Origin: Protonemura montana | Taxonomy: Eukaryota > Arthropoda > Insecta > Plecoptera > Nemouridae | Length of the DNA: 64,000 bases | Assembly (NCBI GenBank): GCA_947568835.1 | Contig: OX387607.1 | Span: 20,487,277 to 20,551,276 of the forward strand | Direction of reading: 5' to 3' | Shown: piece by piece, positions 1 to 64,000 of the stretch | Layout of the letters: each line of letters opens with the position of its first letter | How positions within the stretch are numbered: position 1 is the first letter of the stretch | Position numbers and translations under genes: made by a program | The notes under the pieces: generated by a model | What the model saw: the letters and a program-made list of their open reading frames with translations, nothing else | Told to the model about the DNA's origin: nothing | The model's database searches: none

Positions 1-660
1 GACGCTCCAGACACTCTGCCTCGTTAGCCAGGCGCTTTAGAAGCTCTGCCTCGCCAGCCAGGCGCTCCAGACACTCTGCCATTCTAGCCAGACGCTCCAG
101 ACTATCTGCTACGCTAGCCAGAGGCTCCAGACACTCTGCCACGCTAGATAGACGCTCCAGACACTCTGCCTTGCTACCCAGAATCTCCAGACACTCTGCC
201 TCGCTAGCCAGGCGCTCCAGACACTCTGCCTCGCTACCCAGACGCTTTAGACTATCTGCAACGCTAGCCAGTGGCTCCAGACACTCTGCCACGCTAGCTA
301 GACGCTCCAGGCACTCTGCCTCGCTACTTAGACGCTCCAGAAACTCTGCCTCACTAGCCAGGCACTCCAGACACTCTGGCTCGCTACCCAGACGATCCAG
401 ACACTCTGCCTCCCTAGCCAGCCGCTCCAGACACTCTGCCATGCTAGCCAGAGATTTCAGACACTCTGCTACGCTAGCTAGACGCTCCAGACACTCTGCC
501 ACGCTAGCTAGACGCTCCAGACACTCTGCCTTGCTACTAAGACCCTCCAGACACTCTGCCTCGCTAGCCAGTTGCTCCAGACACTCTTCCTCGCTACCCA
601 GACGCTCCAGACTATTTGCCACGCTAGCCAGAGGCTCCAGACACTCTGCCACGCTAGCCA

Positions 661-690
661 GACGCTCCAGACACTCTGCCTCGCTAGCCA
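661..690. repeat. Reference consensus-like 30-bp unit
   Basis: This copy matches the most common base in each column as judged by eye. It opens with GACGCTCCAG and closes with a segment containing CTAG (within the 6-bp palindrome GCTAGC). Two CpGs lie at unit bases 3-4 and 22-23. Read on the minus strand it gives a decapeptide with the order A-E-C-L-E-R-L-A-S-E; on the plus strand it gives R-S-R-H-S-A-S-L-A-R. The remaining frame on each strand that crosses CTAG as a TAG codon is closed in the consensus. Confidence 0.85.
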
Positions 691-1601
691 GGCGCTCCAG
701 ACACTCTGCCTCGCTATCCAGACGCTCCAGACACTCTGCCTCGCTAGCCAGCCTCTCCAGACACTCTGCAATGCTAGCCAGACGCTCCAGACTTTCTGCC
801 ACGCTAGCCAGAGGTTTTAGACACTCTGCTACGCTAGCTTGACGCTCCAGACACTCTGCCTTGCTACCCAGACCCTCCAGACACTCTGCCTTGCTACCCA
901 GACCCTCCAGACACTCTGCCTCGCTAGCCAGACGCTCCAGACTTTCTGCCACGCTAGCCAGAGGTTTTAGACACTCTGCTACGCTAGCTAGACGCTCCAG
1001 ACACTCTGCGTCGCTAGCTTGACGCTCCAGACACTCTGCCTTGCTACCCAGACCCTCCAGACACTCTGCCCCGCTAGCCTGGCGCTCCAGACACTCTGCC
1101 TCGCGACCCAGACGCTCCAGACACTCTGCCTCGCTACCCAGACGCTCCAGACTATCTGCCACGCTAGCCAAAGGCCCCAGACACTCTGCCACGCTAGCTA
1201 GACGCTCCAGACACTCTGCCTCGCTAGCCAGGCGCTCCAGACACTCTGCCTCGCTACCAAGACTCTCTAGACACTCTGCCTCGCTAGCCAGCCGCTTCAG
1301 ACACTCTGCTACGCTACCCTGACGCTCCAGACTATCAGCCACGCTAGCCAGTGGCTCCAGATTATCTGCCACGCTAGCCAGAGGCTCCAGACACTCTGCC
1401 ACGCTAGCTAGACGCTCCAGACACTCTGCCTCCCTAGCCAGACGCTCCAGACTTTCTGCCACGCTAGCCAGAGGTTTCAGACACTCTGCTACGCTAGCTT
1501 AACGCTCCAGACTTTCTGCTACGCTAGCCAGACGCTCAAGACACTATGCCACGCTAGCTTGAAGCTCCAGACACTCTGCCTTGCTACCCAGACCCTCCAG
1601 A

Positions 1602-1620
1602 CACTCTGCCTGCTACCCAG
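1602..1620. repeat. 29-bp unit, one-base deletion (GCCTGCTACCC)
   Basis: The usual GCCTCGCTACCC reads GCCTGCTACCC, so the array shifts register by one base here. The same lesion recurs at 54901-54915 and at 57901-57911, always followed by related units, so the three are copies of one event. Confidence 0.85.
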
Positions 1621-3194
1621 ACGCTCCAGACACTCTGCCTCGCTAGCCAGGCGCTCCAGACACTCTGCCACGCTAGCTAGACGCTCCAAGCACTCTGCCT
1701 CGCTACTTAGACGCTCCAGACACTCTGCCTCGCTAGCCAGCCGCTCCAGACACTCTACCACGCTAGCCAGACGCTCCAGACACTCTGATTCGCTACCCAG
1801 ACGTTCAAGACATTTTGCCTCGCTCCCCAGACGCTCCAGACACTCTGCCTCGTTAGCCAGGCGCTTCAGAAGCTCTGCCTCGCTAGCCAGGCGCTCCAGA
1901 CACTCTGCCATTCTAGCCAGACGCTCCAGACTATCTGCTACGCTAGCCAGAGGCTCCAGACACTCTGCAACGCTAGATAGACGCTCCAGACACTCTGCCT
2001 TGCTACCCAGAATCTCCAGACACTCTGCCTCAGTAGCCAGGCGCTCCAGACACTCTGCCTCGCTACCCAGACGCTTTAGACTATCTGCCACGCTAGCCAG
2101 TGGCTCCAGACACTCTGCCACGCTAGCTAAACGCTCCAGGCACTCTGCCTCGCTACTTAGACGCTCCAGAAACTCTGCCTCACTAGCCAGGCACTCCAGA
2201 CACTCTGGCTCGCTACCCAGACGATCCAGACACTCTGCCTTCCTAGCCAGCCGCTTTAGACACTCTGCCATGCTAGCCAAAGATTTCAGACACTCTGCTA
2301 CGCTAGCTAGACGCTCCAGACACTCTGCCACGCTAGCTAGACGCACCAGACACTCTGCCTCGCTAGCCAGGCGCTCCAGACACTCTGCCTCGCTACCCAG
2401 ACGCTCCAGACTATTTGCCACGCTAGCCAGAGGCTCCAGACACTCTGCCACGCTAGCTAGACGCTCCAGACACTCTGCCTCGCTAGCCAGGCACTCCAGA
2501 CACTCTGATTCGCTACCCAGGCGTTCCAGACACTTTGCCTCGCTACCCAGACGCTCCAGACTATCTGCAACGCTAGCCAGGCGCTCCAGACACTCTGCCT
2601 CGCTACCCAGACGCTTTAGACTATCTGCCACGCTAGCCAGTGGCTCCAGACACTCTGCCACGCTAGCTAGACGCTCCAGGCACTCTGCCTCGCTACTTAG
2701 ACGCTCCAGAAACTCTGCCTCACTAGCCAGGCACTCCAGACACTCTGGCTCGCTACCCAGACGATCCAGACACTCTGCCTCCCTAGCCAGCCGCTCCAGA
2801 CACTCTGCCATGCTAGCCAGAGATTTCAGACACTCTGCTACGCTAGCTAGACGCTCCAGACACTCTGCCACGCTAGCTAGACGCTCCAGACACTCTGCCT
2901 TGCTACTTAGACCCTCCAGACACTCTGCCTCGCTAGCCAGGCGCTCCAGACACTCTGCCTCGCTACCCAGACGCTCCAGACTATTTGCCACGCTAGCCAG
3001 TGGCTCCAGACTATCTGCCACGCTAGCCAGAGGCTGCAGACACTCTGCAATGCTAGCCAGACGCTCCAGACACTCTGCCACGCTAGCCAGAGGCTGAAGA
3101 CACTCTGCAATGCTAGCCAGGCGCTCCAGACACTCTGCTTCGCTAGCCAGCCGCTCCAGACACTCTGCCATGCTAGCCAGACGCTTCAGACACT

Positions 3195-3220
3195 CTGGCT
3201 AGCTACCCAGACTCTCCAGA
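3195..3220 (-). repeat. S landmark (nonsense unit, first of 20)
   Basis: The unit contains GGCTAGCTACCC where most related units have GGCTCGCTACCC. On the minus strand this single C-to-A change (G-to-T there) turns a Glu codon GAG into TAG. Copies have their stop codon at 3199, 7609, 10278, 14268, 16877, 23688, 26297, 28936, 32505, 35714, 38654, 41083, 44023, 46481, 47919, 51607, 53045, 55984, 56014 and 63478. The 47919 and 53045 copies read GGCTAGCAACCC. Nearly all long minus-strand frames end here. Confidence 0.92.
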
Positions 3221-6200
3221 CACTCTGCCTCGCTAGCCAGGCGCTCCAGACACTCTGCCACGCTAGCCAGACGCTCCAGACACTCTGATTCGCTACCCAG
3301 ACGTTCAAGACACTTTGCCTCGCTCCCCAGACGCTCCAGACACTCTGCCTCGTTAGCCAGGCGCTTCAGAAGCTCTGCCTCGCTAGCCAGGCGCTCCAGA
3401 CACTCTGCCGTTCTAGCCAGACGCTCCAGACTATCTGCTACGCTAGCCAGAGGCTCCAGACACTCTGCCACGCTAAATAGACGCTCCAGACACTCTGCCT
3501 TGCTACCCAGAATCTCCAGACACTCTGCCTCGCTACCCAGACGCTTTAGACTATCTGCCACGCTAGCCAGTGGCTCCAGACACTCTGCCACGCTAGCTAG
3601 ACGTTCCAGGCACTCTGCCTCGCTACTTAGACGCTCCAGAAACTCTGCCTCACTAGCCAGGCACTCCAGACACTCTGGCTCGCTACCCAGACGATCCAGA
3701 CACTCTGCCTCCCTAGCCAGCCGCTCCAGACACTCTGCCATGCTAGCCAGAGATTTCAGACACTCTGCTACGCTAGCCAGACGCTCCAGACACTCTGCCA
3801 CGCTAGCCAGAGGCTGAAGACACTCTGCAATGCTAGCCAGACGCTCCAGACACTCTGCCACGCTAGCTAGACGCTCCAGACACTCTGATTCGCTACTTAG
3901 ACGCTCCAGACACCTTGCCTCGCTACCCAGACGCTCCAGACACTCTGCCTCGCTACCTAGACGCTTCAGACTATCTGCCACGCTAATCAGTGGCTCCAGA
4001 CACTCTGCCACGCTAGCTAGACGCTCCAGGCACTCTGTCTCGCTACTTAGACGCTCCAGACACTGTGCCTCGCTAGCCAGGCACTCCAGACACTCTGATT
4101 CGCTACCCAGACGTTCCAGACACTTTGCCTCGCTACCCAGACGCTCCAGACTATCTGCAACGCTAGCCAGAGGCTCCAGCCACTCTGCCACGCTAGCTAG
4201 ACGCTCCAGGCACTCTGCCTCGCTACTCAGACGCTCCAGACACTCTGCAATGCTAGCCAGACGCTCCAGACACTCTGCCACGCTAGCTAGACGCTCCAGA
4301 CACTCTGATTCGCTACTTAGACGCTCCAGACACCTTGCCTCGCTACCCAGACACACCAGACACTCTGCCTCGCTAGCTAAACGCTCCAGACACTCTGCCA
4401 TGCTAGCCAGAGATTTCAGACACTCTGCTACGCTAGCTAGACGCTCCAGACACTCTGCCACGCTAGCTAGACGCTCCAGGCACTCTGCCTCGCTACTTAG
4501 ACGCTCCAGAAACTCTGCCTTACTAGCCAGGCACTCCAGACACTCTGGCTCGCTACCCAGACGATCCAGACACTCTGCCACGCTAGCCAGTGGCTCCAGA
4601 CTATCTGCCACGCTAGCCAGAGGCTCCAGACACTCTGCCACGCTTGTTAGACAATCTAGACTTTCTGCCTTGCTAGCCAGGCGCTCCAGACACTCTGCCT
4701 CGCTAGCCAGACGCTCCAGACACTCTGCCTCGTTAGCCAGGCGCTTCAGAAGCTCTGCCTCGCTAGCCAGGCGCTCCAGACACTCTGCCATTCTAGCCAG
4801 ACGCTCCAGACTATCTGCTACGCTAGCCAGAGGCTCCAGACACTCTGCCACGCTAAATAGACGCTCCAGACACTCTGCCTTGCTACCCAGAATCTCCAGA
4901 CACTTTGCCTCGCTACCCAGACGCTCCAGACTATCTGCAACGCTAGCCAGTGGCTCCAGCCACTCTGCCACGCTAGCTAGACGCTCCAGGCACTCTGCCT
5001 CGCTACTCAGACGCTCCAGACACTCTGCAATGCTAGCCAGACGCTCCAGACACTCTGCCACGCTAGCTAGACGCTCCAGACACTCTGATTCGCTACTTAG
5101 ACGCTCCAGACACCTTGCCTCGCTACCCAGACACACCAGACACTCTGCCTCGCTAGCTAAACGCTCCAGACACTCTGCCTTGCTACCCAGACCCTCCAGA
5201 CACTCTGTCTCGCTAGCCATGCGCTCAAGAATTTCTGCCTCGCTACCCAGACGCTCCAGACTATCTGCCACGCTAGCCAGTGGCTCCAGACTATCTGCCA
5301 CGCTAGCCAGAGGCTCCAGACACTCTGCCACGCTTGTTAGACAATCCAGACTTTCTGCCTTGCTAGCCAGGCGCTCCAGACACTCTGCCTCGCTAGCCAG
5401 ACGCTCCAGACACTCTGCCTCGTTAGCCAGGCGCTTCAGAAGCTCTGCCTCGCTAGCCAGGCGCTCCAGACACTCTGCCATTCTAGCCAGACGCTCCAGA
5501 CTATCTGCTACGCTAGCCAGAGGCTCCAGACACTCTGCCACGCTAAATAGACGCTCCAGACACTCTGCCGTGCTACCCAGAATCTCCAGACACTCTGCCT
5601 CGCTAGCCAGGCGCTCCAGACACTCTGCCTCGCTACCCAGACGCTTTAGACTATCTGCCACGCTAGCCAGTGGCTCAAGACACTCTGCCACGCTAGCTAG
5701 ACGCTCCAGGCACTCTGCCTCGCTACTAAGACGCTCCAGAAACTCTGCCTCACTAGCCAGGCACTCCAGACACTCTGGCTCGCTACTTAGACGATCCAGA
5801 CACTCTGCCTTTCTAGCCAGCCGCTCCAGACACTCTGCCATGCTAGCCAGAGATTTCAGACACTCTGCTACGCTAGCTAGACGCTCCAGACACTCTGCCA
5901 CGCTAGCTAGACGCTCCAGACACTCTGCCTTGCTACTTAGACGCTCCAGAAACTCTGCCTTACTAGCCAGGCACTCCAGACACTCTGGCTCGCTACCCAG
6001 ACGATCCAGACACTCTGCCACGCTAGCCAGTGGCTCCAGACTATCTGCCACGCTAGCCAGAGGCTCCAGACACTCTGCCACGCTTGTTAGACAATCCAGA
6101 CTTTCTGCCTTGCTAGCCTGGCGCTCCAGACACTCTGCCTCGCTAGCCAGACGCTCCAGACACTCTGCCTCGTTAGCCAGGCGCTTCAGAAGCTCTGCCT

Positions 6201-7581
6201 CGCTAGCCAGGCGCTCCAGACACTCTGCCATTCTAGCCAGACGCTCCAGACTATCTGCTACGCTAGCCAGAGGCTCCAGACACTCTGCCACGCTAAATAG
6301 ACGCTCCAGACACTCTGCCTTGCTACCCAGAATCTCCAGACACTTTGCCTCGCTACCCAGACGCTCCAGACTATCTGCAACGCTAGCCAGTGGCTCCAGC
6401 CACTCTGCCACGCTAGCTAGACGCTCCAGGCACTCTGCCTCGCTACTCAGACGCTCCAGACACTCTGCAATGCTAGCCAGACGCTCCAGACACTCTGCCA
6501 CGCTAGCTAGACGCTCCAGACACTCTGATTCGCTACTTAGACGCTCCAGACACCTTGCCTCGCTACCCAGACACACCAGACACTCTGCCTCGCTAGCTAA
6601 ACGCTCCAGACACTCTGCCTTGCTACCCAGACCCTCCAGACACTCTGTCTCGCTAGCCATGCGCTCCAGAATTTCTGCCTCGCTACCCAGACGCTCCAGA
6701 CTATCTGCCACGCTAGCCAGTGGCTCCAGACTATCTGCCACGCTAGCCAGAGGCTCCAGACACTCTGCCACGCTTGTTAGACAATCCAGACTTTCTGCCT
6801 TGCTAGCCAGGCGCTCCAGACACTCTGCCTCGCTAGCCAGACGCTCCAGACACTCTGCCTCGTTAGCCAGGCGCTTCAGAAGCTCTGCCTCGCTAGCCAG
6901 GCGCTCAAGACACTCTGCCATTCTAGCCAGACGCTCCAGACTATCTGCTACGCTAGCCAGAGGCTCCAGACACTCTGCCACGCTAAATAGACGCTCCAGA
7001 CACTCTGCCTTGCTACCCAGAATCTCCAGACACTCTGCCTCGCTAGCCAGGCGCTCCAGACACTCTGCCTCGCTACCCAGACGCTTTAGACTATCTGCCA
7101 CGCTAGCCAGTGGCTCAAGACACTCTGCCACGCTAGCTAGACGCTCCAGGCACTCTGCCTCGCTACTTAGACGCTCCAGAAACTCTGCCTCACTAGCCAG
7201 GCACTCCAGACACTCTGGCTCGCTACTTAGACGATCCAGACACTCTGCCTCCCTAGCCAGCCGCTCCAGACACTCTGCCATGCTAGCCAGAGATTTCAGA
7301 CACTCTGCTACGCTAGCTAGACGCTCCAGACACTCTGCCACGCTAGCTAGACGCTCCAGACACTCTGCCTTGCTACTTAGACCCTCCAGACACTCTGCCT
7401 CGCTAGCCAGGCGCTCCAGACACTCTGCCTCGCAACCCAGACGCTCCAGACTATTTGCCACGATAGCCAGTGGCTCCAGACTATCTCCCACGCTAGCCAG
7501 AGGCTGCAGACACTCTGCAATGCTAGCCAGACGCTCCAGACACTCTGCCTCGCTAGCCAGCCGCTCCAGACACTCTGCCAT
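3199..7581 (-). other. Longest open frame, 1,460 codons; probably not a gene
   Basis: The frame is open from an ATG at 7581 to the S stop at 3199 and consists only of decapeptides of the form A-E-C-L-E-R-L-A-S-x, where x is E, V, I, M or K. Frequent substitutions are R to P, A-S to G-S and C-L to S-L. There is no unique N- or C-terminal sequence, signal peptide or recognisable domain. The pattern would favour a helix with Leu at positions 4 and 7 of each ten. It begins one unit after the previous S stop, so its length is simply the distance between two S units. It is antisense to another long frame. I recognise no family; a coding role is possible but unsupported. Confidence 0.2.
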
Positions 7582-7608
7582 GCTAGCCAGACGCTTCAGA
7601 CACTCTGG
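3199..7608. repeat. Higher-order repeat block A1
   Basis: This block is exactly 147 units (4,410 bp) from one S landmark to the next, with no register change. It is paired with A2 at 10278: the start-to-start distance of 7,079 bp is 236 units minus one base. Both A copies share a GCCGTTCTAGCC variant (about 3407 and 10486) where other blocks have GCCATTCTAGCC. Internally the block repeats its own sub-segments; for example the CCAGACACACC variant appears at about 4348, 5128 and 6568. A2 is 14 units shorter. Confidence 0.8.
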
Positions 7609-7612
7609 CTAG
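3830..7612 (+). other. Longest plus-strand open frame, 1,260 codons; probably not a gene
   Basis: The frame is made only of S-R-H-S-A-S-L-A-R-R-like decapeptides, so it would be a strongly basic, Ser- and His-rich product. It overlaps the 1,460-codon minus-strand frame almost completely. The two frames share third-codon columns, because plus and minus codons cover the same base triplets shifted by one. It starts at an internal ATG generated by a GCAATGCTAGCC unit and stops at the TAG of the S landmark. Nothing suggests a real start or end. Confidence 0.12.
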
Positions 7613-7945
7613 CTACCCAGACTCTCCAGACACTCTGCCTCGCTAGCCAGGCGCTCCAGACATTCTGCCACGCTAGCCAGACGCTCCAGACACTCTGATT
7701 CGCTACCCAGACGTTCAAGACACTTTGCCTCGCTCCCCAGACGCTCCAGACACTCTGCCTCGTTAGCCAGTAGCTTCAGAAGCTCTGCCTCGCTAGCCAG
7801 GCGCTCCAGACACTCTGCCATTCTAGCCAGACGCTCCAGACTATCTGCTACGCTAGCCAGAGGCTCCAGACACTCTGCCACGCTAAATAGACGCTCCAGA
7901 CACTCTGCCTTGCTACCCAGAATCTCCAGACACTCTGCCTCGCTA
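7609..7945. repeat. S-proximal cassette (example copy)
   Basis: About 11 units following S recur in almost the same order in most blocks. In order they include TCTGATTCGCTACCC, GACGTTCAAGACACTTTG, CGCTCCCCAG, CGTTAGCCAGGCGCTT, AGAAGCTCTGCC, a GCCATTCTAGCC unit, a CTATCTGCTACG unit and an AAATAG or AGATAG unit. Further copies start at the other S landmarks (3199, 10278, 14268, 16877, 23688, 26297, 28936, 32505, 35714, 38654, 41083, 44023, 46481, 47919, 51607, 53045 and 56014). Partial copies occur away from S, for example at 8900, 15690 and 60470. Confidence 0.8.
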
Positions 7946-8630
7946 GCCTGGCGCTCCAGACACTCTGCCTCGCTACCCAGACGCTTCAGACTATTTGCCA
8001 CGCTAGCCAGTGGCTCCAGACACTCTGCCACGCTAGCTAGACGCTCCAAGCACTCTGCCTCGCTACTTAGACGCTCCAGAAACTCTGCCTCACTAGCCAG
8101 GCACTCCAGACACTCTGGCTCGCTACCCAGACGATCCAGACACTCTGCCTCCCTAGCCAGCCGCTTTAGACACTCTGCCATGCTAGCCAGAGATTTCAGA
8201 CACTCTGCTACGCTAGCTAGACGCTCCAGACACTCTGCCACGCTAGCTAGACGCTCCAGACACTCTGCCTTGCTACTTAGACCCTCCAGACACTCTGCCT
8301 CGCTAGGCAGGCGCTCCAGACACTCTGCCTCGCTACCCAGACGCTCCAGACTATTTGCCACGCTAGCCAGAGGCTCCAGACACTCTGCCACGCTAGCTAG
8401 ACGCTCCAGACACTCTGCCTTGCTACCCAGAATCTCCAGACACTCTGCCACGCTAGCCAGTGGCTCCAGCCACTCTGCCACGCTAGCTAGACGCTCCAGG
8501 CACTCTGCCTCGCTACTTAGACGCTCCAGACACTCTGCCTCGCTAGCCAGCCGCTCCAGACACTCTACCACGCAAGCTAGACGCTCCAGGCACTCTGCAT
8601 CGCTAGCCAGGCGTTCCAGACACTCTGGCT

Positions 8631-8646
8631 CGCTCCCATACGCTCC
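8631..8646. repeat. D landmark (29-bp frameshift unit, first of 14)
   Basis: CGCTCCCATACGCTCC stands where CGCTACCCAGACGCTCC is expected, one base short. Other uncompensated copies lie at about 15440, 24860, 28430, 31068, 34277, 39826, 45195, 47683, 52809, 58535, 60302, 61022 and 62821. Those at 58535, 60302 and 61022 read CGCTTCCATACG and the one at 47683 reads CGCTGCCATACG. It ends plus-strand frames with a shared Pro-Tyr-Ala-Pro-Asp-Phe tail and shifts minus-strand frames into a Trp-rich frame. Confidence 0.9.
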
Positions 8647-10277
8647 AGACTTTCTGCCACGCTAGCCAGTGGCTCCAGACTATCTGCCACGCTAGCCAGA
8701 GGCTGCAGACACTCTGCAATGCTAGCCAGACGCTCCAGACACTCTGCCACGCTAGCCAGAGGCTGAAGACACTCTGCAATGCTAGCCAGGCGCTCCAGAC
8801 ACTCTGCCTCGCTAGCCAGCCGCTCCAGACACTCTGCCTCGCTAGCCAGGCGCTCCAGACACTCTGCCACGCTAGCCAGACGCTCCAGACACTCTGATTC
8901 GCTACCCAGACGTTCAAGACACTTTGCCTCGCTCCCCAGACGCTCCAGACACTCTGCCTCGTTAGCCAGGCGCTTCAGAAGCTCTGCCTCGCTAGCCAGG
9001 CGCTCCAGACACTCTGCCACGGTAGCCAGAGGCTGAAAACACTCAGCAATGCTAGCCAGACGCTCCAGACACTCTGCCACGCTAGCTAGACGCTCCAGAC
9101 ACTCTGATTCGCTACTTAGACGCTCCAGACACCTTGCCTCGCTACCCAGACACACCAGACACTCTGCCTCGCTAGCTAAACGCTCCAGACACTCTGCCCT
9201 GCTACCCAGACCCTCCAGACACTCTGTCTCGCTAGCCATGCGCTCCAGAATTTCTGCCTTGCTACCCAGACGCTCCAGACTATCTGCCACGCTAGCCAGT
9301 GGCTCCAGACTATCTGCCACGCTAGCCAGAGGCTCCAGACACTCTGCCACGCTTGTTAGACAATCCAGACTTTCTGCCTCGCTAGCCAGGCGCTCCAGAC
9401 ACTCTGCCTCGCAAGCCAGCCGCTCCAGACACTCTGCCACGCTAGCCAGACGCTCCAGACACTCTGATTCGCTACCCAGACGCTCCAGACTATTTGCCAC
9501 GCTAGCCAGAGGCTCCAGACACTCTGCCACGCTAGCTAGACGCTCCAGACACTCTGCCTCGCTAGCCAGGCACTCCAGACACTCTGATTCGCTACCCAGG
9601 CGTTCCAGACACTTTGCCTCGCTACCCAGACGCTCCAGACTATCTGCAACGCTAGCCAGGCGCTCCAGACACTCTGCCTCGCTACCCAGACGCTTTAGAC
9701 TATCTGCCACGCTAGCCAGTGGCTCCAGACACTCTGCCACGCTAGCTAGACGCTCCAGGCACTCTGCCTCGCTACTTAGACGCTCCAGAAACTCTGCCTC
9801 ACTAGCCAGGCACTCCAGACACTCTGGCTCGCTACCCAGACGATCCAGACACTCTGCCTCCCTAGCCAGCCGCTCCAGACACTCTGCCATGCTAGCCAGA
9901 GATTTCAGACACTCTGCTACGCTAGCTAGACGCTCCAGACACTCTGCCACGCTAGCTAGACGCTCCAGACACTCTGCCTTGCTACTTAGACCCTCCAGAC
10001 ACTCTGCCTCGCTAGCCAGGCGCTCCAGACACTCTGCCTCGCTACCCAGACGCTCCAGACTATTTGCCACGCTAGCCAGTGGCTCCAGACTATCTGCCAC
10101 GCTAGCCAGAGGCTGCAGACACTCTGCAATGCTAGCCAGACGCTCCAGACACTCTGCCACGCTAGCCAGAGGCTGAAGACACTCTGCAATGCTAGCCAGG
10201 CGCTCCAGACACTCTGCTTCGCTAGCCAGCCGCTCCAGACACTCTGCCATGCTAGCCAGACGCTTCAGACACTCTGG

Positions 10278-13200
10278 CTAGCTACCCAGACTCTCCAGAC
10301 ACTCTGCCTCGCTAGCCAGGCGCTCCAGACACTCTGCCACGCTAGCCAGACGCTCCAGACACTCTGATTCGCTACCCAGACGTTCAAGACACTTTGCCTC
10401 GCTCCCCAGACGCTCCAGACACTCTGCCTCGTTAGCCAGGCGCTTCAGAAGCTCTGCCTCGCTAGCCAGGCGCTCCAGACACTCTGCCGTTCTAGCCAGA
10501 CGCTCCAGACTATCTGCTACGCTAGCCAGAGGCTCCAGACACTCTGCCACGCTAAATAGACGCTCCAGACACTCTGCCTTGCTACCCAGAATCTCCAGAC
10601 ACTCTGCCTCGCTACCCAGACGCTTTAGACTATCTGCCACGCTAGCCAGTGGCTCCAGACACTCTGCCACGCTAGCTAGACGTTCCAGGCACTCTGCCTC
10701 GCTACTTAGACGCTCCAGAAACTCTGCCTCACTAGCCAGGCACTCCAGACACTCTGGCTCGCTACCCAGACGATCCAGACACTCTGCCTCCCTAGCCAGC
10801 CGCTCCAGACACTCTGCCATGCTAGCCAGAGATTTCAGACACTCTGCTACGCTAGCCAGACGCTCCAGACACTCTGCCACGCTAGCCAGAGGCTGAAGAC
10901 ACTCTGCAATGCTAGCCAGACGCTCCAGACACTCTGCCACGCTAGCTAGACGCTCCAGACACTCTGATTCGCTACTTAGACGCTCCAGACACCTTGCCTC
11001 GCTACCCAGACGCTCCAGACACTCTGCCTCGCTACCTAGACGCTTCAGACTATCTGCCACGCTAATCAGTGGCTCCAGACACTCTGCCACGCTAGCTAGA
11101 CGCTCCAGGCACTCTGTCTCGCTACTTAGACGCTCCAGACACTGTGCCTCGCTAGCCAGGCACTCCAGACACTCTGATTCGCTACCCAGACGTTCCAGAC
11201 ACTTTGCCTCGCTACCCAGACGCTCCAGACTATCTGCAACGCTAGCCAGAGGCTCCAGCCACTCTGCCACGCTAGCTAGACGCTCCAGGCACTCTGCCTC
11301 GCTACTCAGACGCTCCAGACACTCTGCAATGCTAGCCAGACGCTCCAGACACTCTGCCACGCTAGCTAGACGCTCCAGACACTCTGATTCGCTACTTAGA
11401 CGCTCCAGACACCTTGCCTCGCTACCCAGACAGACCAGACACTCTGCCTCGCTAGCTAAACGCTCCAGACACTCTGCCATGCTAGCCAGAGATTTCAGAC
11501 ACTCTGCTACGCTAGCTAGACGCTCCAGACACTCTGCCACGCTAGCCAGAGGCTCCAGACACTCTGCCACGCTTGTTAGACAATCCAGACTTTCTGCCTT
11601 GCTAGCCAGGCGCTCCTGACACTCTGCCTCGCTAGCCAGACGCTCCAGACACTCTGCCTCGTTAGCCAGGCGCTTCAGAAGCTCTGCCTCGCTAGCCAGG
11701 CGCTCCAGACACTCTGCCATTCTAGCCAGACGCTCCAGACTATCTGCTACGCTAGCCAGAGGCTCCAGACACTCTGCCACGCTAAATAGACGCTCCAGAC
11801 ACTCTGCCTTGCTACCCAGAATCTCCAGACACTTTGCCTCGCTACCCAGACGCTCCAGACTATCTGCAACGCTAGCCAGTGGCTCCAGCCACTCCGCCAC
11901 GCTAGATAGACGCTCCAGGCACTCTGCCTCGCTACTCAGACGCTCCAGACACTCTGCAATGCTAGCCAGACGCTCCAGACACTCTGCCACGCTAGCTAGA
12001 CGCTCCAGACACTCTGATTCGCTACTTAGACGCTCCAGACACCTTGCCTCGCTACCCAGACACACCAGACACTCTGCCTCGCTAGCTAAACGCTCCAGAC
12101 ACTCTGCCTTGCTACCCAGACCCTCCAGACACTCTGTCTCGCTAGCCATGCGCTCAAGAATTTCTGCCTCGCTACCCAGACGCTCCAGACTATCTGCCAC
12201 GCTAGCCAGTGGCTCCAGACTATCTGCCACGCTAGCCAGAGGCTCCAGACACTCTGCCACGCTTGTTAGACAATCCAGACTTTCTGCCTTGCTAGCCAGG
12301 CGCTCCAGACACTCTGCCTCGCTAGCCAGACGCTCCAGACACTCTGCCTCGTTAGCCAGGCGCTTCAGAAGCTCTGCCTCGCTAGCCAGGCGCTCCAGAC
12401 ACTCTGCCATTCTAGCCAGACGCTCCAGACTATCTGCTACGCTAGCCAGAGGCTCCAGACACTCTGCCACGCTAAATAGACGCTCCAGACACTCTGCCTT
12501 GCTTCCCAGAATCTCCAGACACTTTGCCTCGCTACCCAGACGCTCCAGACTATCTGCAACGCTAGCCAGTGGCTCCAGCCACTCTGCCACGCTAGATAGA
12601 CGCTCCAGGCACTCTGCCTCGCTACTCAGACGCTCCAGACACTCTGCAATGCTAGCCAGACGCTCCAGACACTCTGCCACGCTAGCTAGACGCTCCAGAC
12701 ACTCTGATTCGCTACTTAGACGCTCCAGACACCTTGCCTCGCTACCCAGACACACCAGACACTCTGCCTCGCTAGCTAAACGCTCCAGACACTCTGCCTT
12801 GCTACCCAGACCCTCCAGACACTCTGTCTCGCTAGCCATGCGCTCAAGAATTTCTGCCTCGCTACCCAGACGCTCCAGACTATCTGCCACGCTAGCCAGT
12901 GGCTCCAGACTATCTGCCACGCTAGCCAGGCGCTCCAGACACTCTGCCATTCTAGCCAGACGCTCCAGACTATCTGCTACGCTAGCCAGAGGCTCCAGAC
13001 ACTCTGCCACGCTAAATAGACGCTCCAGACACTCTGCCGTGCTACCCAGAATCTCCAGACACTCTGCCTCGCTAGCCAGGCGCTCCAGACACTCTGCCTC
13101 GCTACCCAGACGCTTTAGACTATCTGCCACGCTAGCCAGTGGCTCAAGACACTCTGCCACGCTAGCTAGACGCTCCAGGCACTCTGCCTCGCTACTTAGA

Positions 13201-14240
13201 CGCTCCAGAAACTCTGCCTCACTAGCCAGGCACTCCAGACACTCTGGCTCGCTACTTAGACGATCCAGACACTCTGCCTCCCTAGCCAGCCGCTCCAGAC
13301 ACTCTGCCATGCTAGCCAGAGATTTCAGACACTCTGCTACGCTAGCTAGACGCTCCAGACACTCTGCCACGCTAGCTAGACGCTCCAGACACTCTGCCTT
13401 GCTACTTAGACGCTCCAGAAACTCTGCCTTACTAGCCAGGCACTCCAGACACTCTGGCTCGCTACCCAGACGATCCAGACACTCTGCCACGCTAGCCAGT
13501 GGCTCCAGACTATCTGCCACGCTAGCCAGAGGCTCCAGACACTCTGCCACGCTTGTTAGACAATCCAGACTTTCTGCCTTGCTAGCCAGGCGCTCCAGAC
13601 ACTCTGCCTCGCTAGCCAGACGCTCCAGACACTCTGCCTCGTTAGCCAGGCGCTTCAGAAGCTCTGCCTCGCTAGCCAGGCGCTCCAGACACTCTGCCAT
13701 TCTAGCCAGACGCTCCAGACTATCTGCTACGCTAGCCAGAGGCTCCAGACACTCTGCCACGCTAAATAGACGCTCCAGACACTCTGCCTTGCTACCCAGA
13801 ATCTCCAGACACTTTGCCTCGCTACCCAGACGCTCCAGACTATCTGCAACGCTAGCCAGTGGCTCCAGCCACTCTGCCACGCTAGCTAGACGCTCCAGGC
13901 ACTCTGCCTCGCTACTCAGACGCTCCAGACACTCTGCAATGCTAGCCAGACGCTCCAGACACTCTGCCACGCTAGCTAGACGCTCCAGACACTCTGATTC
14001 GCTACTTAGACGCTCCAGACACCTTGCCTCGCTACCCAGACACACCAGACACTCTGCCTCGCTAGCTAAACGCTCCAGACACTCTGCCTCGCTACCCAGA
14101 CGCTCCAGACTATTAGCCACGATAGCCAGTGGCTCCAGACTATCTCCCACGCTAGCCAGAGGCTGCAGACACTCTGCAATGCTAGCCAGACGCTCCAGAC
14201 ACTCTGCCTCGCTAGCCAGCCGCTCCAGACACTCTGCCAT
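10278..14240 (-). other. 1,320-codon open frame in block A2; probably not a gene
   Basis: This is the equivalent of the 3199-7581 frame in the A2 copy. Both end in the same run, finishing E-C-L-E-S-L-G-S before the S stop. It is shorter by 140 residues, that is 14 whole units. The N-terminal portions agree closely and the centre has reordered sub-blocks, which shows that open length is free to vary between copies. Confidence 0.18.
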
Positions 14241-14267
14241 GCTAGCCAGACGCTTCAGACACTCTGG
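10278..14267. repeat. Higher-order repeat block A2
   Basis: The block is exactly 133 units (3,990 bp). Its left end is nearly identical to A1 over hundreds of bases. It differs from A1 by net loss of 14 whole units and by rearranged internal sub-blocks. Private substitutions include an ACAGACCAG variant at about 11429 and GCTCCTGAC at about 11612, the latter making a Gln codon in the minus frame and a stop in the plus frame. Confidence 0.8.
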
Positions 14268-16876
14268 CTAGCTACCCAGACTCTCCAGACACTCTGCCTC
14301 GCTAGCCAGGCGCTCCAGACATTCTGCCACGCTAGCCAGACGCTCCAGACACTCTGATTCGCTACCCAGACGTTCAAGACACTTTGCCTCGCTCCCCAGA
14401 CGCTCCAGACACTCTGCCTCGTTAGCCAGGCGCTTCAGAAGCTCTGCCTCGCTAGCCAGGCGCTCCAGACACTCTGCCATTCTAGCCAGACGCTCCAGAC
14501 TATCTGCTACGCTAGCCAGAGGCTCCAGACACTCTGCCACGCTAAATAGACGCTCCAGACACTCTGCCTTGCTACCCAGAATCTCCAGACACTCTGCCTC
14601 GCTAGCCAGGCGCTCCAGACACTCTGCCTCGCTACCCAGACGCTCCAGACTATTTGCCACGCTAGCCAGTGGCTCCAGACACTCTGCCACGCTAGCTAGA
14701 CGCTCCAAGCACTCTGCCTCGCTACTTAGACGCTCCAGAAACTCTGCCTCACTAGCCAGGCACTCCAGACACTCTGGCTCGCTTCCCAGACGATCCAGAC
14801 ACTCTGCCTCCCTAGCCAGCCGCTTTAGACACTCTGCCATGCTAGCCAGAGATTTCAGACACTCTGCTACGCTAGCTAGACGCTCCAGACACTCTGCCAC
14901 GCTAGCTAGACGCTCCAGACACTCTGCCTTGCTACTTAGACCCTCCAGACACTCTGCCTCGCTAGGCAGGCGCTCCAGACACTCTGCCTCGCTACCCAGA
15001 CGCTCCAGACTATTTGCCACGCTAGCCAGAGGCTCCAGACACTCTGCCACGCTAGCTAGACGCTCCAGACACTCTGCCTCGCTAGCCAGGCACTCCAGAC
15101 ACTCTGATTCGCTACCCAGACGTTCCGGACACTTTGCCTCGCTACCCAGACGCTCCAGACTATCTGCAACGCTAGCCAGAGGCTCCAGACACTCTGCCAC
15201 GCTAGCTAGACGCTCCAGACACTCTGCCTTGCTACCCAGAATCTCCAGACACTCTGCCACGCTAGCCAGTGGCTCCAGCCACTCTGCCACGCTAGCTAGA
15301 CGCTCCAGGCACTCTGCCTCGCTACTTAGACGCTCCAGACACTCTGCCTCGCTAGCCAGCCGCTCCAGACACTCTACCACGCAAGCTAGACGCTCCAGGC
15401 ACTCTGCATCGCTAGCCAGGCGTTCCAGACACTCTGGCTCGCTCCCATACGCTCCAGACTTTCTGCCACTCTAGCCAGTGGCTCCAGACTATCTGCCACG
15501 CTAGCCAGAGGCTGCAGACACTCTGCAATGCTAGCCAGACGCTCCAGACACTCTGCCACGCTAGCCAGAGGCTGTAGACACTCTGCAATGCTAGCCAGGC
15601 GCTCCAGACACTCTGCCTCGCTAGCCAGCCGCTCCAGACACTCTGCCTCGCTAGCCAGGCGCTCCAGACACTCTGCCACGCTAGCCAGACGCTCCAGACA
15701 CTCTGATTCGCTACCCAGACGTTCAAGACACTTTGCCTCGCTCCCCAGACGCTCCAGACACTCTGCCTCGTTAGCCAGGCGCTTCAGAAGCTCTGCCTCG
15801 CTAGCCAGGCGCTCCAGACACTCTGCCACGGTAGCCAGAGGCTGAAAGCACTCAGCAATGCTAGCCAGACGCTCCAGACACTCTGCCACGCTAGCTAGAC
15901 GCTCCAGACACTCTGATTCGCTACTTAGACGCTCCAGACACCTTGCCTCGCTACCCAGACACACCAGACACTCTGCCTCGCTAGCTAAACGCTCCAGACA
16001 CTCTGCCCTGCTACCCAGACCCTCCAGACACTCTGTCTCGCTAGCCATGCGCTCTAGAATTTCTGCCTTGCTACCCAGACGCTCCAGACTATCTGCCACG
16101 CTAGCCAGTGGCTCCAGACTATCTGCCACGCTAGCCAGAGGCTCCAGACACTCTGCCACGCTTGTTAGACAATCCAGACTTTCTGCCTCGCTAGCCAGGG
16201 GCTCCAGACACTCTGCCTCGCAAGCCAGCCGCTCCAGACACTCTGCCACGCTAGCCAGACGCTCCAGACACTCTGATTCGCTACCCAGACGTTCAAGACA
16301 CTTTGCCTTGCTCCCCAGACGCTCCAGACACTCTGCCTCGTTAGCCAGGCGCTTCAGAAGCTCTGCCTCGCTAGCCAGGCGCTCCAGACACTCTGCCATT
16401 CTAGCCAGACGCTCCAGACTATCTGCTACGCTAGCCAGAGGCTCCAGACACTCTGCCACGCTAAATAGACGCTCCAGACACTCTGCCTTGCTACCCAGAA
16501 TCTCCAGACACTCTGCCTCCCTAGCCAGCCGCTCCAGACACTCTGCCATGCTAGCCAGTGATTTCAGACACTCTGCTACGCTAGCTAGACGCTCCAGACA
16601 CTCTGCCACGCTAGCTAGACGCTCCAGACACTCTGCCTAGCTACTTAGACCCTCCAGACACTCTGCCTCGCTAGCCAGGCTTTCCAGACACTCTGCCTCG
16701 CTACCCAGACGCTCCAGACTATTTGCCACGCTAGCCAGTGGCTCCAGACTATCTGCCACGCTAGCCAGAGGCTGAAGACACTCTGCAATGCTAGCCAGGC
16801 GCTCAAGACACTCTGCCTCGCTAGCCAGCCGCTACAGACACTCTGCCATGCTAGCCAGACGCTTCAGACACTCTGG
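14268..16876. repeat. Higher-order repeat block B2
   Basis: The block is 87 units minus one base (2,609 bp). It is a near-exact copy of B3, 9,420 bp (314 units) further on. Differences I can see include CGTTCCGGAC at 15121 (CGTTCCAGAC in B3), a TAG-creating change at about 16639 (GCCTAGCTACTTAG, where B3 has GCCTTG) and a GCGCTCAAG at 16800. It carries one D landmark at 15440. Confidence 0.82.
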
Positions 16877-17177
16877 CTAGCTACCCAGACTCTCCAGACA
16901 CTCTGCCTCGCTAGCCAGGCGCTCCAGACACTCTGCCACGCTAGCCAGACGCTCCAGACACTCTGATTCGCTACCCAGACGTTCAAGACACTTTGCCTCG
17001 CTCCCCAGACGCTCCAGACACTCTGCCTCGTTAGCCAGGCGCTTCAGAAGCTCTGCCTCGATAGCCAGGCGCTCCAGACACTCTGCCATTCTAGCCAGAC
17101 GCTCCAGACTATCTGCTACGCTAGCCAGAGTCTCCAGACACTCTGCCACGCTAAATAGACGCTCCAGACACTCTGCC

Positions 17178-17525
17178 TTGCTACCCAGAATCTCCAGACA
17201 CTCTGCCTCGCTAGCCAGGCGCTCCAGACACTCTGCCTCGCTACCCAGACGCTTTAGACTATCTGCCACGCTAGCCAGTGGCTCCAGACACTCTGCCACG
17301 CTAGCTAGACGTTCCAGGCACTCTGCCTCGCTACTTAGACGCTCCAGAAACTCTGCCTCACTAGCCAGGCACTCCAGACATTCTGGCTCGCTACCCAGAC
17401 GATCCAGACACTCTGCCTCCCTAGCCAGCCGCTCCAGACACTCTGCCATGCTAGCCAGAGATTTCAGACACTCTGCTACGCTAGCCAGACGCTCCAGACA
17501 CTCTGCCACGCTAGCCAGAGGCTGA
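17178..17525. repeat. 348-bp segment recurring six times
   Basis: This stretch recurs at 26598-26945, 29237-29584, 32806-33153, 36015-36362 and 41384-41731. Translated in the same plus-strand frame, all six give the same 115 residues except for one Ala-to-Val change in the 36015 copy. All six lie about 300 bp after an S landmark, and the downstream unit is GCAATGCTAGCC. They mark the C/D/E family of blocks. Confidence 0.88.
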
Positions 17526-18085
17526 AGACACTCTGCAATGCTAGCCAGACGCTCCAGACACTCTGCCACGCTAGCAAGACGCTCCAGACACTCTGATTCG
17601 CTACTTAGACGCTCCAGACACCTTGCCTCGCTACCCAGACGCTCCAGACACTCTGGCTCGCTACCTAGACGCTTCAGACTATCTGCCACGCTAATCAGTG
17701 GCTCCAGACACTCTGCCACGCTAGCTAGACGCTCCAGGCACTCTGTCTCGCTACTTAGACGCTCCAGACACTGTGCCTCGCTAGCCAGGCACTCCAGACA
17801 CTCTGATTCGCTACCCAGACGTTCCAGACACTTTGCCTCGCTACCTAGACGCTTCAGACTATCTGCCACGCTAATCAGTGGCTCCAGCCACTCTGCCACG
17901 CTAGCTAGACGCTCCAGGCACTCTGCCTCGCTACTCAGACGCTCCAGACACTCTGCAATGCTAGCCAGACGCTCCAGACACTCTGCCACGCTAGCTAGAC
18001 GCTCCAGACACTCTGATTCGCTACTTAGACGCTCCAGACACCTTGCCTCGCTACCCAGACACACCAGACACTCTGCCTCGCTAGC

Positions 18086-20209
18086 TTAACGCTCCAGACA
18101 CTCTGCCTTGCTACCCAGACCCTCCAGACACTCTGTCTCGCTAGCCATGCGCTCAAGAATTTCTGCCTCGCTACCCAGACGCTCCAGACTATCTGCCACG
18201 CTAGCCAGTGGCTCCAGACTATCTGCCACGCTAGCCAGAGGCTCCAGACACTCTGCCACGCTTGTTAGACAATCCAGACTTTCTGCCTTGCTAGCCAGGC
18301 GCTCCAGACACTCTGCCTCGCTAGCCAGACGCTCCAGACACTCTGCCTCGTTAGCCAGGCACTTCAGAAGCTCTGCCTCGCTAGCCAGGCGCTCCAGACA
18401 CTCTGCCATTCTAGCCAGACGCTCCAGACTATCTGCTACGCTAGCCAGAGGCTCCAGACACTCTGCCACGCTAAATAGACGCTCCAGACACTCTGCCTTG
18501 CTACCCAGAATCTCCAGACACTTTGCCTCGCTACCCAGACGCTCCAGACTATCTGCAACGCTAGCCAGTGCCTCCAGCCACTCTGCCACGCTAGCTAGAC
18601 GCTCCAGGCACTCTGCCTCGCTACTCAGACGCTCCAGACACTCTGCAATGCTAGCCAGACGCTCCAGACACTCTGCCACGCTAGCTAGACGCTCCAGACA
18701 CTCTGATTCGCTACTTAGACGCTCCAGACACCTTGCCTCGCTACCCAGACACACCAGACACTCTGCCTCGCTAGCTAAACGCTCCAGACACTCTGCCTTG
18801 CTACCCAGACCCTCCAGACACTCTGTCTCGCTAGCCATGCGCTCAAGAATTTCTGCCTCGCTACCCAGACGCTCCAGACTAACTGCCACGCTAGCCAGTG
18901 GCTCCAGACTATCTGCCACGCTAGCCAGAGGCTCCAGACACTCTGCCACGCTTGTTAGACAATCCAGACTTTCTGCCTTGCTAGCCAGGCGCTCCAGACA
19001 CTCTGCCTCGCTAGCCAGACGCTCTTGACACTCTGCCTCGTTAGCCAGGCGCTTCAGAAGCTCTGCCTCGCTAGCCAGGCGCTCCAGACACTCTGCCATT
19101 CTAGCCAGACGCTCCAGACTATCTGCTACGCTAGCCAGAGGCTCCAGACACTCTGCCACGCTAAATAGATGCTCCAGACACTCTGCCTTGCTACCCAGAA
19201 TCTCCAGACACTCTGCCTCGCTAGCCAGGCGCTCCAGACACTCTGCCTCGCTACCCAGACGCTTTAGACTATCTGCCACGCTAGCCAGTGGCTCAAGACA
19301 CTCTGCCACGCTAGCTAGACGCTCCAGGCACTCTGCCTCGCTACTTAGACGCTCCAGAAACTCTGCCTCACTAGCCAGGCACTCCAGACACTCTGGCTCG
19401 CTACTTAGACGATCCAGACACTCTGCCTCCCTAGCCAGCCGCTCCAGACACTCTGCCATGCTAGCCAGAGATTTCAGACACTCTGCTACGCTAGCTAGAC
19501 GCTCCAGACACTCTGCCACGCTAGCTAGACGCTCCAGACACTCTGCCTTGCTACTTAGACCCTCCAGACACTCTGCCTCGCTAGCCAGGCGCTCCAGACA
19601 CTCTGCCTCGCTACCCAGACGCTCCAGACTATTTGCCACGATAGCCAGTGGCTCCAGACTATCTGCCACGCTAGCCAGAGGCTGCAGACACTCTGCAATG
19701 CTAGCCAGACGCTCCAGACACTCTGCCACGCTAGCCAGAGGCTGAAGACACTCTGCAATGCTAGCCAGGCGCTCCAGACACTCTGCCTCGCTAGCCAGCC
19801 GCTCCAGACACTCTGATTCGCTACTTAGACGCTCCAGACACCTTGCCTCGCTACCCAGACGCTCCAGACACTCTGCCTCGCTACCTAGACGCTTCAGACT
19901 ATCTGCCACGCTAATCAGCGGCTCCAGACACTCTGCCACGCTAGCTAGACGCTCCAGGCACTCTGTCTCGCTACTTAGACGCTCCAGACACTGTGCCTCG
20001 CTAGCCAGGCACTCCAGACACTCTGATTCGCTACCCAGACGTTCCAGACACTTTGCCTCGCTACCCAGACGCTCCAGACTAACTGCAACGCTAGCCAGAG
20101 GCTCCAGCCACTCTGCCACGCTAGCTAGACGCTCCAGGCACTCTGCCTCGCTACTCAGACGCTCCAGACACTCTGCAATGCTAGCCAGACGCTCCAGACA
20201 CTCTGCCAC
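18086..20209 (-). other. 707-codon open frame in block C; probably not a gene
   Basis: The frame is of the same decapeptide type. It ends not at S but at GCTAGCTTAACG (about 18083-18091), where sister copies have GCTAGCTAAACG; on the minus strand this makes TAA in place of TTA (Leu). It therefore shows a private nonsense change inside block C. Confidence 0.15.
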
Positions 20210-21060
20210 GCTAGCTAGACGCTCCAGACACTCTGATTCGCTACTTAGACGCTCCAGACACCTTGCCTCGCTACCCAGTTACACCAGACACTCTGCCTCG
20301 CTAGCTAAACGCTCCAGACACTCTGCCATGCTAGCCAGAAATTTCAGACACTCTGCTACGCTAGCTAGACGCTCCAGACACTCTGCCACGCTAGCTAGAC
20401 GCTCCAGGCACTCTGCCTCGCTACTTAGACGCTCCAGAAACTCTGCCTTACTAGCCAGGCACTCCAGACACTCTGGCTCGCTACCCAGACGATCCAGACA
20501 CTCTGCCACGCTAGCCAGTGGCTCCAGACTATCTGCCACGCTAGCCAGAGGCTCCAGACACTCTGCCACGCTTGTTAGACAATCCAGACTTTCTGCCTTG
20601 CTAGCCAGGCGCTCCAGACACTCTGCCTCGCTAGCCAGACGCTCCAGACACTCTGCCTCGTTAGCCAGGCGCTTCAGAAGATCTGCCTCGCTAGCCAGGC
20701 GCTCCAGACACTCTGCCATTCTAGCCAGACGCTCCAGACTATCTGCTACGCTAGCCAGAGGCTCCAGACACTCTGCCACGCTAAATAGACGCTCCAGACA
20801 CTCTGCCTTGCTACCCAGAATCTCCAGACACTTTGCCTCGCTACCCAGACGCTCCAGACTATCTGCAACGCTAGCCAGACGCTCCAGACACTCTGCCACG
20901 CTAGCTAGACGCTCCAGACACTCTGATTCGCTACTTAGACGCTCCAGACACCTTGCCTCGCTACCCAGACACACCAGACACTCTGCCTCGCTAGCTAAAC
21001 GCTCCAGACACTCTGCCTTGCTACCCAGACCCTCCAGACACTCTGTCTCGCTAGCCATGC

Positions 21061-21091
21061 GCTCAAGAATTTTTTGCCTCGCTACCCAGAC
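21061..21091. repeat. The only 31-bp unit (one-base insertion, T run)
   Basis: The usual AAGAATTTCTGCC reads AAGAATTTTTTGCC. This adds one base and lengthens a T run to six. It breaks the minus-strand frame at 21063 and shifts the plus-strand frame into a different decapeptide. Sister copies, for example at about 22263, 18153 and 12853, lack it, so it is a recent private change or a sequencing error in a homopolymer. Confidence 0.8.
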
Positions 21092-23687
21092 GCTCCAGAC
21101 TATCTGCCACGCTAGCCAGTGGCTCCAGACTATCTGCCACGCTAGCCAGGCGCTCCAGACACTCTGCCATTCTAGCCAGACGCTCCAGACTATCTGCTAC
21201 GCTAGCCAGAGGCTCCAGACACTCTGCCACGCTAAATAGACGCTCCAGACACTCTGCCGTGCTACCCAGAATCTCCAGACACTCTGCCTCGCTAGCCAGG
21301 CGCTCCAGACACTCTGCCTCGCTACCCAGACGCTTTAGACTATCTGCCACGCTAGCCAGTGGCTCAAGACACTCTGCCACGCTAGCTAGACGCTCCAGGC
21401 ACTCTGCCTCGCTACTTAGACGCTCCAGAAACTCTGCCTCACTAGCCAGGCACTCCAGACACTCTGGCTCGCTACTTAGACGATCCAGACACTCTGCCTC
21501 CCTAGCCAGCCGCTCCAGACACTCTGCCATGCTAGCCAGAGATTTCAGACACTCTGCTACGCTAGCTAGACGCTCCAGACACTCTGCCACGCTAGCTAGA
21601 CGCTCCAGACACTCTGCCTTGCTACTTAGACGCTCCAGAAACTCTGCCTTACTAGCCAGGCACTCCAGACACTCTGGCTCGCTACCCAGACGATCCAGAC
21701 ACTCTGCCACGCTAGCCAGTGGCTCCAGACTATCTGCCACGCTAGCCAGAGGCTCCAGACACTCTGCCACGCTTGTTAGACAATCCAGACTTTCTGCCTT
21801 GCTAGCCAGGCGCTCCAGACACTCTGCCTCGCTAGCCAGACGCTCCAGACACTCTGCCTCGTTAGCCAGGCGCTTCAGAAGCTCTGCCTCGCTAGCCAGG
21901 CGCTCCAGACACTCTGCCATTCTAGCCAGACGCTCCAGACTATCTGCTACGCTAGCCAGAGGCTCCAGACACTCTGCCACGCTAAATAGACGCTCCAGAC
22001 ACTCTGCCTTGCTACCCAGAATCTCCAGACACTTTGCCTCGCTACCCAGACGCTCCAGACTATCTGCAACGCTAGCCAGACGCTCCAGACACTCTGCCAC
22101 GCTAGCTAGACGCTCCAGACACTCTGATTCGCTACTTAGACGCTCCAGACACCTTGCCTCGCTACCCAGACACACCAGACACTCTGCCTCGCTAGCTAAA
22201 CGCTCCAGACACTCTGCCTTGCTACCCAGACCCTCCAGACACTCTGTCTCGCTAGCCATGCGCTCAAGAATTTCTGCCTCGCTACCCAGACGCTCCAGAC
22301 TATCTGCCACGCTAGCCAGTGGCTCCAGACTATCTGCCACGCTAGCCAGGCGCTCCAGACACTCTGCCATTCTAGCCAGACGCTCTAGACTATCTGCTAC
22401 GCTAGCCAGAGGCTCCAGACACTCTGCCACGCTAAATAGACGCTCCAGTCACTCTGCCGTGCTACCCAGAATCTCCAGACACTCTGCCTCGCTAGCCAGG
22501 CGCTCCAGACACTCTGCCTCGCTACCCAGACGCTTTAGACTATCTGCCACGCTAGCCAGTGGCTCAAGACACTCTGCCACGCTAGCTAGACGCTCCAGGC
22601 ACTCTGCCTCGCTACTAAGACGCTCCAGAAACTCTGCCTCACTAGCCAGGCACTCCAGACACTCTGGCTCGCTACTTAGACGATCCAGACACTCTGCCTC
22701 CCTAGCCAGCCGCTCCAGACACTCTGCCATGCTAGCCAGAGATTTCAGACACTCTGCTACGCTAGCTAGACGCTCCAGACACTCTGCCACGCTAGCTAGA
22801 CGCTCCAGACACTCTGCCTTGCTACTTAGACGCTCCAGAAACTCTGCCTTACTAGCCAGGCACTCCAGACACTCTGGCTCGCTACCCAGACGATCCAGAC
22901 ACTCTGCCACGCTAGCCAGTGGCTCCAGACTATCTGCCACGCTAGCCAGAGGCTCCAGACACTCTGCCACGCTTGTTAGACAATCCAGACTTTCTGCCTT
23001 GCTAGCCAGGCGCTCCAGACACTCTGCCTCGCTAGCCAGACGCTCCAGACACTCTGCCTCGTTAGCCAGGCGCTTCAGAAGCTCTGCCTCGCTAGCCAGG
23101 CGCTCCAGACACTCTGCCATTCTAGCCAGACGCTCCAGACTATCTGCTACGCTAGCCAGAGGCTCCAGACACTCTGCCACGCTAAATAGACGCTCCAGAC
23201 ACTCTGCCTTGCTACCAAGAATCTCCAGACACTTTGCCTCGCTACCCAGACGCTCCAGACTATCTGCAACGCTAGCCAGTGGCTCCAGCCACTCTGCCAC
23301 GCTAGCTAGACGCTCCAGGCACTCTGCCTCGCTACTCAGACGCTCCAGACACTCTGCAATGCTAGCCAGACGCTCCAGACACTCTGCCACGCTAGCTAGA
23401 CGCTCCAGACACTCTGATTCGCTACTTAGACGCTCCAGACACCTTGCCTCGCTACCCAGACACACCAGACACTCTGCCTCGCTAGCTAAACGCTCCAGAC
23501 ACTCTGCCTCGCTACCCAGACGCTCCAGACTATTTGCCACGATAGCCAGTGGCTCCAGACTATCTCCCACGCTAGCCAGAGGCTGCAGACACTCTGCAAT
23601 GCTAGCCAGACGCTCCAGACACTCTGCCTCGCTAGCCAGCCGCTCCAGACACTCTGCCATGCTAGCCAGACGCTTCAGACACTCTGG

Positions 23688-26296
23688 CTAGCTACCCAGA
23701 CTCTCCAGACACTCTGCCTCGCTAGCCAGGCGCTCCAGACATTCTGCCACGCTAGCCAGACGCTCCAGACACTCTGATTCGCTACCCAGACGTTCAAGAC
23801 ACTTTGCCTCGCTCCCCAGACGCTCCAGACACTCTGCCTCGTTAGCCAGGCGCTTCAGAAGCTCTGCCTAGCTAGCCAGGCGCTCCAGACACTCTGCCAT
23901 TCTAGCCAGACGCTCCAGACTATCTGCTACGCTAGCCAGAGGCTCCAGACACTCTGCCACGCTAAATAGACGCTCCAGACACTCTGCCTTGCTACCCAGA
24001 ATCTCCAGACACTCTGCCTCGCTAGCCAGGCGCTCCAGACACTCTGCCTCGCTACCCAGACGCTCCAGACTATTTGCCACGCTAGCCAGTGGCTCCAGAC
24101 ACTCTGCCACGCTAGCTAGACGCTCCAAGCACTCTGCCTCGCTACTTAGACGCTCCAGAAACTCTGCCTCACTAGCCAGGCACTCCAGACACTCTGGCTC
24201 GCTACCCAGACGATCCAGACACTCTGCCTCCCTAGCCAGCCGCTTTAGACACTCTGCCATGCTAGCCAGAGATTTCAGACACTCTGCTACGCTAGCTAGA
24301 CGCTCCAGACACTCTGCCACGCTAGCTAGACGCTCCAGACACTCTGCCTTGCTACTTAGACCCTCCAGACACTCAGCCTCGCTAGGCAGGCGCTCCAGAC
24401 ACTCTGCCTCGCTACCCAGACGCTCCAGACTATTTGCCACGCTAGCCAGAGGCTCCAGACACTCTGCCACGCTAGCTAGACGCTCCAGACACTCTGCCTC
24501 GCTAGCCAGGCACTCCAGACACTCTGATTCGCTACCCAGACGTTCCAGACACTTTGCCTCGCTACCCAGACGCTCCAGACTATCTGCAACGCTAGCCAGA
24601 GGCTCCAGACACTCTGCCACGCTAGCTAGACGCTCCAGACACTCTGCCTTGCTACCCAGAATCTCCAGACACTCTGCCACGCTAGCCAGTGGCTCCAGCC
24701 ACTCTGCCACGCTAGCTAGACGCTCCAGGCACTCTGCCTCGCTACTTAGACGCTCCAGACACTCTGCCTCGCTAGCCAGCCGCTCCAGACACTCTACCAC
24801 GCAAGCTAGACGCTCCAGGCACTCTGCATCGCTAGCCAGGCGTTCCAGACACTCTGGCTCGCTCCCATACGCTCCAGACTTTCTGCCACGCTAGCCAGTG
24901 GCTCCCGACTATCTGCCACGCTAGCCAGAGGCTGCAGACACTCTGCAATGCTAGCCAGACGCTCCAGACACTCTGCCACGCTAGCCAGAGGCTGAAGACA
25001 CTCTGCAATGCTAGCCAGGCGCTCCAGACACTCTGCCTCGCTAGCCAGCCGCTCCAGACACTCTGCCTCGCTAGCCAGGCGCTCCAGACACTCTGCCACG
25101 CTAGCCAGACGCTCCAGACACTCTGATTCGCTACCCAGACGTTCAAGACACTTTGCCTCGCTCCCCAGACGCTCCAGACACTCTGCCTCGTTAGCCAGGC
25201 GCTTCAGAAGCTCTGCCTCGCTAGCCAGGCGCTCCAGACACTCTGCCACGGTAGCCAGAGGCTGAAAGCACTCAGCAATGCTAGCCAGACGCTCCAGACA
25301 CTCTGCCACGCTAGCTAGACGCTCCAGACACTCTGATTCGCTACTTAGACGCTCCAGACACCTTGCCTCGCTACCCAGACACACCAGACACTCTGCCTCG
25401 CTAGCTAAACGCTCCAGACACTCTGCCCTGCTACCCAGACCCTCCAGACACTCTGTCTCGCTAGCCATGCGCTCCAGAATTTCTGCCTTGCTACCCAGAC
25501 GCTCCAGACTATCTGCCACGCTAGCCAGTGGCTCCAGACTATCTGCCACGCTAGCCAGAGGCTCCAGACACTCTGCCACGCTTGTTAGACAATCCAGACT
25601 TTCTGCCTCGCTAGCCAGGCGCTCCAGACACTCTGCCTCGCAAGCCAGCCGCTCCAGACACTCTGCCACGCTAGCCAGACGCTCCAGACACTCTGATTCG
25701 CTACCCAGACGTTCAAGACACTTTGCCTTGCTCCCCAGACGCTCCAGACACTCTGCCTCGTTAGCCAGGCGCTTCAGAAGCTCTGCCTCGCTAGCCAGGC
25801 GCTCCAGACACTCTGCCATTCTAGCCAGACGCTCCAGACTATCTGCTACGCTAGCCAGAGGCTCCAGACACTCTGCCACGCTAAATAGACGCTCCAGACA
25901 CTCTGCCTTGCTACCCAGAATCTCCAGACACTCTGCCTCCCTAGCCAGCCGCTCCAGACACTCTGCCATGCTAGCCAGTGATTTCAGACACTCTGCTACG
26001 CTAGCTAGACGCTCCAGACACTCTGCCACGCTAGCTAGACGCTCCAGACACTCTGCCTTGCTACTTAGACCCTCCAGACACTCTGCCTCGCTAGCCAGGC
26101 TTTCCAGACACTCTGCCTCGCTACCCAGACGCTCCAGACTATTTGCCACGCTAGCCAGTGGCTCCAGACTATCTGCCACGCTAGCCAGAGGCTGAAGACA
26201 CTCTGCAATGCTAGCCAGGCGCTCCAGACACTCTGCCTCGCTAGCCAGCCGCTACAGACACTCTGCCATGCTAGCCAGACGCTTCAGACACTCTGG
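23688..26296. repeat. Higher-order repeat block B3
   Basis: The block is 2,609 bp, the same length as B2, to which it is nearly identical. It has one D landmark at 24860. A private TAG-creating change (GCCTAGCTAGCC at about 23867) closes the minus-strand frame inside the S-proximal cassette, in addition to the S stop itself. Confidence 0.82.
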
Positions 26297-28369
26297 CTAG
26301 CTACCCAGACTCTCCAGACACTCTGCCTCGCTAGCCAGGCGCTCCAGACACTCTGCCACGCTAGCCAGACGCTCCAGACACTCTGATTCGCTACCCAGAC
26401 GTTCAAGACACTTTGCCTCGCTCCCCAGACGCTCCAGACACTCTGCCTCGTTAGCCAGGCGCTTCAGAAGCTCTGCCTCGCTAGCCAGGCGCTCCAGACA
26501 CTCTGCCATTCTAGCCAGACGCTCCAGACTATCTGCTACGCTAGCCAGAGGCTCCAGACACTCTGCCACGCTAAATAGACGCTCCAGACACTCTGCCTTG
26601 CTACCCAGAATCTCCAGACACTCTGCCTCGCTAGCCAGGCGCTCCAGACACTCTGCCTCGCTACCCAGACGCTTTAGACTATCTGCCACGCTAGCCAGTG
26701 GCTCCAGACACTCTGCCACGCTAGCTAGACGTTCCAGGCACTCTGCCTCGCTACTTAGACGCTCCAGAAACTCTGCCTCACTAGCCAGGCACTCCAGACA
26801 TTCTGGCTCGCTACCCAGACGATCCAGACACTCTGCCTCCCTAGCCAGCCGCTCCAGACACTCTGCCATGCTAGCCAGAGATTTCAGACACTCTGCTACG
26901 CTAGCCAGACGCTCCAGACACTCTGCCACGCTAGCCAGAGGCTGAAGACACTCTGCAATGCTAGCCAGACGCTCCAGACACTCTGCCACGCTAGCAAGAC
27001 GCTCCAGACACTCTGATTCGCTACTTAGACGCTCCAGACACCTTGCCTCGCTACCCAGACGCTCCAGACACTCTGCCTCGCTACCTAGACGCTTCAGACT
27101 ATCTGCCACGCTAATCAGTGGCTCCAGACACTCTGCCACGCTAGCTAGACGCTCCAGGCACTCTGTCTCGCTACTTAGACGCTCCAGACACTGTGCCTCG
27201 CTAGCCAGGCACTCCAGACACTCTGATTCGCTACCCAGACGTTCCAGACACTTTGCCTCGCTACCCAGACGCTCCAGACTATCTGCAACGCTAGCCAGTG
27301 GCTCCAGCCACTCTGCCACGCTAGCTAGACGCTCCAGGCACTCTGCCTCGCTACTCAGACGCTCCAGACACTCTGCCTCACTAGCCAGGCACTCCAGACA
27401 CTCTGGCTCGCTACCCAGACGATCCAGACACTCTGCCTCCCTAGCCAGCCGCTTTAGACACTCTGCCATGCTAGCCAGAGATTTCAGACACTCTGCTACG
27501 CTAGCTAGACGCTCCAGACACTCTGCCACGCTAGCTAGACGCTCCAGACACTCTGCCTTGCTACTTAGACCCTCCAGACACTCTGCCTCGCTAGGCAGGC
27601 GCTCCAGACACTCTGCCTCGCTACCCAGACGCTCCAGACTATTTGCCACGCTAGCCAGTGGCTCCAGACACTCTGCCACGCTAGCTAGACGCTCCAAGCA
27701 CTCTGCCTCGCTACTTAGACGCTCCAGAAACTCTGCCTCACTAGCCAGGCACTCCAGACACTCTGGCTCGCTACCCAGACGATCCAGACACTCTGCCTCC
27801 CTAGCCAGCCGCTTTAGACACTCTGCCATGCTAGCCAGAGATTTCAGACACTCTGCTACGCTAGCTAGACGCTCCAGACACTCTGCCACGCTAGCTAGAC
27901 GCTCCAGACACTCTGCCTTGCTACTTAGACCCTCCAGACACTCAGCCTCGCTAGGCAGGCGCTCCAGACACTCTGCCTCGCTACCCAGACGCTCCAGACT
28001 ATTTGCCACGCTAGCCAGAGGCTCCAGACACTCTGCCACGCTAGCTAGACGCTCCAGACACTCTGCCTCGCTAGCCAGGCACTCCAGACACTCTGATTCG
28101 CTACCCAGACGTTCCAGACACTTTGCCTCGCTACCCAGACGCTCCAGACTATCTGCAACGCTAGCCAGAGGCTCCAGACACTCTGCCACGCTAGCTAGAC
28201 GCTCCAGACACTCTGCCTTGCTACCCAGAATCTCCAGACACTCTGCCACGCTAGCCAGTGGCTCCAGCCACTCTGCCACGCTAGCTAGACGCTCCAGGCA
28301 CTCTGCCTCGCTACTTAGACGCTCCAGACACTCTGCCTCGCTAGCCAGCCGCTCCAGACACTCTACCAC
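26297..28369 (-). other. 690-codon open frame in block D1; probably not a gene
   Basis: This decapeptide frame ends at the S stop and appears identical to the frame at 28936-31008 in D2. The D3 version (32505-34217) is 570 codons because it lacks the 12-unit internal duplicate. All three start at the same GTG codon, next to the D frameshift. Confidence 0.15.
27374..28093. repeat. 12-unit (360-bp) internal tandem duplication in D1
   Basis: Two consecutive 360-bp segments begin at 27374 and 27734 with the same CTCACTAGCC variant and run through the same order of units, including the CCTAGCCAGCCGCTTTAGAC and CGCTAGGCAGG variants. The same duplication is in D2 (30013 and 30373), but D3 has one copy only (about 33582). 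Confidence 0.85.
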
Positions 28370-28935
28370 GCAAGCTAGACGCTCCAGGCACTCTGCATCG
28401 CTAGCCAGGCGTTCCAGACACTCTGGCTCGCTCCCATACGCTCCAGACTTTCTGCCACGCTAGCCAGTGGCTCCCGACTATCTGCCACGCTAGCCAGAGG
28501 CTGCAGACACTCTGCAATGCTAGCCAGACGCTCCAGACACTCTGCCACGCTAGCCAGAGGCTGAAGACACTCTGCCTCCCTAGCCAGCCGCTCCAGACAC
28601 TCTGCCATGCTAGCCAGTGATTTCAGACACTCTGCTACGCTAGCTAGACGCTCCAGACACTCTGCCACGCTAGCTAGACGCTCCAGACACTCTGCCTTGC
28701 TACTTAGACCCTCCAGACACTCTGCCTCGCTAGCCAGGCTTTCCAGACACTCTGCCTCGCTACCCAGACGCTCCAGACTATTTGCCACGCTAGCCAGTGG
28801 CTCCAGACTATCTGCCACGCTAGCCAGAGGCTGAAGACACTCTGCAATGCTAGCCAGGCGCTCCAGACACTCTGCCTCGCTAGCCAGCCGCTACAGACAC
28901 TCTGCCATGCTAGCCAGACGCTTCAGACACTCTGG

Positions 28936-31900
28936 CTAGCTACCCAGACTCTCCAGACACTCTGCCTCGCTAGCCAGGCGCTCCAGACACTCTGCCACGC
29001 TAGCCAGACGCTCCAGACACTCTGATTCGCTACCCAGACGTTCAAGACACTTTGCCTCGCTCCCCAGACGCTCCAGACACTCTGCCTCGTTAGCCAGGCG
29101 CTTCAGAAGCTCTGCCTCGCTAGCCAGGCGCTCCAGACACTCTGCCATTCTAGCCAGACGCTCCAGACTATCTGCTACGCTAGCCAGAGGCTCCAGACAC
29201 TCTGCCACGCTAAATAGACGCTCCAGACACTCTGCCTTGCTACCCAGAATCTCCAGACACTCTGCCTCGCTAGCCAGGCGCTCCAGACACTCTGCCTCGC
29301 TACCCAGACGCTTTAGACTATCTGCCACGCTAGCCAGTGGCTCCAGACACTCTGCCACGCTAGCTAGACGTTCCAGGCACTCTGCCTCGCTACTTAGACG
29401 CTCCAGAAACTCTGCCTCACTAGCCAGGCACTCCAGACATTCTGGCTCGCTACCCAGACGATCCAGACACTCTGCCTCCCTAGCCAGCCGCTCCAGACAC
29501 TCTGCCATGCTAGCCAGAGATTTCAGACACTCTGCTACGCTAGCCAGACGCTCCAGACACTCTGCCACGCTAGCCAGAGGCTGAAGACACTCTGCAATGC
29601 TAGCCAGACGCTCCAGACACTCTGCCACGCTAGCAAGACGCTCCAGACACTCTGATTCGCTACTTAGACGCTCCAGACACCTTGCCTCGCTACCCAGACG
29701 CTCCAGACACTCTGCCTCGCTACCTAGACGCTTCAGACTATCTGCCACGCTAATCAGTGGCTCCAGACACTCTGCCACGCTAGCTAGACGCTCCAGGCAC
29801 TCTGTCTCGCTACTTAGACGCTCCAGACACTGTGCCTCGCTAGCCAGGCACTCCAGACACTCTGATTCGCTACCCAGACGTTCCAGACACTTTGCCTCGC
29901 TACCCAGACGCTCCAGACTATCTGCAACGCTAGCCAGTGGCTCCAGCCACTCTGCCACGCTAGCTAGACGCTCCAGGCACTCTGCCTCGCTACTCAGACG
30001 CTCCAGACACTCTGCCTCACTAGCCAGGCACTCCAGACACTCTGGCTCGCTACCCAGACGATCCAGACACTCTGCCTCCCTAGCCAGCCGCTTTAGACAC
30101 TCTGCCATGCTAGCCAGAGATTTCAGACACTCTGCTACGCTAGCTAGACGCTCCAGACACTCTGCCACGCTAGCTAGACGCTCCAGACACTCTGCCTTGC
30201 TACTTAGACCCTCCAGACACTCTGCCTCGCTAGGCAGGCGCTCCAGACACTCTGCCTCGCTACCCAGACGCTCCAGACTATTTGCCACGCTAGCCAGTGG
30301 CTCCAGACACTCTGCCACGCTAGCTAGACGCTCCAAGCACTCTGCCTCGCTACTTAGACGCTCCAGAAACTCTGCCTCACTAGCCAGGCACTCCAGACAC
30401 TCTGGCTCGCTACCCAGACGATCCAGACACTCTGCCTCCCTAGCCAGCCGCTTTAGACACTCTGCCATGCTAGCCAGAGATTTCAGACACTCTGCTACGC
30501 TAGCTAGACGCTCCAGACACTCTGCCACGCTAGCTAGACGCTCCAGACACTCTGCCTTGCTACTTAGACCCTCCAGACACTCAGCCTCGCTAGGCAGGCG
30601 CTCCAGACACTCTGCCTCGCTACCCAGACGCTCCAGACTATTTGCCACGCTAGCCAGAGGCTCCAGACACTCTGCCACGCTAGCTAGACGCTCCAGACAC
30701 TCTGCCTCGCTAGCCAGGCACTCCAGACACTCTGATTCGCTACCCAGACGTTCCAGACACTTTGCCTCGCTACCCAGACGCTCCAGACTATCTGCAACGC
30801 TAGCCAGAGGCTCCAGACACTCTGCCACGCTAGCTAGACGCTCCAGACACTCTGCCTTGCTACCCAGAATCTCCAGACACTCTGCCACGCTAGCCAGTGG
30901 CTCCAGCCACTCTGCCACGCTAGCTAGACGCTCCAGGCACTCTGCCTCGCTACTTAGACGCTCCAGACACTCTGCCTCGCTAGCCAGCCGCTCCAGACAC
31001 TCTACCACGCAAGCTAGACGCTCCAGGCACTCTGCATCGCTAGCCAGGCGTTCCAGACACTCTGGCTCGCTCCCATACGCTCCAGACTTTCTGCCACGCT
31101 AGCCAGTGGCTCCCGACTATCTGCCACGCTAGCCAGAGGCTGCAGACACTCTGCAATGCTAGCCAGACGCTCCAGACACTCTGCCACGCTAGCCAGAGGC
31201 TGAAGACACTCTGCAATGCTAGCCAGGCGCTCCAGACACTCTGCCTCGCTAGCCAGCCGCTCCAGACACTCTGCCTCGCTAGCCAGGCGCTCCAGACACT
31301 CTGCCACGCTAGCCAGACGCTCCAGACACTCTGATTCGCTACCCAGACGTTCAAGACACTTTGCCTCGCTCCCCAGACGCTCCAGACACTCTGCCTCGTT
31401 AGCCAGGCGCTTCAGAAGCTCTGCCTCGCTAGCCAGGCGCTCCAGACACTCTGCCACGGTAGCCAGAGGCTGAAAGCACTCAGCAATGCTAGCCAGACGC
31501 TCCAGACACTCTGCCACGCTAGCTAGACGCTCCAGACACTCTGATTCGCTACTTAGACGCTCCAGACACCTTGCCTCGCTACCCAGACACACCAGACACT
31601 CTGCCTCGCTAGCTAAACGCTCCAGACACTCTGCCCTGCTACCCAGACCCTCCAGACACTCTGTCTCGCTAGCCATGCGCTCCAGAATTTCTGCCTTGCT
31701 ACCCAGACGCTCCAGACTATCTGCCACGCTAGCCAGTGGCTCCAGACTATCTGCCACGCTAGCCAGAGGCTCCAGACACTCTGCCACGCTTGTTAGACAA
31801 TCCAGACTTTCTGCCTCGCTAGCCAGGCGCTCCAGACACTCTGCCTCGCAAGCCAGCCGCTCCAGACACTCTGCCACGCTAGCCAGACGCTCCAGACACT

Positions 31901-32504
31901 CTGATTCGCTACCCAGACGTTCAAGACACTTTGCCTTGCTCCCCAGACGCTCCAGACACTCTGCCTCGTTAGCCAGGCGCTTCAGAAGCTCTGCCTCGCT
32001 AGCCAGGCGCTCCAGACACTCTGCCATTCTAGCCAGACGCTCCAGACTATCTGCTACGCTAGCCAGAGGCTCCAGACACTCTGCCACGCTAAATAGACGC
32101 TCCAGACACTCTGCCTTGCTACCCAGAATCTCCAGACACTCTGCCTCCCTAGCCAGCCGCTCCAGACACTCTGCCATGCTAGCCAGTGATTTCAGACACT
32201 CTGCTACGCTAGCTAGACGCTCCAGACACTCTGCCACGCTAGCTAGACGCTCCAGACACTCTGCCTTGCTACTTAGACCCTCCAGACACTCTGCCTCGCT
32301 AGCCAGGCTTTCCAGACACTCTGCCTCGCTACCCAGACGCTCCAGACTATTTGCCACGCTAGCCAGTGGCTCCAGACTATCTGCCACGCTAGCCAGAGGC
32401 TGAAGACACTCTGCAATGCTAGCCAGGCGCTCCAGACACTCTGCCTCGCTAGCCAGCCGCTACAGACACTCTGCCATGCTAGCCAGACGCTTCAGACACT
32501 CTGG
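28936..32504. repeat. Higher-order repeat block D2
   Basis: The block is 119 units minus one base (3,569 bp). It carries the same internal 360-bp duplication as D1 (30013-30732), and a D landmark at 31068. Unlike D1 it keeps 31 units after the D landmark, which match B2/B3 and D3. Apart from that indel it appears to be a near-perfect copy of D1. Confidence 0.85.
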
Positions 32505-35500
32505 CTAGCTACCCAGACTCTCCAGACACTCTGCCTCGCTAGCCAGGCGCTCCAGACACTCTGCCACGCTAGCCAGACGCTCCAGACACTCTGATTCGCT
32601 ACCCAGACGTTCAAGACACTTTGCCTCGCTCCCCAGACGCTCCAGACACTCTGCCTCGTTAGCCAGGCGCTTCAGAAGCTCTGCCTCGCTAGCCAGGCGC
32701 TCCAGACACTCTGCCATTCTAGCCAGACGCTCCAGACTATCTGCTACGCTAGCCAGAGGCTCCAGACACTCTGCCACGCTAAATAGACGCTCCAGACACT
32801 CTGCCTTGCTACCCAGAATCTCCAGACACTCTGCCTCGCTAGCCAGGCGCTCCAGACACTCTGCCTCGCTACCCAGACGCTTTAGACTATCTGCCACGCT
32901 AGCCAGTGGCTCCAGACACTCTGCCACGCTAGCTAGACGTTCCAGGCACTCTGCCTCGCTACTTAGACGCTCCAGAAACTCTGCCTCACTAGCCAGGCAC
33001 TCCAGACATTCTGGCTCGCTACCCAGACGATCCAGACACTCTGCCTCCCTAGCCAGCCGCTCCAGACACTCTGCCATGCTAGCCAGAGATTTCAGACACT
33101 CTGCTACGCTAGCCAGACGCTCCAGACACTCTGCCACGCTAGCCAGAGGCTGAAGACACTCTGCAATGCTAGCCAGACGCTCCAGACACTCTGCCACGCT
33201 AGCAAGACGCTCCAGACACTCTGATTCGCTACTTAGACGCTCCAGACACCTTGCCTCGCTACCCAGACGCTCCAGACACTCTGCCTCGCTACCTAGACGC
33301 TTCAGACTATCTGCCACGCTAATCAGTGGCTCCAGACACTCTGCCACGCTAGCTAGACGCTCCAGGCACTCTGTCTCGCTACTTAGACGCTCCAGACACT
33401 GTGCCTCGCTAGCCAGGCACTCCAGACACTCTGATTCGCTACCCAGACGTTCCAGACACTTTGCCTCGCTACCCAGACGCTCCAGACTATCTGCAACGCT
33501 AGCCAGTGGCTCCAGCCACTCTGCCACGCTAGCTAGACGCTCCAGGCACTCTGCCTCGCTACTCAGACGCTCCAGACACTCTGCCTCACTAGCCAGGCAC
33601 TCCAGACACTCTGGCTCGCTACCCAGACGATCCAGACACTCTGCCTCCCTAGCCAGCCGCTTTAGACACTCTGCCATGCTAGCCAGAGATTTCAGACACT
33701 CTGCTACGCTAGCTAGACGCTCCAGACACTCTGCCACGCTAGCTAGACGCTCCAGACACTCTGCCTTGCTACTTAGACCCTCCAGACACTCTGCCTCGCT
33801 AGGCAGGCGCTCCAGACACTCTGCCTCGCTACCCAGACGCTCCAGACTATTTGCCACGCTAGCCAGAGGCTCCAGACACTCTGCCACGCTAGCTAGACGC
33901 TCCAGACACTCTGCCTCGCTAGCCAGGCACTCCAGACACTCTGATTCGCTACCCAGACGTTCCAGACACTTTGCCTCGCTACCCAGACGCTCCAGACTAT
34001 CTGCAACGCTAGCCAGAGGCTCTAGACACTCTGCCACGCTAGCTAGACGCTCCAGACACTCTGCCTTGCTACCCAGAATCTCCAGACACTCTGCCACGCT
34101 AGCCAGTGGCTCCAGCCACTCTGCCACGCTAGCTAGACGCTCCAGGCACTCTGCCTCGCTACTTAGACGCTCCAGACACTCTGCCTCGCTAGCCAGCCGC
34201 TCCAGACACTCTACCACGCAAGCTAGACGCTCCAGGCACTCTGCATCGCTAGCCAGGCGTTCCAGACACTCTGGCTCGCTCCCATACGCTCCAGACTTTC
34301 TGCCACGCTAGCCAGTGGCTCCAGACTATCTGCCACGCTAGCCAGAGGCTGCAGACACTCTGCAATGCTAGCCAGACGCTCCAGACACTCTGCCACGCTA
34401 GCCAGAGGCTGAAGACACTCTGCAATGCTAGCCAGGCGCTCCAGACACTCTGCCTCGCTAGCCAGCCGCTCCAGACACTCTGCCTCGCTAGCCAGGCGCT
34501 CCAGACACTCTGCCACGCTAGCCAGACGCTCCAGACACTCTGATTCGCTACCCAGACGTTCAAGACACTTTGCCTCGCTCCCCAGACGCTCCAGACACTC
34601 TGCCTCGTTAGCCAGGCGCTTCAGAAGCTCTGCCTCGCTAGCCAGGCGCTCCAGACACTCTGCCACGGTAGCCAGAGGCTGAAAGCACTCAGCAATGCTA
34701 GCCAGACGCTCCAGACACTCTGCCACGCTAGCTAGACGCTCCAGACACTCTGATTCGCTACTTAGACGCTCCAGACACCTTGCCTCGCTACCCAGACACA
34801 CCAGACACTCTGCCTCGCTAGCTAAACGCTCCAGACACTCTGCCCTGCTACCCAGACCCTCCAGACACTCTGTCTCGCTAGCCATGCGCTCCAGAATTTC
34901 TGCCTTGCTACCCAGACGCTCCAGACTATCTGCCACGCTAGCCAGTGGCTCCAGACTATCTGCCACGCTAGCCAGAGGCTCCAGACACTCTGCCACGCTT
35001 GTTAGACAATCCAGACTTTCTGCCTCGCTAGCCAGGCGCTCCAGACACTCTGCCTCGCAAGCCAGCCGCTCCAGACACTCTGCCACGCTAGCCAGACGCT
35101 CCAGACACTCTGATTCGCTACCCAGACGTTCAAGACACTTTGCCTTGCTCCCCAGACGCTCCAGACACTCTGCCTCGTTAGCCAGGCGCTTCAGAAGCTC
35201 TGCCTCGCTAGCCAGGCGCTCCAGACACTCTGCCATTCTAGCCAGACGCTCCAGACTATCTGCTACGCTAGCCAGAGGCTCCAGACACTCTGCCACGCTA
35301 AATAGACGCTCCAGACACTCTGCCTTGCTACCCAGAATCTCCAGACACTCTGCCTCCCTAGCCAGCCGCTCCAGACACTCTGCCATGCTAGCCAGTGATT
35401 TCAGACACTCTGCTACGCTAGCTAGACGCTCCAGACACTCTGCCACGCTAGCTAGACGCTCCAGACACTCTGCCTTGCTACTTAGACCCTCCAGACACTC

Positions 35501-35713
35501 TGCCTCGCTAGCCAGGCTTTCCAGACACTCTGCCTCGCTACCCAGACGCTCCAGACTATTTGCCACGCTAGCCAGTGGCTCCAGACTATCTGCCACGCTA
35601 GCCAGAGGCTGAAGACACTCTGCAATGCTAGCCAGGCGCTCCAGACACTCTGCCTCGCTAGCCAGCCGCTACAGACACTCTGCCATGCTAGCCAGACGCT
35701 TCAGACACTCTGG
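32505..35713. repeat. Higher-order repeat block D3
   Basis: The block is 107 units minus one base (3,209 bp). It equals D2 minus the 12-unit internal duplicate. It has a D landmark at 34277. Small private changes exist, such as GCTCTAGAC at 34020 where D2 has GCTCCAGAC. Confidence 0.85.
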
Positions 35714-38626
35714 CTAGCTACCCAGACTCTCCAGACACTCTGCCTCGCTAGCCAGGCGCTCCAGACACTCTGCCACGCTAGCCAGACGCTCCAGACACTC
35801 TGATTCGCTACCCAGACGTTCAAGACACTTTGCCTCGCTCCCCAGACGCTCCAGACACTCTGCCTCGTTAGCCAGGCGCTTCAGAAGCTCTGCCTCGCTA
35901 GCCAGGCGCTCCAGACACTCTGCCATTCTAGCCAGACGCTCCAGACTATCTGCTACGCTAGCCAGAGGCTCCAGACACTCTGCCACGCTAAATAGACGCT
36001 CCAGACACTCTGCCTTGCTACCCAGAATCTCCAGACACTCTGCCTCGCTAGCCAGGCGCTCCAGACACTCTGCCTCGCTACCCAGACGCTTTAGACTATC
36101 TGCCACGCTAGCCAGTGGCTCCAGACACTCTGCCACGCTAGTTAGACGTTCCAGGCACTCTGCCTCGCTACTTAGACGCTCCAGAAACTCTGCCTCACTA
36201 GCCAGGCACTCCAGACATTCTGGCTCGCTACCCAGACGATCCAGACACTCTGCCTCCCTAGCCAGCCGCTCCAGACACTCTGCCATGCTAGCCAGAGATT
36301 TCAGACACTCTGCTACGCTAGCCAGACGCTCCAGACACTCTGCCACGCTAGCCAGAGGCTGAAGACACTCTGCAATGCTAGCCAGACGCTCCAGACACTC
36401 TGCCACGCTAGCAAGACGCTCCAGACACTCTGATTCGCTACTTAGACGCTCCAGACACCTTGCCTCGCTACCCAGACGCTCCAGACACTCTGCCTCGCTA
36501 CCTAGACGCTTCAGACTATCTGCCACGCTAATCAGTGGCTCCAGACACTCTGCCACGCTAGCTAGACGCTCCAGGCACTCTGTCTCGCTACTTAGACGCT
36601 CCAGACACTGTGCCTCGCTAGCCAGGCACTCCAGACACTCTGATTCGCTACCCAGACGTTCCAGACACTTTGCCTCGCTACCCAGACGCTCCAGACTATC
36701 TGCAACGCTAGCCAGTGGCTCCAGCCACTCTGCCACGCTAGCTAGACGCTCCAGGCACTCTGCCTCGCTACTCAGACGCTCCAGACACTCTGCAATGCTA
36801 GCCAGACGCTCCAGACACTCTGCCACGCTAGCTAGACGCTCCAGACACTCTGATTCGCTACTTAGACGCTCCAGACACCTTGCCTCGCTACCCAGACACA
36901 CCAGACACTCTGCCTCGCTAGCTAAACGCTCCAGACACTCTGCCTTGCTACCCAGACCCTCCAGACACTCTGTCTCGCTAGCCATGCGCTCAAGAATTTC
37001 TGCCTCGCTACCCAGACGCTCCAGACTATCTTCCACGCTAGCCAGTGGCTCCAGACTATCTGCCACGCTAGCCAGAGGCTCCAGACACTCTGCCACGCTT
37101 GTTAGACAATCCAGACTTTCTGCCTTGCTAGCCAGGCGCTCCAGACACTCTGCCTCGCTAGCCAGACGCTCCAGACACTCTGCCTCGTTAGCCAGGCACT
37201 TCAGAAGCTCTGCCTCGCTAGCCAGGCGCTCCAGACACTCTGCCATTCTAGCCAGACGCTCCAGACTATCTGCTACGCTAGCCAGAGGCTCCAGACACTC
37301 TGCCACGCTAAATAGACGCTCCAGACACTCTGCCTTGCTACCCAGAATCTCCAGACTATCTGCAACGCTAGCCAGTGGCTCCAGCCACTCTGCCACGCTA
37401 GCTAGACGCTCCAGGCACTCTGCCTCGCTACTCAGACGCTCCAGACACTCTGCAATGCTAGCCAGACGCTCCAGACACTCTGCCACGCTAGCTAGACGCT
37501 CCAGACACTCTGATTCGCTACTTAGACGCTCCAGACACCTTGCCTCGCTACCCAGACACACCAGACACTCTGCCTCGCTAGCTAAACGCTCCAGACACTC
37601 TGCCTTGCTACCCAGACCCTCCAGACACTCTGTCTCGCTAGCCATGCGCTCAAGAATTTCTGCCTCGCTACCCAGACGCTCCAGACTAACTGCCACGCTA
37701 GCCAGTGGCTCCAGACTATCTGCCACGCTAGCCAGAGGCTCCAGACACTCTGCCACGCTTGTTAGACAATCCAGACTTTCTGCCTTGCTAGCCAGGCGCT
37801 CCAGACACTCTGCCTCGCTAGCCAGACGCTCTTGACACTCTGCCTCGTTAGCCAGGCGCTTCAGAAGCTCTGCCTCGCTAGCCAGGCGCTCCAGACACTC
37901 TGCCATTCTAGCCAGACGCTCCAGACTATCTGCTACGCTAGCCAGAGGCTCCAGACACTCTGCCACGCTAAATAGATGCTCCAGACACTCTGCCTTGCTA
38001 CCCAGAATCTCCAGACACTCTGCCTCGCTAGCCAGGCGCTCCAGACACTCTGCCTCGCTACCCAGACGCTTTAGACTATCTGCCACGCTAGCCAGTGGCT
38101 CAAGACACTCTGCCACGCTAGCTAGACGCTCCAGGCACTCTGCCTCGCTACTTAGACGCTCCAGAAACTCTGCCTCACTAGCCAGGCACTCCAGACACTC
38201 TGGCTCGCTACTTAGACGATCCAGACACTCTGCCTCCCTAGCCAGCCGCTCCAGACACTCTGCCATGCTAGCCAGAGATTTCAGACACTCTGCTACGCTA
38301 GCTAGACGCTCCAGACACTCTGCCACGCTAGCTAGACGCTCCAGACACTCTGCCTTGCTACTTAGACCCTCCAGACACTCTGCCTCGCTAGCCAGGCGCT
38401 CCAGACACTCTGCCTCGCTACCCAGACGCTCCAGACTATTTGCCACGATAGCCAGTGGCTCCAGACTATCTGCCACGCTAGCCAGAGGCTGCAGACACTC
38501 TGCAATGCTAGCCAGACGCTCCAGACACTCTGCCACGCTAGCCAGAGGCTGAAGACACTCTGCAATGCTAGCCAGGCTCTCCAGACACTCTGCCTCGCTA
38601 GCCAGCCGCTCCAGACACTCTGCCAT
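35714..38626 (-). other. 970-codon open frame in block E1; probably not a gene
   Basis: The frame runs from an ATG in a GCCATGCTAGCC unit to the S stop. It has a near-perfect twin of the same length at 41083-43995. The two proteins differ at one residue that I can see (Thr for Ala near 36120). The twin arises because the entire 5,369-bp HOR is duplicated, so protein identity here is not independent evidence of selection. Confidence 0.18.
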
Positions 38627-38653
38627 GCTAGCCAGACGCTTCAGACACTCTGG
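35714..38653. repeat. Higher-order repeat block E1
   Basis: The block is exactly 98 units (2,940 bp) with no register change. Together with F1 it forms a 5,369-bp HOR that is repeated in tandem (E2+F2). It differs from E2 by very few bases; one is GCTAGTTAGACG at about 36137 where E2 has GCTAGCTAGACG. Near 37351 it lacks one unit that block C has at about 18513. Confidence 0.88.
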
Positions 38654-41082
38654 CTAGCTACCCAGACTCTCCAGACACTCTGCCTCGCTAGCCAGGCGCT
38701 CCAGACATTCTGCCACGCTAGCCAGACGCTCCAGACACTCTGATTCGCTACCCAGACGTTCAAGACACTTTGCCTCGCTCCCCAGACGCTCCAGACACTC
38801 TGCCTCGTTAGCCAGGCGCTTCAGAAGCTCTGCCTCGCTAGCCAGGCGCTCCAGACACTCTGCCATTCTAGCCAGACGCTCCAGACTATCTGCTACGCTA
38901 GCCAGAGGCTCCAGACACTCTGCCACGCTAAATAGACGCTCCAGACACTCTGCCTTGCTACCCAGAATCTCCAGACACTCTGCCTCGCTAGCCAGGCGCT
39001 CCAGACACTCTGCCTCGCTACCCAGACGCTCCAGACTATTTGCCACGCTAGCCAGTGGCTCCAGACACTCTGCCACGCTAGCTAGACGCTCCAAGCACTC
39101 TGCCTCGCTACTTAGACGCTCCAGAAACTCTGCCTCACTAGCCAGGCACTCCAGACACTCTGGCTCGCTACCCAGACGATCCAGACACTCTGCCTCCCTA
39201 GCCAGCCGCTTTAGACACTCTGCCATGCTAGCCAGAGATTTCAGACACTCTGCTACGCTAGCTAGACGCTCCAGACACTCTGCCACGCTAGCTAGACGCT
39301 CCAGACACTCTGCCTTGCTACTTAGACCCTCCAGACACTCTGCCTCGCTAGCCAGGCGCTCCAGACACTCTGCCTCGCTACCCAGACGCTCCAGACTATT
39401 TGCCACGCTAGCCAGAGGCTCCAGACACTCTGCCACGCTAGCTAGACGCTCCAGACACTCTGCCTCGCTAGCCAGGCACTCCAGACACTCTGATTCGCTA
39501 CCCAGACGTTCCAGACACTTTGCCTCGCTACCCAGACGCTCCAGACTATCTGCAACGCTAGCCAGAGGCTCCAGACACTCTGCCACGCTAGCTAGACGCT
39601 CCAGACACTCTGCCTTGCTACCCAGAATCTCCAGACACTCTGCCACGCTAGCCAGTGGCTCCAGCCACTCTGCCACGCTAGCTAGACGCTCCAGGCACTC
39701 TGCCTCGCTACTTAGACGCTCCAGACACTCTGCCTCGCTAGCCAGCCGCTCCAGACACTCTACCACGCAAGCTAGACGCTCCAGGCACTCTGCATCGCTA
39801 GCCAGGCGTTCCAGACACTCTGGCTCGCTCCCATACGCTCCAGACTTTCTGCCACGCTAGCCAGTGGCTCCAGACTATCTGCCACGCTAGCCAGAGGCTG
39901 CAGACACTCTGCAATGCTAGCCAGACGCTCCAGACACTCTGCCACGCTAGCCAGAGGCTGAAGACACTCTGCAATGCTAGCCAGGCGCTCCAGACACTCT
40001 GCCTCGCTAGCCAGCCGCTCCAGACACTCTGCCTCGCTAGCCAGGCGCTCCAGACACTCTGCCACGCTAGCCAGACGCTCCAGACACTCTGATTCGCTAC
40101 CCAGACGTTCAAGACACTTTGCCTCGCTCCCCAGACGCTCCAGACACTCTGCCTCGTTAGCCAGGCGCTTCAGAAGCTCTGCCTCGCTAGCCAGGCGCTC
40201 CAGACACTCTGCCACGGTAGCCAGAGGCTGAAAACACTCAGCAATGCTAGCCAGACGCTCCAGACACTCTGCCACGCTAGCTAGACGCTCCAGACACTCT
40301 GATTCGCTACTTAGACGCTCCAGACACCTTGCCTCGCTACCCAGACACACCAGACACTCTGCCTCGCTAGCTAAACGCTCCAGACACTCTGCCTTGCTAC
40401 CCAGACCCTCCAGACACTCTGTCTCGCTAGCCATGCGCTCCAGAATTTCTGCCTTGCTACCCAGACGCTCCAGACTATCTGCCACGCTAGCCAGTGGCTC
40501 CAGACTATCTGCCACGCTAGCCAGAGGCTCCAGACACTCTGCCACGCTTGTTAGACAATCCAGACTTTCTGCCTCGCTAGCCAGGCGCTCCAGACACTCT
40601 GCCTCGCAAGCCAGCCGCTCCAGACACTCTGCCACGCTAGCCAGACGCTCCAGACACTCTGATTCGCTACCCAGACGTTCAAGACACTTTGCCTCGCTCC
40701 CCAGACGCTCCAGACACTCTGCCTCCCTAGCCAGCCGCTCCAGACACTCTGCCATGCTAGCCAGTGATTTCAGACACTCTGCTACGCTAGCTAGACGCTC
40801 CAGACACTCTGCCACGCTAGCTAGACGCTCCAGACACTCTGCCTTGCTACTTAGACCCTCCAGACACTCTGCCTCGCTAGCCAGGCTTTCCAGACACTCT
40901 GCCTCGCTACCCAGACGCTCCAGACTATTTGCCACGCTAGCCAGTGGCTCCAGACTATCTGCCACGCTAGCCAGAGGCTGAAGACACTCTGCAATGCTAG
41001 CCAGGCGCTCCAGACACTCTGCCTCGCTAGCCAGCCGCTACAGACACTCTGCCATGCTAGCCAGACGCTTCAGACACTCTGG
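38654..41082. repeat. Higher-order repeat block F1
   Basis: The block is 81 units minus one base (2,429 bp), with a D landmark at 39826. The left part follows B2/B3. It completes the 5,369-bp E1+F1 repeat. Near 40717 it passes directly from the CTCCCC unit to a CCTCCCTAGCC unit, skipping units that F2 and B3 retain. Confidence 0.85.
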
Positions 41083-43995
41083 CTAGCTACCCAGACTCTC
41101 CAGACACTCTGCCTCGCTAGCCAGGCGCTCCAGACACTCTGCCACGCTAGCCAGACGCTCCAGACACTCTGATTCGCTACCCAGACGTTCAAGACACTTT
41201 GCCTCGCTCCCCAGACGCTCCAGACACTCTGCCTCGTTAGCCAGGCGCTTCAGAAGCTCTGCCTCGCTAGCCAGGCGCTCCAGACACTCTGCCATTCTAG
41301 CCAGACGCTCCAGACTATCTGCTACGCTAGCCAGAGGCTCCAGACACTCTGCCACGCTAAATAGACGCTCCAGACACTCTGCCTTGCTACCCAGAATCTC
41401 CAGACACTCTGCCTCGCTAGCCAGGCGCTCCAGACACTCTGCCTCGCTACCCAGACGCTTTAGACTATCTGCCACGCTAGCCAGTGGCTCCAGACACTCT
41501 GCCACGCTAGCTAGACGTTCCAGGCACTCTGCCTCGCTACTTAGACGCTCCAGAAACTCTGCCTCACTAGCCAGGCACTCCAGACATTCTGGCTCGCTAC
41601 CCAGACGATCCAGACACTCTGCCTCCCTAGCCAGCCGCTCCAGACACTCTGCCATGCTAGCCAGAGATTTCAGACACTCTGCTACGCTAGCCAGACGCTC
41701 CAGACACTCTGCCACGCTAGCCAGAGGCTGAAGACACTCTGCAATGCTAGCCAGACGCTCCAGACACTCTGCCACGCTAGCAAGACGCTCCAGACACTCT
41801 GATTCGCTACTTAGACGCTCCAGACACCTTGCCTCGCTACCCAGACGCTCCAGACACTCTGCCTCGCTACCTAGACGCTTCAGACTATCTGCCACGCTAA
41901 TCAGTGGCTCCAGACACTCTGCCACGCTAGCTAGACGCTCCAGGCACTCTGTCTCGCTACTTAGACGCTCCAGACACTGTGCCTCGCTAGCCAGGCACTC
42001 CAGACACTCTGATTCGCTACCCAGACGTTCCAGACACTTTGCCTCGCTACCCAGACGCTCCAGACTATCTGCAACGCTAGCCAGTGGCTCCAGCCACTCT
42101 GCCACGCTAGCTAGACGCTCCAGGCACTCTGCCTCGCTACTCAGACGCTCCAGACACTCTGCAATGCTAGCCAGACGCTCCAGACACTCTGCCACGCTAG
42201 CTAGACGCTCCAGACACTCTGATTCGCTACTTAGACGCTCCAGACACCTTGCCTCGCTACCCAGACACACCAGACACTCTGCCTCGCTAGCTAAACGCTC
42301 CAGACACTCTGCCTTGCTACCCAGACCCTCCAGACACTCTGTCTCGCTAGCCATGCGCTCAAGAATTTCTGCCTCGCTACCCAGACGCTCCAGACTATCT
42401 TCCACGCTAGCCAGTGGCTCCAGACTATCTGCCACGCTAGCCAGAGGCTCCAGACACTCTGCCACGCTTGTTAGACAATCCAGACTTTCTGCCTTGCTAG
42501 CCAGGCGCTCCAGACACTCTGCCTCGCTAGCCAGACGCTCCAGACACTCTGCCTCGTTAGCCAGGCACTTCAGAAGCTCTGCCTCGCTAGCCAGGCGCTC
42601 CAGACACTCTGCCATTCTAGCCAGACGCTCCAGACTATCTGCTACGCTAGCCAGAGGCTCCAGACACTCTGCCACGCTAAATAGACGCTCCAGACACTCT
42701 GCCTTGCTACCCAGAATCTCCAGACTATCTGCAACGCTAGCCAGTGGCTCCAGCCACTCTGCCACGCTAGCTAGACGCTCCAGGCACTCTGCCTCGCTAC
42801 TCAGACGCTCCAGACACTCTGCAATGCTAGCCAGACGCTCCAGACACTCTGCCACGCTAGCTAGACGCTCCAGACACTCTGATTCGCTACTTAGACGCTC
42901 CAGACACCTTGCCTCGCTACCCAGACACACCAGACACTCTGCCTCGCTAGCTAAACGCTCCAGACACTCTGCCTTGCTACCCAGACCCTCCAGACACTCT
43001 GTCTCGCTAGCCATGCGCTCAAGAATTTCTGCCTCGCTACCCAGACGCTCCAGACTAACTGCCACGCTAGCCAGTGGCTCCAGACTATCTGCCACGCTAG
43101 CCAGAGGCTCCAGACACTCTGCCACGCTTGTTAGACAATCCAGACTTTCTGCCTTGCTAGCCAGGCGCTCCAGACACTCTGCCTCGCTAGCCAGACGCTC
43201 TTGACACTCTGCCTCGTTAGCCAGGCGCTTCAGAAGCTCTGCCTCGCTAGCCAGGCGCTCCAGACACTCTGCCATTCTAGCCAGACGCTCCAGACTATCT
43301 GCTACGCTAGCCAGAGGCTCCAGACACTCTGCCACGCTAAATAGATGCTCCAGACACTCTGCCTTGCTACCCAGAATCTCCAGACACTCTGCCTCGCTAG
43401 CCAGGCGCTCCAGACACTCTGCCTCGCTACCCAGACGCTTTAGACTATCTGCCACGCTAGCCAGTGGCTCAAGACACTCTGCCACGCTAGCTAGACGCTC
43501 CAGGCACTCTGCCTCGCTACTTAGACGCTCCAGAAACTCTGCCTCACTAGCCAGGCACTCCAGACACTCTGGCTCGCTACTTAGACGATCCAGACACTCT
43601 GCCTCCCTAGCCAGCCGCTCCAGACACTCTGCCATGCTAGCCAGAGATTTCAGACACTCTGCTACGCTAGCTAGACGCTCCAGACACTCTGCCACGCTAG
43701 CTAGACGCTCCAGACACTCTGCCTTGCTACTTAGACCCTCCAGACACTCTGCCTCGCTAGCCAGGCGCTCCAGACACTCTGCCTCGCTACCCAGACGCTC
43801 CAGACTATTTGCCACGATAGCCAGTGGCTCCAGACTATCTGCCACGCTAGCCAGAGGCTGCAGACACTCTGCAATGCTAGCCAGACGCTCCAGACACTCT
43901 GCCACGCTAGCCAGAGGCTGAAGACACTCTGCAATGCTAGCCAGGCTCTCCAGACACTCTGCCTCGCTAGCCAGCCGCTCCAGACACTCTGCCAT
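41083..43995 (-). other. 970-codon open frame in block E2; probably not a gene
   Basis: This is the twin of the 35714-38626 frame at an offset of 5,369 bp, with identical ends and length. Both contain rare residue variants such as E-C-Q-E-R-L and E-H-L-F-S at matching places. Confidence 0.18.
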
Positions 43996-44022
43996 GCTAG
44001 CCAGACGCTTCAGACACTCTGG
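41083..44022. repeat. Higher-order repeat block E2
   Basis: The block is exactly 98 units (2,940 bp), the tandem copy of E1 at an offset of 5,369 bp. The two are identical over almost their whole length, which argues for recent duplication or gene conversion. Confidence 0.88.
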
Positions 44023-46480
44023 CTAGCTACCCAGACTCTCCAGACACTCTGCCTCGCTAGCCAGGCGCTCCAGACATTCTGCCACGCTAGCCAGACGCTC
44101 CAGACACTCTGATTCGCTACCCAGACGTTCAAGACACTTTGCCTCGCTCCCCAGACGCTCCAGACACTCTGCCTCGTTAGCCAGGCGCTTCAGAAGCTCT
44201 GCCTCGCTAGCCAGGCGCTCCAGACACTCTGCCATTCTAGCCAGACGCTCCAGACTATCTGCTACGCTAGCCAGAGGCTCCAGACACTCTGCCACGCTAA
44301 ATAGACGCTCCAGACACTCTGCCTTGCTACCCAGAATCTCCAGACACTCTGCCTCGCTAGCCAGGCGCTCCAGACACTCTGCCTCGCTACCCAGACGCTC
44401 CAGACTATTTGCCACGCTAGCCAGTGGCTCCAGACACTCTGCCACGCTAGCTAGACGCTCCAAGCACTCTGCCTCGCTACTTAGACGCTCCAGAAACTCT
44501 GCCTCACTAGCCAGGCACTCCAGACACTCTGGCTCGCTACCCAGACGATCCAGACACTCTGCCTCCCTAGCCAGCCGCTTTAGACACTCTGCCATGCTAG
44601 CCAGAGATTTCAGACACTCTGCTACGCTAGCTAGACGCTCCAGACACTCTGCCACGCTAGCTAGACGCTCCAGACACTCTGCCTTGCTACTTAGACCCTC
44701 CAGACACTCTGCCTCGCTAGCCAGGCGCTCCAGACACTCTGCCTCGCTACCCAGACGCTCCAGACTATTTGCCACGCTAGCCAGAGGCTCCAGACACTCT
44801 GCCACGCTAGCTAGACGCTCCAGACACTCTGCCTCGCTAGCCAGGCACTCCAGACACTCTGATTCGCTACCCAGACGTTCCAGACACTTTGCCTCGCTAC
44901 CCAGACGCTCCAGACTATCTGCAACGCTAGCCAGAGGCTCCAGACACTCTGCCACGCTAGCTAGACGCTCCAGACACTCTGCCTTGCTACCCAGAATCTC
45001 CAGACACTCTGCCACGCTAGCCAGTGGCTCCAGCCACTCTGCCACGCTAGCTAGACGCTCCAGGCACTCTGCCTCGCTACTTAGACGCTCCAGACACTCT
45101 GCCTCGCTAGCCAGCCGCTCCAGACACTCTACCACGCAAGCTAGACGCTCCAGGCACTCTGCATCGCTAGCCAGGCGTTCCAGACACTCTGGCTCGCTCC
45201 CATACGCTCCAGACTTTCTGCCACGCTAGCCAGTGGCTCCAGACTATCTGCCACGCTAGCCAGAGGCTGCAGACACTCTGCAATGCTAGCCAGACGCTCC
45301 AGACACTCTGCCACGCTAGCCAGAGGCTGAAGACACTCTGCAATGCTAGCCAGGCGCTCCAGACACTCTGCCTCGCTAGCCAGCCGCTCCAGACACTCTG
45401 CCTCGCTAGCCAGGCGCTCCAGACACTCTGCCACGCTAGCCAGACGCTCCAGACACTCTGATTCGCTACCCAGACGTTCAAGACACTTTGCCTCGCTCCC
45501 CAGACGCTCCAGACACTCTGCCTCGTTAGCCAGGCGCTTCAGAAGCTCTGCCTCGCTAGCCAGGCGCTCCAGACACTCTGCCACGGTAGCCAGAGGCTGA
45601 AAACACTCAGCAATGCTAGCCAGACGCTCCAGACACTCTGCCACGCTAGCTAGACGCTCCAGACACTCTGATTCGCTACTTAGACGCTCCAGACACCTTG
45701 CCTCGCTACCCAGACACACCAGACACTCTGCCTCGCTACCTAAACGCTCCAGACACTCTGCCTTGCTACCCAGACCCTCCAGACACTCTGTCTCGCTAGC
45801 CATGCGCTCCAGAATTTCTGCCTTGCTACCCAGACGCTCCAGACTATCTGCCACGCTAGCCAGTGGCTCCAGACTATCTGCCACGCTAGCCAGAGGCTCC
45901 AGACACTCTGCCACGCTTGTTAGACAATCCAGACTTTCTGCCTCGCTAGCCAGGCGCTCCAGACACTCTGCCTCGCAAGCCAGCCGCTCCAGACACTCTG
46001 CCACGCTAGCCAGACGCTCCAGACACTCTGATTCGCTACCCAGACGTTCAAGACACTTTGCCTCGCTCCCCAGACGCTCCAGACACTCTGCCTCGTTAGC
46101 CAGGCGCTTCAGAAGCTCTGCCTCGCTAGCCAGGCGCTCCAGACACTCTGCCATTCTAGCCAGACGCTCCAGACTATCTGCTACGCTAGCCAGAGGCTTC
46201 AGACACTCTGCCACGCTAAATAGACGCTCCAGACACTCTGCCTTGCTACCCAGAATCTCCAGACACTCTGCCTCGCTAGCCAGGCTTTCCAGACACTCTG
46301 CCTCGCTACCCAGACGCTCCAGACTATTTGCACGCTAGCCAGTGGCTCCAGACTATCTGCCACGCTAGCCAGAGGCTGAAGACACTCTGCAATGCTAGCC
46401 AGGCGCTCCAGACACTCTGCCTCGCTAGCCAGCCGCTACAGACACTCTGCCATGCTAGCCAGACGCTTCAGACACTCTGG
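44023..46480. repeat. Higher-order repeat block F2
   Basis: The block is 82 units minus two bases (2,458 bp). It follows F1 closely up to about 46100 and has the D landmark at 45195. It then departs, keeping a GCCATTCTAGCC-containing segment absent from F1 and adding a one-base deletion near 46331 (ATTTGCACGC). That second deletion is shared with 51457, so the right end of F2 belongs to the G/H lineage. Confidence 0.8.
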
Positions 46481-47918
46481 CTAGCTACCCAGACTCTCCA
46501 GACACTCTGCCTCGCTAGCCAGGCGCTCCAGACACTCTGCCACGCTAGCCAGACGCTCCAGACACTCTGATTCGCTACCCAGACGTTCAAGACACTTTGC
46601 CTCGCTCCCCAGACGCTCCAGACACTCTGCCTCGTTAGCCAGGCGCTTCAGAAGCTCTGCCTCGCTAGCCAGGCGCTCCAGACACTCTGCCATTCTAGCC
46701 AGACGCTCCAGACTATCTGCTACTATAGCCAGAGGCTCCAGACACTCTGCCACGCTAGATAGACGCTCCAGACACTCTGCCTTGCTACCCAGAATCTCCA
46801 GACACTCTGCCCCAGTAGCCAGGCGCTCCAGACACTCTGCCTCGCTACCCAGACGCTTTAGACTATCTGCCACGCTAGCCAGTGGCTCCAGACACTCTGC
46901 CACGCTAGCTAGACGCTCCAGGCACTCTGCCTCGCTACTTAGACGCTCCAGAAACTCTGCCTCACTAGCCAGGCACTCCAGACACTCTGGCTCGCTACCC
47001 AGACGATCCAGACACTCTGCCTCCCTAGCCAGCCGCTTTAGGCACTCTGCCATGCTAGCCAGAGATTTCAGACACTCTGCTACGCTAGCTAGACGCTCCA
47101 GACACTCTGCCACGCTAGCTAGACGCTCCAGACACTCTGCCTTGCTACTTAGACCCTCCAGACACTCTGCCTCGCTAGCCAGGCGCTCCAGACACTCTGC
47201 CTCGCTTCCCAGACGCTCCAGACTATTTGCCACGCTAGCCAGAGGCTCCAGACACTCTGCCACGCTAGCTACACGCTCCAGACACTCTGCCTCGCTAGCC
47301 AGGCACTCCAGACACTCTGATTCGCTACCCAGACGTTCCAGACACTTTGCCTCGCTACCCAGACGCTCCAGACTATCTGCAACGCTAGCCAGAGGCTCCA
47401 GACACTCTGCCACGCTAGCTAGACGCTCCAGACACTCTGCCTTGCTACCCAGAATCTCAAGACACTCTGCCACGCTAGCCAGTGGCTCCAGCCACTCTGC
47501 CACGCTAGCTAGACGCTCCAGGCACTTGCCTCGCTACTTAGACGCTCCAGACACTCTGCCTCGCTAGCCAGCCGCTCCAGACACTCTACCACGCTAGCCA
47601 GACACTCCAGACACTCTACCACGCAAGCTAGACGCTCCAGGCACTCTGCCTCGCTAGCCAGGCGTTCCATACACTCTGGCTCGCTGCCATACGCTCCAGA
47701 CTTTCTGCCACGCTAGCCAGTGGCTCCAGACTATCTGCCACGCTAGCCAGAGGCTGCAGACACTCTGCAATGCTAGCCAGACGCTCCAGACACTCTGCCA
47801 CGCTAGCCAGAGGCTGAAGACACTCTGCAATGCTAGCCAGGCGCTCCAGACACTCTGCCTCGCTAGCCAGCCGCTCCAGACACTCTGCCATGCTAGCCAG
47901 ACGCTTCAGACACTCTGG
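46481..47918. repeat. Higher-order repeat block G1
   Basis: The block is 48 units minus two bases (1,438 bp). It has a one-base deletion at about 47527 (GGCACTTGCCTCGC) and a D landmark with a G (CGCTGCCATACG) at about 47683. Both deletion positions recur in G2 at an offset of 5,126 bp, so the two blocks are copies. A private TACTATAGCC change lies near 46723. Confidence 0.82.
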
Positions 47919-49840
47919 CTAGCAACCCAGACTCTCCAGACACTCTGCCTCGCTAGCCAGGCGCTCCAGACACTCTGCCACGCTAGCCAGACGCTCCATA
48001 CACTCTGATTCGCTACCCAGACGTTCAAGACACTTTGCCTCGCTCCCCAGACGCTCCAGACACTCTGCCTCGTTAGCCAGGCGCTTTAGAAGCTCTGCCT
48101 CGCTAGCCAGGCGCTCCAGACACTCTGCCATTCTAGCCAGACGCTCCAGACTATCTGCTACGCTAGCCAGAGGCTCCAGACACTCTGCCACGCTAGATAG
48201 ACGCTCCAGACACTCTGCCTTGCTAGCTAGACGCTCCAGACACTCTGCCTTGCTACTAAGACCCTCCAGACACTCTGCCTCGCTAGCCAGGCGCTCCAGA
48301 CACTCTTCCTCGCTACCCAGACGCTCCAGACTATTTGCCACGCTAGCCAGAGGCTCCAGACACTCTGCCACGCTAGCCAGACGCTCCAGACACTCTGCCT
48401 CGCTAGCCAGGCGCTCCATACACTCTGCCTCGCTATCCAGACGCTCCAGACACTCTGCCTCGCTAGCCAGCCTCTCCAGACACTCTGCAATGCTAGCCAG
48501 ACGCTCCAGACTTTCTGCCACGCTAGCCAGAGGTTTTAGACACTCTGCTACGCTAGCTAGACGCTCCAGACACTCTGCCTTGCTACCCAGACCCTCCAGA
48601 CACTCTGCCTTGCTACCCAGACCCTCCAGACACTCTGCCTCGCTAGCCAGGCGCTCCAGACACGCTGCCTCGCTACTTAGACGCTCCAGACTATCAGCCA
48701 CGCTAGCCAGTGGCTCCAGATTATCTGCCACGCTAGCCAGACGCTCCAGACACTCTGCCTCGCTAGCCAGACGCTCCAGACTTTCTGCCACGCTAGCCAG
48801 AGGTTTTAGACACTCTGCTACGCTAGCTAGACGCTCCAGACACTCTGCGTCGCTAGCTTGACGCTCCAGACACTCTGCCTTGCTACCCAGACCCTCCAGA
48901 CACTCTGCCCCGCTAGCCTGGCGCTCCAGACACTCTGCCTCGCGACCCAGACGCTCCAGACACTCTGCCTCGCTACCCAGACGCTCCAGACTATCTGCCA
49001 CGCTAGCCAAAGGCCCCAGACACTCTGCCACGCTAGCTAGACGCTCCAGACACTCTGCCTCGCTAGCCAGGCGCTCCAGACACTCTGCCTCGCTACCAAG
49101 ACTCTCTAGACACTCTGCCTCGCTAGCCAGCCGCTTCAGACACTCTGCTACGCTACCCTGACGCTCCAGACTATCAGCCACGCTAGCCAGTGGCTCCAGA
49201 TTATCTGCCACGCTAGCCAAAGGCTCCAGACACTCTGCCACGCTAGCTAGACGCTCCAGACACTCTGCCTCCCTAGCCAGACGCTCCAGACTTTCTGCCA
49301 CGCTAGCCAGAGGTTTCAGACACTCTGCTACGCTAGCTTAACGCTCCAGACTTTCTGCTACGCTAGCCAGACGCTCAAGACACTATGCCACGCTAGCTTG
49401 ACGCTCCAGACACTCTGCCTTGCTACCCAGACCCTCCAGACACTCTGCCTCGCTAGCCAGGCGCTCCAGACACTCTGCCACGCTAGCTAGACGCTCCAGG
49501 CACTCTGCCTCGCTACTTAGACGCTCCAGACACTCTGCCTCGCTAGCCAGCCGCTCCAGACACTCTACCACGCTAGCCAGACACTCCAGACACTCTACCA
49601 CGCAAGCTAGACGCTCCAGGCACTCTGCCTCGCTACTTGGACGCTCCAGACACTCTGCCTCGCTAGCCAGGCGCTTCAGACACTCTGGCTGGCTACCCAG
49701 ACGTTCCAGACACACTGCCTCGCTAGCCAGCCTCTCCAGACACTCTACCACGCTAGCCAGACACTCCAGACACTCTACCACGCAAGCTAGACGCTCCAGG
49801 CACTCTGCCTCGCTAGCCAGGCGTTCCAGACACTCTGGCT

Positions 49841-49866
49841 CGCTTCCATACGCTCCAGAAATTTCT
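49841..49866. repeat. Balanced D landmark (frame restored)
   Basis: CGCTTCCATACG lacks one base as in other D copies, but a few bases on AGACTTTC is replaced by AGAAATTTC, which adds one base. The pair of units therefore totals 60 bp. Reading on the minus strand, the decapeptide frame continues through as E-I-S-G-A-Y-G-S-E-P-E. The same balanced form occurs at 55326-55350 and 62011-62036. Confidence 0.88.
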
Positions 49867-49940
49867 GCCTCGCTAGCCAGTGGCTCCAGACTATCTGCCA
49901 CGCTAGCCAGAGGCTGCAGACACTCTGCAATGCTAGCCAG

Positions 49941-50240
49941 AGGCTCCAGACACTCTGCCACGCTAGATAGACGCTCCAGACACTCTGCCTTGCTACCCAG
50001 AATCTCCAGACACTCTGCCTCGCTAGCCAGGCGCTCCAGACACTCTGCCATTCTAGCCAGACGCTCCAGACTATCTGCTACGCTAGCCAGAGGCTCCAGA
50101 CACTCTGCCACGCTAGATAGACGCTCCAGACACTCTGCCTTGCTACCCAGAATCTCCAGACACTCTGCCTCGCTAGCCAGGCGCTCCAGACACTCTGCCT
50201 CGCTACCCAGACGCTTTAGACTATCTGCAACGCTAGCCAG
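49941..50240. repeat. 5-unit (150-bp) local tandem duplication
   Basis: Segments starting at 49941 and 50091 open with the same units (AGGCTCCAG, then a GCTAGATAGACG unit, then TTGCTACCCAGAATC, then TCGCTAGCCAGGCGC). H2 has this order once (about 53295), so the duplication is private to H1. Confidence 0.75.
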
Positions 50241-51606
50241 TGGCTCCAGACACTCTGCCACGCTAGCTAGACGCTCCAGGCACTCTGCCTCGCTACTTAG
50301 ACGCTCCAGAAACTCTGCCTCACTAGCCAGGCACTCCAGACACTCTGGCTCGCTACCCAGACGATCCAGACACTCTGCCTCCCTAGCCAGCCGCTCCAGA
50401 CACTCTGCCATCTAGCCAGAGATTTCGGACACTCTGCTACTCTAGCTAGACGCTCCAGACACTCTGCCACGCTAGCTAGACGCTCCAGACACTCTGCCTT
50501 GCTACTAAGACCCTCCAGACACTCTGCCTCGCTAGCCAGGCGCTCCAGACACTCTTCCTCGCTACCCAGACGCTCCAGACTATTTGCCACGCTAGCCAGA
50601 GGCTCCAGACACTCTGCCACGCTAGCCAGTGGCTCCAGACTATCTGCCACGCTAGCCAGAGGCTCCAGACACTCTGCCACGCTTGTTAGACAATCCAGAC
50701 TTTCTGCCTCGCTAGCCAGGCGCTCCAGACACTCTGCCTCGCAAGCCAGCCGCTCCAGACACTCTGCTAAGCTAGCCAGACGCTCCAGACACTCTGATTC
50801 GCTACCCAGACGTTCAAGACACTTTGCCTCGCTCCCCAGACGCTCCAGACACTCTGCCTCGTTAGCCAGGCGCTTCAGAAGCTCTGCCTCGCTAGCCAGG
50901 CGCTCCAGACACTCTGCCATTCTAGCCAGACGCTCCAGACTATCTGCTACGCTAGCCAGAGGCTTCAGACACTCTGCCACGCTAAATAGACGCTCCAGAC
51001 ACTCTGCCTTGCTACCCAGAATCTCCAGACACTCTGCCTCGCTAGCCAGGCGCTCCAGACACTCTGCCTCGCTACCCAGACGCTTTAGACTATCTGCCAC
51101 GCTAGCCAGTGGCTCCAGACACTCTGCCACGCTAGCTAGACGCTCCAGGCACTCTGCCTCGCTACTTAGACGCTCCAGAAACTCTGCCTCACTAGCCAGG
51201 CACTCCAGACACTCTGGCTCGCTACCCAGACGATCCAGACACTCTGCCTCCCTAGCCAGCCGCTCCAGACACTCTGCCATGCTAGCCAGTGATTTCAGAC
51301 ACTCTGCTACGCTAGCTAGACGCTCCAGACACTCTGCCACGCTAGCTAGACGCTCCAGACACTCTGCCTTGCTACTTAGACCCTCCAGACACTCTGCCTC
51401 GCTAGCCAGGCTTTCCAGACACTCTGCCTCGCTACCCAGACGCTCCAGACTATTTGCACGCTAGCCAGTGGCTCCAGACTATCTGCCACGCTAGCCAGAG
51501 GCTGAAGACACTCTGCAATGCTAGCCAGGCGCTCCAGACACTCTGCCTCGCTAGCCAGCCGCTACAGACACTCTGCCATGCTAGCCAGACGCTTCAGACA
51601 CTCTGG

Positions 51607-53044
51607 CTAGCTACCCAGACTCTCCAGACACTCTGCCTCGCTAGCCAGGCGCTCCAGACACTCTGCCACGCTAGCCAGACGCTCCAGACACTCTGATTCG
51701 CTACCCAGACGTTCAAGACACTTTGCCTCGCTCCCCAGACGCTCCAGACACTCTGCCTCGTTAGCCAGGCGCTTCAGAAGCTCTGCCTCGCTAGCCAGGC
51801 GCTCCAGACACTCTGCCATTCTAGCCAGACGCTCCAGACTATCTGCTACGCTAGCCAGAGGCTCCAGACACTCTGCCACGCTAGATAGACGCTCCAGACA
51901 CTCTGCCTTGCTACCCAGAATCTCCAGACACTCTGCCTCAGTAGCCAGGCGCTCCAGACACTCTGCCTCGCTACCCAGACGCTTTAGACTATCTGCCACG
52001 CTAGCCAGTGGCTCCAGACACTCTGCCACGCTAGCTAGACGCTCCAGGCACTCTGCCTCGCTACTAAGACGCTCCAGAAACTCTGCCTCACTAGCCAGGC
52101 ACTCCAGACACTCTGGCTCGCTACCCAGACGATCCAGACACTCTGCCTCCCTAGCCAGCCGCTTTAGACACTCTGCCATGCTAGCCAGAGATTTCAGACA
52201 CTCTGCTACGCTAGCTAGACGCTCCAGACACTCTGCCACGCTAGCTAGACGCTCCAGACACTCTGCCTTGCTACTTAGACCCTCCAGACACTCTGCCTCG
52301 CTAGCCAGGCGCTCCAGACACTCTGCCTCGCTACCCAGACGCTCCAGACTATTTGCCACGCTAGCCAGAGGCTCCAGACACTCTGCCACGCTAGCTAGAC
52401 GCTCCAGACACTCTGCCTCGCTAGCCAGGCACGCCAGACACTCTGATTCGCTACCCAGACGTTCCAGACACTTTGCCTCGCTACCCAGACGCTCCAGACT
52501 ATCTGCAACGCTAGCCAGAGGCTCCAGACACTCTGCCACGCTAGCTAGACGCTCCCGACACTCTGCCTTGCTACCCAGAATCTCAAGACACTGTGCCACG
52601 CTAGCTAGTGGCTCCAGCCACTCTGCCACGCTAGCTAGACGCTCCAGGCACTTGCCTCGCTACTTAGACGCTCCAGACACTCTGCCTCGCTAGCCAGCCG
52701 CTCCAGACACTCTACCACGCTAGCCAGACACTCCAGACACTCTACCACGCAAGCTAGACGCTCCAGGAACTCTGCCTCGCTAGCCAGGCGTTCCATACAC
52801 TCTGGCTCGCTCCCATACGCTCCAGACTTTCTGCCACGCTCGCCAGTGGCTCCAGACTATCTGCCACGCTAGCCAGAGGCTGCAGACACTCTGCAATGCT
52901 AGCCAGACGCTCCAGACACTCTGCCACGCTAGCCAGAGGCTGAAGACACTCTGCAATGCTAGCCAGGCGCTCCAGACACTCTGCCTCGCTAGCCAGCCGC
53001 TCCAGACACTCTGCCATGCTAGCCAGACGCTTCAGACACTCTGG
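51607..53044. repeat. Higher-order repeat block G2
   Basis: The block is 1,438 bp, the same length as G1 and displaced by 5,126 bp. It shares both of G1's one-base deletions (about 52653 and 52811). It differs by scattered substitutions such as GGCACGCCAG at about 52430 and GCTCCCGAC at about 52552. Confidence 0.82.
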
Positions 53045-55983
53045 CTAGCAACCCAGACTCTCCAGACACTCTGCCTCGCTAGCCAGGCGCTCCAGACACT
53101 CTGCCACGCTAGCCAGACGCTCCATACACTCTGATTCGCTACCCAGACGTTCAAGACACTTTGCCTCGCTCCCCAGACGCTCCAGACACTCTGCCTCGTT
53201 AGCCAGGCGCTTTAGAAGCTCTGCCTCGCTAGCCAGGCGCTCCAGACACTCTGCCATTCTAGCCAGACGCTCCAGACTATCTGCTACGCTAGCCAGAGGC
53301 TCCAGACACTCTGCCACGCTAGATAGACGCTCCAGACACTCTGCCTTGCTACCCAGAATCTCCAGACACTCTGCCTCGCTAGCCAGGCGCTCCAGACACT
53401 CTGCCTCGCTACCCAGACGCTTTAGACTATCTGCAACGCTAGCCAGTGGCTCCAGACACTCTGCCACGCTAGCTAGACGCTCCAGGCACTCTGCCTCGCT
53501 ACTTAGACGCTCCAGAAACTCTGCCTCACTAGCCAGGCACTCCAGACACTCTGGCTCGCTACCCAGACGATCCAGACACTCTGCCTCCCTAGCCAGCCGC
53601 TCCAGACACTCTGCCATGCTAGCCAGAGATTTCAGACACTCTGCTACGCTAGCTAGACGCTCCAGACACTCTGCCACGCTAGCTAGACGCTCCAGACACT
53701 CTGCCTTGCTACTAAGACCCTCCAGACACTCTGCCTCGCTAGCCAGGCGCTCCAGACACTCTTCCTCGCTACCCAGACGCTCCAGACTATTTGCCACGCT
53801 AGCCAGAGGCTCCAGACACTCTGCCACGCTAGCCAGACGCTCCAGACACTCTGCCTCGCTAGCCAGGCGCTCCAGACACTCTGCCTCGCTATCCAGACGC
53901 TCCAGACACTCTGCCTCGCTAGCCAGCCTCTCCAGACACTCTGCAATGCTAGCCAGACGCTCCAGACTTTCTGCCACGCTAGCCAGAGGTTTTAGACACT
54001 CTGCTACGCTAGCTAGACGCTCCAGACACTCTGCCTTGCTACCCAGACCCTCCAGACACTCTGCCTTGCTACCCAGACCCTCCAGACACTCTGCCTCGCT
54101 AGCCAGGCGCTCCAGACACGCTGCCTCGCTACTTAGACGCTCCAGACTATCAGCCACGCTAGCCAGTGGCTCCAGATTATCTGCCACGCTAGCCAGACGC
54201 TCCAGACACTCTGCCTCGCTAGCCAGACGCTCCAGACTTTCTGCCACGCTAGCCAGAGGTTTTAGACACTCTGCTACGCTAGCTAGACGCTCCAGACACT
54301 CTGCGTCGCTAGCTTGACGCTCCAGACACTCTGCCTTGCTACCCAGACCCTCCAGACACTCTGCCCCGCTAGCCTGGCGCTCCAGACACTCTGCCTCGCG
54401 ACCCAGACGCTCCAGACACTCTGCCTCGCTACCCAGACGCTCCAGACTATCTGCCACGCTAGCCAAAGGCCCCAGACACTCTGCCACGCTAGCTAGACGC
54501 TCCAGACACTCTGCCTCGCTAGCCAGGCGCTCCAGACACTCTGCCTCGCTACCAAGACTCTCTAGACACTCTGCCTCGCTAGCCAGCCGCTTCAGACACT
54601 CTGCTACGCTACCCTGACGCTCCAGACTATCAGCCACGCTAGCCAGTGGCTCCAGATTATCTGCCACGCTAGCCAAAGGCTCCAGACACTCTGCCACGCT
54701 AGCTAGACGCTCCAGACACTCTGCCTCCCTAGCCAGACGCTCCAGACTTTCTGCCACGCTAGCCAGAGGTTTCAGACACTCTGCTACGCTAGCTTAACGC
54801 TCCAGACTTTCTGCTACGCTAGCCAGACGCTCAAGACACTATGCCACGCTAGCTTGACGCTCCAGACACTCTGCCTTGCTACCCAGACCCTCCAGACACT
54901 CTGCCTGCTACCCAGACGCTCCAGACACTCTGCCTCGCTAGCCAGGCGCTCCAGACACTCTGCCACGCTAGCTAGACGCTCCAGGCACTCTGCCTCGCTA
55001 CTTAGACGCTCCAGACACTCTGCCTCGCTAGCCAGCCGCTCCAGACACTCTACCACGCTAGCCAGACACTCCAGACACTCTACCACGCAAGCTAGACGCT
55101 CCAGGCACTCTGCCTCGCTACTTGGACGCTCCAGACACTCTGCCTCGCTAGCCAGGCGCTTCAGACACTCTGGCTGGCTACCCAGACGTTCCAGACACAC
55201 TGCCTCGCTAGCCAGCCTCTCCAGACACTCTACCACGCTAGCCAGACACTCCAGACACTCTACCACGCAAGCTAGACGCTCCAGGCACTCTGCCTCGCTA
55301 GCCAGGCGTTCCAGACACTCTGGCTCGCTTCCATACGCTCCAGAAATTTCTGCCTCGCTAGCCAGTGGCTCCAGACTATCTGCCACGCTAGCCAGAGGCT
55401 GCAGACACTCTGCAATGCTAGCCAGACGCTCCAGACACTCTGCCACGCTACCCAGAGGCTGAAGACACTCTGCAATGCTAGCCAGACGCTCCAGACACTC
55501 TGCCACGCTAGCTAGACGCTCCAGACACTCTGATTCGCTACTTAGACGCTCCAGACACCTTGCCTCGCTACCCAGACTCTCCAGACACTCTGCCTCGCTA
55601 CCTAGACGCTTCAGACTATCTGCAACGCTAGCCAGAGGCTCCAGACACTCTGCCACGCTAGCTAGACGCTCCAGACACTCTGCCTTGCTACCCAGAATCT
55701 CCAGACACTCTGCCACGCTAGCCAGTGGCTCCAGCCACTCTGCCACGCTAGCTAGACGCTCCAGGCACTCTGCCTCGCTACTTAGACGCTCCAGACACTC
55801 TGCCTCGCTAGCCAGCCGCTCCAGACACTCTACCACGCTAGCCAGACGCTCCAGACACTCTGCCACGCTAGCCAGAGGCTGAAGACACTCTGCAATGCTA
55901 GCCAGGCGCTCCAGACACTCTGCCTCGCTAGCCAGCCGCTCCAGACCCTCTGCCATGCTAGCCAGACGCTTCAGACACTCTGG
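53045..55983. repeat. Higher-order repeat block H2
   Basis: The block is 98 units minus one base (2,939 bp). It opens with the GGCTAGCAACCC form of S, as H1 does. It carries the GAGGTTTTAGAC units, the one-base deletion at 54901-54915 shared with 1610 and 57904, and a balanced D landmark at 55326-55350. It is the best match in the window for the left edge block (1-1650). Confidence 0.8.
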
Positions 55984-56035
55984 CTAGCTACCCAGACTCT
56001 CCAGACACTCTGGCTAGCTACCCAGACTCTCCAGA
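55976..56035. repeat. Doubled S landmark
   Basis: Two consecutive units both read GGCTAGCTACCCAGACTC, with stop codons at 55984 and 56014. Everywhere else S is single. This is a one-unit duplication at the S position. Confidence 0.85.
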
Positions 56036-57961
56036 CACTCTGCCTCGCTAGCCAGGTGCTCCAGACACTCTGCCACGCTAGCTAGACGCTCCAGACACTC
56101 TGATTCGCTACCCAGACGTTCAAAACACTTTGCCTCGCTCCCCAGACGCTCCAGACACTCTGCCTCGTTAGCCAGGCGCTTCAGAAGCTCTGCCTCGCTA
56201 GCCAGGCGCTCCAGACACTCTGCCATTCTAGCCAGACGCTCCAGACTATCTGCTACGCTAGCCAGAGGCTCCAGACACTCTGCCACGCTAGAAAGACGCT
56301 CCAGACACTCTGCCTTGCTACCCAGAATCTCCAGACACTCTGCCTCGCTAGCCAGGCGCTCCAGACACTCTGCCTCGCTACCCAGACGCTTTAGACTATC
56401 TGCCACGCTAGCCAGTGGCTCCAGACACTCTGCCACGCTAGCTAGACGCTCCAGGCACTCTGCCTCGCTACTTAGACGCTCCAGAAACTCTGCCTCACTA
56501 GCCAGGCACTCCAGACACTCTGGCTCGCTACCCAGACGATCCAGACACTCTGCCTCCCTAGCCAGCCGCTCCAGACACTCTGCCATGCTAGCCAGAGATT
56601 TCAGACACTCTGCTACGCTAGCTAGACGCTCCAGACACTCTGCCTTGCTACTTAGACCCTCCAGACACTCTGCCTCGCTAGCCAGGCGCTCCAGACACTC
56701 TGCCTCGCTACCCAGACGCTCCAGACTATTTGCCACGCTAGCCAGAGGCTCCAGACACTCTGCCACGCTAGCTAGACGCTCCAGACACTCTGCCTCGCTA
56801 GCCAGGCGCTCCAGACACTCTGCCTCGCTATCCAGACGCTCCAGACACTCTGCCTCGCTAGCCAGCCTCTCCAGACACTCTGCAATGCTAGCCAGACGCT
56901 CCAGACACTCTGATTCGCTACCCAGACGTTCAAGACACTTTGCCTCGCTCCCCAGACGCTCCAGACTATCTGCTACGCTAGCCAGAGGCTCCAGACACTC
57001 TGCCACGCTAGATAGACGCTCCAGACACTCTGCCTTGCTACCCAGAATCTCCAGACACTCTGCCTCGCTAGCCAGGCGCTCCAGACACTCTGCCTCGCTA
57101 CCCAGACGCTTTAGACTATCTGCCACGCTAGCCAGTGGCTCCAGACACTCTGCCACGCTAGCTAGACGCTCCAGGCATTCTGCCTCGATACTTAGACGCT
57201 CCAGAAACTCTGCCTCACTAGCCAGGCACTCCAGACACTCTGCCATGCTAGCCAGAGATTTCAGACACTCTGCTACGCTAGCTAGACGCTCCAGACACTC
57301 TGCCACGCTAGCAAGACGCTCCAGACACTCTGCCTTGCTACTTAGACCCTCCAGACACTCTGCCTCGCTAGCCAGGCGCTCCAGACACTCTGCCTCGCTA
57401 CCCAGACGCTCCAGACTATTTGCCACGCTAGCCAGAGGCTCCAGACACTCTGCCACGCTAGCTAGACGCTCCAGACACTCTTCCCGCTAGCCAGGCGCTC
57501 CAGACACTCTGCCTCGCTATCCAGACGCTCCAGACACTCTGCCTCGCTAGCCAGCCTCTCCAGACACTATGCAATGCTAGCCAGACGCTCCAGACTTTCT
57601 GCCACGCTAGCCAGAGGTTTTAGACACTCTGCTACGCTAGCTAGACGCTCCAGACACTCTGCGTCGCTAGCTTGACGCTCCAGACACTCTGCCTCGCGAC
57701 CCAGACGCTCCAGACACTCTGCCTCCCTAGCCAGACGCTCCAGACTTTCTGCCACGCTAGCCAGAGGTTTCAGACACTCTGCTACGCAAGCTTAACGCTC
57801 TAGACTTTCTGCTACGCTAGCCAGACGCTCAAGACACTATGCCACGCTAGCTTGACGCTCCAGACACTCTGCCTTGCTACCCAGACCCTCCAGACACTCT
57901 GCCTGCTACCCAGACGCTCCAGACACTCTGCCTCGCTAGCCAGGCACTCCAGACACTCTGC
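56014..57961. repeat. Mosaic block I
   Basis: The left part follows the usual S-proximal cassette with private changes (GGTGCTCCAG at about 56056, TTCAAAACAC at about 56119). The middle, 56281-57160, holds two versions of one sub-block about 720 bp apart. A one-base deletion at about 57484 (CTTCCCGCTAGCC) is followed by a short H-like stretch (GAGGTTTTAGAC at about 57613) and the GCCTGCTACCC deletion at about 57904. It has the appearance of several truncated HORs joined in register. Confidence 0.65.
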
Positions 57962-60449
57962 CACGCTAGCCAGACGCTCCAGACACTCTGATTCGCTACC
58001 CAGACGTTCAAGACACTTTGCCTCGCTCCCCAGACGCTCCAGACACTCTGCCTCGTTAGCCAGGCGCTTCAGAAGCTCTGCCTCGCTAGCCAGGCGCTCC
58101 AGACACTCTGCCATGCTAGCTAGACGCTCCAGACTATCTGCTACGCTAGCCAGAGGCTCCAGACACTCTGCCACGCTAGATAGACGCTCCAGACACTCTG
58201 CCTTGCTAGCCAGACGCTCCAGACTATCTGCAACGCTAGCCAAAGGCTCCAGACACTCTGCCACGCTAGCTTGACGCTCCAGACACTCTGCCTTGCTACC
58301 CAGAATCTCCAGACACTCTGCCACGCTAGCCAGTGGCTCCAGCCACTCTGCCAGGCTAGCTAGACGCTCCAGGCACTCTGCCTCGCTACTTAGACGCTCC
58401 AGACACTCTGCCTCGCTAGCTAGACTCTCCAGACACTCTGCCACGCTAGCCAGACACTCCAGACACTCTACCACGCAAGCTAGACGCTCCAGGCACTCTG
58501 CCTCGCTAGCCAGGCGTTCCAGACACTCTGGCTCGCTTCCATACGCTCCAGACTTTCTGCCTCGCTAGCCAGTGGCTCCAGACTATCTGCCACGCTAGCC
58601 AGAGGCTGAAGACACTCTGCAAAGCTAGCCAGACGCTCCAGACACTCTGCCACGCTAGCTAGACGCTCCAGACACTCTGATTCGCTACTTAGACGCTCCA
58701 ATCACCTTGCCTCGCTTCCCAGACGCTCCAGACACTCTGCCTCGCTACCTAGACGCTTCAGACTATCTGCCACGCTAATCAGTGGCTCCAGACACTCTGC
58801 CACGCTAGCTAGACGCTCCAGGCACTCTGCCTCGCTACTTAGACGCTCCAGACACTCTGCCTCGCTAGCCAGGCACTCCAGACACTCTGGTTCGCTACTC
58901 AGACGCTCCAGACACTCTGCCTCGCTAGCCAGCCGCTTAAGACACTCTGCCACGCTAGCTAGACGCTCCAGACACTCTGCCACGCTAGCCAGACGCTCCA
59001 GACACTCTGATTCGCTACCCAGACGTTCCAGACACTTTGCCTCGCTACCCAGACGCTCCAGAGTATCTGCAACGCTAGCCAGAGGCTCCAGACACTCTGC
59101 CACGGTAGCTAGACGCTCCAGACACTCTGCCTTGCTACCCAGAATCTCCAGACACTCTGCCACGCTAGCCAGTGGCTCCAGCCACTCTGCCACGCTAGCT
59201 AGACGCTCCAGGCACTCTGCCTCGCTACTTAGACGCTCCAGACACTCTGCCTCGCTAGCCAGCCGCTCCAGACACTCTACCACGCTAGCCAGACACTCCA
59301 GACACTCTACCACGCAAGCTAGACGCTCCAGGCACTCTGCCTCGCTACTTAGACGCTCCAGACACTCTGCCTCGCTAGCCAGGCGCTTCAGACACTCTGG
59401 CTGGCTACCCAGACGCTCCAGACACACTGCCTCGCTAGCCAGCCTCTCCAGACACTCTACCACGCTAGCCAGACACTCCAGACTCTCTACCACGCAAGCT
59501 AGACGCTCCAGGCACTCTGCCTCGCTACTTAGACGCTCCAGACACTCTGCCTCGCTAGCCAGGCGCTTCAGACACTCTGGCTGGCTACCCAGACGCTCCA
59601 GACACACTGCCTCGCTAGCCAGCCTCTCCAGACACTCTACCACGCTAGCCAGACACTCCAGACACTCTGCCACGCTAGCTAGACGCTCCAGACACTCTGA
59701 TTCGCTATTTAGACGCTCCAGACACCTTGCCTCGCTACCCAGACTCTCCAGACACTCTGCCTCGCTACCTAGACGCTTCAGACTATCTGCCACGCTAATC
59801 AGTGGCTCAAGACACTCTGCCACGCTAGCTAGACGCTCCAGGCACTCTGCCTCGATACTTAGACGCTCCAGACACTGTGCCTCGCTAGCCAGGCACTTCA
59901 GACACTCTGATTCGCTACCCAGACGTTCCAGACACTTTGCCTCGCTACCCAGACGCTCCAGACTATCTGCAACGCTAGCCAGAGGCTCCAGACACTCTGC
60001 CACGCTAGCTAGACGCTCCAGACACTCTGCCTTGCTACCCAGAATCTCCAGACACTCTGCCACGCTAGCCAGTGGTTTCAGCCACTCTGCCACGCTAGCT
60101 AGACGCTCCAGGCACTCTGCCTCGCAACTTAGACGCTCCTGACACTCTGCCTCGCTAGCCAGCCGCTCCAGACACTCTACCACGCTAGCCAGCCTCTCCA
60201 GACACTCTACCCTGCTAGCCAGACACTTCAGACACTCTACCACGCAAGCTAGACGCTCCAGGCACTCTGCCTCGCTAGCCAGGCGTTCCAGACACTCTGG
60301 CTCGCTTCCATACGCTCCAGACTTTCTGCCACGCTAGCCAGTGGCTCCAGACTATCTGCCACGCTAGCCAGAGGCTGCAGACACTCTGCAATGCTAGCCA
60401 GACGCTCCAGACACTCTGCCACGCTAGCCAGAGGCTCCAGACACTCTGC
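57962..60449. repeat. Higher-order repeat block J1
   Basis: The block corresponds to J2 at an offset of 2,488 bp (83 units minus two bases), as shown by shared variants such as GCCAGGCTAGC (about 58351 and 60839) and CCTTGCTAGCCAGAC near 58201 and 60690. It has two D landmarks (58535, 60302) with CGCTTCCATACG in place of CGCTCCCATACG, and a six-unit local duplication. Confidence 0.75.
59341..59660. repeat. 6-unit (180-bp) local tandem duplication in J1
   Basis: Positions 59341-59460 recur as 59521-59640 with no difference that I can see, including the rare variant CTGGCTGGCTACCC. J2 has this segment once (about 61859). The flanks differ in a GACTCTCTACC unit at about 59483. Confidence 0.88.
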
Positions 60450-62960
60450 CACGCTAGCCAGACGCTCCAGACACTCTGATTCGCTACCCAGACGTTCAAG
60501 ACACTTTGCCTCGCTCCCCAGACGCTCCAGACACTCTGCCTCGTTAGCCAGGCGCTTCAGAAGCTCTGCCTCGCTAGCCAGGCGCTCCAGACACTCTGCC
60601 ATGCTAGCCAGACGCTCCAGACTATCTGCTACGCTAGCCAGAGGCTCCAGACACTCTGCCACGCTAGATAGACGCTCCAGACACTCTGCCTTGCTAGCCA
60701 GACGCTCCAGACTATCTGCAACGCTAGCCAAAGGCTCCAGACACTCTGCCACGCTAGCTAGACGCTCCAGACACTCTGCCTTGCTACCCAGAATCTCCAG
60801 ACACTCTGCCACGCTAGCCAGTGGCTCCAGCCACTCTGCCAGGCTAGCTAGACGCTCCAGGCACTCTGCCTCGCTACTTAGACGCTCCAGACACTCTGCC
60901 TCGCTAGCTAGACTCTCCAGACACTCTGCCACGCTAGCCAGACACTCCAGACACTCTACCACGCAAGCTAGACGCTCCAGGCACTCTGCCTCGCTAGCCA
61001 GGCGTTCCAGACACTCTGGCTCGCTTCCATACGCTCCAGACTTTCTGCCTCGCTAGCCAGAGGCTGAAGACACTCTGCAAAGCTAGCCAGACGCTCCAGA
61101 CACTCTGCCACGCTAGCTAGACGCTCCAGACACTCTGATTCGCTACTTAGACGCTCCAATCACCTTGCCTCGCTACCCAGACGCTCCAGACACTCTGCCT
61201 CGCTACCTAGACGCTTCAGACTATCTGCCACGCTAATCAGTGGCTCCAGACACTCTGCCACGCTAGCTAGACGCTCCAGGCACTCTGCCTCGCTACTTAG
61301 ACGCTCCAGACACTCTGCCTCGCTAGCCAGGCACTCCAGACACTCTGGTTCGCTACTCAGACGCTCCAGACACTCTGCCTCGCTAGCCAGCCGCTTAAGA
61401 CACTCTGCCACGCTAGCTAGACGCTCCAGACACTCTGCCACGCTAGCCAGACGCTCCAGACACTCTGATTCGCTACCCAGACGTTCCAGACACTTTGCCT
61501 CGCTACCCAGACGCTCCAGAGTATCTGCAACGCTAGCCAGAGGCTCCAGACACTCTGCCACGGTAGCTAGACGCTCCAGACACTCTGCCTTGCTACCCAG
61601 AATCTCCAGACACTCTGCCACGCTAGCCAGTGGCTCCAGCCACTCTGCCACGCTAGCTAGACGCTCCAGGCACTCTGCCTCGCTACTTAGACGCTCCAGA
61701 CACTCTGCCTCGCTAGCCAGCCGCTCCAGACACTCTACCACGCTAGCCAGACACTCCAGACACTCTACCACGCAAGCTAGACGCTCCAGGCACTCTGCCT
61801 CGCTACTTAGACGCTCCAGACACTCTGCCTCGCTAGCCAGGCGCTTCAGACACTCTGGCTGGCTACCCAGACGCTCCAGACACACTGCCTCGCTAGCCAG
61901 CCTCTCCAGACACTCTACCACGCTAGCCAGACACTCCAGACTCTCTACCACGCAAGCTAGACGCTCCAGGCACTCTGCCTCGCTAGCCAGGCGTTCCAGA
62001 CACTCTGGCCCGCTTCCATACGCTCCAGAAATTTCTGCCTCGCTAGCCAGTGGCTCCAGACTATCTGCCACGCTAGCCAGAGGCTGCAGACACTCTGCAA
62101 TGCTAGCCAGACGCTCCAGACACTCTGCCACGCTAGCCAGAGGCTGAAGACACTCTGCAATGCTAGCCAGACGCTCCAGACACTCTGCCACGCTAGCTAG
62201 ACGCTCCAGACACTCTGATTCGCTATTTAGACGCTCCAGACACCTTGCCTCGCTACCCAGACTCTCCAGACACTCTGCCTCGCTACCTAGACGCTTCAGA
62301 CTATCTGCCACGCTAATCAGTGGCTCCAGACACTCTGCCACGCTAGCTAGACGCTCCAGGCACTCTGCCTCGATACTTAGACGCTCCAGACACTGTGCCT
62401 CGCTAGCCAGGCACTTCAGACACTCTGATTCGCTACCCAGACGTTCCAGACACTTTGCCTCGCTACCCAGACGCTCCAGACTATCTGCAACGCTAGCCAG
62501 AGGCTCCAGACACTCTGCCACGCTAGCTAGACGCTCCAGACACTCTTCCTTGCTACCCAGAATCTCCAGACACTCTGCCACGCTAGCCAGTGGTTTCAGC
62601 CACTCTGCCACGCTAGCTAGACGCTCCAGGCACTCTGCCTCGCAACTTAGACGCTCCAGACACTCTGCCTCGCTAGCCAGCCGCTCCAGACACTCTACCA
62701 CGCTAGCCAGCCTCTCCAGACACTCTACCACGCTAGCCAGACACTCCAGACACTCTACCACGCAAGCTAGACGCTCCAGGCACTCTGCCTCGCTAGCCAG
62801 GCGTTCCAGACACTCTGGCTCGCTCCCATACGCTCCAGACTTTTTGCCACGCTAGCCAGTGGCTCCAGACTATCTGCCACGCTAGCCAGAGGCTGCAGAC
62901 ACTCTGCAATGCTAGCCAGACGCTCCAGACACTCTGCCACGCTAGCCAGAGGCTGAAGAC
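60450..62960. repeat. Higher-order repeat block J2
   Basis: The block is the copy of J1. It has one instead of two of the 180-bp segment, and carries a balanced D landmark (62011-62036) that J1 lacks. Uncompensated D landmarks lie at 61022 and 62821. It retains the rare ATCACCTT variant (about 61158) also seen in J1 at about 58700. Confidence 0.7.
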
Positions 62961-64000
62961 ACTCTGCAATGCTAGCCAGACGCTCCAGACACTCTGCCAC
63001 GCTAGCTAGACGCTCCAGACACTCTGATTCACTACTTAGACGCTCCAGACACCTTGCCTCGCTACCCAGACTCTCCAGACACTCTGCCTCGCTACCTAGA
63101 CGCTTCAGACTATCTGCAACGCTAGCCAGAGGCTCCAGACACTCTGCCACGCTAGCTAGACGCTCCAGACACTCTGCCTTGCTACCCAGAATCTCCAGAC
63201 ACTCTGCCACGCTAGCCAGTTGCTCCAGCCACTCTGCCACGCTAGCTAGACGCTCCAGGCACTCTGCCTCGCTACTTAGACGCTCCAGACACTCTGCCTC
63301 GCTAGCCAGCCGCTCCAGACACTCTACCACGCTAGCCAGACGCTCCAGACACTCTGCCACGCTAGCCAGAGGCTGAAGACACTCTGCAATGCTAGCCAGG
63401 CGCTCCAGACACTCTGCCTCGCTAGCCAGCTGCTCCAGACACTCTGCCATGCTAGCCAGACGCTTCAGACACTCTGGCTAGCTACCCAGACTCTCCAGAC
63501 ACTCTGCCTCGCTAGCCAGGCGCTCCAGACACTCTGCCTCGCTACCCAGACGCTTTAGACTATCTGCCACGCTAGCCAGTGGCTCCAGACACTCTGCCAC
63601 GCTAGCTAGACGCTCCAGGCACTCTGCCTCGCTACTTAGACGCTCCAGAAACTCTGCCTCACAAGCCAGGCACTCCAGACACTCTGGCTCGCTACCCAGA
63701 CGATCCAGACACTCTGCCTCCCTAGCCAGCCGCTCCAGACACTCTGCCATGCTAGCCAGAGATTTCAGACACTCTGCTACGCTAGCTAGACGCTCCAGAC
63801 ACTCTGCCACGCTAGCAAGACGCTCCAGACACTCTGCCTTGCTACTTAGACCCTCCAGACACTCTGCCTCGCTAGCCAGGCGCTCCAGACACTCTGCCTC
63901 GCTACCCAGACGCTTCAGACTATCAGCCACGCTAGCCAGTGGCTCCAGATTATCTGCCACGCTAGCCAGAGGCTCCAGACACTCTGCCACGCTAGCTAGA
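62961..64000. repeat. Right-hand tail of the array
   Basis: The first part (to the S landmark at 63478) resembles 55475-55983. After S the S-proximal cassette is missing: the sequence passes directly to units that elsewhere lie about 330 bp further from S. The final units (TATCAGCC and GATTATCTGCC near 63925-63960) return to the H-type variants found at 1331-1370 and 49171-49210. The array runs off the window. Confidence 0.65.

Follow-up and report, generated by a model that had tools for sequence, protein, structure and literature searches.

The 64-kb window, the whole stretch of DNA analyzed (64,000 nucleotides), consists of a 30-bp satellite arranged as a patchwork of nested tandem duplications rather than as one higher-order repeat (HOR) repeated hundreds of times. 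We observed near-identical blocks nested in unit register, with few copies per block, and such blocks were shared by C5, the contig that carries the window, and contigs C6 and C13, on which probes revealed the same flank-core-flank order. We consider it likely that this is a non-coding heterochromatic satellite, possibly centromeric, which is homogenized by unequal exchange or break-induced replication acting within as well as between chromosomes. Although the process is already known, the satellite itself is new.

Units of the array and their order

Tandem Repeats Finder described the window as a single period-30 array with 2,134.1 copies and 80% matches. Segmentation yielded 2,134 units (2,104 of 30 bp, 26 of 29 bp, and 4 of 31 bp), among which there were 270 distinct sequences. 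Distinct units drawn at random were 75% identical and neighboring units ~80%; a BLAST self-comparison was uninformative for the array, since everything merged at ~81%. The satellite has only one orientation in the window, and the adjoining DNA on C5 is the same satellite. There was no signal of an ancestral short HOR of 1 to 12 units, with identity by lag being flat (0.798 to 0.820, distinct windows). Three perfect consensus units in a row were not found genome-wide by pattern search, nor were perfect consensus pairs in the 221 kb examined.

Duplicate segments were defined, at a threshold of our choice, as at least 20 units with at least 97% identity. The window contained 251 of them, as compared to none in each of five unit shuffles and in each of three five-unit-block shuffles, and 96% of its units lay inside such internal duplicates. 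The longest identical run comprised 140 units, versus 3 in each of five shuffles. Block copies are thus far more alike than neighboring monomers, and the order of variants exceeds chance, which bears out the proposal of the initial annotation that 30-bp variants are duplicated in a nested manner and recur in a fixed order. The autocorrelation of unit labels, named there as one way to check this, exceeded the maximum of 200 shuffles (0.034) at 58 of 1,399 lags. The top peaks were at 314, 179, 628, 107, 992, and 207 units; lags of 88 (0.052) and 236 (0.042) units also exceeded the shuffle maximum, and 171 units was just above it (0.037), whereas 82/83 units lay outside the 60 highest lags. This ranking implies that not every period listed initially is a global autocorrelation peak.

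Nested duplication

The listed pairs were checked by ungapped comparison and at the unit level (Table 1). All six spacings given in the initial annotation exist, but only those of 2,639 and 5,369 bp are periods of tandem repeats. Those of 7,079, 9,420, and 5,126 bp separate block copies that are not adjacent, and that of 2,488 bp is real but slips by one unit, corresponding to 83 units for ~20 units and then to 82 for ~30. Parts of the second copy of the 9,420-bp-lag block recur from 30147 and from 33476. The lags are additive (88 + 119 = 207; 107 + 207 = 314), as predicted by nested duplication.

Table 1. Position of the satellite array and of its tandem and separated block copies in the 64-kb window
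Feature	Position	Strand	Period or lag	Identity	Remarks
30-bp satellite array	1..64000	+			Consensus GACGCTCCAGACACTCTGCCTCGCTAGCCA; array continues beyond the window on C5; Tandem Repeats Finder, segmentation
71-unit block	2340..4469 = 9419..11548	+	7,079 bp (236 units)	99.6%	Not adjacent
Tandem pair	4380..7379	+	1440 bp (48 units)	99.2%
177-unit block	12629..17937 = 22049..27357	+	9,420 bp (314 units)	99.5%	Not adjacent
Tandem repeat	20308..23308	+	1201 bp (40 units)	99.2%
Block	23939..27687 = 30147..33895	+	6208 bp (207 units = 88 + 119)	99.8%
Tandem pair	25888..31255	+	2,639 bp (88 units)	99.5%	91-unit overlap; 2 copies
Tandem pair	30267..36774	+	3209 bp (107 units)	99.7%	Missing from the initial annotation
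Tandem pair	35335..46102	+	5,369 bp (179 units)	99.9%	180-unit overlap; 2 copies
67-unit block	46223..48229 = 51349..53355	+	5,126 bp (171 units)	99.0%	Not adjacent
Slipping lag	57943..61959	+	2488 bp (83 units) to 2458 bp (82 units)

We decomposed 221 contiguous kb of C5 and sampled the remainder of the array by probes. In the 221 kb, adjacent duplications numbered 45; their periods ranged from 18 to 179 units, and each had 1.8 to 4.0 copies. Alpha-like HORs of 50 to 315 units, as initially suggested, do not fit these figures, and the values of 314 and 236 units measure the distance between separated copies, not the size of a repeat unit. The alpha satellite monomer measures 171 bp, and alpha satellite arrays are dominated by one iterated HOR; here, the monomer is 30 bp and adjacent blocks reach at most 4.0 copies in the 221 kb examined. 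A CENP-B box, searched for in the window with at most one mismatch, had no site, versus 2.0 expected by chance. Membership in the alpha-satellite type was therefore rejected on HOR iteration, monomer size, and CENP-B box. The other part of the comparison holds, in that the alpha-satellite signature of diverged monomers within near-identical multi-monomer blocks is present here too.

A neutral simulation was run 12 times with settings chosen by hand, and two runs (300 events, lower mutation rate) came near the observed statistics. Their fractions of distinct units were 0.127 and 0.119, as compared to 0.127 observed, and their coverage was 0.934 and 0.921, as compared to 0.963. Counting against our favored explanation, the other 10 runs had distinct-unit fractions of at least 0.164, and no autocorrelation peak in the simulations was higher than 0.103, as compared to 0.150 observed.

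Layering and distribution among contigs

The core of the array is more homogenized than its flanks. In 10 of 11 sampled 10-kb core pieces, 15 to 39% of the 30-mers were distinct, as compared to 42 to 55% in four flank pieces. The order is based on probes of mostly only 300 to 400 bp: 30-mers exclusive to the flank set (set B) made up 16 to 53% of eight of the nine left-flank probes on C5, C13, and C6 and 12% of the ninth, but 0 to 1% of 17 of the 18 satellite core probes and 4% of the remaining one. The core has 30 to 49% of its 30-mers in common with set B; the layers are thus not separate families. Some probes, including outer ones, departed from the pattern: C5 19.85, C5 19.92, C13 17.15, and C6 0.22 were mixed and fitted no simple layer, and C5 19.55, C5 19.70, and C6 0.15 matched neither set. 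A homogeneous core between more diverse flanks recalls primate arrays; this layering, which the window alone does not reveal, parallels primate centromeres more closely than alpha-like HORs would.

According to spaced probes, the C5 array extends over ~1.2 Mb near the contig end. It is followed by ~210 kb in which five of five probes, like the last 10 kb, were non-satellite, and this contig end lacks a telomere repeat. Toward one of their ends, C2, C5, and C13 each carry an array of at least 0.65 Mb; on these three chromosome-scale contigs the satellite was within ~1.5 Mb of the contig end and, in the hits listed, in forward orientation. The C2, C13, and C6 contigs end within the array. The opposite end of C13 opens with a telomere-like TTTGG repeat. 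Contig C8 starts with flank-type satellite, was non-satellite at 0.06, 0.40, and 0.89 Mb, and has no telomere repeat at its end. No telomere repeat was present in the sampled pieces beside the arrays, where the true chromosome ends are not assembled. TTAGG tracts, typical of arthropods, were found, and the COI sequence scored higher under the invertebrate mitochondrial code (910.6 bits, table 5) than under table 4 (877.4 bits) when compared with one and the same PDB chain; both observations suggest an arthropod-like animal.

Over 3.6 kb, one locus on C13 (L001) and two on C6 (L002 and L003) matched C5 at 99.8% identity. Blocks have thus probably been swapped between chromosomes; counting against exchange, L004 (C6) and L008 (C13) reached only 93 to 94% at the best single place on C5. 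C6, a 1.1-Mb contig, could be another haplotype, which would leave C5 versus C13 as the sole comparison between chromosome-scale contigs. The C2 array is separate and diverged: it resembles the same consensus, but four probes had 0 to 8% of exact 30-mers in common with the C5, C6, and C13 sets.

Origin, role, and alternative explanations

We propose that the array grows and is homogenized as blocks of ~20 to 180 units are repeatedly duplicated in tandem, or deleted, in register, the molecular step being presumably unequal sister exchange or break-induced replication. Blocks would pass between arrays of different chromosomes in an exchange that may be ongoing; the core would be the younger layer, and the region near the contig end would be heterochromatin. 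Its role is probably that of bulk heterochromatin, with a pericentromeric or centromeric one being possible. An assembled array of such short units has a duplication history readable block by block, and it permits tests of neutral unequal-exchange and break-induced-replication models outside primates and plants. Given three contigs whose layered arrays are shared in part, and a separately evolving array on C2, exchange between chromosomes would be measurable.

Two other readings differ from this heterochromatic satellite in role, and we regard each as possible but doubtful. The satellite may be the functional centromere satellite of an acrocentric set, its core carrying CENH3 chromatin as a young active center enclosed by older layers, like that of primate alpha satellite. 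The large, near-terminal arrays of C2, C5, and C13, the telomere-like repeat at the other end of C13, and the layering on three contigs fit this reading, and short-monomer centromere satellites are known from Chionographis (23/28 bp; PMC10264360) and Vicia faba (44 to 50 bp; PMC5895790). However, the satellite is apparently not on every chromosome, a property that is itself not universal among centromere satellites: C1 had no exact match to the common 25-mer, a search that diverged copies would escape, and other repeats occupy several other sampled contig ends. The window also lacks CENP-B-box-like sites, and three dimers had no folding excess (z of -1.04 to 0.26); an inverted-repeat or hairpin organization was likewise rejected, with only four weak pairs (74%) in one 12-kb stretch. 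Alternatively, arrays might be traded among chromosome ends as a subtelomeric satellite with no centromere role, in line with the near-terminal position on three chromosome-scale contigs and the near-identical blocks of C5 and C13, but this accords poorly with the non-satellite DNA that follows the C5 array and the flank-type start of C8, neither reaching a telomere repeat at the contig end. We view as rather unlikely a more specific centromere reading, namely a 30-bp centromere satellite specific to a group of chromosomes, with a core renewed by changing nested duplications and passed between non-homologous chromosomes and with a C2 copy evolving separately; if true, alpha-like layering would need no nucleosome-sized monomer, CENP-B box, or fixed HOR.

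That the near-identical blocks are assembly artefacts, with unresolved satellite falsely duplicated or wrongly joined, is improbable. Contigs C2, C13, and C6 do stop inside the array, and several contigs in the assembly have round-numbered sizes, which suggests scaffold splitting; yet scattered substitutions and one-base indels distinguish the copies, the array is broken up by two transposons that have short satellite repeats at either edge, as expected of true insertions, and marker spacings of 2,487 and 1,198 bp recur on C5, C9, and C13. A giant gene encoding a 10-residue repeat on the minus strand is most improbable of all, despite a stop in the ASEAECLERL monomer frame in only 39 of 2,104 units, a longest open frame of 1,469 aa in the window, and stop-creating changes among distinct units (13 of 971) below expectation (opportunity 4/120). 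Across the window there are 1,037 to 1,196 stops per minus-strand frame and 30 single-base indels (~1 per 2 kb), and the best frame, with a dN/dS-like ratio of 1.19, shows no sign of constraint on residues. The 527-aa frame L017, the only one tested, had no Pfam match with an independently passing stretch. A coding gene on either strand was rejected on the stops in all six frames and the lack of constraint. Rfam gave no match at the gathering score for window positions 1 to 20000, and the consensus 25-mer had no exact match in viral_contigs, a collection from which records close to this genome are possibly absent.

Comparison with known satellites

Primate alpha arrays are also layered, with the youngest and most uniform part in the center (review PMC8997354). 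The longest human and primate HORs reported in PMC8997354 and PMC11276891 comprise 34 and 59 monomers, respectively, whereas adjacent blocks here measure up to 179 units (~5.4 kb). Closer in monomer length is the plant Chionographis japonica, whose Chio1 and Chio2 satellites have 23- and 28-bp monomers, megabase arrays, and a higher-order repeat cluster (PMC10264360). There, CENH3 enrichment was demonstrated; the same source describes 7 to 11 units per chromosome with mixed orientations and dyad symmetry, unlike the single orientation in our window and the three dimers free of folding excess. Similarly short monomers occur in some centromeric satellites of another plant, Vicia faba, for which CenH3 ChIP was performed; nested blocks of the present kind are not described in the accessible portions of PMC5895790. 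Each of these V. faba satellites is specific to one chromosome, whereas the family described here occurs on at least three chromosome-scale contigs.

Nested duplication of blocks in the satellite array

The period-30 array covers the entire window (2,134.1 copies, 80% matches), making it satellite from end to end. Splitting it into units gave 2,104 units of 30 bp, 26 of 29 bp and 4 of 31 bp. There were 270 distinct sequences among the 2,134 units, and the mean divergence of the 30-bp units from the consensus was 11.6%. The consensus 25-mer was found 175 times in the window in forward orientation and never in reverse.

Whole units were compared at each lag, and stretches of at least 20 units at 97% identity or more were considered duplicate segments. 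The window contained 251 such pairs, with 96.1% of its units inside at least one of them, whereas none were detected in five shuffles of the unit order or in three shuffles of five-unit blocks. Variant units thus recur in a fixed order, as the initial annotation had claimed. The longest exact run of unit labels was 140 (3 in every one of five shuffles). The label autocorrelation that this annotation had proposed as a check exceeded the maximum of 200 shuffles at 58 of the 1,399 lags in the window.

All six spacings that had been listed as higher-order repeat (HOR) periods are present, but they are of different kinds. Those of 2,639 bp (88 units) and 5,369 bp (179 units) correspond to true tandem pairs, whereas those of 7,079, 9,420 and 5,126 bp are real spacings that separate two non-adjacent copies of 71, 177 and 67 units, respectively. 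The sixth, 2,488 bp, begins as an 83-unit lag that turns into an 82-unit lag after approximately 20 units. Lags were additive (88 + 119 = 207 and 107 + 207 = 314 units), which is the mark of duplications inside duplications.

Adjoining pieces of contig C5 were joined into 221 kb (20,370,000-20,590,999), in which 2,748 duplicate segments were observed. With adjacency defined as an overlap of at least 0.8 of the lag, 45 adjacent duplications were retrieved; their periods ranged from 18 to 179 units (median 32) and their copy numbers from 1.8 to 4.0. This stretch is not a classical HOR array. A 23-unit period was found in 11 of the 45, and several of these may be copies of one older event, carried inside larger blocks. 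No short ancestral period was detected at lags of 1 to 12 units, where identity was flat (0.798 to 0.820, distinct windows). Of the 201 perfect consensus units in the 221 kb, no two are consecutive, as would follow from a fixed block order.

These data were compared with 12 neutral simulation runs of random tandem duplication and deletion (median 60 units) plus mutation, with hand-set parameters. In two runs, both with 300 events at the lower mutation rate, the distinct fraction was 0.127 and 0.119 (observed, 0.127) and the coverage 0.934 and 0.921 (observed, 0.963), so that no selected period is needed; the remaining ten gave 0.164 to 0.421 and 0.737 to 0.952, respectively. The observed top autocorrelation peak of 0.150 was not attained in any of the 12 runs (best, 0.103), and the dominant spacing is somewhat stronger in the real array than in the simulation.

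Location of the satellite and probable exchange between contigs

According to probes, the satellite on C5 (20.95 Mb) extends from 19.55 Mb (absent at 19.40 Mb) to 20.736 Mb (none at 20.740 Mb). Past the array, C5 continues for ~210 kb, with non-satellite sequence at five of five probes and a Helitron at the end. Both transposons in the 221 kb are bordered at either edge by short satellite repeats (read by eye).

Features located in the assembly
Feature	Position	Remarks
Window	C5:20,487,277-20,551,276	Assembly of 258.5 Mb, 34 contigs
Gypsy-type element	C5:20,400,961-20,407,362	Interrupts array; RT, RNase H, integrase
LINE-type element	C5:20,448,460-20,454,651	Interrupts array; endonuclease, RT, RNase H
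Helitron (L026, C5 end)	C5:20,939,852-20,949,851	1,893-aa frame; Helitron_like_N and PIF1 domains

The same satellite also runs to the ends of C2 (from about 29.157 Mb to 29.805 Mb) and C13 (starting between 16.7 and 17.0 Mb). It is further present on C6 (1.1 Mb), at most probes between 0.15 Mb and the contig's end, at the start of C8 and within C9. C1 had no exact 25-mer match, the matches in contig order beginning in C2. Genome-wide, exact 25-mer matches numbered 8,717 on the forward and 632 on the reverse strand; at the density of the window, the satellite would total ~3.4 Mb. The 632 reverse-strand copies indicate that at least part of some array lies in the opposite orientation. A non-satellite probe within the C6 array (L131, C6:980,000-980,399) has all its 30-mers in the 221 kb of C5 and is therefore an exact match to one of the two C5 transposons, reflecting either a common young element or a common insertion.

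Five loci on other contigs were picked by a search for matches to the window and are thus best cases. Three of them (L001 on C13, L002 and L003 on C6) shared 99.8% identity with C5 over 3.6 kb, which equals the similarity of copies inside C5, and two (L004 on C6, L008 on C13) reached 93 to 94% at their best single place on C5. A marker pattern (41 matches) showed spacings of 2,487 and 1,198 bp on C5, C9 and C13, and of 2,487 bp also on C6.

A homogenized core within more diverse flanks

Probes were scored by the fraction of their exact 30-mers in set A (C5 core, 221 kb) or set B (flanks: C5 20.70-20.736 Mb plus the ends of C13 and C6, no piece being scored against itself). The five probes in the C5 left flank (20.00-20.20 Mb) scored 0.06 to 0.15 for A and 0.27 to 0.55 for B, and seven core satellite probes (20.25-20.35, 20.605, 20.62 and 20.685 Mb) scored 0.76 to 1.00 for A; the probe at 20.665 Mb scored 0.62 for A, and those at 20.635 and 20.65 Mb were non-satellite. 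At 20.70-20.736 Mb B returned (A, 0.36 and 0.12; B, 0.72 and 0.91). The same order was observed on C13 (B, 17.00-17.08; A, 17.22-17.62; B, 17.82; 17.70 Mb non-satellite) and C6 (B, 0.30-0.37; A, 0.45-0.90; B, 1.10; 0.98 Mb non-satellite). Mixed probes were those at 19.85 and 19.92 (C5), 17.15 (C13) and 0.22 Mb (C6), and neither set was matched at 19.55 and 19.70 (C5) and 0.15 Mb (C6).

Since 30 to 49% of core 30-mers (transposon-free 10-kb pieces) are common to B, the informative quantity is the proportion of 30-mers present in B and absent from A. Left-flank probes had 18 to 52% (five on C5), 33% and 16% (C13) and 12% and 53% (C6), versus 0 to 1% in 17 of the 18 core satellite probes (4% at C5 20.665 Mb). 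Cutting A to four 10-kb pieces, size-matched to B, left this picture unchanged. Distinct 30-mers made up 15 to 39% in 10 of the 11 core 10-kb pieces sampled (77% in one with transposon sequence) and 42 to 55% in four flank pieces. Taken together, 30-mer diversity and probe order indicate that, on three contigs, a more homogenized core lies within more diverse flanks. Four probes on C2 were similar to the consensus of this satellite, yet only 0 to 8% of their 30-mers were common to A or B; the C2 array is evolving separately.

Possible function and comparison with known satellites

Long minus-strand frames are expected from a unit length (30) divisible by 3 and a consensus that lacks a stop in the frame concerned. 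No coding signal was found in the window, and a coding reading is countered by stops in all six frames, by 30 single-base indels and by the most open of the monomer frames, whose dN/dS-like ratio was 1.19. Folding excess was absent from three dimers, no CENP-B-box-like site was detected in the window, and its first 20 kb had no Rfam match. A candidate centromere role would fit the core and flank layers and the array position, but some chromosomes apparently lack the satellite. The array is best read as a heterochromatic satellite in which nested duplication, together with exchange among the ends of chromosomes, would bring about renewal.

The monomer of primate alpha satellite measures 171 bp. 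Passages of a review (PMC8997354) describe unequal exchange that sweeps monomers into HORs, a break-induced replication model, and primate centromeres built in layers, the youngest of them central; these ingredients are just those proposed here. The longest HORs given in such excerpts have 34 monomers in human (PMC8997354) and 59 in primates (PMC11276891), and very short centromere monomers of 23/28 bp (PMC10264360) and 44-50 bp (PMC5895790) are likewise mentioned. Adjacent blocks here comprise at most 179 units (5.4 kb), which in base pairs is not longer than the primate HOR so described (59 x 171 bp). The satellite was unreported among the top-ranked, mostly non-subscription papers of a literature search, an absence of little weight.

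Other repeats and elements of the assembly

Helitron matches were found on C2, C4, C5, C7, C8, C11, C12, C15 and C33, the small contigs C7 and C8 being rich in copies. All 40 places scored, out of 194 candidates, were 100% identical over 600 bp, and 25 of the 40 had the top score (the query's own place counted); this identity of the scored copies indicates a very young family.

TTAGG was present at the 3' ends of C12 and C17 and the 5' end of C16, and TTTGG at the 3' ends of C1 and C11 and the 5' end of C13. On C1, TTTGG starts at 33,120,494 among the matches listed (at least 100 places) and fills the last 300 bases. The presence of two telomere-like five-base repeats in one assembly is due either to the coexistence of two types of telomere or to a base-calling artefact. 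Further tandem repeats, read by eye, were a type common to the 3' ends of C4 and C15 (GCTAGGTCCAGGTTAGC), another at the 3' end of C16 (GCTGACTGAAGACCTGTACTAAG) and a 12-bp type at the starts of C17, C21, C24 and C25 (CATGTCCTGCCC). Nuclear copies of the mitochondrial COI region were located at C4:5,760,925-5,762,262 and 5,776,811-5,777,755; the former scores equal to the copy on the mitochondrial contig (C34), owing to either a recent transfer or a mis-join.
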